From the NCBI GenBank assembly GCA_943736015.1, contig OX031057.1, positions 44,726,501 through 44,790,500 of the forward strand: a stretch of 64,000 nucleotides of DNA. Reading direction: 5' to 3'. Shown here piece by piece: positions 1 to 64,000 of this stretch. Made by a program: the position numbers and the translations under genes. This stretch comes from Tridacna crocea. Lineage: Eukaryota; Mollusca; Bivalvia; Cardiida; Cardiidae. The notes beneath the pieces were generated by a model. The model was not told where the DNA came from, did no database searches, and saw only the letters and a program-made list of their open reading frames with translations. Every line of letters begins with the position of its first letter. Positions within the stretch are counted from its first letter, which is position 1.

Positions 1-1592
1 TCATCATGCCTTTTTGAATACAACCCTACACAATTAACAAGTATTCTTGGTAATTCTAACACAAACCTTTACGAAATTCTTGCGCGAAATCTAAAAGTAT
101 CAAAGTAGATTATATTACACATTCAGGTTATACAATCTCCGTTCTATTGTCCTTTGACGGTTTGAAAAACTAATTCGAAGTAAAATTTTGCGAAATAATA
201 TTTTTGTCGAAGTATAAACTTCAAACCAGTTTCCTCACACCTAAGCAGAACTTTTTTAAGCCCTTCGACGATAATTACTTATACTATTAAAAGCCACAAG
301 GACTTGTTTCTTAAAACCACAGGTTTATTGGATTAAAATAATGATTAAGAGCAATGAAGATTTACACCTTAATTATCTTTCTCTCGGCTGTATACGAAAA
401 ATCCATAATTCGAATACTCTTTACTTTCTGTGAAGAATGGAGGACGTGGATGAATGTAATCAGCCTTTATCAATTTCTCCATTAACACTCCATGAATCAT
501 GGGTATATACCGCTTGCCGCAATCGGACAAAAGTTCTCTTTATCTTCGCACGTCCAATCAAATATGATTAAACCAGGGAAGAAACTTTGTCTTATCGGTT
601 ACCCGCTCATTAATCGGAACAATAAACGCCGGTAGGTGGCGTGGTAAAGATACGATTTGCATACTGGGAAACCGCGGGAAATTATTAGGTATTGAGATAG
701 CATTTTGAAATGATACTTCAAGTAATTTTTGACGAGAATCTACAAGTATTTTATGTGTGTACCTGCCGCAATTTAAGACGACGGATTTTAATCCTTACCA
801 TTTAGGTTTTCGACATCCATTTGGAAAGGGCTTTTGCAAACACCTTGTTGCCAAAGTATCTCTAATGCTAGATCAATTAGATCTAATTAAGGAACTTGTA
901 AAGGAAATCGTATAGCATTTAAGGGCCCTATTACGACCATAGGCAAACAGTTTGAAAGTAAAATTGCAAACAAATCTAATTTATACCATTTAGTATGACT
1001 ATTGATTTGAGTTTGCGATGTGCTACAGAACAGTCTGCGCTGGCTGACACGAGTCGATATTTTTTGCAGATGAATTCAGCCCCTTTTCACAGAGTACGGC
1101 CGCCAGTATATATCTGCCCACCTCCTCATCGATAACTATTTGATAACGGATCGACAGGAATGAATAATGAGCAACCAAGCATTTACACGCACATTCACTT
1201 ATAAAATGGCATGCGTTGTTACTCAAGATGCTACTTGTAAATTCTGAAACATATCGATATTCGAACACACGCCATTTTGACTGGCTGAACAGTCGCTCGA
1301 ACCTTGTGCGGCAACAAGTCTTTGTGGTTTGCTAAAAATGGCTTTCGAAAATGGTTACAGAACATGTTTCATTTATCATTTTCAGTGCAATCTTACTGTC
1401 GTATACTTTCCGATTCAACTCTTTACAAAGACGGAATTATTTTAGTCATATCTTACAATGTGGCTCAAATAAAGCTCAAATAAAATAAATTTTCTTTGAC
1501 ATATAGAAAAAAAAATCAGGAAGGAAAATGATGGTAACCAGCATTTTCTCCTTGTTCTTTTATCTTATCAAGAGCATTTATGCAAAGGGTTG
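1..1592. other. No gene recognised
   Basis: AT-rich single-copy-looking sequence. A DRC fragment lies at about 1022-1110 (TGGCTGACACGAGTCGATAT). Confidence 0.45.
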
Positions 1593-1820
1593 TTAACTCT
1601 TTACCAGACGACAAACTTTTAAACTGGTTGAAACTGAAAGCATTCGCAGACGACAAAATCGAAATGACTCAAAAACTGAAATTTGTTCTGGGAAGGCAGA
1701 AAACACTGTGGGAAAAGGAGAAAATGCTGGTTACCAGCATTTTCTCCTTTTCCCACAATGTTTTCTTTAGGCTTCTTTCCTGGGGCCATTATAAGTCGGG
1801 ATTGTGTGGTAAAGAATTAA
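1593..1820 (+). mobile_element. TFB1 fold-back element (reference description)
   Basis: Full copy with TTAA at both ends. Layout: long arm (TTAACTCTTTACCAGACGAC, then a TTTGCAGACGACAAAAT-type block), the central palindrome that turns around at TGGTTACCA, then a short arm ending GTGTGGTAAAGAATTAA. The strand given for each copy is that of the long arm first. The terminal inverted repeat is about 17 bp (TTAACCCTTTACCAAAC). No transposase is encoded, so these are non-autonomous. The TTAA-CCCTTT ends resemble piggyBac-type MITEs (inference). A half palindrome fragment lies just upstream at 1522-1563. Confidence 0.85.
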
Positions 1821-2040
1821 AACACGACAGATATTTGATTGATTATTAAAAAATGATATTTAGTCCTCTTTTTATATTACATGTATGTCGTATTTCATAA
1901 TGTTCTTCTGCGGTTGTTGTACGAACTAATGATAATATATCTGACTCTCTGTCTCTCTCTCCCACATTCTGGCCCTTCGGGCCTCCCTCTGTCTTTTCCT
2001 CGCCTTTTCCAATTCATTTGATTTTCGCCATGTGCTCAAG

Positions 2041-2818
2041 TTAACTCATTATCAAACGACACAATTTTAGACTGGTCCAAACTGAATCGTTTGCAGACGA
2101 CAAACTAAATGTGACTAAAAAATTGAAATTTGTTTTGTTAAGGGTAGAAAACATTGTGGAAAACAGGAGAAAAGGCTGGTTACGAGCATTTTCTCCTTTT
2201 CCCAACAAGATTTTCAAAAGTGTTCTATCTCAGGGTTGTTAAAGGTGGCCCTTCAGATTTTGGGTCGAACATTTTACAAAAATACAAAATCATCATCCTT
2301 ATACTCCCAAAGCCTTTTTAATTTTTATTCATAAAACCCAAGCAGTCGAAACCATCCGACAACAGGAGAAATTAGGGATTTACCACGGCCCAGGTCTACA
2401 CCGAAGGGAAACACGGTCTATTTTCACATGAGCAACTCGCTTATTTACATACAGGAAATACACAGAAGAAGCGTCAGCCATAGCGTCCGAAGAAAACATT
2501 ATAGAGAATAATTATATGTTTGTTATGTTATGGCATTTAAGCATCATTCGTCACGTACCAGTCACTTGACATTCCCTCAATGCTTTTTTGATTTATCGCG
2601 CGAAATCTAAAAATAACCTTAAGAGGTTACGCAGCCTTTGAAGGGAACACCATCAAAAAATATTGGGGGGGAGGGGGATTTTATGATTCTTAGTTACTGA
2701 CGATTTGTATTGTTTTTTTCATATGAATTTCAATTATTTATTTATTCTTTAGATTGGTGATATGTGAAATATCTAAATACCCACCTTTAAAAGTCGGGAT
2801 TGTGTGGTAAAGAGTTAA
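2041..2818 (+). mobile_element. TFB1 copy split by a nested element
   Basis: The copy begins TTAACTCATTATCAAACGAC and ends GTGGTAAAGAGTTAA. Its short arm is interrupted by a 544-bp insertion at 2243-2786; both sides of the insertion continue the TFB1 consensus. Confidence 0.85.
2243..2786. mobile_element. Unknown 544-bp TTAA-inserted element
   Basis: The sequence begins AGGTGG and ends CCACCT, and is flanked by TTAA on both sides (2239-2242 and 2787-2790), replacing a single TTAA in the host TFB1 copy. No coding potential was seen. It includes a G-rich run near 2666-2680. A sequence like its right end (AAATACCCACCT) also occurs near 26808. Confidence 0.75.
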
Positions 2819-3928
2819 TATTTTAGAATGAGTTTATCATGCCAAGCCCTGATATCTCAGACCGCGGGAGAAAAATTTGTGATTGCTGTTAAGAAATTCC
2901 GAAGTGACCGTTACTTTTGACAGATCTATAACATATGAAGTCATTATTCAATTTTTCATTGTCAGAATTCAGTCAAATCTGTGAACAGAAGCCACCGAAG
3001 GGAATTTCCAAAAGTGGCCGTTGTTCACAGATTGACAGTTGTCCATGCACAATATGCACTTCTTGCACTATATTGTGTAGCGAATATAACACTACTACAC
3101 TTGTTGCGTAACCTAGCATGTATGATCTGAGTTTTTCTATCTCTAAAGAAATAAAGCTTGTTTGGTCTCGGTTTATCAATGTTTAAGCGATATTTAAAAG
3201 AAAACAACGTTCCGGGATTTTTTGTTTCATCTGATAAAATTCTGTAACTTTTACACTAACAAAAAACTGAAGAAAAGGACTCAGAAGGTTCCTATGAATT
3301 ATTGGTGAACACGGGCCCAGCAATTTTCCTTGAAACTACTATGCTATGCACTTGGGAAGACATCAGATTATTGCTGGATGATTTCAAGTGAATCAAATAA
3401 TTAGAAATGCTCACTATTTCCACATATCAAACATAACGAGGTTATATTGTATAACGGATGTCAACACCAGCCACAAGGGGGCGCTATTAAAATGACAGGA
3501 AAACGAGGTTTTGAGAAAGTCCGGACCCCTTCGGTCAGTTCATTATAGAAATATGTCCGTGACAGCTGCCCATCACGGCCATTAACGATGTCCGAGACCG
3601 ACCATTTCGGGAGATAAGAAAGTTGAATAAATCCTTGTGTCTGTGAGCTGCCTTTTTGACCGTTCGACTGCTAAACCAATGAAATAAATATGCCGATGAA
3701 ATTAATATAAAAAATTATGAATATGAAACACTCAAAAGCAAAGAGATTAGAGGGGAAAACTCTGAAATTTTAACGTGGTCGTTACATATGAGCTAAACTC
3801 CGTGAAAAAAAGGAACCTTATTAATGCACTTAAAAAAAGTATCGCGGCTGACATATATACTACTCAAACTTTGATAGGGATCACTTACATATTTCTGTAT
3901 GGGTTTATATGTTACAACAGTTTTGCAT
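2819..3928. other. No recognised feature
   Basis: No repeat family of this window and no convincing exon found. Confidence 0.45.
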
Positions 3929-4152
3929 AAACTCTTTACCATGCTGTAAAACTCTAGATTTGTCAAAGTTAAAAGCATTTACTGGCCAAAAACTAAATGC
4001 AACGTGTACTATGCTGTCTGTAATAGGGTAGAAAACATTGTTGAAAAAGGAGAAAATGCTGGTACCCAGCATTTTCTCCTTTTCCAACAATGTTTTCCAA
4101 AGGCTTCTTTCTCAGTGTCTTTAACAGTCGGCATTGTAAGGTAAAGGCTTAA
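3929..4152 (+). mobile_element. TFB1 copy
   Basis: The palindrome turns at TGGTACCCAGCA. Its arms carry the matched variant CATTGTTG/CAACAATG instead of the usual CATTGTGG/CCACAATG. The right end is TTAA at 4149-4152. Confidence 0.8.
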
Positions 4153-4548
4153 AGATCCATTTCCACAGGTTATTTTATTGATCAGTGTGGCAATGTAACA
4201 TATTGTAAAATCACACATGATACATGCCACATATATATTTAGAGTGAATCTTTTAAGGTGATCCCTAGCAAATTTTGAGCAGTATAGATACTGTCCGCGC
4301 AGGCTGACCTTGGCCGAAACTTTTTGGTTTTCGTAATTTTTCTGCATGTCAAAGGACAAGCGCACCTTATGATTCAGTCAGTCCTGAAGCAAAACGAGTT
4401 TTATGGATCAGCAATTGTCTGATCCCTTGCTTGATATTAAGAAACACGCGGATACATTACGCCTCCTTTTTTGCTAGTACGTCATGGCTTATATAGATTT
4501 AGAAATCTCTCATCATGAAAAGTACTAGTATTTCTCTTGGAAAAAAGA

Positions 4549-4777
4549 TTAGCCCATTGCCACACTATCCCTACTTTTGACGACCCTGAGTAAGAAGCCT
4601 TTAGAAAACATTGTTGGAAAAGGAGAAAATGCTGGTAACCAGCATTTTTTCCTTTTCCCACAATGTTTTCTACCCTTCACAAAACAAATTTCAAATTGTC
4701 AGTCTCTTTTATTTTGTTGTCTGTAAATGTTTTCGATTTGGACAAGCCCAAAATTTTGTCGTTTGGTAATAAGTTAA
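4549..4777 (-). mobile_element. TFB1 copy
   Basis: Full-length copy, short arm first (CCACACTATCCCTAC), ending GTTTGGTAATAAGTTAA. It abuts a 76-bp-type palindrome fragment at 4782. Confidence 0.85.
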
Positions 4778-4781
4778 ATCG

Positions 4782-4835
4782 TCGGTTTATTTACAAAACC
4801 TCGTAACTACAGCTTGTAACAAGAAAACTGATGAA
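4782..4835. repeat. 76-bp palindrome family, partial copy
   Basis: Contains GTCGGTTTATTTAC and CCTCGTAACTACAGCTTGT, shared with 12213-12288 and 13306-13380. The second arm is mostly lost. Confidence 0.6.
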
Positions 4836-5034
4836 ATCATTCTAGAAATCACAACAACTGTTACAATTTTCTATTGAAGAAAACACCCAGAAATAGTACA
4901 ATGATATAATAATAATACAAATCTTTCACTCTCCCAAGTATACAAATGTAGATGTATTTTGATAGCGTCAAGTCGAAAAGTTCAAGTTGTGGACCATTGG
5001 ACTTGCAAGCAACATAATACCCTTGAGGGTGTGG

Positions 5035-5165
5035 TTTCTAGCACATCAGCTGGCCTACTGGAAAAATTCCTAATCGGATGGGACGTAACGTCGAGGTCCC
5101 GTGTGATAAAGCCGTACACCGACCGAGCACATTGAAGAACATTTGGCCCGGTTTCACAAAAAATA
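5035..5165. repeat. SINE core-domain fragment
   Basis: GACGTAACGTCGAGGTCCC followed by TACACCGACCGAGCACATTG resembles the core of the SINE at 10762-11050 (GACATTAAACCGAGGTCCC, TACACCGAGCACGTT). No tRNA head is visible here. Confidence 0.6.
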
Positions 5166-5374
5166 CTTTAGTTTATTATCTTACTCAAGTCTACTAATGC
5201 TAAGAGACTGTATTAAAGTTGTCAGATCCTGGGTTGATACTACTTTTTCAGACTTAGGTTTGTAAAATAAATAGACTTAAAAGTTAATTTACTTTGCTAA
5301 AATGCATCTCAGATAAGGAACTCAACTTAAGTCAGAACCTTAGGCCATTAGTAGACTTGAGTAAAACAAGAGAC

Positions 5375-5602
5375 TTAACTCTTTACCACACAATCCCGAC
5401 TATTAACGAACTTGAGAAGGGAGCTTTTGAAAACATTGTGGAAAAGGAGAAAATGCTGGTAAACAGCATTTTCTCCTTTTCCCACAATGATTTCTACCTT
5501 CCCAAGCTGGAAATTCAAATTTTGATTTACATTTATTTTGTCGTCTGAAAATGCTTTCAATTTTGACTAGTCCAATTTTTTTTTCATTTGGTAAAAAGTT
5601 AA
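5375..5602 (-). mobile_element. TFB1 copy
   Basis: Full copy from TTAACTCTTTACCACACAAT to GGTAAAAAGTTAA. It sits between two inverted copies of a SINE core (5108-5165 and 5607-5668). Confidence 0.85.
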
Positions 5603-5606
5603 GTAT

Positions 5607-5668
5607 TCGTGGACAGGTTTTTGTGAAACTGGACCAAATGTTCTTCAACGTACTCGGTGTACAGCCAG
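5607..5668. repeat. Inverted SINE core-domain fragment
   Basis: Its reverse complement reads TGTACACCGAGTACGTTGAA and then GAACATTTGGTCCAG, matching 5108-5165. The pair could fold into a large stem around the TFB1 copy. Confidence 0.6.
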
Positions 5669-5727
5669 TTAGATCTTTGGTATGGTTATAATAAAACCCT
5701 TTCCGTAAGATCATGGTTCAAGTTATG

Positions 5728-5868
5728 TACCACAAAAAACATAATGTTACTCAAAAATTGAAGTTTGTCTTTGGAAGAATAGAAAAGCTTGTGGGAAGAG
5801 GAATTTTCGCCTTTTTCCACAATGTTCACAAAAAGTCCTCTTCCTCAGGCCGTAGAAATTCGGGGCAA
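5728..5868 (+). mobile_element. Degenerate TFB1 fragment
   Basis: Recognisable by CAAAAATTGAAGTTTGT and a worn palindrome (GGAAGAGGAATTTTCGCC); both ends are lost. Confidence 0.55.
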
Positions 5869-6063
5869 AACACTAAAGCGAAAATGAGGCCATTTCTCGT
5901 CGAAGGCAAAAGAGAAGGGAAATAACAAGGAAGTATATTTTTTCATATATGCACATAGGTTACTTCCCTTGTTTGCCTTTTTTTTTGTTCTTAATCGAGT
6001 ACGTCGACATCAGTTACAATGGACCTCTTGGGAGACAAAAACGCAATCACTTGAATTCTTTGG

Positions 6064-6108
6064 CAAGAAGAAGAAGAAAAAGAAGAAGAAGAACAACAAC
6101 AACTTGCA
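6064..6108 (+). repeat. (GAA)n/(CAA)n microsatellite
   Basis: Runs of GAAGAAGAAGAAAAAG followed by AACAACAACAACTT. Confidence 0.85.
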
Positions 6109-6307
6109 GTCTGATAGTGATCTACATTGTCCTCAAAAGTTCTTGAGTTGCGCTGGCCAGCCTAATGCTTAAGTATAAATATTTTAACTATAATCTTGAG
6201 TAATGGATTAACAGCCTATAAACTTACAGAAATAAGCTTTTCTCTCTGACAAGGGGATTTAAGGGATCTATAAAAAAAATAATGAGTCATATCAGCCTGA
6301 ACATTCC

Positions 6308-6401
6308 TTGCATACTGACATGGGTCGGAAATGTTTGCTATTTTCAGCATGCATTTTCTATGCATACTGACATGGGTCGAAATTGTTTGCTACTTGTAGC
6401 T
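6308..6401 (+). repeat. Tandem duplication of a DRC-like segment
   Basis: GCATACTGACATGGGTCG occurs twice, 53 bp apart, each followed by a TTTGCTA-containing stretch. It resembles the DRC family. Confidence 0.6.
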
Positions 6402-6605
6402 TTTCTGCGTGTAAAAGAACCATTCTATATCTGGTTACAGACAGCTGTCAGACGAGATGGATTTTAGTGGTCCATATTTTTGTGGTGACATTCTTGCTAT
6501 AATACATCTTGGAGGTTCCTTTCTGTAAAGGTATGGATCAAACTATTGATTATTGTTTTAAGAGTCAAATTCGCATGTCATGTTAGAAATAACTTAATGA
6601 TTTTT

Positions 6606-6803
6606 TTACTCTTTATCCAAACGACAAAATTTAACACTTGTTTAAACTGAAAGCATTTGCCGACGACAAAATAAACTTAACTAAACAGTTGAAATTTGTT
6701 TCCAAAGAGGTTGAAAAAACATTGTGGGAAAAGGAGAAAATGCTGGTCACAAAGCTTGTATCTCAGGTTCATTGAAAGAAGGTATTCTTCGGTAAAGGGT
6801 TAA
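6606..6803 (+). mobile_element. One-armed TFB1 derivative
   Basis: The long arm and first half of the palindrome are present (AAAGGAGAAAATGCTGGT), but the second half is deleted. The right end is AAAGGGTTAA. Confidence 0.75.
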
Positions 6804-7076
6804 GTGAAGTGAGTTATAAAGAGAGATTGTGTGACACAAACAAAGACATTTTGGAAAAAGGAGATAACGCACTTCTCATTTTAGTCAGCTGTTTTGACGT
6901 GTTTTCAAGCAAAATATCTCAATAATAAGCTCAAGTTTTTTCGCAAAACAAAAACGTATTTTTTAAAAAAAACATCCTTCACAATGTTTTCACGAGTAAA
7001 AACACCCATGGCAAATGATAAACGCGACTTCAAATCTCTAACAAACAAATGATCTGCACTCAGAGAAAAAGGAAGT

Positions 7077-7306
7077 TTAATCCCTCGCCAAACAATCCCT
7101 GGTTTTCACGACCCTTACATAGAAGCCTTCTGAAAACATTATTGGAAAAGGAGAAAATGCTGGTAACCATGCAATATTTTCTCCTTTTTCCACAATGTTT
7201 TTCCCTTCGCAAGACAAATTTCAATTTTCCAGTCACATTTATTTTGTCGTCTGCAAATTCTTTCAATTTGGACCAGTCTAAAATTCTGTCGTTTGGTAAA
7301 GAGTTC
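7077..7306 (-). mobile_element. TFB1 copy
   Basis: From TTAATCCCTCGCCAAACAAT to GTTTGGTAAAGAGTT. The palindrome centre has a small insertion (GGTAACCATGCAATA). Confidence 0.8.
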
Positions 7307-7324
7307 ATGAATCGCCGTAATTCA

Positions 7325-7560
7325 TCATAACAAGCCAGTCATCACATGATTATGGATCCGTGAAATCTGTTTTATCTAAAAACAGACAAAATCGTGAGGT
7401 AAAATGGTCCTTGGTCAGGCAGAAAATTGACCAATAGCAAAAAGTTTCGATCCAGGTTAGCCTGCGCGGACTGCGCTGGCTGACCTGGGTCGATACTTTT
7501 TGCAAATGCATTAACCCCTCTTTTCACAAAGCATGGTGTGAATACTATTGACAAAATAAT
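7325..7560. mobile_element. DRC element (hairpin around GACCTGGGTCGA)
   Basis: Contains a stem formed by CAGGTTAGCCTGCGCGGACT and its partner TGGCTGACCTG, then TCGATACTTTTTGCAAATGC and CCCCTCTTTTCACAAAGCATG. The same order recurs in other DRC copies. It abuts a GC2H copy. Confidence 0.65.
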
Positions 7561-7806
7561 GGCTGGCAATATGCGAAAAAGGACATTGGGACATTTGCGT
7601 AAAGTGTCGTCTCTAATGTGCTGCTGGCAATACGCGCTGGCTAATCCCCGACGGCGCTTTACAACTACTTTAGATTTTGTGCTACAGTAGACTTACATAA
7701 AAACGGAAAGTGCAGTTTCGGATTAGCCTGCGCGGACTGCGCAGGCTGATCCGAAACGACACTTTACGCAAATGTCCGAATGTCCCTTTTGTCCTGTTGC
7801 AAGCCA
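7561..7806. mobile_element. GC2H element
   Basis: Family layout: TGGCTTGCAACACGCGAAAA-type end, GC-rich hairpin, AT-rich spacer (TTTTGTGCTACAGTAGACTT), second GC-rich hairpin (GGATTAGCCTGCGCGGACTG), mirrored end TTGCAAGCCA. The first hairpin is damaged here. Confidence 0.8.
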
Positions 7807-8299
7807 TATAGATACAGCATAAACAGACGCATTTGTATGCTAATCTGTGACGTTATTTACATTTTTATCAATGAAAAGCCATCGAATACTAAATTAACTA
7901 AACTCCCATTTTTTTCATGTCTGTTGACTCTTGCCAAAAGTGCCCCTTTCTTAGGGGACCCTGATGAAAATAACTATTAAAAATATTGAGGGAAATGGAA
8001 CAAATACTGGTCACAGATTTCCCCCCCCCCCTTTTTCCCATAACCTTTTCCAACCGATTAAAAAAAAAGGAAAATTCAAAAGAAAAAATACTGAATGGAC
8101 CCTTAGATTGCTAAGTGCGACTCTTGGCGATTTTACAGATAGTGTAGAGCTAGAATAAACTGCACAAAAATGCAGTCTGATCATTGGTCTTATGTATTTT
8201 CTTTTCGGTGAAATTAACTATGGCTCGGCAAAGCTTAGGTTTTTTTTTTCTACTGTGTGGAAATTTTGTTTCATTTATTGTACAGTTTAAATGCTTTAA

Positions 8300-8512
8300 C
8301 CTTTTGGCTGCTAAGCGCGACTCACAGACCTTTAGCGGACAGTGTAGATCAAAATCAGACTGCACAGAACGGTCAGTCTGATCTTGGGTCTATACTTTCC
8401 GATGTGGAGATGATATTGCTAAAAAATGGCTTTTAAATGGTAATGATTATTTTGGTGTTTATGTAAAGAAAAAATCATGTTGGTTATTTAGCAGGATAAG
8501 AGTTAACTACCC
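8300..8512. mobile_element. P65-bearing element
   Basis: Begins near CCTTTTGGCTGCTAAGCGCG and contains the palindrome at 8334-8401 (CAGACTGCACAGAACGG). The GCTAAGCGCGACTC flank recurs beside other P65 copies, so P65 is likely the core of a larger element. Confidence 0.6.
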
Positions 8513-8538
8513 TGAGAAAGAAGCCTTTCTTTGTTTCC

Positions 8539-8767
8539 TTAACTCTTCATCGAACGACACAATTTTAGGCTTGTCCAAATCGAAAGCATTTGCAGACGAC
8601 AAAACGAAAGTGACTGAAAATTTGAGATTTGTTTTGTGAACGGTAGAAAACATTGTGGGAAAAGGAGAAAATGCTGGTTACCAGCATTTTCTCCTTTTCC
8701 CACAATGTTTTCTGAAGGCGTCTTTCTCAGAGTCGTCAAAGGTAGGGATTGTGTGGTAATGGATTAA
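8539..8767 (+). mobile_element. TFB1 copy
   Basis: TTAA to TTAA, intact palindrome. A short-arm scrap of another copy (CCCTGAGAAAGAAGCC) lies just before it. Confidence 0.85.
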
Positions 8768-8817
8768 TAAAGACCAAATCAGAAGTATTTCGTTGATGAG
8801 ATTGGGAGATTTTACAC

Positions 8818-9035
8818 TTAACAACGCACTCCCAAAGTTTTACGACCCAAACAAAAACGCCTGTTGAAACATTGTGAGAAAAGAAGAAAATGCTGGCAAC
8901 AAGTATTTTTTTTCTTTTCCCATAATGTTTTCTATTCTTTCAAAGTTGAATCCATTTTCCAAACAATTATTTTGTCGTCTACAAAAGCTCTCAATTTGGA
9001 CTAGTCTAGAATTGTGTCGTTTGTTAAAGAATTAA
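8818..9035 (-). mobile_element. TFB1 copy, diverged
   Basis: Begins TTAACAACGCACTCCC and ends GTTAAAGAATTAA; the palindrome has several mismatches. Confidence 0.75.
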
Positions 9036-9260
9036 GCGACTTCAAAAATTTTACAGGTAATGGGAAATTGCACATTTTTGTGTGTGTGAAAATGTTGCAA
9101 CAAATAGTCTAATTTGTGTTAGAATGTGTTTTTTTCAGGTATTTGCACATTAGTTTGTGTTTCGCATGATATGTTTCGCCATCAACAACTTTAATTAAAA
9201 ATGTATCGGATGACAAAATTTTTGACTTGCCAATATTGAATTAACCTTGCACACAGCAAT

Positions 9261-9474
9261 TTAACCCATTACCACATAATGACGACTTTTAACGACCTCG
9301 GGAAAGAAGCCTTTTGAAAACATTGTAGGAAAAGGAGAAAATACTGGTAACCAGCATTTTCTCCTTTTCGCATAATGTTTTCTACCATATCGAAAAAAAA
9401 GATACACTATTTAAGACACTTTGAAAATGTCATATGCAATTGCTTCAACTTGGGCAATGTTAAAATTTTGTCAT
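9261..9474 (-). mobile_element. TFB1 copy abutting an FB5 palindrome
   Basis: Begins TTAACCCATTACCACATAAT; the right end is lost where the FB5 element begins. Confidence 0.75.
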
Positions 9475-9477
9475 CCG

Positions 9478-9676
9478 GGCCCGTATTTACCAAACATTCT
9501 TGAGAATACTCTTAGTCTTATTCTCCAAGGTTTTCTGCATTTGTAAGTAAGGCAACTTCTGATTGGCTAAACCGAATGGTTTAGCCAATCAGAGGTTGTC
9601 TTACTTACAAATGTAGAAAATTCTGGACAATAAGACAAAAAATGTTTTTTAAGAATGGTTGGTGAATACATACCCT
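9478..9676. mobile_element. FB5 fold-back element, complete palindrome
   Basis: About 200 bp forming one long hairpin. Left end CCGTATTTACCAAACATTC, centre CTAAACCGAATGGTTTAG, right end GAATGGTTGGTGAATAC. Degenerate TFB1 sequence follows at about 9690-9852. Confidence 0.8.
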
Positions 9677-9922
9677 CGTAAAGCGACAAAGCTTTACCAA
9701 AAGAATAAAAATTGGTTTTGACCAAAGTCAGAGCCTTGGCAGACGACAAAATTCGATATGACTGATGTAATTCTTGATAATTTAACTTCAACCATTCTTT
9801 ACATTTGATTACGGAAGGGCTGAAAACATCGTGGGGGAGAGAAGAAAATGCTCAAGGTATAGAAATACAAGATACAAATAATCACGCTACACCTGAATCT
9901 GCTTTACCGAGAAAGACATAAT

Positions 9923-10185
9923 TGGCTTGCAACACGCGAAAAGGGACATTCGGACACTTGCGTAAAGTGTCGTCTCGGATCAGCCTGCGCAGTCCGCGCA
10001 GGCTAATCCGAGACGACACTTTCCGTTCTAATGATATTTTCTGTTTTGGGAAAGTCTACTGTAGCACAAAAATCAATGTAATCGTAAAGTGTCGTCTCGG
10101 ATTAGCCTGCGCGGACTGCGCAGGCTGATCCGAGACGACACTTTACGCAAATGTCCGAATGCCCCTTTTCGCGTGTTGCAAGCCA
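9923..10185. mobile_element. GC2H element, well preserved
   Basis: Both GC-rich hairpins are intact (GATCAGCCTGCGCAGTCCGC and GATTAGCCTGCGCGGACTGC with their partners). Terminal repeats are TGGCTTGCAACACGCGAAAA and GCGTGTTGCAAGCCA. Confidence 0.85.
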
Positions 10186-10761
10186 TATTAGGAAAAAGTG
10201 AAATTGCCGATAAACCGTTTGAAGAACAAAATCTATTGAATCATATTTTATTCGTAGTCTGCAAATTTTTCTTATAAGTAAGGACAAGTCTAGCATTTTA
10301 TGGTTTGGCTAAAAGCCGAATTTCAAAATTGTACGAACCCTTCTATTTAGATACACGTAAAAACAAGACATTATTCGTAATTATTGTTACCAATTTGAAA
10401 CCTGTCAAGGTAGTTTAGAGGTGTATAACTTGATTCAGAATATTAAATTATGATTTTATGTTTACCATCGATCAGTTTTAAATATATTGACGAAATTTCA
10501 TTTCAGTGTGGCCAAAAGGAAATGAGAAAATGGCTTCTTATTGACAGTACCCCTTCCTTAGTGAAAAAAGTATTGACTGACTGCATAGGGAGACTCAAAC
10601 ATTGTTCAATATCTCGCATGGTACCCTGTGTTTCTTTTTCGTCCTATAGTATATAATCTATCGGACCATATCACGTGGTCATCAGTCAGCCTTCCAGTCT
10701 CTCTCAGTATCTTTCTGTCTCCCGTCCTCTCTTCACACTCACTCAATCCAAAGCCCAAATT

Positions 10762-11050
10762 GACCAGCCTGCATAGCTCAGTTGGTAGAGCCTATGACTC
10801 GTGATCATGAGGGTGTAGGTTCGATCCCCACGGCTGGCCATCTAAAATTACTAGTCTTCGGATGAGACATTAAACCGAGGTCCCTTGTGACGGTGCTATA
10901 CACCGAGCACGTTAAAGAACCAGGCGAAACTTAGGATAGGTTTCGTCCTGTATCTGCACTATCCCCCGTAACAATACTAACATCCTTCAGTGGGCGTCGC
11001 CCATATGGGCAGCCGGAGGCGACGATAGATAAACTCAAATTTAATCAATC
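10762..11050 (+). mobile_element. tRNA-headed SINE
   Basis: The head has an A box (TAGCTCAGTTGGTAGAGC), an anticodon-like loop CTCGTGA between pairable TATGA and TCATG, and a B box (GGTTCGATCCC). The acceptor stem is not properly spaced, so this is not a working tRNA gene. The body contains the conserved GACATTAAACCGAGGTCCC and TACACCGAGCACGTTAAAGA; the tail is ATCAATCAA. It resembles core-bearing SINEs known from molluscs; the exact family is not determined. Confidence 0.8.
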
Positions 11051-11148
11051 AAGGCCCAAATTAATGCGTAATTACGGCCTAACACTGGTACAGGTGACAC
11101 TTTTTAGTTTCATGAAATCACCGCCCAGTGTAGCATGTTTTAGTGTAA

Positions 11149-11806
11149 AGGTCCGTTTATACAGAGCGCGAACGCGAACGCGAAAGCGAACGCGGTTTTT
11201 CGTCCTGGAATAGTTTAGTCATTTCTAGAGGAACCGTTCAAATAGACTGCGAACGCGAACGCGAACAAATATTTGTTCGCGCGAACGACCGCCTTGATTG
11301 CCCCCAGAGCGAATTTTTTGAGAAGGTCGCGCGGCTTTTTTGCTATCAACCAATCAAAAGGTACTTCCCTTGCATCATTTCCACAAATAGAAACTTGTAC
11401 GCCTGACCGTTCCAAGAAAAAGCTAGGCACTAGCGTCAGTCTACTTTGCTTGTGAAGTTTGGAGAAGAATGGACAAGACAATGGACAAGACAATGGACAA
11501 GACAAGCCATGATTCTTGAAATTGAAAAGTTCGTACACTGACACACGCCTCTTTCTCTTCCTCCATTGTTTCGCGTACAAATACAGTACTATGATCTCCT
11601 CCGTGCCTGACTACCTGCGCCATGATTCCAAATGACCAAATTTTATCTCTCACAGCAAGAAAAAGACCAGCCGCCTCGAAAGCCGTTGACGGTTTTCCGC
11701 GTTCGGGTTCCTGCTCTATTTGAATGACAAAACTGCTCAAAAGTCGCGTTCGCGTTCGTGTTCGCGTTGGATGCTTTCGCGTTCGCGCGCTGTATAAACG
11801 GACCTT
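11149..11806. mobile_element. 658-bp element with GCGAAC-rich terminal inverted repeats
   Basis: The ends are AGGTCCGTTTATACAGAGCG and the inverse CGCTGTATAAACGGACCT. Just inside are degenerate GCGAAC/GTTCGC hexamer runs on both sides, with a further run at 11250-11287. A 12-bp tandem (GACAAGACAATG, 11470-11507) lies in the middle. Two overlapping minus-strand ORFs (11215-11580, 121 aa; 11441-11740, 99 aa) have no recognisable domain. Likely a non-autonomous DNA transposon; superfamily not assigned. Confidence 0.75.
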
Positions 11807-12023
11807 AATATAATACCCACCGATTGGAGATTCGATATTTATGTCCTTCTTTGTTTTTTTGTTTTACGACATACTACCCTACATTTTGTACTATTTTTAC
11901 TATCACAAAAGAAATCTACTAGTACATTAAGATTACAGTGGGCCACGTCGTGATACAACAAAGGTACATGGTGTCATATTTCCCTCAGCCTTTGGGTGCT
12001 ATAGCCTGGAGTAAAGGTATTTT

Positions 12024-12091
12024 GCGGATGGCATAGATCAAGATCAGACTGCACAGAACGTGCAGTCTGATCGTGTATCCATGCCGTCCGC
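12024..12091. repeat. P65 palindrome
   Basis: GCGGATGGCATAGATC ... GCCGTCCGC around a GACTGCACAGAACGTGCAGTC core. Confidence 0.75.
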
Positions 12092-12212
12092 TCTTAAATC
12101 AAGGTTATAAGGTAAAAGAAAGTCTGAGTCTCCGTGGACTTTATTAATACTCTTTGAAAGAGGGTCGGAAGCATTTGGTGACGAAAAGAGTTCAATCTTT
12201 TATCGCCAAATA

Positions 12213-12288
12213 GTCGGTTTACTTCAATAAACTCGTAACTACAGCTTGTTTCAAGATGTAGTTATGAGGTTTTTGAAATTAACCGATG
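12213..12288. repeat. 76-bp palindrome family
   Basis: TCGGTTTACTTCA at left and TTGAAATTAACCGA at right enclose an inner CTCGTAACTACAGCTTGTTT stem. Confidence 0.7.
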
Positions 12289-12384
12289 AATTATAACTTT
12301 GATCAACTCGATTTCATTGGATGGACTGGAAATACAGTCCACACAACTAAAACCAGTATTAACTTCAAAGGCTTGACTAAACAA

Positions 12385-12452
12385 GCGGACGCCATGGACC
12401 CAAGATCAGACTGCACGTTCTGTGCGGTCTGATCTTGGGCGTATGCCATCCA
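12385..12452. repeat. P65 palindrome
   Basis: GCGGACGCCATGGACC with a GATCAGACTGCACGTTCTG core. Confidence 0.75.
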
Positions 12453-12483
12453 CAAGAGCCCGTGGCTTCGCCCGTGACAACTG

Positions 12484-12713
12484 TATAACCCTTTACCAAA
12501 CGACAAAAATTCAGACTAGCCAAATTGAAAGCACTTGCAGACGTCAAATTAGACGTTACTCAAAAATAGTTAACTTCTTTCCAGCAGGGTAGAAAACATT
12601 GTGGGGAAAAGAGAAAATGCTGGTTACCAGCATTTTCTTATTTTCTCATAATGTTTTCAAAAAGCTTCTATCTCAAGGTCGTAAAAACCAGGGATTGCTT
12701 GGTGAAGGGTTAA
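12484..12713 (+). mobile_element. TFB1 copy
   Basis: Begins TAACCCTTTACCAAACGAC and ends GGTGAAGGGTTAA. The right palindrome arm has drifted. Confidence 0.8.
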
Positions 12714-12807
12714 GGGTTTACGGTGCTGTAATTTTGAGGCCAAGGTAATATACCTCACAAATCATTCCTAATTGTGTTGGCCCAACCGGGTGACTCTATT
12801 GTCCATA

Positions 12808-13034
12808 ACTTAGATACCATATGACAAAATTTTAGACTGGTTCAAATTGAAAGCATTTGCAGACGACAAAATAAAGGTGACTGAAATATGAGATTTGTTC
12901 TGGAAAAGGTAGAAAACACTGTGGGCAAAGGAAAAAAATGCTGGTTACCAGCATTTTCTCCTTTTCCTACAGTGTTTTCAAAAGGCTTCTTTCTCAGGGG
13001 CGTCAAAAGTAGGGATTGTGTGGTAATGGGTTAA
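12808..13034 (+). mobile_element. TFB1 copy
   Basis: The arms carry the matched CACTGTGG/CTACAGTG variant. The right end TTAA is at 13031-13034; the left end has drifted. Confidence 0.8.
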
Positions 13035-13045
13035 CAGGTTGTAAG

Positions 13046-13286
13046 TTTAGACTCTTTACCGAGCGACAAAATTTTAGATCTGTCCAAACTGAAAGACGTT
13101 GCAGACAATTAAATAAATGTAACTCCAAGATTGAATTTCAGTGTTTTTATTATGGGTAGAAAACATTGTGGAAAAAAAGCAGAAAATGACAGTTATCATT
13201 ATTTTTTTCTGTTTTCTGCAATGTTTTCAAAAGTCTTTTTATTTTCGTAGAGTGGTTAAAACTTGAGATCTTTCCATGAAGTGTTC
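13046..13286 (+). mobile_element. TFB1 copy, diverged
   Basis: Clear long arm (CTCTTTACCGAGCGACAAAA); palindrome and right end are worn. Confidence 0.65.
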
Positions 13287-13305
13287 AGTCTTAGTTCGAC
13301 AAAAA

Positions 13306-13380
13306 ATCGATTTAATTAAAAAACCTCTTAACTACAGTCTGAAACAAGCTGTAGTTACGAGGTTTTTGAAGTAAACTGAA
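13306..13380. repeat. 76-bp palindrome family
   Basis: Arms AAACCTCTTAACTACAG and CTGTAGTTACGAGGTTT, as at 12213-12288. Confidence 0.75.
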
Positions 13381-13467
13381 GATAAATTATTCGAAAAATT
13401 ACTCCAGACTACTACAGTTATCATTATCTTTATTTGGAATGAAAGCTAAGCTTTGTGACAATGGGGT

Positions 13468-13682
13468 TTAACCCATTACCAAACGACAAAATCTTGGACT
13501 GGTCCAAATTCAAAAGCATTTGCAGACAACAAAATAAAAGTGAATGAACTTTGAAATTTGTTTTGTGAAGGGTAGAAAACATTGTGGGAAAAGGAGAAAA
13601 CGCTGGATACCCATAATGTTTTCTCCAGGTTTCTTTCTCTGTCAGGGGCGTCAAAAGTACAAATAGTGTGGTAATGGGTTAA
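13468..13682 (+). mobile_element. TFB1 copy, palindrome shortened
   Basis: TTAACCCATTACCAAACGAC to GTAATGGGTTAA; the palindrome centre is deleted. Its right TTAA (13679-13682) is also the left end of the next copy. Confidence 0.8.
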
Positions 13683-13935
13683 CTCTGTACCAAACGACAA
13701 AATCTTGGACTGGTCCAAATTCAAAGCACCTGCAGACGACAAAATATACTTAAGTAACTCAATATTTGAAATTTGTTTCCAGCAGGGTAGAAAACATAGT
13801 GGGAAAAGGAGAAAATTCTGGGTACCAGCATTTTCTCCTTTTCCCACAATGATTTCAAAAGGGTTCCCACAATGTTTTCAAAGGGGTTCTATCTCAGGGT
13901 CGTAAACATCAGGAATTGTTTAGTAAAGGGTTTAA
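13679..13935 (+). mobile_element. TFB1 copy sharing TTAA with its neighbour
   Basis: Starts at the shared TTAA and ends TTAA at 13932-13935. A short internal duplication (CCCACAATGATTTCAAAAGG, then a second similar piece) lengthens the short arm. Confidence 0.8.
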
Positions 13936-14165
13936 TGTATTTGCAAAACATTTTGATCAGGGTCACCCATGTAGTCAGAGCTGGATGACCTAAGTTAAAA
14001 CTTTTGGTTTTTGTAAATTCGTCACGTGTCACAAGACAAGTTATGATTCAGCATGACTTTAGACAAACTGAGGTTTCATGAATCTATAATTATATGATAA
14101 TTTAGTTGGGATAATTTCTGACAGGGATGCATCAAGCCCCCTTTTGCCAGAGCATGCCTCAGACA
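13936..14165. mobile_element. DRC element, diverged
   Basis: Has TCAGGGTCACCCATGTAGTC, AACTTTTGGTTTTTGTAAAT and the tail CCCCCTTTTGCCAGAGCATG seen in other DRC copies. Confidence 0.5.
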
Positions 14166-14181
14166 TAATTGTAGGTATTGA

Positions 14182-14410
14182 TTAACCCTTTACCACACAA
14201 TCCCTACTTTTGACGCCCCTGAGAAAGAAGCCTTTAGAAAACATTGTGGGAAAAGGAAAAAATGCTGGTAACAAGCATTTTCTCCTTTTCCCACAATGTT
14301 TTCTACCCTTCACAAAACAAATTTCAAATTTTTAGTCACTTTTATTCTGTCGTCTGCAAATGCTTTCGATTTAGACAAACCTTAAATATTGTCGTTTGGT
14401 AATGTGTTAA
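14182..14410 (-). mobile_element. TFB1 copy
   Basis: Full copy with TTAA ends, TTAACCCTTTACCACACAAT to GTAATGTGTTAA. Confidence 0.85.
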
Positions 14411-14551
14411 GAAATAAAGTAAATGAATCCAAAAAGAGAAACTCAATGAAAGTCGTTTCAGAGAAGGTAGCAATAAAGGTACGTGAATGTATTGTGACAG
14501 GACTCTCTTCCTATCTCTCTCATCTTGCAGTTTGATCTTATAAATAGCCTA

Positions 14552-14748
14552 GGGCTCATATTCACCAACCGTTCTTAAGAACGTTCTTTGTCTTATTCTC
14601 CAGAATTTTCTGTACTTGCAAGTAACATAACTTCTGATTGGCTAAACAATTCGGTTTAGCCAACCAGAAGTTAGTTTACTTACAAATGTAGAAAATCTTG
14701 GAGATAAAGACTAAGAATGTTCTCAAGAATGGTTGGTGAATACAGGCC
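14552..14748. mobile_element. FB5 fold-back element
   Basis: CTCATATTCACCAACCGTTC at left, AATGGTTGGTGAATACAGG at right, with a CTAAACAATTCGGTTTAG centre. Confidence 0.8.
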
Positions 14749-14875
14749 TTGGTCGCAAAGGCAACATAGAGCGACGGATATGCATTGACCTAATCTTTGA
14801 AGACATTTTAAACCTGAAATAAGTCCCAAATAATTGCAATTTCGAGGTTTCCCTTGCAAAGCAAGCCACAGCAAA

Positions 14876-14942
14876 CGGATAATGTAGATCAAAGATCATA
14901 TTGCACGTTCTGTGCAGTCTGATCTTGATCTACACTGGCCGG
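14876..14942. repeat. P65 palindrome
   Basis: CGGATAATGTAGATCAAAG with partner CTTGATCTACACTGGCCG. Confidence 0.75.
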
Positions 14943-14949
14943 AAAGGCA

Positions 14950-16184
14950 ATTACACTTGTGAAAGAAGCTCTCAAAGTTAAAGCTCCCTTTTCTGCGGTG
15001 AGAAAACTAGAAACAAGACTTGAAACGTAAAAACTTTCAGACTTTCATGTTATTGGTGTAATTTTAGCCTACTGTCATCGCTGTATCATGATCTAAACAT
15101 GGTCTAGATGAATGGTAGGTTTATTTTGACATTTTTCCTATTTTTATGACGTATTGTATTGTAGCGTATCCTGTAGTTTTGTAAGATAAGAAACCAATCC
15201 TTTTGGATCATTTGTCTCTCCACATAGCGTGAAATACCTTGGCCTAAAAGGGCCAACAGCTGCCAAAAGTAAACAATGGGGGTGTTAAAATGAAGGTCAT
15301 ATCATTTAAAAAAAAGTATGATAATTATTTTGTATATTGAAAAAGACAATTTGTCACTGTGCGGTCGAACGAAGTGTTAGAGACTGACGGAAAATATAAA
15401 TTCCAAAACTTGATCAAAAGTTGCCAACTGGTTTTAGATCACTTTGTTTACTCTTTACTTAATTTTATTTTTTTCCCACCTGCAACAATCAGTTGGACCG
15501 ACAGAACAGTACCAGATTGTCATCTTCGGAATAATTTCCATTTTTTTCAATGGTATTTTTTAAAATTTAAATGCATCATAACACCAGCATTGCTTACTTT
15601 TGGCAGCAACTGTGCCTTTAAGTCGACTACCTGCTTTGGTTAATCAATTTCCCCAAATTTGATGATAATACTTGCAATTTCCATATTTGCTGCTTCCTTA
15701 CCCCTGGATGTTGTTTCGATTCTTTCTTTGTTGGAATCAGCCAATTGAATAGCTTAAAGAGAAAAGTTGTGCTTGACTAGCATTTATAGAGAGGGGTATC
15801 CTCTAAAGACGATTTCTTTTTCTTGCGTAGCATAATGCGCTGGCTGTTGACCGACTTTATATCGGCATGAATAATCAGAAATCTTCGATTGGTTAAAAAA
15901 GTTAAAATGTTTATTCTGCGGCCTCCCGGAGGCCTATATTCCAGCTATGCCAGTAATGGTTTCTTTCCCTTTTACCTTTCCATAAAAAACAACAACAACA
16001 ACAACAAGCGTAAAATTAATGTTCATATCCCAGTAGCCTGTACGCCGTCTATCTTTTTTCAAAGATATTTCTGGTTTCATATTGCGTAAGATCATTTTGA
16101 AAAGCATCATGGTGGCGGAAAAAGAAAAAAACGCCCATTACAATTACCTTTTTTGAGGTTTACTATCCTCATCTTGTAAGGATG
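14950..16184. other. Stretch with little recognisable content
   Basis: AT-rich. It holds an (AAC)n run at 15985-16007 and a GC-rich GCCTCCCGGAGGC near 15922 that recalls the LINE 3' end motif. No gene is supported. Confidence 0.5.
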
Positions 16185-16414
16185 TCAACCCTTTACGAAA
16201 CAGTCCCGAGTTTTGAAAGACCCACAACAAAGAAGCTTTTAAAAACATTATGGGAAGTGGAGAAAATACTGGTAGCCAGCATTTTTTCCTATTCCCACAA
16301 TTTTTCTATCCCCTGCATGACAAAATCCAATTACATGCATTTCAACATCTTATTTGTCGTTTGCTCATGTATCTGATTTGGTCAAGTCAAAAATTTGTCC
16401 TGAAAAAAAGAGTT
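16185..16414 (-). mobile_element. TFB1 copy, diverged
   Basis: Short arm CAACCCTTTACGAAACAGTC; palindrome recognisable with mismatches; right end worn. Confidence 0.7.
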
Positions 16415-16758
16415 TGTATGAAAAATTTGGTTTTTGAGGCTATACATTGTATCAACTTGGTGGTGTTTTACACTGTTTGACTTCCCGGAGACAGGATGTT
16501 TATTCATAGTGTACCTCGGTTCATGCGCTTGGTTTAGTGGAAACTGCCTCCCTAAAGGACAAGCTCACAAAAACCATACGATAAATACATATACTTGCAG
16601 AAAGTTGAAGAAAACCGTGTACACATGCATGAGCCAAACTTTTGTTTAATTTTGATTGTTTAATTTTGACGAGCAGGTCACATGTAAAAACGTTAACAAT
16701 TCGATAGATTATATAGGTATATTGAAGAGCGTTATTGATCGATTTCATTTTGAGCAGC

Positions 16759-17006
16759 GCCGGTGTAATGCAGAAAAATGACCCTTCCCTACAAAATGAC
16801 CGGTGGGTCATTTCTCTTCGTAGAGGAATGACCCGGGTCATTATTCTACGTACAGAAATAACCCTCTGGGGTCACTTCTCTATGTAGAATGATGACCCTG
16901 GGATTATTTCTCTAAGTAGAATAATGACCCTGGTCATTCCTCTACGTAAAGAAATGACCCATGGTTCATTTTGTAGGGTAGGGTCATTTCTCTGCAATAC
17001 ACCGGC
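16759..17006. mobile_element. FB6 fold-back element with ATGACCC repeats
   Basis: GCCGGTGTAATGCAG at left and TGCAATACACCGGC at right. The interior is a chain of repeated, alternately oriented units around AATGACCCGGGTCATT and CTACGTAGA, giving several nested hairpins. Confidence 0.75.
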
Positions 17007-17016
17007 AAAATAGGCT

Positions 17017-17251
17017 TTAACTCTTTCCCAAACGACAAAATTTTAGACTGGTCCAAATTGAAAGCACTTGCAGACGACAAAATAAGCGTTATTAAAAAAA
17101 TGAAATTTGTTTCCAGCGCAATGGAAAAAACATTGTGGGAAAAGGAGAAAATGCTGGTTACCAGCATTTTCTCCTTTACCCACAATGTTTTCAAAAGGCT
17201 TCTTTCTCAGGGTCGTAAAAACCAGGGATTATTAATTTGGGAAAGGGTTAA
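17017..17251 (+). mobile_element. TFB1 copy
   Basis: TTAACTCTTTCCCAAACGAC to GGAAAGGGTTAA, adjoining the FB6 element. Confidence 0.85.
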
Positions 17252-17439
17252 TGCATCTCTGTGATGCATCAAGGCAAATATTTTATTATATAATTATGGA
17301 TTCATTATAAAATTCATTTTTGCCTTACGAACCCAATGACTGATAAAGTAGAATGGCATTTTGACATGCAGAAAATTGACCGATAGCAAAAAAGGGTTCG
17401 ATTTAGATCAGTCATCGCAAAGACAAATCCTGTCAGTTT

Positions 17440-17516
17440 ATACTCATCTAAGTCGTTATCTACAAATCCATTCTGGTTTGACCAGTTTATTATTTTGTCT
17501 TTTGGTAAAGAGTAAA
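17440..17516 (-). mobile_element. TFB1 end fragment
   Basis: Only the long-arm terminus remains (TTTTGTCTTTTGGTAAAGAG); cut by the GC2H copy. Confidence 0.55.
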
Positions 17517-17779
17517 TGGCTTGCAATACGCAAAAAGGGGCATTCGGACATTTGCGTAAAGTGTCGTCTGGGATCAGCCTGCGCAGTCCGCGCAGGCTAA
17601 TCCTAGACGGCACTTTACGCCTACATTGGATTTTATACTACACTAGACTTGTGCAAAACAGAAAATTACATAAAAACGGAAAGTGTCGTGTCGGATTAGC
17701 CAGCACGAACTGCGCACGCAGATGCGAGATGACACTTTAAGCAAATGTCCGAATGCCCCTATTTGCGTGTTGCAAGCCA
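17517..17779. mobile_element. GC2H element
   Basis: First hairpin GATCAGCCTGCGCAGTCCGC intact; second hairpin diverged (GATTAGCCAGCACGAAC). Ends TGGCTTGCAATACGC and TGCGTGTTGCAAGCCA. Confidence 0.8.
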
Positions 17780-17884
17780 TTAATAAGGATCAAATCACAT
17801 AGCCTGCAAAGTCTTACCTTGTATCTAAATTTTTAACATACCAGGTATACTCTTAAGGTGTCAAATCCGGAATCCGTAGCTTAA

Positions 17885-17951
17885 GCGGACAGTGTAGATC
17901 AAGATTAGACTGTACAGAACTTGCAGTCTGATCTTAATCTACACTGACCGG
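17885..17951. repeat. P65 palindrome
   Basis: GCGGACAGTGTAGATCAAG with TTAATCTACACTGACCGG. Confidence 0.8.
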
Positions 17952-18202
17952 TTCATTACGGTGTGTTCTGATAAGATGGCCTTGCCATTCTGAAATCTAC
18001 CTTTATCGCTGACGGTAAAAGTTTGTTAAAATTAGTTCACTTATTAGCAGGTTGTAAGGATGTTGAAACATGTGATGGGTAAAAGCAAGGAGACGACAAA
18101 CCACAGATTGCGATATACACGTAGATGCACAAAAATCCTTTGCATCCGGGTTGCTCGCTCATTAATATGTCATCAAGTGACAAATTTGTCCCTTTTTTTG
18201 TC

Positions 18203-18309
18203 ATAGCGTGTTTAACGGGACTTCGCGCTGAAACTGAAACATTGGATTTTATATATATATATTTAATCCAATGTTTCAATTTCAGTATGAATTCCCGTTA
18301 AAACGCTAT
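18203..18309. repeat. Long hairpin, 45-nt arms around an AT tract
   Basis: ATAGCGTGTTTAACGGGA at left pairs with TCCCGTTAAAACGCTAT at right; the inner arms GAAACATTGGATT and AATCCAATGTTTC match exactly. The loop is a TATATA run. Confidence 0.75.
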
Positions 18310-18337
18310 ATAAGGAAACATTTGACCTATTACCGTA

Positions 18338-18456
18338 CCGGTGTAATGCAGAGAAATGACCCTCCCCTACAAAATGGCTCATGGGTCATTTCTCTACGTA
18401 GAATAATGACCCGGGTCATTTTGTAGGGGAGGGTAATTTTTCTGCATTACACCGAC
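18338..18456. mobile_element. FB6 element, short copy
   Basis: CCGGTGTAATGCAGAGAAAT at left, TTTCTGCATTACACCG at right, with GTAGGGGAGGG-type inner arms. Confidence 0.75.
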
Positions 18457-18732
18457 CTTATACTTTCAGCTCCTCTGAGCACATGATGTCCAGAGATAGC
18501 ATTATTCCTTTGAATATTCCGTTGATTCAAAATGAGCACTTTAAGTGCAAACTCCCTAGGTAAAAATGATCATGTGACCTATACGGCTGCCATTGCTGAA
18601 ATAGACTAGAAATAGGGGAAATCTTCTTTTTCGGACTTACGGGTTATACATGTATAACAATGAAGCTTTACTTGATTGGATTTGTATTAGGAATCCTAGA
18701 GATTGTCCAGTAACTTTACACTTAACCTGCTG
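18457..18732. other. No recognised feature
   Basis: AT-rich sequence; nothing recognised. Confidence 0.5.
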
Positions 18733-18856
18733 TTAACTCTTCACCAGACGACAAAATTTTAGACTGGTCCAAAGTGGATGCACTTGCAGATGACAAAATA
18801 AATGGAGATCGTAATTTTTATTATGCAATTTGTCTTTGAAAGGGTAGAAAACATTG
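18733..18856 (+). mobile_element. TFB1 left part
   Basis: TTAACTCTTCACCAGACGAC through GGGTAGAAAACATTG, then the match stops. A matching right end (GGTGAAGAGTTAA) lies at 19324-19350, so an insertion of about 470 bp may split the copy. Confidence 0.65.
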
Positions 18857-19664
18857 ATGACAACTTTAATCATTTGAGCCATACTGAATTTGTGATCTGC
18901 TAATGTTGTCAATCCTTCTTTTATCCCACTCGTCACAACTCGGCCAATGAGAACCATTCTTTAGTTATTTCCCTTGATTCTTCTCCAGTCATACATTCGT
19001 CCTGCTAAGGGAATTACTTGGATTTTATCCTTGATTTTCTTGCACTTAACAGCTATTTTCCAGAGTCAATATTTCAAGTAAATCTTGACAGACTGTTTTA
19101 CAAACCGATGTATACGAAGTTCCTGTTGATTAAGAATAGAATTTGATTTGAATTACATGTGGCCCTGAAACATACATCATAATTCATTGTTATAATTATC
19201 GCAACATCCCTCAGGGAAACAAGGATAAAAACAAAGGAATACAGGTGAAAGGACCACCGTGTTATTTGGTTACCTTCAGGTAAAGAATTTAATTGACAGG
19301 AATGGCCCCTATTCCGTACCCTACAATTTTGTGGTGTGGTGAAGAGTTAAAAGCATAACATCAAGGTCATAAGATTTACTTTTTTTCTTTACCAAAACGA
19401 AACTGGACAGTCACATGCAGTATAACGTGTGAAAGAGGATCTTCTGATGAAAAAAAGAAAGGCCTCGTCATTGTGCAGTTTTATACGAGACATGATATGG
19501 CATCTTCGCACGTATTTGCATCTGGGCACACGTTACTGACATGTGTTTCTTATTGACCGTATGACATTCTTGTGAGGTTTTGTGAAACTTAAGCTCGAAT
19601 ATCAATAGCTTAACCCGCTTCTCGACCTTCGAAATCTGTATCAAATTACACAAGGACAAACATC
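18857..19664. other. Mostly unrecognised stretch
   Basis: Apart from the TFB1-like end at 19324-19350, no gene or repeat is recognised. Confidence 0.45.
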
Positions 19665-19893
19665 TTAAGCCATTGCCACACGATCCCGACTTTTGACGCC
19701 CCTGAGAAAGAAGCCTTTAGAAAACACTGGAGGAAAAGGAGAAAATGCTGGTAACCAGCATTTTCTCCTTTTCCCACAGTGTTTTCTACCCTTCCCAGAT
19801 CAAATTTCAATTTTTCAGTCAACTTTATTTTGTCGTCTGCAAATGCTTCCAATTTGAACCAGTCTAAAATTTTGTCGTGTGGTATAGAGTTAA
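19665..19893 (-). mobile_element. TFB1 copy
   Basis: TTAAGCCATTGCCACACGAT to GTGGTATAGAGTTAA. Left arm CACTGGAGG, right arm CCCACAGTG. Confidence 0.85.
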
Positions 19894-20007
19894 GGGAAGG
19901 AGAATACTGTCTTGCATCAGATTAAAAACAGGTTGCTGGAAACAATCATTCTACAAGATATATTAGCTCAGTAACAAGTATAATAAAACATTTACATTGA
20001 CTCTTTG

Positions 20008-20870
20008 ACTGACCGACTTTTGTGTGTCCTGGGTTCCACCTGTACTGGGCAGGAGATCTGAACCATTTTTCCGGAGGACACTCTCAAAGAAAATACCAAG
20101 AACCTAGCTCATTATTCGAAACCAACATAAATAATTCGTTCACTTCTTCATAATCACGTATTGTAAAGCTACCTAAGTGAGTGTTCCACCCAACCCAGTG
20201 TTTTTTTTTGTTCTTGGTGTTACCTATATCAGGCTGAAGTGACTTGACGAAAGACCTATTATTTACTATCGCGTATAGTAACATGACCACAATGTTGTTG
20301 TTTTTTTCTTCCCGACCAAGCTTTGTGCGTTCTGGGCTTCACATAAACGTGCAATGGTGGATCTTTGCAGTGTCTTGCCCAAGGACACTCTTACAGTAAA
20401 AAACATTGCCTTGCATATTGATCGAACGCGAATTGAAAATATAATAATTCGCGCTCTTTTTCACCGTCGAATATAACGAAACGGTGATAACGACCTCTTT
20501 GTCCCTGTTTCTTTTTGTGTGTGTGACCCTGGTATCACCCTTATTTGGCTGGATCTCTTAATTGTCTTATTGCGGGACACCCTCAATGGAAAAACCAAGC
20601 ACATCGAGCAAGAATCGAAACTGAAATAAACAAACATTTCGAACAACTGTTCAGGATCAAGTATAATACAATCGTCACAATGCCTCATCTACCTGACTTA
20701 GATTTGTGTGTCCCTGTTTTCCCCTGTAATAAGTTAGAGGTCCGAAGTGCATTTTCGAAGGAGGCCCCCAAGGAAAACCCAAGTAAACAACAATTCGTAC
20801 GGTATTTTACTATCACGTATCCTATATAAGGTCAAAATGCCCGATCTACCTGACCTAGTTTTGGTTTTGT
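20008..20870 (+). repeat. Diverged tandem-like repeat block
   Basis: A GACC...TTTGTGTGTCCTGGG-type unit recurs from about 20008, 20325, 20490, 20697 and 20855, each time followed by a GGACAC(T/C)CTCA-type motif and AATTCG. CTTGCCCAAGGACACTCTTA at about 20375 resembles a motif common in SINE/LINE tails. Unit lengths vary, so these are old insertions or a decayed tandem. Confidence 0.5.
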
Positions 20871-21867
20871 TGTACAATTTGAGAACGTTGACTTATATCT
20901 TCTTTCATTTCACACATTACTTCCTGATAACTAATTCGCAGCGGTCGATTCATTTGAAAAAATCGTTGTAAATTACGTATAACTAATACAAATAAGGTTC
21001 TATTTATGAATACCTCTGTGAAAACATTTTGACAAACGAAGAAATTGCTCCTTTTGACACAATGTTTTCAAAAGTTGTCTACTGCAAGGCGAAAATAGTC
21101 CTCTATTTCTTTTATTTCATATTATTTTGCAAACGTCATTGCCCTATTGTGTTCCCAATCACGGGTAGTAATACTGACACATCGACCTACTTCTTCGGTT
21201 ATGCAATTTACGGAACAGTTCAGCCTTTTACGATCCGTTTATTTCAGCTACTTTCCTTTTTATACTCTTTGTAACAATATAAAATTTCATCGCTTGAAGT
21301 TTTCATCAAACGCCAAAATTTTATACCCTGTCAAAATTAAGTCAACTTGCAGACAACACATTTACTTCGGTAACTCAAAAGATTACTTCTATCTCAGGCC
21401 TCTGAAATTCCATTGGTGTATTACGGGAAAAAGATTTTTCATTGATCTATCAAGGGATTAAAGAAGAATTTTTATAATCGGACACCGTTACTATATATAG
21501 CACATTAGTGGATCCCTCTTTATTATATACAGCAAAGAAACAGTTGCCACTGTGCTATATATAGTAACGGTGTTGAAAATTTCACTATTCAGCAATACAG
21601 TCATACAGGCGATGCACCAATATGCTTTCATAAGTGTTCAAAGATCGATCAAAGAAAAACTTTTATTATTCTGTAATGGATCAGTGGAAATTCAAAGGGC
21701 TGTGCTTCTATCTTCGAAAATGGAAAAAAGAAATCTTATTTCAGAACCTTTCAATCATGCAGACAATTTTCTTCCTTTAAAATAGTTTTCCTATATATTG
21801 GAATTAGAATACCAAAACAATATAACTTTTCTTGAGAGAAAAAAATAATCATTTATACGGTGGTTCA
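20871..21867. other. Sparse stretch with a perfect hairpin and worn TFB1 scraps
   Basis: TFB1-like scraps occur at about 21012-21100 and 21290-21430. The perfect hairpin at 21483-21572 is listed separately. Nothing else is recognised. Confidence 0.5.
21483..21572. repeat. Perfect 22-bp inverted repeat, 46-nt loop
   Basis: Positions 21483-21504 and 21551-21572 are exact reverse complements (CACCGTTACTATATATAG...). Confidence 0.85.
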
Positions 21868-22095
21868 TTAACCTTTACCAAACGACAAAATTTTAGACTG
21901 GTCCAATTTGAAAGCACTTGCAGTCGACAAAATAAATGTGAATCAAAAATTGAAATTTGATTTAAAATGGGTAGGGAACATTGTGGGAAAAGGAGAAAAT
22001 GCTTGTAACAAGTATTTTCTCCTTTTCCCATAATGTTTTCAAAAGGCTTCTATCCCAGGGTCGTGAAAACCGAGGATTGTTTGGTAAAGGGTTAA
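21868..22095 (+). mobile_element. TFB1 copy
   Basis: TTAACCTTTACCAAACGAC to GGTAAAGGGTTAA; the turn is GCTTGTAACAAGTA. Confidence 0.85.
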
Positions 22096-22483
22096 CGAAA
22101 TTTTTTATAGATCGTTCCTAAACACGGAAACTGTCTCCAGGAGAAACATACACTGAATTACGTGCATTTCGGTCATGGTCACTGAAAACTGAAACAAGAA
22201 ACAAGGCAGCATCTTTCTAAAACGTTGGTTTATATACTTGTACAGTGTGTTTGAAATATTAAAACCTTTTGCCAGTGGAGAAATGACAATTGCCAGAATG
22301 CTTGAATAAAATACTTTCGTCTGTCCATGGATGGAACTAAACATGACGTCCGTTTTTGAACACCAGTTATTTCCCTTAGTTTCGTTTTTTAAGTCGAATC
22401 TCGAAAACTGAAAAAGCGTTTCTTTTCCCTGACTAGTACGATCCCTCTATTAGTTTTGTACTTCTTGTGATATGTCTATATTC

Positions 22484-22842
22484 TTAACCCTTTGTGGTAA
22501 CCAGCATTTTCTCCTTTTCCCACAATGCTTTCTACCCGGCTAGAAACAAATTTCAAATTTCTTGTAATGATATGCGAAGGCAGAGATATCACGAATTGTC
22601 TAATTTCCTTGTTCGTCTGATTAATATTTGAACGACCCCTTTTCTTAACTTCCCCGACATGAAGACTTACAAAAACATTGTTGCAAAAGAAGAAAATTCT
22701 CTTTACCCACATTTTTTTCCTTTTCCTACAATGCTCTTTACACATACTATTATAAATCTTATTATCTGAGCAACTCTGATGGGTCGTCAGTGAATGTTTT
22801 CTCTTTAGACTAGTCTAAAATGTTGCTGTCAGGTAAGGAGTT
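22484..22842 (-). mobile_element. Two degenerate TFB1 copies
   Basis: A half palindrome at 22484-22570 (GTGGTAACCAGCATTTTCTC) and a worn copy at about 22626-22842. Confidence 0.6.
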
Positions 22843-22920
22843 TGAAAACATAATTATCTGAGTTCTTCACGGCTCAAAACAGTTCACTTTAGGTTTTAAA
22901 TGTTGTGAAAGTAAATATGC

Positions 22921-23181
22921 TTAACCCATTACCACACAATCCCTACTTTTGACGACCCTGAGAAAGAAGCCTTTAGAAAACATTGTGGGAAAAGGAGAAA
23001 ATGCTGGTAACCAGCATTTTCTCCTTTTTCCACAAAGTTTTCTGCCCTCCGCGAAACAAATTTCAAATTTTCAGTCACTTTTATTTTGTCGTCTGCAAAT
23101 TTTCAGTCACTTTTATTTTGTCGTCTGCAAATGCTTTCAATTTGGATAAGCCTAAAATACTGTCGTTTGGTAATGAGTTAA
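22921..23181 (-). mobile_element. TFB1 copy with an internal tandem duplication
   Basis: TTAACCCATTACCACACAAT to GGTAATGAGTTAA. A segment containing TTTTATTTTGTCGTCTGCAA is present twice in a row (about 23070-23130). Its right TTAA is shared with the next copy. Confidence 0.85.
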
Positions 23182-23310
23182 CCTTTTACCACATGATAAA
23201 ATTTTAGACCCGTCCGAATTCACAGCATATGCAGACCCAAAATGTAAGGTTGCTAAAATTGTAGAATATAGCTCTGATAGGGTAGAAAACATTGTGGAAA
23301 TCTTAACAAA
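23178..23310 (+). mobile_element. Truncated TFB1 sharing TTAA with its neighbour
   Basis: TTAACCTTTTACCACATGAT through GGTAGAAAACATTGTGG, then ends. Confidence 0.7.
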
Positions 23311-23898
23311 CAAGAACTCGCACAGTGATGTGGGAAGTTCCAAATGTTGACTCTGCTCAGCAACGGGCGCGAACCATGAACTTTTTATGTGAGAGGTCCA
23401 GTCGATAAGTAAAGGCGCACAGAATCACCCCCTGAACAGCCTTAAGGTTATCGCTTATACAATTTTTGTTGCGACAGAAAGCGCTGTAGATCAAGAGGAG
23501 AAACGTGCATTTTGATCTTGCATAGTACTGTTTACCTTTTTGGGATATCCTAAAAAATAGCGTGGAATCGCAAAGAAAGGTTCTGATATATTTCTTATGA
23601 AAATGTAAATTTTAATTTCTGTAAGGTCATTTGTTTCAAATATCTCAAAGAAAATAGCCAGTGGCTTGGAAAGAGCTTTGTGCAGCCTTCCTATGAAAAT
23701 AACTATAGGAACGCATAGAAAGGTAAATTGACAGCTATGGTATGATGTTGAAAAATGGCGATAAACGCAAAATAAAAACCAGCACGCTCCGCGTTAAATA
23801 GTACAAATCTGACAAAAATAACAAACAGGAATAGATTTATATAAAAGATTTTCAGGGAAAGGCGTCGACCAAGTTAAGACTGCGCACAAAAATACGTG
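23311..23898. other. Unrecognised stretch
   Basis: A worn P65 trace near 23484-23525 (GTAGATCAAGAGGAG); otherwise nothing recognised. Confidence 0.4.
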
Positions 23899-24083
23899 AG
23901 TCCACATTTACCAGCCATTCTTAGGAGCATTCTTTGTCTTATTCTCTAAGATTTTTAACATTCGAAAGTAACACAACCTCTGATTGGTTAAACCAAATAA
24001 TTTAGCCAATCCGCGGTTGTGTTACTTTCAAATCAGAAAATTCTGGAGAGTGAAGACTGAGAACGTTTTTAAGAATGTTTGCT
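23899..24083. mobile_element. FB5 fold-back element
   Basis: GTCCACATTTACCAGCCATTC at left in part, centre GTTAAACCAAATAATTTAG, right arm GTTACTTTCAAATCAG. Confidence 0.7.
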
Positions 24084-24482
24084 GTCTGATGTTTGATCTT
24101 CCGTGATTGTCGACTACATGGCTTAATCTCATGACCGAAAACTTCCTTGGATTGTAATCCTGTCCAATGTTCAAGGCCGTATCTAAAACCTCAATGTGCC
24201 CTTTACAACGTTTGTTGCCTTTCGCTCACAGACTAGATCAATATCAGAGACAGGACAAGGCATAGGATATTTTTTTCTTCAACTCTTTGCAGAGGTTAAA
24301 TAGCCACCATTGTCTGGAAGTGCATAATATTTATCTGCATCGCTTTTGCTTTTTAGAAAATACCAATTTTCAAAACTTAGCCATGCTAAAGAAGTGAAAT
24401 AAAACTTTCAAGTCGATAGTAAAACCCCAAACTTTGTGTTATTTCATTTCATTTGTGGAGGAGGGGATATATATCTTATCAT

Positions 24483-24546
24483 CGGACAGTGTAGATCCAA
24501 GATTGCACGTACTGCGCGGTACAGTCTGATAATCTGCAAAATGTCC
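24483..24546. repeat. P65 palindrome, worn
   Basis: CGGACAGTGTAGATCCAAG at left; the right arm is disrupted. Confidence 0.6.
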
Positions 24547-24775
24547 TTGGGTCGCGCCTGGTAACCTAATGGCTAATTACTGCAAGGCGCTAAGGGTATC
24601 AAACAGCATGTCTGAATGACATGCCCTAATAATGATACGATAAGAATGACTTAGCATTGTATGGGAAGAAAGAAACGGATAGCCAAATATTTGACCTACA
24701 AAATTCATTACATAAAAACATAATGCTAAAAATATTATAACCTTTGAAATAAGGCAGGTGTTGTTTTCTCTCAAT

Positions 24776-25075
24776 CGAAAGTCAAAATATTAGATTCATC
24801 GAAACTAAAAGCATTTGTAGACGACAGATTGAATGTGGCTGAAAGACTAAACAGCAGCCATACTTTCCCTACTTTTGACGATCGTGAGAAAGAAGCCTTT
24901 AGAAAACATTGTGGGAAAAGGAGAAAATGCTGGTAACCAGCATTTTCTCCTTTTCCCACAATGTTTTCAACCCTTCACAAAACAAATTTCAAATTTTCAG
25001 TCACTTTTATTTTGTCGCCTGCAAATGCTTTCAATTTAGACAGGCCTAAAACATTGTCGTTTGGTAATGAGTTAA
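24776..25075 (-). mobile_element. TFB1 copy joined to a fragment of another
   Basis: A plus-oriented long-arm scrap (about 24776-24848) runs into a minus-oriented copy that starts at about 24850 (CTACTTTTGACGATCGTG) and ends GGTAATGAGTTAA at 25075. Confidence 0.75.
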
Positions 25076-25867
25076 AGTGTGATTGATCAACGTTCCAGCT
25101 ACGGGCACAGCAATGAGAGTTATAACTGGAATTAATGTGCATGTCTATTGCTTAAGAAGTTTAGACGTGGCTACTACTAACTTCTTCATCTCTTTTTTTC
25201 TCATCTATTTGCCTCCCATGCATCTCAAGATCGATATTAACGCAGTTGCCAATTGCCTGTAGGACATCTGTTAGTATTTCACATCTGTTATGCTGCTCTG
25301 GTTGTGAACCCCTTCGATCAAAGAGTACCAGGGCTTGACTACATTAACTCCATTATCTCCCGCTAGATGGCATTCTATAAATACTCATCGATCTGATATG
25401 GGCATCCTGGGTACAGAACCGAACCACTTTCCTACGCAACAACCGTTACTTTGAATATAAAACAAAAAAAAAGGTTTACCCAATAAAACGCTCCCTCGTG
25501 CAATTCACTCAACTATGATCACCAGTTTAGAGAAATCTGTTGCTAAAGCAGGTCTCATTTCTCCTCAAACGTATTGATACGTAAAAGCTATTTTCAACAT
25601 TGCTACTTTATAGAGCGCAATATTACAGTCAGCCCGCTTTCGGGGCTAGTAGTGATGCGTCATCTAAGACAGTCAAATCTTCGAAGAATATGACATGCGC
25701 AAACAACGACATTAACTCGTGGTGTGTTTCTTTTTTTTCGTACAACCTTATTTAGCCCTAGACACTAAGCATGACTCAGTGATCTTTTTGCAGGGGGTTA
25801 GGTGGACCACCGTGAAGGACGATACCAAGCAAGACACATTAATCCCAAAAACTTCATTATGTTTAAC
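25076..25867. other. No recognised feature
   Basis: AT-rich; no gene, hairpin or known repeat recognised. Confidence 0.45.
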
Positions 25868-26010
25868 GACCGAATGAGTCACAGTTTGAATAGTCCTTGG
25901 AAAACTGGCGGCTAGCAAAAAGTTTCCGTCCATGGCAGCCCGCGCGGTCTGCGTTCAATGCTTTTTTAGAGGATTATTTAAGCCCCCTTTTCACACAGCA
26001 ATGTTTTTGA
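25868..26010. mobile_element. DRC fragment
   Basis: GCTAGCAAAAAGTTTCCGTC, CGCGCGGTCTGCG and AAGCCCCCTTTTCACACAGC in the usual DRC order. Confidence 0.55.
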
Positions 26011-26187
26011 TCAGTGGCAGTTCACAAGCATTTACTCCCTGCAAAAATGTGCTTCGAACGACTTAGACGGTACAACATAGGTACATTGGTATCTAATTCA
26101 AAGTGAAGTGCGTATACAGCAAAGCGGTGAGGGTATTGAAGAAAAGGTAGATATTGTTCTCTGCGAGCATTTTTTCACATTCCATAT

Positions 26188-26346
26188 TTGGCCTTCAACA
26201 CGCGAAAAGGGACATCCGGACATCTGCGTAAAATGTCCTTTTGGATCAGCCTGCGCAGTCCGCGCAGGCTAATCCAAAACGACACTTTCCGTTATTATGT
26301 AATTTTCTGTTTTGCACAAGTCCACTGTAGCACAAAATCTAATTTT
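26188..26346. mobile_element. GC2H element, left half
   Basis: GGCCTTCAACACGCGAAAAG, the first hairpin with matched changes (TTTTGGATCAG and CTAATCCAAAA), then the AT-rich spacer; the second hairpin is absent. Confidence 0.75.
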
Positions 26347-27443
26347 AGAAGCTATGAATTTTACAGATCCATTATTATATGATGACTTGCTTGCTATTAT
26401 AGATCTACATTACGGAGATGCATTAAACCTCCTTTTTACGGAGCGTGACTCAAATACTCACGCAATCTGGTTGTGGTCTACGGAAAAAATAAAACAGCAA
26501 TTCAAGAGTAACAAATCTTGTGTCACGAAGGCTGGCTTTTAATTGTAAAAAACAATTCAAGCGTCGAAGTTTTATGTTTTTCTTCTGATAAAATACGTAT
26601 AAATTGGCAATATGACCTTATTTGTAATAATTTTGACCTGACCTACATTTGGCGCGTCAAATAGCACCCGTTTATTCGTCAAGGACTTTTTGTACATATT
26701 ATTTTTTATGTATATATTTCAGATATTTGTTTTTGGTATTTTACATATTTACAGATAATAGATCTAATACATTTACAGTTGATGAGTTTGTCATAAAATT
26801 ATAAATACCCACCTAAAGTAAACAGTTTGAAGGTCAACCAACATCCATTAGATATAAAACAAACACAAGCATAATCAGAACGGCGATTGAAGTGCAAGCC
26901 ATTCAGAAATGGTAATGGTGCGCATTTGTAAATGATAATAAGACTGGCTGGAGCTTTCGCCCCCAATCGTCATACAACTCGGCCGATTCCATATCTGTAT
27001 CTATCCTCTTCCTTATATAGAGGTTTCCATTTTTGAACTGCCGATCACATGCTCTTAAACATGACGGCGTTCTCGTAAATCGCTCCGCAACGACATGAAC
27101 AATCATGGTTGAAATTATTCACATCGATCTGTCAGTGTCAGCTCCCAACAGAACTGATAAACTACACTTAAAATTGAATATAGAAACTGTTTGCCTACGT
27201 AAATATTCTTAAAAACCAATTGATAGAAAGTTATGGCACATATTTTCTGTTATAGAGAGGAGCCTTAAAGTTCCAAAAACGGTCAATCGGTGTACTTCCG
27301 GCGAAGAAATGTACCGCGTATTGAGTTTTGTGATAGAGCCATGTATATAAATCCAAGTGATAGAGCTTGGGGACTTGATCACCGTATCACCCGAGGTTTG
27401 GCGAATGCTTTCGCCAATAGCCACAAAAAAAGTACCAAATACA
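26347..27443. other. Mostly unrecognised, one repeat-like segment
   Basis: 27285-27425 pairs with 28010-28125 (see findings). A 67-codon minus ORF at 26903-27106 has no family match that I can recognise. Nothing else is supported. Confidence 0.4.
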
Positions 27444-27673
27444 TTAACCCATTACCACACAATCCCTACTTTTGACGCCTCTGAGAAAGAAGCCATTAGA
27501 AAACATTGTGGAAAAAAGGAGAAAATGCTGGTAACCAGCATTTTCTCCTTTTCCCACAATGTTTTCTACCCTTCACAAAACAAATTTCAAATTTTCAGTC
27601 ACTTTTATTTTGTCGTCTGCAAATGCTTTCAATTTGGACCAGTCTATAATAAAGTCGTTTGGTAAGGATTTAA
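27444..27673 (-). mobile_element. TFB1 copy
   Basis: TTAACCCATTACCACACAAT to GGTAAGGATTTAA; palindrome arms differ by a few bases. Confidence 0.85.
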
Positions 27674-28535
27674 TTGCACTTACAGATATATATGAATGAG
27701 TAGGTTATGGTAAATCACACACACGTTTCTTAATGACATTTTGGCGATTAGAGAGAAAACACGATTCAGATGAATGATGAATTACAGAGTAAAGGGTGTG
27801 CGTTGAAGTATTTCGTTTAAAATCATTTTGAGAAAAAAAAGTTTAACTTTTGATATGTCCACGCACTTTCCGTTCTCATTCGTACTGCAAGTTTTCTTGA
27901 GTTAACTATGCCTCAAAAAGGTCATGGGAAAAGACAAAAAGGCCAGAAATGGGTAGCACTTCACAACCTGGCCCCAGTGTTGATACTGGTGCTGCTGGTA
28001 TGGTAGAACCACCAGGAGCGTATTTCCGGCGATGAAATGTGCCTTGTCGGTGCGTATCAATCCGACATACAGACAAGGAATTTGATGGCTCCCATCACCC
28101 GAGGTATGCCGAATGTATATATTATGCTTTATAGAATTCAGGTTAGAGAATACGCCTAAATACGAACAAATACAAACGTCCTAAGTTATTTATATATTAC
28201 ATCTCTGCTGGCTTTATATCTATCAAGCTCACTTGTGAGTAGGGATTCGAAGAAAACACGTATTTTCCAGTAAAGTTCAAATGTAACCTAAAGGCGTGGT
28301 CGCTCTTTACAAACAAGTAAATAAAAAATAAGACATAATGTTTTGAAGCATTACGTCTATGGTATTAACGTCATTACCAAAATATGTTATTACATTTAAA
28401 AAAAAGATGTGAAGCTTGTACTTAGTTGCGTTTAATGTATTTAACGTCATTGCCCTGATGTGAAATTGCATAAACATATTAGAAAGTCAAACATGTGATA
28501 TTTTTTTCACGTGAAGGTAAATATTATGTGGTTTA
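27674..28535. other. Unrecognised stretch
   Basis: Includes the diverged repeat partner at 28010-28125; otherwise AT-rich with nothing recognised. Confidence 0.4.
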
Positions 28536-28745
28536 ACCCTTGTCCTGCTGAATAAGTTAAATGAAACTATTTAAGCCAATAGTATTAACTAAAACGTTGC
28601 TTAATCCAAGTTTGTTTTTGAGAAAAATATTTCTTTATCGGACAGTGTGGATCCAAGATCAGACTGCACGTTGTGCAGTCTAATCTTGATCTACACTGTC
28701 CGCAAAAAGATCAGAGGATCGCGCTTAGCAGCCCAAGGGGGTTTA
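28536..28745. mobile_element. P65-bearing element
   Basis: Begins near TTAACCCTTGTCCTGCTGAA and carries a clean palindrome (28639-28702, CGGACAGTGTGGATCC) followed by GATCGCGCTTAGCAGCCC. The TTAACCC start and CGCGCTTAGCAGC flank match 61850-62101. Confidence 0.7.
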
Positions 28746-29075
28746 TAGGCTCTCTGTGACATTCTGTAGGTTATTAGACTATTGGTGTCAACTGGAGCGT
28801 TTACTGAAACTGAGTGACTTCGCATAGTTTAAACTCTCCCTCAAAAGCATACTTACAATAACATGTTTAGATCGAGATCAGATCGCACTCAGCATTAACT
28901 TTGACCTTGGGTCCACATCGGCCAATTTTTTGCCATATTTCAGTTGGGGGAACAAAATTTAGAAAGTTCGAAAATTCTATTTCTATTCTTGTTTTTATTG
29001 CCATTTACAGGGTAGCCTATCTAATTTTTGAATAATCACGATGAAAATATACTTTATTATATATATCTTATTACT

Positions 29076-29304
29076 TTAACCCATTACCACACAATCCCTA
29101 CTTTTGACGACTAACAGAAAGAAGCCTTTTGAAAACATTGTGGGAAATGGAGAAAATGCTGGTAACCAGCATTTTCTCCTTTTCTCACAATGTTTTCTAC
29201 CCTTCACAAAACAAATTTCAAATTTTCAGTCACTTTTATTTTGTCGTCTGCAAATGCTTTCGATTTGGACAAGCCAAACATTTTGTCGTTTGGTAATGAG
29301 TTAA
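29076..29304 (-). mobile_element. TFB1 copy
   Basis: TTAACCCATTACCACACAAT to GGTAATGAGTTAA, well preserved. Confidence 0.85.
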
Positions 29305-29554
29305 ACAGGAATATAAAAAACCCTTGAAAAGCCTGACACAGTCAGAGTTACTGTTACGGACGAGAAACTAAGATCAAGGTTACGAAATACAAATCTGATC
29401 TTTGCTCCAAACTGGCAGGTGTATTTTAACCGACATGTTTTAGCCCAAGTTATCAGTTAAACAATGGGCTTTTCTTTGGCAGTGAAAATTATCCATTTCC
29501 TTTTATTAGCACTGTGTGAGGATGAACTTCCCAAACTGTTTGACAAATAATCAC

Positions 29555-29740
29555 GTGTCTTAACGATTCTAACGAAGACGGCTTTTGAAAACATGGTGGG
29601 AAAAGGAGAAATCGCTGAAAACCAGTATTTTCTCCTTTTCCCTTTATGTTTTCTACACTGCCGGAGACACATCTTTTCATTTGAGCCTCATATTACTAGT
29701 ATTTGTAGTGCAAGACAGTTTGAGCTCGGACGAAACTTAA
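29555..29740 (-). mobile_element. TFB1 copy, partial
   Basis: The palindrome is recognisable (GGAAAAGGAGAAATCGCTG); the right end is at or near the TTAA shared with the next copy. Confidence 0.6.
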
Positions 29741-29965
29741 CCCTTTACCAAACAATCACTGGTTTTTGCGACCCTGAGATAGAAGCCTTTTGAAAATATT
29801 ATGGGAAAAGAAGAAAATGCTGGTAACTAGCATTTCTTCTTTTCCTACACTGTTTCTACCGTGTTCTAAACAAATTTCAATTATTGAAATACGCTTATTT
29901 TGCCGTCTGCGAGGGCTTTCAATTTGGACTAGTCTAAAATTTTGTCGTTTGGTGAAAAGAATTAA
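29737..29965 (-). mobile_element. TFB1 copy
   Basis: TTAACCCTTTACCAAACAAT to GGTGAAAAGAATTAA. Confidence 0.8.
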
Positions 29966-30359
29966 CCCCTTCAGCGTCATTTGCGAAAATTCAGGCTTAG
30001 GGAGGCGGTAAAATATGCAGCCCGATCTTTGGTGTATATAGTAGAACGGTAGACTGTGCTGCCACGTTTTGGATCTAAATCGTCCCCTTGTTCAGTCGAG
30101 CCTTTGGTATAAAAAAAAGTTTTCCTGAGATTCTGGGGTTTCTTCAGCGGTCGACAGAAGTATGTTATGTTAAGCTTTAACAGGGGTAATAAGAATAACC
30201 CTCAATAAGGATCATTTTCCTCCATATCCTTTTCTAATGGCAAACTGTTACACGGGTATCAAGCAGTGTAGTTAAAGATCAGACAGCACCTGTTGACTTC
30301 TCTTAGTACCTCTCCTTGCGAAAAGATCATCGATGGAACTTGCATTTAGCAGAATACCA

Positions 30360-30600
30360 ATTACTGCTTTTACCAGACGAAAATAATTCTCAATTCGTCT
30401 TTACTGAAACTATTTTCCGACAAGAAAGTAAATAATTATAGCTAAAAATAGTGGGACTTGTCTTCGAAAGGGCAAAATACATTGTAGGAAAAGGAGAAAA
30501 TGCTGATAATCAACATTTTTGTTTCCTTTTCCAACGAATATTTATACGTGAAAGCTCTCTCCATCAAGGGCAAAACAAAGGACTGTTTGGTAAAGGGTTA
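30360..30600 (+). mobile_element. TFB1 copy, diverged
   Basis: Worn long arm (TTTTACCAGACGAAAATAAT); palindrome centre GCTGATAATCAACAT; ends TTTGGTAAAGGGTTA. Confidence 0.65.
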
Positions 30601-30862
30601 CGTTTTGTGGTAGGTGTTGTTCAACAATTTAAATCGACCTTGGATTCGACTTTGGGTATCACGAACCATTAGAGTGTACTCGTATATTATTGCACGTGAT
30701 TACAACCTACCCAAAATATAATTTTGAGTGTTTTTTAGCTACATCATTCGAGGTTTCTGGGAAAGAAAAAGGAAGAAAAAAACTTTAGTTTGCATTATTT
30801 CAAATACATCGCGATGGCCAATACACAAGCTATCTATGCTTTGCTGGAATGTACTTTACCAG

Positions 30863-31060
30863 AGTCCGTATTTACCGACCATTCTTAAGAACATTTTTTT
30901 GTCTTATTCTTCAGAATTTTTACAATGTGAAAGTAACAGAACTTCTGATTGGCTAAACCATTTGGTTTAGCCAATCAGAAGTTCTGTTGCTTTCACAGTT
31001 AGAAAATCTGGAACAACAAGACTAAGATTTTTTTTAAAAATGGTTGGTGAATACGGACCC
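30863..31060. mobile_element. FB5 fold-back element, well preserved
   Basis: GTCCGTATTTACCGACC at left, GGTTGGTGAATACGGAC at right, centre CTAAACCATTTGGTTTAG; arms pair almost throughout. Confidence 0.85.
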
Positions 31061-31189
31061 AGTACTTCACACGATACCCTTCCTAGACCATTGTCTGCTT
31101 TCCAACTTAACTATTGTCGAAACAACGACCAAGGCCAGAGTGGATTGCATTTGTCACAATGGCTATAATTGATCTTAGGAAAGAAATTG

Positions 31190-31272
31190 GTTGAGCCGGG
31201 GATTCAAACCAACGACTCCTGGTTAAAAGCCCTGTGTGCGTTACGTACTGAGCTATGAGGGCTCGCCAATTA
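31190..31272 (-). mobile_element. tRNA-Lys-like SINE head
   Basis: The minus strand reads GCCCTCATAGCTCAGTACG, an anticodon-loop-like CTTTTAA and TTGGTTTGAATCCCC (B box). tRNA-Lys-related SINEs are known in bivalves (inference). A similar fragment is near 36117-36150. Confidence 0.65.
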
Positions 31273-31611
31273 AATTATAGCAAATGACTTTCTTCAAAAT
31301 TATTGTTCTATCGAGCTAAAAATAAGTAACCACTTCTTTTTCAATTTGAAGCGAACCAGATTTGAAAACACTTACGCAAATGATGATATTTCTTATAATC
31401 GTAACGATTTATATAATATCATTTTTATAACTACAATATTTCAGACAATTTATACGAATTATTCCTATTTTATGAGGCCTTTTTTTTTTCTTCAGATTCG
31501 CTTGCTGCAAAGAAATTTCGCAAACAAATTGTTACACCAATTGACTTCCAGTTTCCATTTTATTTGATTGATATGTAGGTCAGAAAGCAAAATAAACATC
31601 TGCCCCCGCCC

Positions 31612-31664
31612 CTTTCTCTCTCTTTCTTTCTTTCTTTCTTTCTCTCTCTCTCTCTCTCTCTCTC
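31612..31664 (+). repeat. (TTTC)n/(TC)n microsatellite
   Basis: Pure pyrimidine tract made of CTTT and CT units. Confidence 0.9.
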
Positions 31665-32029
31665 AGACATTTCATTGAGAACAGTGAACCTATCCACACG
31701 TTCCTGGAGATCATTTTTCTAGAGTGACTTAGCGTTTTATTCGTTTTTATATATTGACATTTCATATTTGCTCAGCAGAGCAATACATTTCACCTGAAAA
31801 TACTTTAACCGTAAATTTAATGCGCGACGAATTTGGAAAACGAACGAGTGATCCGGTTTGCCCGTATGAGAAGGGAAACTCACAAAAAAGCTTGTATTTT
31901 AAACGGGCCTGATCTGAGCCTCTTATCAAACGCAGATGCTCGGGGTCGGCAAGGGTTTCTTTTTTTTCTAAATTATTCCATCAGCCTCTTAACTTATTTG
32001 AGTGAGAGGCATACATGATTGGGTCATGC

Positions 32030-32215
32030 TCCTTGTTTGGGTCGTTTATCGATAATCCATCGTGCGAAAAATGTCGATTCATGTCAACTTGCGCAGTCTG
32101 TGCGGGCTGACCTGTGTCGAAACCTTTCGTTATTTGTAGTTTTTTACATGCCAAAAGGACCATTCTACCTAACGATTCAGTCGGTGTTTAGGCAAAGTGG
32201 GTCAACATAGTGTAA
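32030..32215. mobile_element. DRC element
   Basis: GTCAACTTGCGCAGTCTGTG and CGGGCTGACCTGTGTCGAAA, then CATGCCAAAAGGACCATTC as in other DRC copies. Confidence 0.6.
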
Positions 32216-32259
32216 CGACTTGCTTCGGATACTTCAATACAAAGTTGCATAAAACCCAT

Positions 32260-32484
32260 TCAACCCTTTCCCAAACGATGAATTTTGGACCCTTCCAAAC
32301 CGAAAGAGTTTGCAGACGACAATTTTAGATTGGAAAAAATGCCAGAAATGTCTCAAAAAAGGTAGAAAACACTGTGGGAAAAGGAGAAATTGCTCTTTAC
32401 GAGCAATTTCTCATTTTCCCACAGTGTTCTCAAAAGACTTTTGGTTTGAAAGAGTCCAAAATTTGTCGTTTGGGAAAGGGTTAA
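32260..32484 (+). mobile_element. TFB1 subfamily B copy
   Basis: Differs from the main type by GAGAAATTGCTC...GAGCAATTTCTC at the palindrome centre and by TTGGACCCTTCCAAACCGAA in the long arm. Ends GGGAAAGGGTTAA. Confidence 0.85.
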
Positions 32485-32514
32485 TCTATGTTTTGGGAAA
32501 TGATATCTCCTTAA

Positions 32515-32581
32515 CGGACAATGCAGATCTAAGATCAGATTGCACGTTCTGTGCAGTCTGATCCTGATCTACAGTATCCGC
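32515..32581. repeat. P65 palindrome
   Basis: CGGACAATGCAGATCTAAG with partner TGATCTACAGTATCCG; followed by GAGTCGCGCTTTGCAGCC. Confidence 0.75.
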
Positions 32582-32589
32582 ACAAGGTC

Positions 32590-33188
32590 AGTGAGTCGCG
32601 CTTTGCAGCCTAAAAGTTGAGCCTTCTTTTCCAAAAACATATCTCATAAAATTATCTTTTTGATAGGTTCGCAATAGAAATTTAGTTTTATGATTTAAAA
32701 GCATAGAGATCTCTCTATGAACGCTTCACGAGAAAAAGAAGCAGTAAAAGTTTGATAAATAAAGCAATGTCATGATAGAATATATCCGACGTTAAATGTA
32801 GGACAATTTGACGACAATAGCATGTTAAATAACCACCAATTATGATACTCCCTTACTTATGAAACCCTCCAAATTACCATAATTTGAAGAAAAGTAAAAG
32901 AAATAAATGCGCATATTGTACCAAGGTGTAGAGAAAATCGATGGTATGGTGCAAAATTAGGGAAAATCAGCTGTTTCTTATTTCGCCACATATCACATCG
33001 TTTCCAATAGTTTGTAAAAAAATGTAGATGACAACAGTTGAAACGGGTATGTGGGAACGCTGTTAAATGTGAGAGACCTTTCGTAACAAAAAGTTGAAAT
33101 GTGATACCAGGATTAGGTTTCAGGTCCCCAAAACAAAAGGAAATATGCGGTGTCATACCTGGTATGTCAGGGTCTCCGCGGCCCAGTG
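32590..33188. other. No recognised feature
   Basis: The 120-codon minus ORF at 32857-33219 shows no domain and runs into repeat sequence; not called a gene. Confidence 0.4.
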
Positions 33189-33390
33189 AGTAACTCTTAT
33201 ACCAGACGACTAACTCCAAGACTTGTCCAGATTGAAAGCATTAGAAAACGTCAAATCAAATGTAGCTGAGACTTGTGTGGTTTCCCGTGAGAGAAAGAAA
33301 ATATTGCAGAAACGGTAACCAGCATTTTCTGCGTTTTCTACATTTTCAAAAGTCTTCTTCCTCAGGGCTGTAAAGACCCCTTCTCGTTTC
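33189..33390 (+). mobile_element. TFB1 copy, degenerate
   Basis: CTTATACCAGACGACTAACT to CTTCTTCCTCAGGGCTG; palindrome half lost. Confidence 0.6.
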
Positions 33391-34240
33391 TTGAGAGTCA
33401 AGGCGTTCAATTTATGATGATTTATTACAATGAAAACAAAAAATGGGTGAAAAGCGATAGGCTGACGGAGGAATAAGGTTGAAACAGACTTCTGTAATTC
33501 ATAACAATGCAGAAAAATCCACCTCGGTAGTCACTGCATTTGAGATATTATTTTCATGTTTTTGTGTTATTGAATCCAAAACAACACAAAAACATGAAAA
33601 CGTAGGCTTCTTCAGAATTGTGACAAGTAACGTATATGCAGTGAACCAGTCTTTTCAGAAGACAACCCTTACCGAAGTACAGGTTATGGAATATGCAGTT
33701 GTCCACAATCCTGTCAAATTGTAATTACAACGGTAGTTGTTTTTGTGGACACGGTTTTAAATTTAGTCTGCACAGACTTTGCAATCAGATCTACACTGTT
33801 CGACATCGTTTTGGAATAATCCAACACAATAAGCGCTGATAACAAACTGTAAAATTTGTATTCATTTCCCATTGAATTTGTCCGTAATCTGTTTGGCACT
33901 GTGAGGTTGACACACAGTTGAGTTGGCGGACTAACAATATCGTCTGGTTTATTTGAAAGATTTGTGCCATGTTTGTTTTGAATTGGACAAATTGACATTG
34001 GCGATAGACCGATATTATTCAAACGTCTATCATGTCAGATAGGCATCTTCCCCTGACAAATTATTCATATCAGATGACGTAGGGCTATGCGTCTTTGCGT
34101 CTCAAACAACGTTCAGAACAAACACTTGACAGTTGAATATGTCTTACTTGTATCTCTCGCTGCCTCCAAATGACTTAGTTTTGGACATGCTTGTAGCAGG
34201 CGGGCTCACAGAGAGTTGAAGCATGATCTGATAAACACTA
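33391..34240. other. Mostly unrecognised, one perfect hairpin
   Basis: 33551-33568 and 33583-33600 form an exact 18-bp stem (TTTTCATGTTTTTGTGTT) with a 14-nt loop. A worn P65 trace lies near 33760-33800. Confidence 0.5.
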
Positions 34241-34442
34241 TGGGGCTTGCAACACAAGAAAAGGGACATTCGGACATTTGCGTAAAGTGTCGTCTCGGAT
34301 GCGCAATCCGCACAGGCTGATCAGAGACGGCACTGAACGACTACAAAGATTTTGTCCTACATACAGAAGATTACAAAAAAATGGTCCGGGATGACACTTT
34401 ACGAAAATGCCCGAATCCCCTTCTTCTCGTGTTTCAGGCCAT
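34241..34442. mobile_element. GC2H element, reduced
   Basis: TGGGGCTTGCAACACAAGAA to TCTCGTGTTTCAGGCCA; both hairpins partly deleted. Confidence 0.7.
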
Positions 34443-35118
34443 AATGTCTTCGAAAATATAATCAAAAGTTATAGCATATGCATTAAGCTTTTTATTTACA
34501 AAGCATGGCTCATTTTAACAGAGAAGCAATTTCGTAAATATAAGGATTATCAAAATATCAGTAAGGTTAGAAATCACCTTGTGACAAATCATTCGTGGGG
34601 GATGACATGGCCATTGGAAAGCAAAAAAGCGTGTCAAAGATGATTGGGGTCCTATTATTAACCCTTCGACCACTGAAGTATGATACATGCCATTTCAATT
34701 ATTAACAGACATTTAAATTAGCAAAAAACAACCATCATTGCTATTTTAAGGTTGTTGTGACCAGTATGGGTAACAATCTAGCTCGCAATGTAAATCCCAT
34801 ATCAGATGACAGTCTCTGTTTAATCTGATCTTGTGCTGCAGATAAAAGCAAATAAAACTGGATTCATTGTCAATAGTGAAGGCCCAAAGAAGACGACCTT
34901 GTCCCAATTTCTGGCAATGTTAAGAGAGCAAAGTCCTGAGAATAGGTTTAATACATTTCCGTGATCCAAGATATCAAGCAAGCCATCACCGCATCACGGA
35001 TCCATAAGCTTTATTTTGTATAACAACTGTCTGAATCGTAAGGTACATCTTGTTCTGAGATGTAATAAATATGGCAATTTCAAATAATTTCCCCAGAGGT
35101 CAGCCTGCGCAGTCCGAT
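34443..35118. other. Unrecognised stretch ending in DRC-like sequence
   Basis: DRC-like remnants from about 34900 to 35118 (CCAGAGGTCAGCCTGCGCAG). Otherwise AT-rich with nothing recognised. Confidence 0.4.
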
Positions 35119-35809
35119 AAAAGAAAATGCTAGATACCATGGCTTTGCCACGGAAAATATAGAAAACGTTATTGGTGAATGAGAAGATGCTGGATACCAT
35201 GGTTTTGTCCTAGAAAATGTAGAAAACATTGATGGTGACTGAGAAAATGCTGGATACCATGGCTTTGTTATGGAAGATGTAGAAAACACTGTTGGTGACT
35301 GAGAAAATGCTGGATACCTTAGCTTTGTTATGAAAGATGTAGAAAACATTCTTAGAGAATGAGAAAATGCTGGATAACATAGCTTTGTTATGGAAGATGT
35401 AGAAAACATTGTTGGTGACTGAGAAAATGCTGGATACCATAGCTTTGTTATGGAAAATGTGGAAAACACTGTTGGCGACTGAGAAAATGCTGGGTACTAT
35501 GGCTTTGTTATGGAAGATGTGGAAAACATTGATAGTGACTGAGAAAATACTGGATACCATAGCTTTGTTATGGAAGATGTAGAAAACATTGTTGGCGACT
35601 GAGAAAATGCTGGGTACCATGGCTTTGTTATGGAAGATGTAGAAAACATTATTGGTGACTGAGAAAATGCTGGATACTAGAGCTTTGTTATGGAAGATGT
35701 AGAAAACATTGTTGGTGACTGAGAAAATGTTGGATACTATCGCTTTGTTATGGAAGATGTAGAAAACATTGTTGGTGACTGAGAAAATGCTGCATACCAG
35801 TATTTTCTC
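35119..35809 (+). repeat. 60-bp tandem array derived from a TFB1 palindrome arm
   Basis: About 11.5 units of exactly 60 bp. Each unit contains GTAGAAAACATTG and GAGAAAATGCTGG, which are the TFB1 arm sequences, joined by ATACCATAGCTTTGTTATGG (a small hairpin). The last unit runs into ACCAGTATTTTCTCC, the opposite arm. Because 60 is divisible by three, a minus-strand ORF (35210-35890, 226 aa) reads through as a 20-residue repeat (SSIFSVTNNVFYIFHNKA). I regard that ORF as incidental. Confidence 0.9.
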
Positions 35810-36489
35810 CGTCATCAACGTTGTTGTCCACATATTTTTCATGACAACGGTCATCTTTTTAGCAACAGTAAATCTATTTTCTACAAACACCTAGTTTCCA
35901 TTGGTTGGCTTAACGCCCTTTTTAACATTACTTCAGTTACATCTCAGCGGCTAGTGCACCTATCTTTTCCTTTTTTCCCAGTGTTCCTTCTACCAGTATT
36001 TCGTACAATATTCTTCCCATGTCACTGGCTACTTTTCCACCTAACCATAGTTGGAACAATTATCAGAGATGAGACAGGAATTAATCCTGTTGCAATTACA
36101 GTACATCACTCCACGGAAAGAAATCGTCGGAACTGGGGATTCGAATCAGAATTGCGTAAAATTTTGTCGTTTGGCAAAGAGTTGAATGAAGGGATGTCGC
36201 AAATGTACACATGATTTATAGATTATATTTTTACAATTTTATGCGAAATGTTTATCATGAAATCAAACACCTTGACAAGGCTTTCAAACATCCGATCAAA
36301 GTGCAAATCCAGACAGCTTTGCGGTGAACATGTGACCTAGAATCGCAGTGACCTTGACCCTGAACTTGGGCTTATCCTATATGTCATAATATGTCACCAT
36401 TGGTGTGAACCACGCGTGACAAAAATGATTTCCGTCGGATGAGTTATTATGTAAATTACTTGCAAATTTTTTCTCACTAAGAGCACTAA
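35810..36489. other. Mostly unrecognised
   Basis: A SINE-like trace (GGAACTGGGGATTCGAATC) near 36128 and a TFB1-like end (TTTGTCGTTTGGCAAAGAG) near 36164. Nothing else is supported. Confidence 0.45.
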
Positions 36490-36707
36490 ATTCGAGTAGA
36501 TAAAACGGGTAATTCAACATTTAAAATGTTAGACTTTTTCAAATTCAGACGGAAAGTTAGATGGGTCGCAAACGATGGAAGGGTAGAAAAAATGAGAAAA
36601 AAAGGACAAAATGCTACTTAACAGCATTATCTCCCGTTCCCACATTATTTTCAGTTGCTTCTGCCCTTGAGACCGTTAAATGTTGGCATCGTTTGGTCAA
36701 GGGTTAA
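36490..36707 (+). mobile_element. TFB1 copy, degenerate
   Basis: Worn palindrome (ACAAAATGCTACTTAACAGC); right end GTTTGGTCAAGGGTTAA. Confidence 0.6.
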
Positions 36708-36906
36708 AGCATTATATTACAAAGTTCTGAAACACTATTTATTCAACGATGTTTTGGTACGACTATGCTTCATGAAACATTCGACTGTCTAGACTTAATA
36801 TTGAACGGCAAGTCTTTTGCAACGTGATTGTGAACTAAGCTGTTAAATAAAGAAAGGAACTTGAGCTGTATACAGTGCCTTGACACCAGAGTACTGAAGT
36901 ACACCT

Positions 36907-37135
36907 TTAACCGTTTACCCCATAAGGCATTTCTATGGTATCTCTGCTTGACCCTAAATAACAGCAAGGATGAAGCCGTTTCTTATGTGTATATGAAACC
37001 CTTTGATAGTATAGAAAACATTGTGACAAAAGGTGAAATTGCTCATCACGAGCAATTTCACCTTTTGCCACAATGTTTTCCAAAGGCTCCGACAAGCAAT
37101 GCGTAGAAATGAGTATCTATGGAGTAAAGGGTTAA
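36907..37135 (+). mobile_element. TFB1 subfamily C copy
   Basis: TTAA ends. The palindrome centre is GGTGAAATTGCTCATCACGA and the arms extend outward as GTGACAAAAGG and CCTTTTGCCAC. The long arm (CCGTTTACCCCATAAGGCAT) is unrelated in detail to the main type. Sister copy at 46739-46968. Confidence 0.85.
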
Positions 37136-37235
37136 CCTTTATCCTGGTAAATAAAAGAACTAAACCACTCAAGACGATAGGAAACACCCAAATTTTCATA
37201 TTTCAAGAGAAATTTGGAGGAAAGAAATCTCCTTG

Positions 37236-37301
37236 CTGGACAGTGAATATCTAAGAACATTTCACGTTTTGTGCAGTCTGATCTTGATCTATGGTGTTCG
37301 C
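37236..37301. repeat. P65 palindrome, worn
   Basis: CTGGACAGTGAATATCTAAG at left, GATCTATGGTGTTCG at right, followed by AAGTCGCGCTTAGCAGTC. Confidence 0.65.
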
Positions 37302-37378
37302 AAAAGAACAATGAAGTCGCGCTTAGCAGTCTGAGGGTTAAGCACCTAATGAATTACACTGACATTACAGGCCAATAG

Positions 37379-37575
37379 TTAACCCTCAAATATTGCAAAC
37401 CCAAAATAGAAGTTCCTTTCGCTGGAAGACATTTACCTTTCTGTAACTAGGTAGAAAACATTTAAGGAAAAAGGAGAAAATGCTGGTTACCATCATTTTC
37501 TCCTTTTCCCGAAATGTTTTCTAAAGCCTTCTTGCTCTGGGCTGTTAAAAAAAGGATTGCTTGGTAAAGAGTTAA
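37379..37575 (+). mobile_element. TFB1 copy, diverged long arm
   Basis: TTAACCCTCAAATATTGC to GGTAAAGAGTTAA; palindrome good with turn GCTGGTTACCATC. Confidence 0.7.
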
Positions 37576-38574
37576 GCAATATTTAAATGATTGAACATAA
37601 CGACTGATCATATCGATATGGGTAATTTACTGCCACTTTCGGGATGAAAGTATCTTAAACACCTAAATTGTTAGGTTAGTCGTCATGGCCAATGGATCGG
37701 AACTTATACGACACGACATGAAGTTCTAATTGATTTCTTTTTATATGAACTGCGTAGATTAAGATCAGAACGCACAGAAAGTACAAAATGATAACATCGT
37801 GAGGAAGAGACACAATTTTCTCCTCCCCCTACCCCCACAATGTTTTGACCCTATGAAAGAGTAATCTAAAATACAGTGTTAAATTTTGCGATATTTACAA
37901 AATAAACAAACCAACAAACAAACGACAGAAATGCATCACTGACATAGTCTCTCACAAAAATTCATTAAATAACACAGACAAAATAAATTATATTATATTA
38001 AAATGATGCTGTAACAGAAAACAATACAAAATATATTCAAATAAAGAAAGAAAGAAAGAAAGATAGATAGAAAGAAAGAAAGAAAGAAAGAAAGAAAATT
38101 TGGAAAGACAAAAGTTCGAAAAAAAAAATGATGAAGAACATAATGTATATTGTATTTCATAAAAGATAAATGGATAAATACGTGTAAATAAATAAATAGA
38201 TAAATAAAAATAAATGAATAAACGATTCTAAACTGAACATACATATCCATTTCTCTAAAGCCGACATTCAGATCTTTATAATAATATTAATACATGTAAT
38301 AGTAATACAAAATTTCTGAAATGTTTCATTACTGAACCCAAAAAGAGAAAGAGGTTTGCAAACTTTCCATGAATAAGAGATGATGAGAAATAGAAATAAA
38401 TAAGAAATAGTAATGTGTTAATGATATTTTTAAAATCCATTCATAGTGTCCCGAGATGATTTTCATTTTACCCAGTAATCCTAAAAAGGTATGGAAATGT
38501 CGCGTAATGATTAGCAAGTGCCAATTGTACGGGGTCCTATTCATTGGGTAATGACGTCACATCTAGGTCCGTAT
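37576..38574. other. AT-rich stretch with a microsatellite
   Basis: (GAAA)n at 38044-38098 and low-complexity AT around it. A faint TFB1 scrap (ACAATTTTCTCCTCCC) near 37811. No gene. Confidence 0.5.
38044..38098 (+). repeat. (GAAA)n microsatellite
   Basis: Tandem GAAA units with one GATA interruption. Confidence 0.9.
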
Positions 38575-39227
38575 TCACCAAGCATTCTTATAAGAACATT
38601 CTTTGTCTTTATATCTGAGATTTTCTAAAATTAAAAGTAACAGACCGTCTGATTTTGTAAACCAAATGATTTAGCCGACCAGAAATCATGTTACAATACA
38701 ATACAATACAATACAATACAATACAATACAATATTCATTATTAGCGTAATAAGGCCTCTGGCCCAAAATACAAATAATATAGTTTTCACATTTTAACAAT
38801 TAGCAATGTGCCAAATTCTATATACATTCCATTAATTTAGTAACATATAAAGCTAATCTTTTGATTTTTTTCGGGATTCTCACTCTGGAATAAACGGTGT
38901 AAGTCTTCCCTTCTGGCGTTAAGTTTAAACCAAGAGAATAAGTAAATTCCACGAATTGATTTAAATTTTTCGCAAACAAAGAAAGCGTGATATTCATCTT
39001 CTAATACCAAAACATCATGATGCATGTAACAATCAGTACAAACTCTTATCTTCCCTGTTTACATTGAAATGCCGACCGTATTCAATATTTAATTTATGGC
39101 TTGAACAACGAAATCGAGCGTTTTTGCCGAAATGTTTAAAGTAAGATAACTCTACATTACATGTACTTTCAAATTTAGAAAAAAGACTAGAGGAGAAAGA
39201 ATGTCCTTAAGAATGGTTGGTAAATAC
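38575..39227. mobile_element. FB5 palindrome interrupted by a LINE
   Basis: The outer arms (GTCCGTATTCACC at left, GGTTGGTAAATAC at right) match the other FB5 copies. The LINE at 38695-39160 splits the palindrome in its right arm. Confidence 0.75.
38695..39160 (-). mobile_element. 5'-truncated LINE (non-LTR retrotransposon) 3' end
   Basis: Minus-strand translation gives a typical LINE C-terminus. One frame reads ELSYFKHFGKNARFRC and SSHKLNIEYGRHFNVNRED. After one frameshift it reads KIRVCTDCYMHHDVLVLEDE, then YHAFFVCEKFKSIRGIYLF, with the cysteine/histidine spacing of the zinc-binding tail. The ORF stops at 38837. The 3' UTR has TTTGTATTTTGGGCCAGAGG and ends in (TATTG)n repeats (38692-38733), a common LINE tail. 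It is inserted in an FB5 palindrome, with an imperfect target duplication ATGTTAC/ATGTAC. Clade not assigned. Confidence 0.8.
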
Positions 39228-39231
39228 AAAT

Positions 39232-39495
39232 CATGCTCTGATAAACTGGGGTCTAATGCATATCCGCAACCCATGGTACTAAGCAAGACATTACACACCT
39301 ATGAATCCATAATAACCAGCTTTTATAATCATCGACTTATTTCTGAGGTAGACTGATCCTTGGCCATACAGAAAATTCACCAGTAGCGAGAAGTTTCGGC
39401 TCAGGTCAGCCTGCGCAGAACTGCACAGGCTGACCTGGGCCGATACTTTTCGCAAATGCATTAAGCCCCCTTTTCACAGAGCATGGCTCATATAT
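39232..39495. mobile_element. DRC element, well preserved
   Basis: Stem of CTCAGGTCAGCCTGCGCAG and CTGCACAGGCTGACCTGGG, then CCGATACTTTTCGCAAATGC and CCCCTTTTCACAGAGCATGG. Confidence 0.7.
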
Positions 39496-40389
39496 TAACG
39501 GCACAGATAATAAGGGTTGTCCTCTAAAAGGTCGAAATCATTGTGGGGGAATACAGCATTTTTCCCCCGATACTGAGTGCTCTCGGACAAAGTACTGCAG
39601 AGCCCTAGGCTATTGCTGACAGAATTCAGGCAATATAGGAGTACAAGAGCCGTTATATAATTATCTAAGTTCCTCAAATAATGTCATTTGAATAACTGGA
39701 ATATTTCTAAATTTTAGCTGTGTACTAAAGAGACCGACCGAAGATAACCATAACCCGTTATTTTTACCTAAAAGTTTATACTTTATTCTACTCTTTAAAG
39801 AAATTCATTGCTCATAAATTGTGTGGCGATTTAGTTTTTAAAATGTACACTTATTTTGCTTTTTTCGAAAGAAGAGAACAGATGACATTGCCAGGGCTGC
39901 CGTGATACTAGTTAGTAGATCATGGCAAGTGTCTGTTGTCTGTCGACCGTCATGAACAATTTTTAAACCATATCAACCTTAATCATTTGACCAATTTTAA
40001 TTTAACTACACACAGATGTTCCCAGTTTCGAAAAGTTTAAAATGTTGTGGTTCGGCAAGGAGTTATTTTTTTCATATAGTTGATAGATATATATTGCATG
40101 ATCTAAATATATTATCAGCAGAAGTACTACAAAGGTTTGTCAAGTCATGACTATTTTTTGAAAAGTCAGACTTATGCTTTTGTGTTTTTTTCATCTGTTT
40201 TACGAAACTTTATAAAGCCTCCATTGTCTTGAGCAACAAGGCTCACAGTTCTGATATTTTGTACATGTATCTGTAGGATGAAGACGTAGTACCATACACA
40301 GTATCTAACTTGTTCCAGTTGTGTCCATTTGATTGGTAATAATACCAATATACCTAAGGCTGAAGTATCATTCTTCTGTACAAGGTAAT
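39496..40389. other. No recognised feature
   Basis: AT-rich flank of the Gypsy insertion; only a possible TFB1 trace near 39536 (ATCATTGTGGGGG). Confidence 0.45.
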
Positions 40390-40521
40390 TGTTGATCGTG
40401 GTTTATTCAGATAAATCGTACATGCCCTAACCATAGCAAGGGAGACAACTATATGCATATTATGATATATGGAAGAGTATAATACATTGATACGTTATGT
40501 TATTGTGGTCTCATATCAACA
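40390..40521 (-). repeat. 3' LTR of the Gypsy element
   Basis: The 132-bp repeat matches the other LTR and is adjoined by a polypurine tract on the inner side. GTAAT precedes it at 40385-40389. Confidence 0.95.
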
Positions 40522-40835
40522 TCCCTTTTTTTTGAGAAGTGCTTTTTTTTTTTAATTCTGACTTTTGAAAACGTTTGTAGCATGCAAGTGTAAATGTTTT
40601 GGTCTATTATTTATATGTCTAAACTAAATAAGAATAGTCTTTGATATTCATCTGTAGTAAACTGTCAATCTCTTTTAAACAGATAATCATAACTTAATGT
40701 TTGACTCTGCTACTTTGCAGTATATTAATCACAGAAGATCCTTCTGTCTCTAGGATAAACTTAAAAGATATAATTCACTAAAACACTGAAATAACTCCAG
40801 AACACAGGGATTATTATGCCCTTTACACAGTGTTC

Positions 40836-43800
40836 TTAGTCACATTTGTAATCTTGAAGATATTTTGGAGGATGCTTTATTCTCACTGGTCTTGTTCGGA
40901 TAGGTTCTTGGTCTTCAGGTGTTTTGGTTGATGTATTTACTATTAGACTGTTCTGATCAGTTTCCTGATGGGAATCTTCTTGATGTCTGGGTGGAGATAA
41001 CTCACGTACCTCTGTACTTGTTTTCGAAGGTCTAATGTGAACTCTGTTCCGGTCATATAAAGAACAATCTTGGTCTTGTACAATGTGGCGTCTTTCCATA
41101 TTTTCTTTAATAAGTCCTTTTTCCCATGGTTCATTTATACGTTTTTTGAAGTATACTGACTGTCCTGGTTTTAAGTTTGTTTGATTTTTGGATTTTTTGT
41201 TAAAATATTTCTTTACAGATTCTTTCCTTCTTTTTCGGGATTCGCTGGGCTGTTTTCTCTCATGAATACTTGGTATTTGGGTACGTAACTTTCTGCCAAA
41301 CATCATTTCCGCTGGGCTTTCATTCGTATCTTTGCGTGGAGTATTTCTTAATTCTAGTAATGCTTCATATTGATCAGTTCTTGTTTGTACACATTTGATC
41401 ATCATGTTTTTAGCTATTTTCACACCTGCTTCCGCCTTTCCATTTGATTGTGGATGATGTGGTGAGGTGATATGGTGTTTTATACCCCACTTCTCAGTGA
41501 ATTTTTTGAATTCTTTGGAATTGAACTGTGGACCTCCATCACTAATTATTCTTGCTGGTATACCGAAACGTGCAAACTTTTTTTTAGCTTCTCAATGACG
41601 CTTTCCGATGTCACCGTCCTTAACAGTTCTATCTCTATGAAATTGGAGAAATAGTCTATTGTCAGTAGATAATTGCGTCCCTTTATTTCGAAGAGATCCA
41701 TTCCTATTTTCTCAAAAGGATATTGACCATCATCGTGTTGATGTATTTCTTCTCTGGTATTATCAGGTTTTCTTTTCATGCAGGTTTCACAGGTTTCAGC
41801 TAATTGTTTAATTTCTGTTTTCATTCCTGGCCAGAAAATTAGACCTTTGGCTCTTCGTAACATACTTTCATAACCAGTGTGTGCACTATGTAAACGCTGT
41901 TTCATGTCTTTTCTTATTGATTTTGGGATTACTACAGCTTCACCCTTTAAGACAATTCCTTCTTCATGACTTAAACAATCCCTCATAGAAAAGTATGGTC
42001 GTATCTCGGCGTCTACATTTTCTTTCTCCTCCTGCCAACCATTTAGTATAGTTTTTATTAGGAGCTGCAAGCTTTTATCCTTAGCTGTTGCTTTTCTAAC
42101 TTCTTCTAATCTGGTATCTGGAAGGTGTTCTAAAATATTTACACCAAAAACTCTTGTTCTAGTTAATTCTTCTTGTTCAGAATTCTCAAAGTTTCTACTG
42201 AGCATGTCACCTATGACTAGATCCACACCTTTTACAAAGTGAAATTCTATATCATAACGGTACAGTTTCATTAAAATGTCTTGCAATCTTTTAGGTGCTT
42301 GACTCAACGGCTTCTTCAGTATGGTCTCTAGTGGTTTGTGATCATTTTCAATTTTCACTTTTCTGCCGTATGTGTATTGGTCAAATCTTTCCAGTCCATA
42401 CAGAACAGCTAGGGCTTCTTTCTCTATTTGTGCCCAGTTTCTTTCTGCGGGTCTTAATGAACGGGAAGCGTATTCTATTGGCCGCCCTCCTTGCATGAGA
42501 ACAGCTCCTACTCCGTTTTTGCTACTATCAACTTGAAGGCATAATTCTTTCTCCGGGTTGAAATACGCCAAGACTGGAGCGTCTGTTAACTTTCTTTTTA
42601 CCTCACAGAAAGCTGTTTCACATTCTTCTGTCCACTTCCAGGGAACATTCTTCCTTGTCAGTCTTCGAATTGGTTCCATAGTTGAAGATAAACTGGGGAG
42701 AAATTTTGCCATGCACTGTACAACACCGCACAAACGTTTAACTTCTGTTACGTCTTTTGGTGATGTCATTTTAAGAACAGACTTTATTCTTGTTTCATCT
42801 GGTAAAATTCCTTCTGATGTGATTTTATGTCCATGAAATTTTATTTCTTTTCCAACAGCTTTCTTTTCATTGTTTAGAATGATGTTTCTTTCCACACATC
42901 TTTTCTGTAGTTGTTCTAGTTTAAAGTCATTGTCTTTTTTAGCAGTAGCTTCATCACTTCCACAGCCCACAATCATGATGTCATCTGCAATAGTAAATGT
43001 GCCACTTAGTCCACTCAGAGCTTCATGTAATTTTCTCTGAAAAATTTCGCTGGACACTTTGAGCCCAAAAGGCAACCGTAGCCATCTGTACCTTCCAAAC
43101 GGTGTTATCATTGTTGTTAACAGACTTGATTCTTCATCTAATTTGCAATGCCAGTAGGCTTCTTTGATGTCTAATTTTGTGAAGATTTTGGCATTATTTA
43201 ATTCTGGAAGAATGTCTTCGAAAACAGGGAGTTTATAGTGTTCTCTCATTAAAACTTGATTCAAAGGTTGTGGGTCGATACACAGTCTAAGTTTCCCATT
43301 AGGTTTCGTTACCACAGCCATCTGACTTACCCAGGGTGTAGGTTCAGAGACTTTTTTCAGTATGCCTCGTTCAGTCAAGTTGTCAAGTTCCATTTTCACG
43401 GTGTCCTTAATTGCTAATGGCACTTTTCTGCATGGCAATGCTTTTGGTACAGCGTTTTTATCTATTTGAAGGTGGACTTCCCCCAACTCACCAATATCAG
43501 TTGTAATTTTAGATATGAATCTTTCTGTGTTGAAAGTGACTAATTTCATCTCCTGAATTGTTTTAAGGCCTAGCAAGCATTCAAACTTGTTTGGTACTAC
43601 TATAAATTCAACACTGTAGTCCATATTGTCGCATGGATTTGTCATTTTCAGTTTAGTAGTTCCTAATGGTTTCAATGCAGACTTATTCCACATACGCAAA
43701 TTAATGCTTGTTTTCCTCACTTGGTTTTCTTTGACATATTTCTTGCAAATAGTGTTAATATCGGCTGCACTATCCAACTGAAAATTAATTTCGCAGTTGT

Positions 43801-43954
43801 TCACTCTCATTTTTGCACAAACACGGCTTTTCTGTTGTGTATTTACAGCTGCAAGCCAACAATCATCCTCACTATCAGAGTGATTGTTATTTTCTTCGGT
43901 GTTTACGGAATGTACTTTCTTGCACATTTTCTTGAGTGGTTTCTTCCTTTGCAT
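40836..43954 (-). pseudogene. Pol region of the Gypsy element (protease, RT, RNase H, integrase)
   Basis: The region reads, in transcript order, through a retropepsin-like segment (LDSAADINTI), reverse transcriptase (LRLPFGLKVSSEIF and IADDIMIV), RNase H (VDSSKNGVGAVLMQ), and integrase with a zinc-binding N-terminus (HTGYESMLRRAKG) and a catalytic core beginning near DLFEIKGRNY. It ends with a basic RPVRIKHPPKYLQDY tail. The order is diagnostic for Ty3/Gypsy. It is treated as a fossil with about one break. Confidence 0.9.
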
Positions 43955-44670
43955 GCATTACATGTTTTGCCCCACGCTGGACACTCTTCTTTTTTTAGTT
44001 CATGTTTATATCCACAGAAATTACAAGTTTTCTTCTTTTGACTTGAGTTTTTCAGTTCTGTATGTGGAGTGGATTTCTTGTCACTATTCACTTTCTTTTT
44101 CTTTTGAGTCACTTTGTGGACTGTTTTGTCTCTCATTTCATTGACATGTTTATTTGATTGTTCATATGCTCTACATATCTGTATAGCTTTGTCCAATTTC
44201 AAGTTTTCTTCTCTCAATAGAAGTTCTTGTAGTTTGCCACCAGAGCTAAAAACTATTTTGTCCCTCAACATTCTATCTTTCTCTTCAAAGTTGCAGGTTT
44301 CAGCTCTTTTTCTTATTTCAGTAAGAAAAGATTCAAAACCACTTGAATTTTCAAATGGTACTGACCAAAATCTGTGAGTTTCCAAGACTTCATTTTTACG
44401 GGGGTTACAATATCCCTCTATTTTTCTCATTACTTCCTCAGGGTTCGTTTTTCCATCAGCATTTTCCCATTCAAACTGGTCATAAATTTCGATAATACTT
44501 GGTCCTGCACAGTGTAATATAACAGCTACCTGAGTTTCATCCTCCTTTTCCGATATACCGCTTGCAGTCAAGTATATTTCCATCTGCTGTTTCCATTTCC
44601 TGAAATTCTGAGATGCATTTCCATCGGTAATGTTTAATTCTTCAGGCTGCTTGAACATGGGCGCTGCCAT
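43903..44670 (-). CDS. Gag of the Gypsy element (fossil virus-like element)
   Basis: This is a 255-residue Gag-like region. It opens MAAPMFKQPEELNI and ends in two zinc-knuckle-type clusters (CNFCGYKH and CNACKGRNHSRKC), as in metazoan Gypsy lineages resembling the K02A2.6 group. It lies directly inside the 5' LTR and overlaps the pol region. Lineage within Gypsy is inferred from overall look only. Confidence 0.85.
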   Translation of the reverse strand: MAAPMFKQPEELNITDGNASQNFRKWKQQMEIYLTASGISEKEDETQVAVILHCAGPSIIEIYDQFEWENADGKTNPEEVMRKIEGYCNPRKNEVLETHRFWSVPFENSSGFESFLTEIRKRAETCNFEEKDRMLRDKIVFSSGGKLQELLLREENLKLDKAIQICRAYEQSNKHVNEMRDKTVHKVTQKKKKVNSDKKSTPHTELKNSSQKKKTCNFCGYKHELKKEECPAWGKTCNACKGRNHSRKCARKYIP

Positions 44671-44834
44671 CTTGAATATTTAATGACTTGTTGCAGGCGT
44701 CGTAGATTCTCTAATTTCTGCGAAATAAAATTGACTGTGCCGTCTCCTGTAGCCGTCTTCAGCATTCAGCAACTGCCTTCAGTAGCCGTCTTCAGTAAAT
44801 CTTCAGGAAGTACTGAATTTTTCCTCTGCCACCA

Positions 44835-44966
44835 TGTTGATCGTGGTTTATTCAGATAAATCGTACATGCCCTAACCATAGCAAGGGAGACAACTATATG
44901 CATATTATGATATATGGAAGAGTATAATACACTGATACGTTATGTTATTGTGGTCTCATATCAACA
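44835..44966 (-). repeat. 5' LTR of the Gypsy element
   Basis: The 132-bp terminal repeat is nearly identical to 40390-40521 and is bounded by TGTTGAT/ATCAACA inverted ends. The GTAAT target duplication follows at 44967. Confidence 0.95.
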
Positions 44967-45743
44967 GTAATTTCTACGAAAGTTCTACTCCTCAACCAAA
45001 AATGATCTTGCCTAGGGTGTCACATGCATTTAGAGTACAAGTAGCACTATCCTGAATGAACACTGGGCAACAGTTGGCCTCATGATGTACATTTACTTAT
45101 CTTTTACATATAGTTTCAAATTCTAAAAGTATTTCCGATGATTAGTACAGACTGGTAATTCAACTCTACGTTTAGGTCCATCTAGAATTATGATCATCGA
45201 AATATCACGTGGTTATGTGATATCAGCCCTCAAACCATTCCATGTACATGACGTAGTTCAAGTTACGAAACATTGCATGTATAAGTGAGGTTGGATTAAA
45301 ATAAAGCGTCATTTACATTTTATATAGGGGGTACACGGTTCCGTTTTCACAAATAGTTCTAGATATTGTCCGAATTGTAGATCACAAGACAAACCATTTG
45401 ATTGGTTGTGACTCGCTGTCAGTCAAAAGACAAGAACAAGTATGTGATTTTAGGGGAAATCAGATGTCAAATTTTGAGTGAATCTTTGATGATTTGTAAG
45501 ATATTTTGATATAAAACAGCCTTGAAAATAAAAATACATGTATGTAGAACTATATTTCTTTTTTATGGGATGGGGAAAGAGTATTTAATTTATTCTGCAT
45601 TGAACCTTTTAAGTGCTGAACTCGAGTTCAAAAACATTTGCACATAGCATACACCAAAATAAGACATCACAGAACGTCCAGTCAGATTTTAGATGTACAC
45701 TGTCCTCAATGTACAGAAACACGATATAAAACATTATTGGACT
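44967..45743. other. No recognised feature apart from a P65 trace
   Basis: P65 remnant near 45660-45710 (CATCACAGAACGTCCAGTC). Otherwise AT-rich. Confidence 0.45.
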
Positions 45744-46297
45744 TAACTCATTACCAAACGACAAAATTTTAGGTTTGTCAAAATCGAAATTCAAATAGTT
45801 TATTCAGCATATATAAGGCCTCCGGCCCAAAATACAAAAAAAACCAAAAAATCTGAAAAGACATATATTTAGAGTGACTTTTAAATACAGCAGCATATTT
45901 TGTGTATAGCATATACATTACAATTAAAAACAGGCTTTTGCGGAGGACGTAGACCAAGAAAAGATCGCATATATCGTGCACTGTGATCCCGAATCTGTAA
46001 AGCTCGCTTGAACATACTTATAAATGGACTTTTGTAAGCCATAGTTCAAGATCAGACTACACTGAATGTACAAGAGTAAACGTAGGTTTTTACAGAAGAC
46101 GTAGACCAAGGGAAAGCATTTGCAGAAGACAAAATAAAAGTGACTAAAAATTTGAAATTTGTTTAGTAAAGGGAAGAAAACATTGTAGGAAAAGGAGAAA
46201 ATGCTGGTTACCAGCATTTTCTCCTTTTCCCACAATGTTTTCTAAAGGCTTCTTTCTCAGGGGCGTCAAAAGTAGGGATTGTGTGGTAATGGGTTAG
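45744..46297 (+). mobile_element. TFB1 copy split by a composite insertion
   Basis: The copy starts TTAACTCATTACCAAACGAC, breaks after AATCGAAA and resumes at GCATTTGCAGAAGACAAAAT, ending GGTAATGGGTTA. The insertion (45790-46111) is flanked by GAAA. Its left part carries, on the minus strand, the LINE 3' motif TTTGTATTTTGGGCCGGAGG; the rest has P65-like pieces. Confidence 0.75.
45790..46111 (-). mobile_element. Composite insertion with LINE 3' end motif
   Basis: The GGGCCGGAGGCCTTATATA block matches the 3' end of the LINE at 38695. GACGTAGACCAAG occurs twice (about 45940 and 46095). The extent of the LINE portion is uncertain. Confidence 0.55.
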
Positions 46298-46394
46298 AAT
46301 ATCTACATTTTCAAAAATGAAAATGAAAATAGATATAAACAAATAAAGTAAGAAACAAAAGAAACAAACAATAAATAAATGAGCTATGTGCTGT

Positions 46395-46580
46395 TAAAAG
46401 TGGTCCTGGTCTATCTGCAAGCAATATCGACTTAGGTCAGCCTGCGCAGTCCAGGCAGTCTGACCTGGTCGATACCTTCAGCTTTTGATAAATTTTCTGC
46501 ATGTCTATAGACCATTTCACCTCAGCTCGTTATAATACAAACTTGGTTTTATGGATCCATAATTATGTGGTGACTTGATT
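46395..46580. mobile_element. DRC element
   Basis: TAGGTCAGCCTGCGCAGTCC with CAGTCTGACCTGGTCGATAC, then CTGCATGTCTATAGACCATT. Confidence 0.6.
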
Positions 46581-46738
46581 ACATATCTGTAAAAATAGCA
46601 TTCTTCAAGAATCTTTAAATGTTAAAATTGTAATTTTATAAATCTATTGGAGTCACGTTTCTCAGTTTTTTTTTTTTTTTTTTTTTTGTTTTTAATACTT
46701 TATAAGCAAATAATCTTTATCGTTTCAATTTAAAGGTA

Positions 46739-46968
46739 TTAACCCTTTACTCCATAGATACTCATTTCTACGCATTGCTTGTAGGAACCTTTGGAAAACA
46801 TTGTGACAAAAGGTGAAATTGCTCGTCACGAGCAATTTCACCTTTTGTCACAATGTTTTCTATGCTTCCAAAGGGTGTCATATACACATAAGAAACGGCT
46901 TCATCTTTGCTGTTATTTAGGGTCAATTAGAAATACCATAGAAATGCCTTATGGGGTAAAGGTATTAA
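46739..46968 (-). mobile_element. TFB1 subfamily C copy
   Basis: Reverse orientation of 36907-37135. Palindrome GTGACAAAAGG ... CCTTTTGTCAC is perfect around TGCTCGTCACGAGCA. TTAA at both ends. A poly-T run precedes it (46669-46687). Confidence 0.85.
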
Positions 46969-48229
46969 GGAATCTTTTCAACAGATATCATAACATTATA
47001 TTAAAAATATTGTGAATAGCCATCAGAGGTTGCAGCACAGCTTTGAACTTAAAAAAGTCTCGAGAATCAGGTTAAGATCACAGTTTAAATTGATTGATGA
47101 ATAGTGAAGTACGGCCAAGGAGAGCATAGAATAGTGTCTTTTGACATACATGAAATACTCTTGAAAGCGTAGATAAACTATGAAGGAAAACGATTCATAA
47201 CTGGCTTATACTATCCTTTGTTATCAAGAGCATAGGGACATGTCAATAATAGACAGTCTTGCAAGGTGCAACAAAGGCATATGTAAATAGCGTCCTTGTG
47301 AAGAAAAAAATATGGCACAGTCATTCTTTGGGTTGTTTTACACTATATATAGAAAACATGTATTTGTTTGGCCCTGGTTGAATTTCTAACCAATCAAACA
47401 GCCCGTTATTCAAAACTAACCAACCGGATGAGATTTAAGGACGGGTACATAAAATATATCTTTTGCTAATCTACCTTGTACATATCTCGCACGACGACGT
47501 GCTCATTAATCAGAAACCCCATTCTAGCTTAACAAGTCTATTTTGGCTAAGCTTTTATATAGTGTTTCTAATGCACAAACGACGCACATCCAGTTATTCC
47601 GTATTTCTTCACCGAACGTGATTTCGAACTGCTATTTTCAAGTATAGAAATAATGTAAACTAAAAGACTGATTATGCAGGAGTTATACATTTAGGTAGAA
47701 GGGTACATCACGTGAAGAAAGAATGACTACGTCACGACTACAAGGCATGTTAACAAGAAGCCATGTCATACCGATCCACAACTGGTTTCCTTCTTTAAAA
47801 CATCGTTTTTTTTTTTGTAGCAGACTGCCTAGGTAATTGCCATGACAAACAGAGAGAGAGAGAGAGGAGGAGGTGAGGGTTGTGCGGGTGGGGGGGAGGG
47901 GTTGGGTGTGAAGAAGCTCAACATTGCCACGTTCGGATAAGTGTACATCATTTTTTCTACTTTACCTTCTCTATTTTGGTCATAGATTTTATAGTCGACA
48001 AAAGCTTTAAAAGTGAGAAGAATGGATAAAGCAGATTACCCGGTAATGAAATACCCCATTATGTAAAAAGATTTTTTTATGTAAAGCGTCTGCTTGCGTT
48101 CATTGATCGAAGGACAATATATTCAAAATATTCGTTGTAGTATTGTCTTTTTTTCAACTGCACTTTTTCCGAAAAAAAGGCCGATGTATTAGAGTCAGGC
48201 TTTGCGAAAAAAGGGTTTCGTGTATAAGC
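46969..48229. other. No gene recognised; G-rich tract
   Basis: (GA)n at 47851-47866 and a G-rich tract with at least four G runs at 47877-47907. Otherwise nothing recognised. Confidence 0.5.
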
Positions 48230-48440
48230 AAACAGTATCCACCCATGTCGGCCTGTGCATTCCGCGCAGGCTGACATGGGTGGAAACTTTTTGCTCTTGG
48301 TAATTTCATCTGCGAGTTAAAGGACCACTTTACCTCGCAAGTCTGTCGGTTGTTTGACAAAATGGATTACTGAACCAAAATTCCGTGAGGACTTGCATGC
48401 TTTATTGCACCATAAAAATGCATTAACCCTCTCTCGCCAG
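48230..48440. mobile_element. DRC element
   Basis: CCATGTCGGCCTGTGCATTC pairs with CGCAGGCTGACATGGGTGG, matched changes relative to other copies; then AAAGGACCACTTTACCTCGC. Confidence 0.65.
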
Positions 48441-48974
48441 AGTTTTGCTTATTTTTTAGATGCGGTTTCGTATATACCACAGTAGTCGTAATCGAGGGTC
48501 CTTGTTTCTATTTATAAAATCAGGTGCACTGGCAAGATCGTAGCTATTAGATGCAGTATCTAGAGAGATACATGTATTGTTGTCTGTATGCAGCATAAAC
48601 TCGCTGCATTCCCACTAAGGAAGAGATGGTGTTCCCCCATATTGTCATATAACCTCATAAAACTGCTAAAAGCGTTACTAGACTGAAAGAACAGTTATTA
48701 TCACGTTTTTCGATCATATCTTTGTAAATAGACACGGGTATTAGTTTTTACTGCCTGTGTTTTTGTGATATGGAAATCTATGATACATTTAAGACTTGTT
48801 CACTCTTTCTATTCCGCAAACTAATTCTGATCAGCAAAGGAAGCAGTTATTAATACATTTACCGATCCATTTAAAGATACTAAATGCACCTCCCTTATTT
48901 ATGTTACGGAGAATTCATGACTTTTTCCTGGATCCTACAATCCATTTAGTCTTATCAATCGAATGGTTTTATTT
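48441..48974. other. No recognised feature
   Basis: AT-rich; nothing recognised. Confidence 0.45.
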
Positions 48975-49110
48975 CCGTTGACAAGGCAGAAAATCTCTGA
49001 ATAGCAAAAAATGTCGACTCACGTGGGCCAGGGCTGACCGCGCAGGCTGACACGAGTCGATGATTCTTGCAGATGCTCGAAGCCCTCATTCCATTGGGCA
49101 TGGCTTGGTT
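48975..49110. mobile_element. DRC fragment
   Basis: TGTCGACTCACGTGGGCC and CGCAGGCTGACACGAGTCGA form the stem. Confidence 0.6.
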
Positions 49111-49220
49111 AATAGGTATAGTAAAAGTAATAAAATAAGTCGTCTTCTTTGAAAGGGTAAACTGAATCGAAACTGTTTTTCTACTTGTATTCTCTGTAGA
49201 CATCACATGATTAACTAATT

Positions 49221-49449
49221 TTAACTCTTTACCACACGAGAACATTTTAGACTGGGTCTAAATGAAAGCATTTGCAGACAACAAAATAAAGGTGACTAAA
49301 AAATAGAAATTTGTTCTGGGAAGGGTAGAAAACACTGTGGGAAAAGGAGAAAATGCTGGTTACCAGCATTTTCTCCTTTTCCCATAGTGTTTTCAAAAGG
49401 CTTCTTTCTTAGGGGCGTCAAAAGTAGGGATTGTGTGGTAATGAGTTAA
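49221..49449 (+). mobile_element. TFB1 copy
   Basis: TTAACTCTTTACCACACGAG to GGTAATGAGTTAA; arms CACTGTGG and CCATAGTG. Confidence 0.85.
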
Positions 49450-50426
49450 ACAAAATAGATCGAATTATATCCCCGTCTATCACAAAGATTCAGTAGACCT
49501 TTTTTTTCAGGTTCCCTTTACATTGCGTATGGTCTTTTTCCTTTTAACTTAATTGTCAGGGCATGGTCAACGGGTGTGGCATCTGATCTTTTTGTCTATT
49601 TTCTATCAAGAAAAATTGATGGTACAGTGCGCTACACGAATCAAAATGTATGCATCGCTCACAAATCTCCGGGTATTTTAAAACCTGGACGAGCCTACCA
49701 AGTATATAGTTCATAAAGCTTTAAAGGTCAATAGTCGCCATACTTTTGAGTTTCTACCGTTTTAAATACAAGTACCATTGTTGTAAGTCACATTTAACAT
49801 ATCGTCTGGATCTTATGTCGGAAAGTAGGAAGTTTTGGTACGAGACTTCAAGTCAATTAAAATTATTCTACCGCAAAGAAATTTCTCGCTATACGAGTAT
49901 GATTGGATAATATGCCCCGAACATATATTTCTGTACACCGGAAATATCCACGTGAAAGCATTTTCCCGTTCGGGAGCCTCTTATACATAAAGTTCTACAC
50001 TTTCACCACAACATCCAATATGGCGGCCTCGATCGATACGAACCGCCCACAAGACAAACATTTTGAGTGGCCTGCACCATGTTTTAACCAGTTTTCCTTG
50101 ATAGTTAGTTGTCATCAAGGGGAAAAATAGATTATTTTTAAAAAAAGCAAATGAATATACTTGTAACATATATTTCTGTTGTTACCATTCTAAAACAAAT
50201 ACAAGGGTTGCCATCGTCAGGTAAGCAAATCGTGAGGTCTTGAAACTCATACATTGTAACGTTAAAAGAATTACATAATGGTCGTTTAAGGCAACTAGAT
50301 CTAATGGAAGTTCTCTTTTGTCAACAAATAATTAAAATGTCTTTATATTTACCGTGAAGTTGTTTAAATCCATGTTTGGATAAAAATACGTCAAATTTCT
50401 ACCCTAGTGACATCATCAAGTTTATT
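49450..50426. other. No recognised feature
   Basis: AT-rich; no gene or repeat recognised. Confidence 0.45.
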
Positions 50427-50523
50427 CACCGAATTGCACGTTTTACTAAGGTTTCAGTGACTTCAGTTCTAAATGACGTCAGTTTTCATTTCAATGGGGC
50501 ACTCAGACGGGAACTTCTGTTTC
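50427..50523 (+). repeat. 97-bp direct repeat, copy 1
   Basis: CACCGAATTGCACGTTTTAC through CGGGAACTTCTGTTTC, nearly identical to 51148-51244 (about four differences by eye). Confidence 0.85.
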
Positions 50524-51147
50524 GTCAGCGAACTCAATTCAGGGTAATTTAGCTGATTACAAGTTGAAATGGTAAAACTTTGCCTGGAAATAAATTCGTT
50601 ACATACAGTAAGGTGGCAAGTAACCTTGAAATGTGTTTACGGCTGTGGAAAATCATGTGGCCATCTAGCCTTCGGCTCGAGGCGACATGATTCGCCATAG
50701 CATGAACAAGTTCCAAGTCCCCTGCCACCTGACCATACAACTGATAAAGCCATGCAATGAAAGATTAAAGGCGTGCTTGCATAATTGGTGTATACTGTGC
50801 CACGTTCCGTATGATGTGCTTGACAAAGTTGCTTTGAAACTGCAAAAACTGAATTATCTTAATCTGTCTAAAACGTTTAAATATATTTATCTATTCATTG
50901 GTTACCTTTAGTGCTCTGATCGTTGGCTAAGCTACAAAAAAATGAGGGCTATTAGATATTACTGTAAGTCCTGTATTGAATGATTAAGCAGAGATGTCTT
51001 TTTTCCAGCCCTAATTTGTCCTTGACAACTAGTATTCAAGACTGTGTACCCGAAAACTGATGTCATTTAATCACTTTATACCGAGGACTAGACAAGGCAA
51101 GTGACTTCTGGACAAAATCGCTGAAAGAGCAAGTGTACCATTGCCAT
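50524..51147. other. Spacer between the 97-bp direct repeats
   Basis: No gene or known repeat recognised. Confidence 0.4.
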
Positions 51148-51244
51148 CACCGAATTGCACGTTTTACTAAAGTTTCAGTGACTTCACTTATAAATGACGT
51201 CAGTTTTCATTTCAATGGGGCACTCAGACGGGAACTTCTGTTTC
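51148..51244 (+). repeat. 97-bp direct repeat, copy 2
   Basis: Same sequence as 50427-50523, in the same orientation 721 bp away. Confidence 0.85.
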
Positions 51245-51703
51245 ATAGCCTTGATTTTACTGAGCATCCACCATGTTCGCCTGATGTCACTTTGTCACAC
51301 TTGCACCCATTTCCAAGATTGATAAGGGCCTTTTCGGTACCAGTCGGTCAGATGAAGACATGGAACTTGTGTTGGAGGTCTGTCTGAATGGTTAAAAAGG
51401 GACTTGAGAAAAGCATTGAGGCCATTAAAAAAGCGTGCAGGTAGGTACTGAAGGGGATTTTCTGAAGACTAATGTAGTAAATGCGCCAAAAGGCAAACCT
51501 TTACATATGAAGGTCACAACTTATCAATCAACCCTTGTTTCTGTAGGCCAATAATCCAAGAAGTAGGGACACTGTGCTGGCATATCGATGATACGGGTTG
51601 TATCTTAGTATTGCCAGTGACTGTTGTAGCTAGTTTCACTAAGTAAGCTCTTATCGTCAGCTGTTACTTCAAAAATAACGAGCCATGCTCTGACAAAAAT
51701 GGT

Positions 51704-51932
51704 TTAACCCTTTACCACACAATGACGACTTATAACACACATTAGGAAGGGGTCTTTTGAAAACATTGTGGGAAAAGGAGAAAATGCTGGTAACCAGCAT
51801 TTTCTCCTTTTCCCACAAAGTTTTCTTTCCTGTCAAAGCAAAATTGCACCATTTGAGCCACTTTGAAACTGTCCTCTGCAAATGCTTTCAATTAGGATAG
51901 GACTAGAACTTTGCTGTGTGGTAATGGGTTAA
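51704..51932 (-). mobile_element. TFB1 copy
   Basis: TTAACCCTTTACCACACAAT to GGTAATGGGTTAA; the long arm is a variant (CCATTTGAGCCACTTTG). Confidence 0.85.
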
Positions 51933-51971
51933 TGCATTTCAATGATGCTTTTTACCAAATAAATCATCATA

Positions 51972-52235
51972 TGGCTTGCATCACGCGAAAAGAGGCATTC
52001 GGACATTTGCGTGAAGTGTCGTTTCGGATCAGTCTGCGCAGTCCGCGCAGGCTTATCGGAAACGACATTTTCCGTTTTCATGTATTTTTTTTGCTTTGCA
52101 CAAGTCTAGTGTAGCACAAAATTTAATGTTGTCGTGAAGTGCCATCTTGGATTAGCCTGTACGGACTGCACAGGCTGATCCGAGACGAAATTTTACGCAA
52201 ATGTCCGAATGCTCCTTTTCACATGATGCAAGCCA
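51972..52235. mobile_element. GC2H element
   Basis: TGGCTTGCATCACGCGAAAA to ACATGATGCAAGCCA; both hairpins present. Confidence 0.8.
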
Positions 52236-52408
52236 TCGTTACCAAGTCGCTCCATAATTTGCTTGATTTTATACGTGCTTTTGAAATTGATTAATCTGCT
52301 AGCGACCAACACTTGAACCCGCTGTACAGTAAAATAGTTGTTTTTTTCACAGATATTTAATTACTTTTAAATGGTATGATTCAAATGAGCCATGCTCTAT
52401 GAAAAGTG

Positions 52409-52600
52409 CAAACTCATTACCACACAAGGAAATTTTAGACTTGTCCAAATTGAAAGCATTTGCAGACGAAAAAGGGTAGAAAACACTGTGGGAAAAGGAG
52501 AAAATGCTGGTTACCAGCATTTTCTCCTTTTCCCACAGTGTTTTCAAAGGGCTTCTTTCTCAGGGTCGTCAAAAGTAGGGATTGAGTGGTAATGGGTTAA
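52409..52600 (+). mobile_element. TFB1 copy, short long-arm
   Basis: A deletion after GCATTTGCAGACGA; palindrome perfect with the matched CACTGTGG/CCACAGTG variant. Confidence 0.85.
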
Positions 52601-52860
52601 TGTAATTGCGAAAAGTATCGATTCAGGTAAGCCTACGCAGTATGCACAGTATGCGTAGGCTGACCTGAACTGAAACTTTTCGCTATTGGTCGATTTTCTG
52701 GATGTCAAAGAACCAGTGTACTTCAAGCATCAATAAGTTGTGATACAAAACGGCTTCCAGGGATGTATAGTAAACGCTTTGATAACTTGCTTACAACCAT
52801 GCGTCACGGAGATGCATTAAGCTACCTTTTGCCAGAGCATGAATCAATGGTTAATGCGCA
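52601..52860. mobile_element. DRC element
   Basis: TTCAGGTAAGCCTACGCAG pairs with CGTAGGCTGACCTGAAC, matched changes; ends near CTTTTGCCAGAGCATG. Confidence 0.65.
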
Positions 52861-52865
52861 AAGCG

Positions 52866-53042
52866 TTGTGGTGTCCGTGGTCGTAAGGTAGAGCATAGGT
52901 CTCGCAACCATAAAGTCCTGAGTTCGATACCCGGGAGCAGGTGTCAACTTCGGGATTTTTCGTAGGCCCACGCATTCGGCGCAAGTATTGGTGTAGTTCT
53001 CAAGAAGCAGAATCGAAAGAGATTAGTATAAGTTGTAAGAAG
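52866..53042 (+). mobile_element. tRNA-related SINE
   Basis: A-box-like GTGGTCGTAAGGTAGAGC and B-box-like GAGTTCGATACCC, then a body with TTGGTGTAGTTCTC and CAGAATCGAAAGAG. Confidence 0.65.
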
Positions 53043-53056
53043 TTGTTTCTCAATCG

Positions 53057-53122
53057 ATGTAACATAAATATGTTTAAAATGTAACATAAATATGTTTAAA
53101 ATGTAACATAAATATGTTTAAA
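53057..53122 (+). repeat. 22-bp tandem repeat, three units
   Basis: ATGTAACATAAATATGTTTA-AA repeated three times. Confidence 0.9.
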
Positions 53123-53324
53123 CTTAAACAAATTGTTAATGCATTTCAACACTCGCATTACTAATTTTTGCCTGATACTGGGACTTTAACCCCTGGGTTG
53201 CTGAGCGCGACTCTCTAACGTTTTGTGGACCAAGATCAGACAGTGCAGAGCGTACAGTCTGACCTTTGATCTACACTTTTCAATAAGGACATTTTTGTCT
53301 ACCTTTGAGAAAAGCAAACTTTTT

Positions 53325-53456
53325 TTATAGAGTAGAAAACTTTGTGGGAAAAAGAGAAAATGCTAGTTACCAGCATTTTCTTCTTTTCCCACAATGTTTT
53401 CAAAAGGCTTCTTTTCCAGGAGCGCCAAAATTCTGTATTGTGTAGTAAAGGGTTAA
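53325..53456 (+). mobile_element. TFB1 copy, left part missing
   Basis: Starts at the palindrome (GTAGAAAACTTTGTGGG) and ends GTAGTAAAGGGTTAA. P65 trace just before it (53224-53282). Confidence 0.75.
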
Positions 53457-54329
53457 GATTTGATCGCTTTGTATTTATTTCTCCTTGGGTGGAATAGTTC
53501 TTCATATCACATCAAATATCGTTATCCAAGTCAACTTTACAACAAAATGGTGATCAGGGACTTAACAAAGAATACACTTTTACAAAATTAATTTTTATTT
53601 CACAATCATTCTATATTAGTTTTTGTTTTGTATAAAATTTAATGAAGTATAGGAAAATATTAACAAAAGGAACATGTAATCAGAACTTCAGGTAAAACAA
53701 GAAATATAAACATATAACTTTACCTTTGAACATCAACAAAGACACACAACAAATATGGCACTGCCTGAAAATATATTGCTGTTTGCCAGAGGCCCGAAGA
53801 AAAAAAAAATCCCCAGAGATTGCATTACATGTACAGTCTATTTACAACTATCACCATTTGGCCAGGCTTTTTGAAAAAAAAAAAACACCTTCAATTATAT
53901 GCATAAATACACAACAACGTCAACCAAATCACAAATGCCAGCATTTACAAAATATTCTGATTTTATTCTTACAATAAAGAACACTTGGGCCAAACTCAGT
54001 GAAAACGATGGTTAACGCATCTTTTGTAAAGAATCGATCAGGGTCAGACTGCGCAGTCCGCGCTAGCTGAGCTCGGTCGCTCTTTCTTCTATTATAAAGT
54101 CTTCTGCTAAATACATCCTTGTTATGTAACGAACTTTATGCAATGCATCGACAACATGAGTAAAATGCCGCTTTGCAAGAGCGGCCTTATTTGCAGTTTA
54201 CGTCTATCCGTTGACGGTGAAGCATTGTCGTAGGAACAAGAAGCTACATCAGTTTAATCGGATTTCGAGCTTCAATCAAAGAATATCAAAAGTCTGTTAA
54301 AGTGAAAGTTTTTGGATATAATTTATATC
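53457..54329. other. Mostly unrecognised, with a DRC trace
   Basis: DRC-like GGTCAGACTGCGCAGTCCGC near 54044. Several AT- and A-rich tracts. No gene. Confidence 0.45.
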
Positions 54330-54559
54330 TTAATCCATTACCATACAATTCCTACTTTTGACGACCCTGAGAAAGAAACCTTTAGAAAACATTATGGGAA
54401 AAGGAGAAAATGCTGGTAACCAATATTTACTCCTTTTACCACAATGTTTTCTACCTTTACAAAAATAAATTTCAATTTTTGAATCACATTTTTATTTGTC
54501 GTCTGCAAATGCTCTCAATTTGGATAAGTCTTCAATTTCGTCGTTTGGTAAAGAGTTAA
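54330..54559 (-). mobile_element. TFB1 copy downstream of the transporter gene
   Basis: TTAATCCATTACCATACAAT to GGTAAAGAGTTAA. On the minus strand it carries an AATAAA near 54490, about 525 bp past the transporter stop, which could serve as a polyadenylation signal (speculative). Confidence 0.8.
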
Positions 54560-55014
54560 TTGTCTATACTCAATTCTTCTGCTGGACAATACCATTGCAC
54601 AAGCTTATATTCATACAACATGATCAGACAAGCTAACACACTGCTAACATCTGTTGTAAGAAATGGTAAATTGATCTTGTGTCGTAGGAACGAAACTATT
54701 AATGCAGACTGTGTTAGCTTTGCCCTGTAAGTTAGCGTGTTGTCCCTTGTCCTGTGCAATAGAACTCTTATTTTCTTTACGAAGAGAGAAATCTAAGTCC
54801 AGCCTACAATTGTGTGCTGTCTGATATCTGTAAAGATCAGTATATACATTCAATAAATAAGTTACATGGTCCTGAACAACTGTTGACTCCTTTGGTTATC
54901 TTAATTGATAAGAATGGAAAGTAATTAAAGGATAGGCCCATAGGGCTGTTACGGTTAATACGCCGTGTATATACTTTTTGTAAGGTAGTCTGGTACTGGC
55001 TGATTTCAAGAGCT
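54560..55014 (-). other. Probable transporter 3' UTR/flank
   Basis: No repeat or second gene recognised; extent of the UTR unknown. Confidence 0.35.
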
Positions 55015-55778
55015 TCAATCACGTGACATACAGTTCCAGATTCGCCGTCTTTGCACAGGGATAAAAAGTGTTAACGCGTTCCCACATAAAACAAATATAC
55101 CAAGAAGCCAGAACCATTTACTGGGATCTGTGTCAACTAACTGTGACCAAATTGTGTTCCAAACAAGCGCCCCTGCATTACCCCCAGCCCCTATAAAGCC
55201 GGCAACGACCCCTACTCTCCGCGGATGTACATATGGGACAATGGCAAAGGTTGATCCCTCTGACATTTGTACGAAAAGGCTGAAAGCTATCATGGCAACG
55301 ATGGCGGTTGGAATAGTTGTCATTTGACTGAATATAATGAGCAAAATGCCTTCTCCTGTAAGGCAAATAATGTGAGCAAGTAATCGACCGGGTATTTTTA
55401 GGTATTTTCTCATCAGATCTGAAAAAATACCACCAAGAGCTCTTGCGAAAAGATTCATTAGACCAAACAGTGATGCGATAAGACTGGCTGTGTTTTGAGT
55501 CAGTATACTGCATTCATTCAGGTCATCATCATCAGAACTTGCGACAGTAGTTGTCATCATGGTTGCATTTGTCATGTTTGTCGCAACAACGTTGTCGGCA
55601 CCTTCAACACATCCCTCTTTTTTGAATCTGTACAGGAAGTACAAGTTCATGACGGTGTTCACTGCAATTTCTACCCCGAAACATAGTCCATACTGTATGA
55701 CGAGAACAGCAATGGTGACAATCATCCAGCCGTCAAAACTTTCACACAAGCCCTCTTTCTTCTCCCCGGCCTCGATAG
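55015..55778 (-). CDS. Nitrate transporter coding exon 4 (residues 307-560)
   Basis: It is entered from acceptor TTTTCATGCATTTAG and ends at TGA. It carries helices 7-12 and the second glycine signature. Between helices 7 and 8 there is an outward-facing loop with two N-glycosylation sequons (NMT at 374, NAT at 377), a methionine/threonine run and four aspartates in a row. The C-terminus is basic (QRRRIWNCMSRD). Confidence 0.92.
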
Positions 55779-58700
55779 CTAAATGCATGAAAAAAAGCCA
55801 TCTATATATATCATGACAAAAACGGGTTTCACGCATCTTCGCAATAATATGATTTTTACGGGTCAGGAATAGAAGCCTTTTGAAAACATTGTGGGAAAAG
55901 GAGAAAATGCTGGTAACCAGCATTTTCTCCTTTTCCCACAATGTTTTCCACCCTATCATAGACAGAAATCGTCTTTTCAGCAAGAGTTGAATTGTCGTCT
56001 GCAAATGCTTTCAATTTGGTCCAGTCCAAAAGTTTGTCGTTTGGGAAAGGTTTAATGGACTGGTCCTTGACTTGCAGAAAAAAGTGACCAATAGCAAAAG
56101 TTTTGACCAGTAATGCTTAATGCAGGCTGATATGGGCCAATACTTTTTGCAGATGCTTTGAACATCCTTTTCGAACAGTAATACTCGCTTAACTCATTAC
56201 CAAACGACAAAATTTTAGGTTTGTCCAAATCAAAAGCATTTGCAGACGACAAAATAAAAGTGACTGAAAATTTGAAATTTGTTTTGTGAAGGGTAGAAAA
56301 CATTGTGGAAAAAGGAGAAAATGCTGGTTACCAGCATTTTCTCCTTTTTCCACAATGTTTTCTGGAGGCTTCTTTCTCAGGGTCGTCAAAAGTAGGGATT
56401 GTGTGGTAATGGGTTAAGAATATATAATTACATAAATTGCAATGTTAGGCTTTTTCAATAAAGTTTTTACAAAGTAGAATACTGAGTACTTTTGAAAACT
56501 TTTATAGCGATAAAGACAATCCGTTGTTTTCCTTTTTCTCATATTTGGCTTTGTGCCTTTTTTTTTTTACCCAAAGTCAGCTGTTGGAATATTCACTGCC
56601 TAATGTGGAGGACTTTGTTCGTCTTGACGACATGGCGATTTTAAAAAAACATTGAAAAAGGGACTAGTGTTTTAGTGCTTGAATTGACAATCCAAATTGT
56701 TGCTTCGCATTTTCCTCCAAACATGTGATAATATTTTAAGTACACATTATATTCATACGGAATATAAAAAAAATGCCTTGAAATTGTATATACTCCTTGC
56801 TTGTGAGAAAATTTTATATATTGCGAGACTAAACTTAGGTCAATAACTACGACGAGAACTAAATTGCTTCATGTTCAAAATTGGGCAAAAAACCCATTCA
56901 TTTATTGACAATTCGAACATGAGAAGAATTTTCCTTTAATGAGAGAAAATGGGTAAAAACCTTCTCTTTTTTTCAAAAATGGCGAATAAATAGTTTGACG
57001 TAAAATTTTGACCAATCAAATCTGGAACCAATCTTACAAGGGCTGGCTTTTGGCCGTCAGGTACAAATTAAGAGATGCAGATAGAAACAGAAAGAAAAGA
57101 GACTAACCTTTCGGCGTTGAAATTACGTATTTTTTCTGGTTTCCTCCAATTCCACCAGAGACTTTAATACCTGTGTAAAAACGGAAACCAATATATAGCA
57201 TACATTTTGACGAACAAGTTAATCTTTACATTATCACTTCGTTTTTTGATGAACCAAAGGTTTTATTTCCCGACGTCTAAACATGTATGTACTCAAATTA
57301 AGTATCACAATAACTAAAGATGACGTCAGTCATAGTTTAGCATCTTGCATTGAACAGTGCACATTCAAGAATAGTCTACACATATATTTCAATCTGATCT
57401 TGATCTACAGATCTTATAATTTACTCTCGTGGCAATGAGTTCATTCATTACCAAACAACAAAGTTTTAGGTTTGTCCAAATCGAAAGCATTTGCAGACGA
57501 CAAAATGAGGGTGACTGAAAATCTGAAATTTGTTTTGTGATGGGTAGAATACATAGTGGGAAAAGGAGAAAATGCTGGTTACCAGCATTTTCTCCTTTTC
57601 CCACAATGTTTTCTAAAGGCTTCTTTCTCAGGGTCTTCAAGAGTAGGGACTGTGTGGTAATGGGTTGAACCAAAGGAATCCTTAAATCTACAGAAAGAAA
57701 ATTTTAATGCGCACCTTTCTCTGAGTTATCAAATGCCTTATTGTCAAACACCTCCTTTGAATTCTTTTCTCCCACTTGTTCATCCTCCACACAGCCACCT
57801 TCTTCATATTTCTTGGCTTCATTGATGAACACGTCATTGGAAGGTAGTTTTCGCTTTGACCAATGCCCTTGTGGACAATCGTCCGCTGTCCATAGAATTG
57901 ACACCCCTGGAAAACAAAAAGTCAAACATGTACTTACTCCTTGCCAGATTGGTAGCAGACTTTTAAAAGTGTCCAAATCAATACAATTTGCAAACAACAA
58001 ATTAAATTTAGCCTTATGATATGAAAAATCTTCCAAAGGGTAGACAGCATCACAGGAAAAGGAGGAAATATTTGTTTCCAAATTTTGTTTCCTTTTGTCA
58101 CAATCCTTCATCACAGCGTCTGTTGTTTAACTCTATCAGAGACAAATTATAAACCTGTCCTCTTCCCATTACGTAACTCTTTTCCAAACGACACAATTTT
58201 AGGTTTGTCCAAATCGAAAGCATTTGCAGACGACAAAATAAAAGTGACTGAAAATTTGAAATTTGTTTTCTGACGGGTAGAAAACATTGTGGGAAAAGGA
58301 GAATGTTAGTTTACCAGCATTTTCTACTTTTTCCACAATGTTTTCTAAAGACTTCTTTCTCAGGGTCGTCAAAAGTAGGGATCGTGTGTTAATGACTTAA
58401 AATACCATTTATTGAAAATGGAAACATTTTTTACCTTATTGGCTTGACAACACAAGCGGACGGCATAGATCAAAGATCAGACTGCACGTTCTGTGCAGTG
58501 ATCTATGCCGTGAGTAAAAGCCTTGTTTTCAGCAATGGCGCTAAAATGGTTGAACATGGAATCAGTTGCTGAAGCAACTCATTGAATAAGCTTCAAGAAG
58601 GTTTCTTTTATCTTTACAAGTGAAGAAAAAAAAATGTTGGAAAAGTAGCATTACTGGTGACCGTACGGGTCCTTCTATGGGGCTATCAAACAGATAATAG

Positions 58701-60228
58701 TTTGGTAGAGTTAGCTAAAAATCCACTCATTCTAGCAAATCGTCAGCTGCTTTTTCACGAAGTCAAATTTATAATATAAATTTTTACTCAAGAACCTAAG
58801 CTGAAGATGGTGCTTTATTCAGTTGGTTGCTTCATGCAAGTGGTTGCTCGAATTATTGTAAAGTTTAGACCAGAATAGCTCACTCGGTGGAAATGTACAA
58901 CATCGTATACCTCATTCAAAGATTTTAAGGGTTAATTTTTTTTTAGCGTGTATCAAACTATGAACTGTGTGTACGCCCTGAATGAAATCTATCCTATGCT
59001 ACTCATCGGCCTGCAATACGCGAAAAGGGGCATTCGGACATTTGCGTAAGGTGTTGTTTAGGATCAGCCTGCGCAGTCCGTCCAGGTAAACCCGAAGCGA
59101 CACTTTCCGTTCTTTTGTAATCTATTTTGCGCAAGTCTACTGTATATACGATAAATCAAATTTATAAAGTCTTAAAGTGCCTAGTCCGATTAGCCTGCGC
59201 TGACTACGCAGACTGATTCGACACGACACCTTACTTAAACCTTCGAATGCCGCGTTTCGCGTGTTGCAGGCTAAATTGTAACATGTCTTGCAACACGTGA
59301 AAAGGGTCATTCGGACATTTGAGTAAAGTGTTGACTCGGATCAGCGTGTGCAGTCCGCACAGGCTAATCCGAAACGACACTTTCTGATTTTATGTGATTT
59401 TCGGTTTTGCGGAAGTCTACTCTAGCACAAAATCTAATGTAGTCGTAAAGTGCCGTCTCGGGTTAGCCTGCGCGGGCTGCGCAGGCTAATCCGGGACGAC
59501 ATTTTACGCAAATGTCCGAATGCCCCTTTTTACGTTTTGCAAGCCAATTATAATATATTCTTACCAATGGTAATGGCGACAACAGCCGGTACCAGGACAG
59601 CTAGTTTCCAAGCCAGGAATTTATCAGCGCCAAAAACTTTCATCAATTCAAACAAGGCAGGCATGATGATGAAAGTAAAACCGCCACCCAGATTTCCCCA
59701 GCCCCCGACGAGAGCATTGGCAGTGCCTACGATCTTCACGTTGAACATGGCAGAGGTCCAGAACTGGCAAGGTATGAATGTACCACCAAGGATACCAATA
59801 CACAATCTTACAATGATCAGTCCAGTTTGGTTTTTCACGAGTCCAGAAAAGGCCATTGGTATAGACCCAACCAGCAGAAGACCGGCCATGACTCGTTTTG
59901 GTCCAAACCTGTCGCAAAGCGGACCCACAACGACTCGTACCAAAATGGTGGCTGCGATACTAGCTATACCAGAATTAGCAACTTCTTTCTTGCTGAGTCC
60001 AAGTTCTTCTCTGATTGTTGGTATAAGAGGTTGGAGCCCGAACCAAGATGTGAACGCAATAAAGAAGCAGAACCAGGAGGCGTGGAAGGCGCGCATGTGC
60101 GGCCTCTGGATGCTGAACAATCTGAAGGATTTTGCCTTTCCAAGATCATCTTCTACAATACCAGGTGCCTGGATCTTTTTCACGCACCTAAAGCAGCCAC
60201 TGCTTTCCTCGCTATCTCTGTCAGCCAT
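55015..60228 (-). CDS. NNP-family (NRT2/NarK-like) nitrate/nitrite transporter, four coding exons
   Basis: The minus-strand exons 59565-60228, 57715-57906, 57108-57170 and 55015-55778 total 1683 nt and join in phase (each intron phase 1) into 560 residues plus a TGA stop. The product is a 12-helix major-facilitator protein of the plasma membrane. Seen: helix 1 near residues 48-70; MFS loop motif GPLCDRFGPKR at 102-112; first NNP glycine signature GGWGNLGGG at 175-183; the NRT2-type block YGLCFGVEIAVN near 336-347; second MFS motif RALGGIFSD at 419-427; second NNP signature GAGGNAGAL at 503-511. Family knowledge: these proteins move nitrate or nitrite, usually with protons. The substrate here is inferred. 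A hydrophilic loop of about 95 residues separates the two six-helix halves. The start context (CAAAATGG) is good, and a 3' splice site (CTTCCATTTCAG) just upstream suggests a further 5' UTR exon. I saw no polyadenylation signal close behind the stop; the first AATAAA on this strand lies near 54490 inside a TFB1 copy. Confidence 0.9.
55830..56055 (-). mobile_element. TFB1 copy in transporter intron 3
   Basis: Palindrome intact (turn TGGTAACCA); the short arm is worn; ends TTTGGGAAAGGTTTAA. Confidence 0.8.
56189..56416 (+). mobile_element. TFB1 copy in transporter intron 3
   Basis: TTAA to TTAA. Arms carry the matched change GTGGAAAAAGG/CCTTTTTCCAC. Confidence 0.88.
57108..57170 (-). CDS. Nitrate transporter coding exon 3 (63-nt microexon, residues 286-306)
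   Basis: A 63-nt exon lies between acceptor TTTTTACACAG and donor GTTAGT, phase 1 on both sides. It encodes IKVSGGIGGNQKKYVISTPK, still in the cytosolic loop. Because it is a multiple of three it could be skipped without changing frame. It is called from splice sites, phase and position only, as this loop is not conserved in the family. Confidence 0.7.
57439..57668 (+). mobile_element. TFB1 copy in transporter intron 2
   Basis: CATTCATTACCAAACAAC to GGTAATGGGTTGAA; it ends about 46 bp from the exon 2 boundary. Confidence 0.8.
57715..57906 (-). CDS. Nitrate transporter coding exon 2 (residues 222-285)
   Basis: It is entered from acceptor TTTTTGTTTTCCAG and left at donor GTGCGC. It encodes GVSILWTADDCPQGHW, matching the family's end of helix 6 with a DDCP motif, then a charged lysine- and glutamate-rich segment (KKYEEGGCVEDEQ). 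The donor is a weak but valid GT. Length 192 nt, phase 1 at both ends. Confidence 0.8.
57945..58131 (+). mobile_element. Degenerate TFB1 copy in intron 1
   Basis: GTGTCCAAATCAATACAATT and a worn palindrome (GGAAAAGGAGGAAATATTTG). Confidence 0.5.
58174..58400 (+). mobile_element. TFB1 copy in intron 1
   Basis: TAACTCTTTTCCAAACGAC to TGTTAATGACTTAA; left arm shortened at GGAGAATGTTAG. Confidence 0.8.
58456..58510. repeat. P65 palindrome in intron 1
   Basis: GCGGACGGCATAGATC with partner GATCTATGCCGTGAG. Confidence 0.75.
59007..59273. mobile_element. GC2H element in intron 1
   Basis: GGCCTGCAATACGCGAAAAG to CGCGTGTTGCAGGCT; second hairpin diverged. Confidence 0.75.
59284..59545. mobile_element. 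GC2H element beside the exon 1 splice donor
   Basis: TGTCTTGCAACACGTGAAAA to TACGTTTTGCAAGCCA, directly following another copy in the same orientation. Confidence 0.8.
59565..60228 (-). CDS. Nitrate transporter coding exon 1 (residues 1-222, first base of 222)
   Basis: The exon opens with ATG (MADRDSEESSGCF) and runs through the six helices of the N-terminal half. It ends ACCATTG before donor GTAAGAAT. It encodes the first MFS motif and the first glycine signature. The N-terminal 45 residues are hydrophilic and cysteine-containing, hence cytosolic by the usual topology. The reading frame continues a few codons past the donor to a stop, but the phase-1 join to the next exon restores a conserved TM6 end (AITIGVSILW). 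Confidence 0.9.
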
Positions 60229-60356
60229 TTTGAAAATTCAACAGAAAAACTGAAATGGAAGAAAACGTCAAGTTATAATTTTGAAAAGTATAATTTGGTG
60301 GAAGACACAGTCTTGAATGCTCATATAAATAATCATGACTGCTGCTTCACTTTTCC

Positions 60357-60588
60357 TTAACTCTTTACCAAACTACAAAATTTTTACAGACTGGACCAGA
60401 TTATAAGTACTTGCAGACGGCAAAATAAACGTAACTGAAAAATTGAAATTTGTTTCCAGCACGGTATAAAACACTGTGGGAAAAGAAGAAAATGCTGGTT
60501 ACCAGCATTTTCTCCTTTTCCCACAATGTTTTCAAAAGGCTTCTATCTCATGGTCGAAAAAACCAGGGTTTGCTAGGTGAAGGGTTAA
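60357..60588 (+). mobile_element. TFB1 copy just upstream of the transporter start
   Basis: TTAACTCTTTACCAAACTAC to GGTGAAGGGTTAA; lies about 130 bp from the start codon, in the 5' UTR intron or promoter. Confidence 0.85.
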
Positions 60589-60849
60589 GACTATGTACTA
60601 ACCTATTTCCTAGGTCGGTATTTACTAACCTTTCTTTGGTCTTATTTTCCAGAATTTTCTATATATAAGAGTAAAGATTGAAATTTCGTATTTCGTTAAA
60701 GAATTAAAATGAAAAGGCTTGGATTTTAAACTTAGGTTGGTTTAAATGAAGATTTCCTTGCTTTTGAGTTGAAATTAGTCAAAAGCAGGGATGAGATATT
60801 TTTCTTGGGAGGTCGTGCTTTCATAGAAAATTGTATTTCATTTAATCCT
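60589..60849. other. FB5-like scrap, otherwise unrecognised
   Basis: GGTCGGTATTTACTAACC then CAGAATTTTCTATATA resembles one FB5 end. Confidence 0.45.
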
Positions 60850-60939
60850 TTGAAAACATTGCTTTCGAAATCCAAAATTGCATTCGAAAACATTCTCCTT
60901 CAGGGTCGTAAAATATGGAGTTGGTTGGTATACGATTAA
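60850..60939 (+). mobile_element. TFB1 right-end fragment
   Basis: TCCTTCAGGGTCGTAAAATA to TTGGTATACGATTAA; shares TTAA with the next copy. Confidence 0.6.
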
Positions 60940-61140
60940 CCCTTTACCCACAATATCGTCTATTAAACGAACAGAGGGAAACGCCCTTTGAAAGCATTGT
61001 GGTGGAGAAGGAGAAAATGCTGCTGATCAGTGCATTCTCCTTTAACCGCAATGTTTCTATTCCCATGGTAGACAAATATCATATTTTAAGTGGCATTCAG
61101 AGTGTTGCTTGCAAATGCTTTGATTTTAGGCAAGTATAAT
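60936..61140 (-). mobile_element. TFB1 copy, diverged
   Basis: TTAACCCTTTACCCACAATA onward; palindrome worn; right end lost. Confidence 0.65.
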
Positions 61141-61161
61141 GTATATATATTTTTTCGTCTG

Positions 61162-61391
61162 TTAACCCTTTACCAAACAATCCCTGGTTTTTATGACCCT
61201 GAGACCGAAGCCTTCTGAAAACAATGTGGGAAAAGGAGAAAATGATGGTAACCAGCATTTTTCTTCTTTTCCCACAGTGGTTTCTAAGCTGCTGGAAACA
61301 AATTTCAATTTCTGAGTTAAGTTTATCTTGTCGTTTGCAAGTGCTTTCAATTTGGACCAGTTTAAAATAGTGTCGTTTGATAAAGGGTTAA
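61162..61391 (-). mobile_element. TFB1 copy
   Basis: TTAACCCTTTACCAAACAAT to TTTGATAAAGGGTTAA. Confidence 0.85.
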
Positions 61392-61678
61392 AGAATTAAA
61401 TAACGAAAAAGCTTGCACAACATCATACGTAAAAAAAAGATACGGGAGAAGAAAGAAAGTATTGAAAACCAGTCATTTCGAACGGATCTTCCTTCAAGGC
61501 CGCATGTCAGCTTGACTAGACTTTTTTAAAGGAACAAATCGACTCTATGCATACAAATATCTTTTTATCAAAAACGATTTCAATAGATACTAGCCCATCC
61601 ACCTCAAGTTCAAATCATAATCTCTCTATAGATTTTTTTTTTATCCCTTGCTATGTCAGGGTGAATATAGGAGGCTTT

Positions 61679-61746
61679 GCGGACGGTATAGATCAAGATC
61701 AGACTGCACAGAACGTGCAGTCTGATCTTGGATCTATAGCGTCCGG
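61679..61746. repeat. P65 palindrome
   Basis: GCGGACGGTATAGATC and GATCTATAGCGTCCGG around a perfect GACTGCAC...GTGCAGTC core. Confidence 0.8.
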
Positions 61747-61849
61747 TTGTTGAGTCAAGCCTTGATGACAAAAATCTCTCTGACTTCATGTAGAATGTAT
61801 TTCAAACTGGCGAAAGAAGCCTGACTTAAATAATCTGGCGCCTCAAGAG

Positions 61850-62101
61850 TTAACCCTTATCCTACGAAATAACTGAAATCAATTTTTTTTTTTTTTAAAT
61901 CTGATTGTAAAACCCCAAAATTTCCTATTTCAAAGGTATTTTAGGGGAGGTTAAGGGATGGGAGGGGGAGACTATATGCCTTTATCGAACAGTGTAGATC
62001 AAAGATCAGACTGCACGTTTTGTGCAGTCTGATCTTGATCTACGTAGTCCGCTAAAGGTTAGCGAGTCGCGCTTAGCAGCTTGTGGGTTAACCCTTTCCC
62101 A
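61850..62101. mobile_element. P65-bearing TTAA-ended element
   Basis: TTAACCCTTATCCTACGAAA at left, CGCGCTTAGCAGCTTGTGGG-TTAA at right. It contains a P65 palindrome (61985-62052). The right TTAA (62098-62101) is shared with the following TFB1-B copy. It shows that P65 can be part of a TTAA-ended element about 250 bp long. Confidence 0.75.
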
Positions 62102-62315
62102 AACAACCAATTTTGGACTCTTCCAAACCAAAAGAGTTTGCAGACGACAATTTTAGATTTGCAGAAAATGCCAGAAAGTTCTCAAAAAGGGTAGAAAACA
62201 CTGTGGGAAAAGGAGAAATTGCTCGTTACGAGCAATTTCTCCTTTTCCCACAGTGTTTTCAAAAGGCTTTTACTGCAGACACGTAAAAACCAGGGCTTGT
62301 TTGGGAAAGGGTTAA
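62098..62315 (+). mobile_element. TFB1 subfamily B copy
   Basis: TTAACCCTTTCCCAAACAAC to GGGAAAGGGTTAA; perfect palindrome around TTGCTCGTTACGAGCAA. Confidence 0.88.
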
Positions 62316-62638
62316 AGAAGATGAGCCGGCTATGCATGTAATCCGATTTCAGACGCATCACGGGTGTTTTTTAGCGGGGCGAAATATTTCAGACCCCGTG
62401 TGGGGCATTCTTACAATCATTATTATCTTCATATGGAAATTTGCGGAACAAATCTTAACGTAACGTTATCACACGTGCTGGTGGGTTATCTTTGGAAAAC
62501 ATAGAGGGAAAAGAGGGAAAAGAAGCAGTCGCTTGTAACGGCAGCATTGGTTTGTAATATGGTACATGTATTTTTCTTTTCGTCTTTCTCCAATTTTTCG
62601 CAGAGAAGTGAGTGGCTTTTCGATAAAAGCCGCATGTG
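62316..62638. other. No recognised feature
   Basis: Nothing recognised. Confidence 0.4.
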
Positions 62639-62853
62639 TTAACTCTTTACCACACAATCTCGAGTTTGAACGACCGAAAGTAAATACTAGTCTGTAGAAA
62701 GCCTTGTGGGAAAAGGAGAAAATGCTGGTACCAGCATTTTCTCCTTTTCCCACAAGGTTTTCTACACTTTCACGGACAAGTATAATTATACTAGCCAATT
62801 TGTCAAAAGCTTTCAACTTGTACCAGTCTAAATTTTGTCGATTGGTAAAGAGA
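62639..62853 (-). mobile_element. TFB1 copy
   Basis: TTAACTCTTTACCACACAAT to GATTGGTAAAGAGATTA; arms carry the matched CCTTGTGG/CCACAAGG variant. Confidence 0.82.
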
Positions 62854-63135
62854 TTACTGACTATTGAATACCATTGTAGTGTCAAATAAGCCAAATATCT
62901 ATCTACTAAAATTCTTTCAGATTTTTTTTTTGTGATGTCATTGTACGAAGAAGTGAATGGACGTTGCGGGCAGTAGTCACTGTTCGCATAAAATTTTATG
63001 GTCAGTTAATCAAACGTCTGTTTTTCCTTTGTATTTTTATTTTTTATGGGGATAAAACTGACACAGTTTTTTATAACAAGATTTGTAACTCTTAAATGTC
63101 ACGACGGACTAACTTGAAATCTGTGTCATTTGCCT
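62854..63135. other. No recognised feature
   Basis: AT-rich; nothing recognised. Confidence 0.4.
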
Positions 63136-63394
63136 GAACTTATTACCAAACGACAACATTTTAGGTTAGTCCAAATCCAAAGCATTTGCAGACGACAAAA
63201 TAAAAGTGACTGAAATTTTGAAATTTGAAGGGCAGAAAACATTGTGGGAAAAGGGGAAAATGCTGGTTACCAGCTTTTTCTCATTTTCCCACAATGTTAT
63301 CTAAAGCCTTCTTTCTCAGGGTTGTCAACAATGTTTTCTAAAGGCTTCTTTCTCAGGGTTGTCAAAAGTGGGAATTGCGTGGTAATGGGATAAC
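63136..63394 (+). mobile_element. TFB1 copy with duplicated short arm
   Basis: A segment with GCCTTCTTTCTCAGGGTTGT is present twice in tandem. Ends GGTAATGGGATAA. Confidence 0.8.
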
Positions 63395-63402
63395 GCTTGA
63401 TT

Positions 63403-63535
63403 CGCAACCAAACATCGAAAGTTTAGACTGTTCAAATTTGAAGCATTCGCAGTCGACAAATTAGATGTGTTTAAATTACGAGTTTTTATCTTTAGAAAGG
63501 TAAAAAATAGTGTGGGAAATGGAGACACATGCCAT
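63403..63535 (+). mobile_element. TFB1 long-arm fragment
   Basis: CCAAACATCGAAAGTTTAGAC to AGTGTGGGAAATGGAG in part; the palindrome's second half is missing. Confidence 0.55.
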
Positions 63536-63715
63536 AATAACGTCAAAAACGATCGGTTGTGCACAAGGGAAAAGAAGTTGTGTGTGGAATGTCAACTAGT
63601 TTCAACTTTATAATAATATTGTGAGGAAAATTGATAAGCCAAGAAGCTATGAATCAAATGAGAAATATTTTCAAAACTAGAGACTTTAACAAATTTCCTT
63701 AAACATTAATCAATT

Positions 63716-63808
63716 TGACCCTTTACCACACAGTCTCGACTTTTAAAGGCACTGTGAAAAAGAAAAGGGGTTTTTAAAAGGGAGAAAATGCTAGTAACTA
63801 TGGTGGTA
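63716..63808 (-). mobile_element. TFB1 fragment
   Basis: GACCCTTTACCACACAGTCT to GAGAAAATGCTAGTAAC. Confidence 0.6.
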
Positions 63809-63893
63809 ATAATTAGATACTAGTATATCTATCTAAGGGTATAGAATTTTATTTGAAGGAGTAAGATTTTCTCCTCTTTCCAAGATCTTCTTC

Positions 63894-64000
63894 ACCCATT
63901 ACCTCACAATCCCTTCTTTTGACGACCCTGTGAAAGAAGCCTTTTGAAAACATTGTGGGAAAAGGAGAAAATGCTGGTAACCAGCATTTTCTCCTTTTCT
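63894..64000 (-). mobile_element. TFB1 copy cut by the window end
   Basis: CACCCATTACCTCACAATCC into the palindrome; continues beyond the window. Confidence 0.8.

Follow-up and report, generated by a model that had tools for sequence, protein, structure and literature searches.

Mostly inherited, partly surplus: matched palindrome arms in a mobile element of Tridacna crocea

Within single copies of an abundant mobile element of Tridacna crocea, the two arms of an internal palindrome resemble one another more closely than they resemble the arms of other copies. The matched arms are mostly inherited, and descent explains most of the effect; once the founder changes are in place, each arm mostly decays on its own, with 621 one-sided changes as against 39 mirrored changes that are not subfamily letters. 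In addition, copies that hint little at a common ancestry carry slightly more mirrored double changes than expected, an excess found at two of the three pairs tested genome-wide and in a contrast within the sample of copies, and less well supported after a terminal-repeat control. Inherited founder changes, independent decay and rare hairpin-templated copying together make the best reading of these facts, one that we hold tentatively.

The element and its palindrome

The element, which we take to be a TTAA-target MITE, perhaps of the piggyBac or Kolobok type, is ~229 bp long and is flanked by TTAA; it is too short to have room for a transposase gene. The window (the whole 64-kb stretch of DNA that was analysed) contains 63 copies that do not overlap and together take up 12.4 kb (E<1e-8), and the arm matching discussed here spans positions 1700-63300, with no strand assigned. 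A typical copy (1591-1825, + strand) reads TTAA, terminal repeat, long left flank, palindrome, short right flank, terminal repeat, TTAA. The terminal TTAAs (profile columns 4-7 and 229-232) pair in 84-94% of copies, and 16 of 19 consensus positions of the terminal inverted repeats are complementary. The palindrome itself is 67 nt long with 33-bp arms (columns 111-177, centre 144, column i pairing with 288-i); its consensus stem is perfect over 33 bp, with a one-base spacer. By exact-pattern count, its inner 31 nt occur in perfect form 191,599 times in the genome. No description of this element, or of a similar case, was found in open PubMed Central papers, which does not prove that none exists.

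Arm matching and its inheritance

An earlier note on this DNA had claimed that variants differ between copies and that the arms of a given copy yet match. The four arm pairs that it quoted are all present in the sequence, and the claim stands: in 175 unselected copies (from the window and from 19 loci retrieved by their positions), arm identity is 0.881 within copies and 0.845 between copies, with a permutation maximum of 0.853. The window alone gives 0.885 and 0.847 (49 scorable copies; maximum of 2000 permutations 0.862); at least one mirrored change is present in 19 of these 49 copies. Mirrored double changes number 143 against 31.4 expected from column composition in a set of 253 copies, a few of them window copies counted twice because locus L001 overlaps the window, and against 8-39 when partners are slid by 1-6 columns in the same set. 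(L001 was omitted from later sets, the cut-offs of each analysis excluded copies whose palindrome or flank was too incomplete, and locus L163, which lies on a different contig, contributes no mirrored double to the sample.) "Often", the earlier note's word for the matching, needs some qualification: the mirrored changes are real, but one-sided changes are commoner (621, as compared with 123 mirrored, in the 175 copies).

Subfamily letters account for 84 of the 123 mirrored changes, about two thirds, and two of the four quoted examples bear such letters. The 3929 example (copy at 3925-4157, + strand, palindrome at about 4031-4097) has pair 122 mirrored as G>T/C>A; it is enclosed by a 435-bp composite repeat (3847-4286, + strand) amplified together with it. 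Of 4577 candidates for this repeat 40 were scored, namely this one and 39 elsewhere, which are 93-95% identical over stretches of about 148-590 of the query. All eight examined copies of this composite family, to which the 3929 copy belongs, carry G>T at pair 122. The 52409 example (52409-52607, + strand, palindrome at about 52479-52545) likewise bears a subfamily letter, T>C/A>G mirrored at pair 118: the T>C is found in 44 of 199 near-full copies and travels with diagnostic flank letters. The 56189 variant, G>A/C>T at pair 124 (copy at 56186-56421, + strand, palindrome at about 56296-56362), is at chance level in the sample, being mirrored in 2 copies and one-sided in 37, with about 1.7 mirrored expected. 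Only the 62639 example (62634-62856, - strand, palindrome at about 62697-62762, centre base missing) is private, a single mirrored A>C/T>G at pair 117. An older subfamily, a six-copy flank cluster represented at 62085-62319 (+ strand), combines mirrored pairs 118, 136 and 141 with no one-sided founder change; a second window copy, at 32259-32491 (+ strand), has the same three mirrored pairs.

Among founder changes, the mirrored share is higher than rare copying would produce by itself. Founders defined by their flanks show, at a cut of 0.20, 4 changes that are mirrored and 3 that are one-sided, with flanks differing by 23-26% in two clusters (mirrored to one-sided 2:2, 1:2 and 4:2 at cuts of 0.12, 0.16 and 0.24). 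This proportion favours a close rival to the reading that we prefer, one with a real chance of being right: selection in source copies, whose mobilisation would need a well-paired stem, the surplus doubles then marking many small source lineages. The slow divergence of the palindrome points the same way. Overall, its divergence is about a third of that in the flanks (0.066 and 0.179, respectively), and in copies selected by flank words its conserved columns diverge half as much (0.032, as compared with 0.071 and 0.062 in the flanks), which rare two-way copying between arms cannot cause; in older copies the low divergence may, however, be partly a detection bias, the profile having been seeded on palindrome hits.

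A palindrome conserved above its flanks would also suit gene conversion between copies, by which it would be moved as a cassette onto unrelated flanks and kept near consensus. The perfect cores are potential donors, and T>C at pair 118 is found with two or more flank backgrounds that differ greatly. However, the association of 118C with flank letters has no visible fall-off with distance (columns 18, 74, 99, 198, 202 and 225), and mirrored donors would be required at the outset; we regard such conversion as very improbable.

The earlier note had also raised a hairpin RNA, and the perfect 33-bp consensus stem speaks in its favour. Most changes are one-sided, however, and one-sided transitions leave G.T 229 times and A.C 235 times (173 and 159 without the subfamily pairs), with no preference for G.U; at gathering thresholds, Rfam recognises no family in the window other than tRNA. 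An RNA role is scarcely credible, and any coupling of the arms seems to act on DNA.

Coupling between nearest flank relatives

What may remain beyond descent was gauged by contrasting a copy's own arms with arms exchanged between that copy and its nearest flank relative. Over all 33 pairs the contrast is 0.0159 (bootstrap 0.0109-0.0207; 149 copies, a few of them lacking a scorable relative), and over the 27 pairs that remain without the six subfamily pairs it is 0.0083 (0.0050-0.0120); slid controls range from -0.0016 to 0.0020. With relatives picked on fewer flank columns, the corresponding values are 0.0200 and, outside the subfamily pairs, 0.0063 (0.0018-0.0106). Setting a copy's arms simply against the arms of its flank neighbours had yielded a difference of -0.0135 at K=3, perhaps because nearest neighbours are less mutated, and the balanced contrast was used in its place.

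The terminal repeats supply a sobering control. The partners in each of their pairs lie about 200 bp from one another, and the coupling between them is as strong as that in the palindrome (0.0219, 0.0129-0.0309; 16 pairs, nearest relative), with 41 mirrored changes against 24 expected at pair 11/225 and 9 against 1.9 at pair 14/222. The terminal repeats form no such hairpin. Given their coupling, choosing nearest flank relatives does not fully remove descent; confidence in templated copying is lowered by this result, and two rivals gain from it. One is source selection, for the terminal repeats, as the two ends of the element, are likewise obliged to match. The other is inheritance through subfamilies alone, every mirrored pair being inherited and the residual coming from sources with consensus-like flanks. 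To such hidden siblings flank-based tests of ancestry are blind, and the largest flank cluster is nearly the global consensus, its sources being correspondingly hard to separate; most of the mirrored changes are, moreover, known subfamily letters. Against inheritance alone stand the residual contrast outside the subfamily pairs, whose bootstrap bounds lie above 0.005 or, on fewer flank columns, above 0.0018, and several mirrored doubles at pair 134 (134G) on flanks that differ strongly (identity to the nearest of the same type 0.62-0.70); we consider it unlikely. When the leading pairs are dropped, coupling in the palindrome stays at 0.0065 (0.0037-0.0098) and that of the terminal repeats falls to 0.0006 (-0.0037-0.0052), although the latter vanishes only without three of the 16 pairs, chosen post hoc, and the two intervals then overlap.

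Mirrored doubles at three pairs, genome-wide

Exact patterns allowed mirrored doubles to be counted across the genome at pairs 134, 135 and 138. At pair 134, A>G together with T>C occurs as 20 mirrored doubles (882 one-sided and 191,599 perfect; about 1 expected under independence), and the non-mirrored control yields 10 over two combinations (binomial P = 0.0002 for mirrored against control). At pair 135 there are 215 doubles, with about 9.5 expected from 2702 one-sided changes. Complementary changes make up 42 of the 50 doubles listed out of these 215, or, among the places listed and without a young clade of 12 near-identical copies, 30 of 38 as compared with 33% expected by type (P = 1e-8); in the non-mirrored control (65 over two combinations), 25 of 65 are complementary and 26 are expected. 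The 42 consist of 15 A>C, 16 A>T (12 of them the young clade) and 11 A>G; transversions are thus mirrored too. Pair 138, in contrast, has no surplus: 29 of the 50 doubles listed out of 311 are complementary, as compared with 52% expected by type (P = 0.23), and a uniform copying rate of 2-4% does not fit there. One-sided type spectra come from the first 100 places listed, and listed letters were counted by eye, except for the 65 control doubles of pair 135, which were recounted by script.

The ancestry of the doubles was judged by their flanks, for which 36 of the 42 listed mirrored doubles at pair 135 and 19 of the 29 at pair 138 were fetched. Doubles of the same type share 0.046-0.068 of rare flank letters, as compared with 0.041 for different types; the young clade (the 135T group) shares 0.506, so the test works. 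Strongly sharing pairs are correspondingly scarce: 0/190 for 134G, 1/105 for 135C, 0/10 for 135G, 0/6 for 138T, 1/105 for 138A and 3/2239 between types. This is a difficulty for source selection, under which compensated sources should amplify to families, whereas at 134, 135C, 135G and 138 doubles of the same type have barely more rare flank letters in common than doubles of different types. On the other side, the young 12-copy clade itself bears one mirrored pair, and the differences between pairs (135 high, 138 none) would be natural if some positions were under sequence constraint. The event that mirrors a change is local, since 44 mirrored copies also bear 95 one-sided changes.

Two further signatures were sought within the palindrome. 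Mirrored small deletions are absent: 14 copies have deletions on the left, 14 on the right and 2 on both sides, the latter not at mirror positions, in a comparison of little power. At the centre base, where an inversion of the spacer would turn T into A, T>A makes up 34 of 64 changes, as compared with 33% in the flanks (P = 0.0008), 8 of the 34 belonging to the composite family, a confounder.

Source subfamilies were named in the earlier note as an explanation that might account for the matched arms in full. They do so for the two thirds given above and not for the rest, because coupling is still seen when nearest flank relatives are compared, also without the six subfamily pairs, and because pairs 134 and 135 have more mirrored doubles than two kinds of control would allow, in copies that give few hints of common ancestry. 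The note's own interpretation, that the arms are corrected against one another or that the hairpin is needed, draws support from that residual coupling and from the surplus at pairs 134 and 135; pair 138, the coupling of the terminal repeats and the failure of its RNA version count against it.

A tentative account of arm-to-arm copying

The preferred reading combines inheritance, decay and rare copying. Source lineages altered both partners of a pair (118, 122, 136, 141 and others) and passed these on to their subfamilies. For the copying, the palindrome would fold during replication or repair, one arm occasionally templating the other and a mutation thereby becoming mirrored, with quasipalindrome template switching and mismatch repair in an extruded cruciform as candidate routes. 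Templated copying may also have given rise to the founder changes, and spreading is probably restricted to founders whose stem pairs well enough for the copy to move. It is possible, if doubtful, that at some pairs a few percent of arm mutations, transversions included, are mirrored onto the other arm in a site-dependent way (135 high, 134 intermediate, 138 none), making the palindrome a natural mutation-accumulation record of arm-to-arm copying. If so, the site dependence would reveal something of the workings of hairpin-templated synthesis in the host.

The wider interest lies in how compensatory pairs are read: they are usually taken as proof of selection on structure. Here such pairs can be counted in copies that are presumably mostly neutral, so that mutation, selection in sources and descent are separable by numbers, and the element family offers a cheap test of whether position, base or spacer influences hairpin-templated copying.

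Comparison with known systems

As in the stems of structured RNAs, paired columns of the palindrome change together above chance; unlike those stems, they do so without wobble preference. The element resembles other TTAA-target MITEs in length (about 229 bp), in the TTAA at either end, in having a short terminal inverted repeat and in its very high copy number, with the difference that its long inverted repeat (33-bp arms, one-base spacer) is internal rather than terminal. In the literature, template switching is reported both to homogenise the arms of inverted repeats and to produce compensatory pairs (PMC8604942, PMC8794818, PMC3820800), and mutations of this kind at quasipalindromes are among the closest known parallels. 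The present case differs from them in that the substrate is a single mobile-element palindrome, its inner part perfect in 191,599 copies, and in that most of its changes are unmirrored.

The element and its surroundings

The genome that holds the window (1.049 Gb in 31 contigs, 18 of them large) is heavily populated by TFB1, a ~229-bp element whose two ends both read TTAA. It has a short terminal inverted repeat and an off-centre 67-nt palindrome that is perfect in the consensus (33-bp arms and a one-base centre). Searching ~281 kb at E<1e-8 with a profile built from 20 window copies picked by palindrome hits gives 253 non-overlapping copies (a few are counted twice, one fetched locus, L001, overlapping the window), 63 of them in the window. 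In 19 loci of 10 kb chosen by position (the 3-Mb point of each of the 18 large contigs, plus the 13-Mb point of the first contig), 156 copies cover 29.9 of 190 kb, and two of these loci have none at E<1e-8. Genome-wide, exact matches number 31,884 for a 29-base flank word and 191,599 for the 31-base palindrome core when it is perfect apart from a free centre base; the reversed control of each gives 0. A single family thus makes up a very large share of the genome.

The unit of a tandem array at 35122-35799 (11.3 copies of 60 bases) includes the palindrome words AGAAAATGCTGG and AGAAAACATTGTTGG. On the minus strand lie open frames judged by eye to resemble LTR retrotransposon protease, reverse transcriptase and integrase (40836-44670) and two that match the major facilitator transporter PF07690 (59548-60228, E 9e-20; 55015-56004, E 7e-6, under the curated cut-off), presumably exons of a nitrate-transporter type gene. 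Rfam places a tRNA gene on the plus strand at 10767-10839.

Arm matching and subfamily descent

Each palindrome column i (111-177, centre 144) pairs with column 288-i; a change is mirrored when both partners differ complementarily and one-sided when only one does. Arms match better within than between copies, as the earlier note held: identity is 0.881 against 0.845 among 175 copies, above the permutation maximum of 0.853, and 0.893 against 0.878 (maximum 0.885) without the six pairs that carry subfamily letters. That the arms often match holds within a limit, however: one-sided changes outnumber mirrored ones fivefold (621 to 123).

Descent explains most of the arm matching, because subfamily letters account for 84 of the 123 mirrored changes. 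Among 199 near-full copies (drawn from a sample of 312 that includes 60 flank-word loci and 7 composite-family loci), 44 mirror T>C at pair 118, accompanied by flank letters such as G at column 74 (31/43, against 4/119 otherwise); pair 122 G>T is found in 8 of 8 copies examined of a 435-bp composite repeat (window 3847-4286; 40 scored of 4577 candidates), which took up an element copy and then multiplied; and pairs 136 and 141 co-occur in a third group. The four copies put forward as examples of matched arms divide accordingly: 3929 and 52409 carry subfamily letters; in 56189 the mirroring does not exceed chance (at pair 124, 2 copies are mirrored, 27 changed on the left only and 10 on the right only); and 62639 has one private pair (117), mirrored in 1 copy and one-sided in 1 on the left and 3 on the right.

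Between the consensus palindrome and five flank-only clusters of at least 4 copies (cut 0.20) there are 4 mirrored and 3 one-sided differences, with two positions ambiguous; the ratio is 2:2, 1:2 and 4:2 at other cuts, and two clusters diverge from consensus at 34/145 and 41/156 flank columns. In the 59 flank-word copies (54 with palindrome), divergence at conserved palindrome columns is 0.032, below the 0.071 and 0.062 of the flanks, which suggests that the palindrome is kept in mobile sources, through selection or conversion among copies. Two-way arm correction, as the agent of this conservation, predicts mirrored and reverted changes in about equal number; it is rejected because, 118C aside, these copies have just 4 mirrored changes against 104 one-sided.

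Residual coupling

Descent is perhaps not the whole explanation. The arm contrast, which compares a copy's own arms with arms exchanged with its nearest flank relatives and so cancels age, stands at 0.0224 when all copy pairs are taken and at 0.0159 (bootstrap 0.0109-0.0207) when only the nearest relative is used (149 copies), while partners slid by 1-3 columns give at most 0.0026 in size. With a mean flank identity of 0.82, these are relatives rather than siblings. Omitting the six subfamily pairs leaves 0.0106 and 0.0083 (0.0050-0.0120), respectively; source subfamilies, which the earlier note had set against its own reading as a full explanation, thus cover most mirrored changes and leave this remainder.

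Genome-wide counts show a clear surplus of mirrored doubles at pairs 134 and 135, absent at 138. Pair 134, scored for A>G on one arm and T>C on the other, has 20 mirrored doubles where ~1 is expected under independence, with 882 one-sided changes and 10 non-mirrored doubles over two combinations. Pair 135 (any change) has 215 doubles of all types, against 9.5 under independence from 2702 one-sided; the non-mirrored control (partner of 133) has 65 over two combinations. Among 50 places listed of the 215 (contigs 1-4), 42 are complementary (15 C/G, 16 T/A, 11 G/C) and 8 are not. Pair 138 has 311 doubles, against 110 from 9192 one-sided, but is complementary in 29 of 50 places listed of the 311, near the 52% predicted from the type spectrum. 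The non-mirrored controls, too, lie above the independence expectation, by a factor of about two to five, which fits unequal copy ages.

Sibling tests drew on every mirrored double at 134 (20), on 36 mirrored doubles together with 4 unmirrored ones at 135, and on 19 mirrored ones at 138. By permutation, within-type flank identity is not in excess for 134G (P 0.90), 135G (0.59), 135T excluding a young clade (0.09), 138T (0.71) or 138A (0.76), though a source with consensus flanks would be missed. The exception, 135C (P 0.019), has members about as similar to each other (0.709) as to background (0.701). Rare flank letters are shared slightly more within types (mean 0.046-0.068) than between (0.041), and at 0.506 in the 135T group; two pairs of mirrored doubles are sibling-like (L111-L117, L149-L153).

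The young clade, 12 of the 16 T/A copies at pair 135 (loci L128-L143, L143 among them), carries mirrored A>T in near-identical copies at separate places (nearest neighbours 0.97-1.00 identical in flanks), and the element family has therefore probably moved recently.

Terminal repeats as a control

Sixteen terminal-repeat pairs, ~200 bp apart and forming no such hairpin, have a nearest-relative contrast of 0.0219 (0.0129-0.0309; 98 of 148 copies scored), about equal to the 0.0200 that the palindrome gives when relatives are chosen identically; matched founder changes are therefore not unique to the hairpin. One slid-partner value in the terminal repeats is also high (0.0186). Mirrored changes exceed expectation at pairs 11/225 (41 against 24.2), 14/222 (9 against 1.9) and 20/216 (7 against 1.7), so both element ends changed together in source lineages. 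With five relatives, the terminal-repeat contrast is 0.0135, falling to 0.0067 without pair 11/225 and to 0.0006 (-0.0037 to 0.0052) without pairs 11, 14 and 20, whereas 27 pairs of the palindrome give 0.0065 (0.0037-0.0098); the counts behind these last two values are 7 mirrored against 219 one-sided changes and 23 against 395. The palindrome's extra coupling is modest and depends on pairs omitted post hoc in both regions.

Mechanism and known systems

Founder pairs passed on by descent supply most matched arms, and the arms afterwards decay largely independently, both of which the copies show; the remainder may reflect rare DNA-templated copying from one arm to the other. Such copying is our best account of that remainder, held at slightly under an even chance; it stood at an even chance until the terminal-repeat control lowered it. 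A simple form of it sits poorly with pair 138, with the coupling of the terminal repeats, with the lack of mirrored deletions among the changes found and with an ambiguous signal of centre-base inversion. One role that the earlier note had offered for the hairpin, that of a hairpin RNA, is unsupported.

In a limited search of the open literature, no account came up of a mobile-element palindrome whose 191,599 perfect cores might serve as a record of template switching. Template switching itself is already known: published accounts describe arm homogenisation and spacer inversion in yeast (PMC8604942), mutations that extend arm identity, also in yeast (PMC3820800), and compensatory changes produced by such mutations in RNA genes (PMC8794818).
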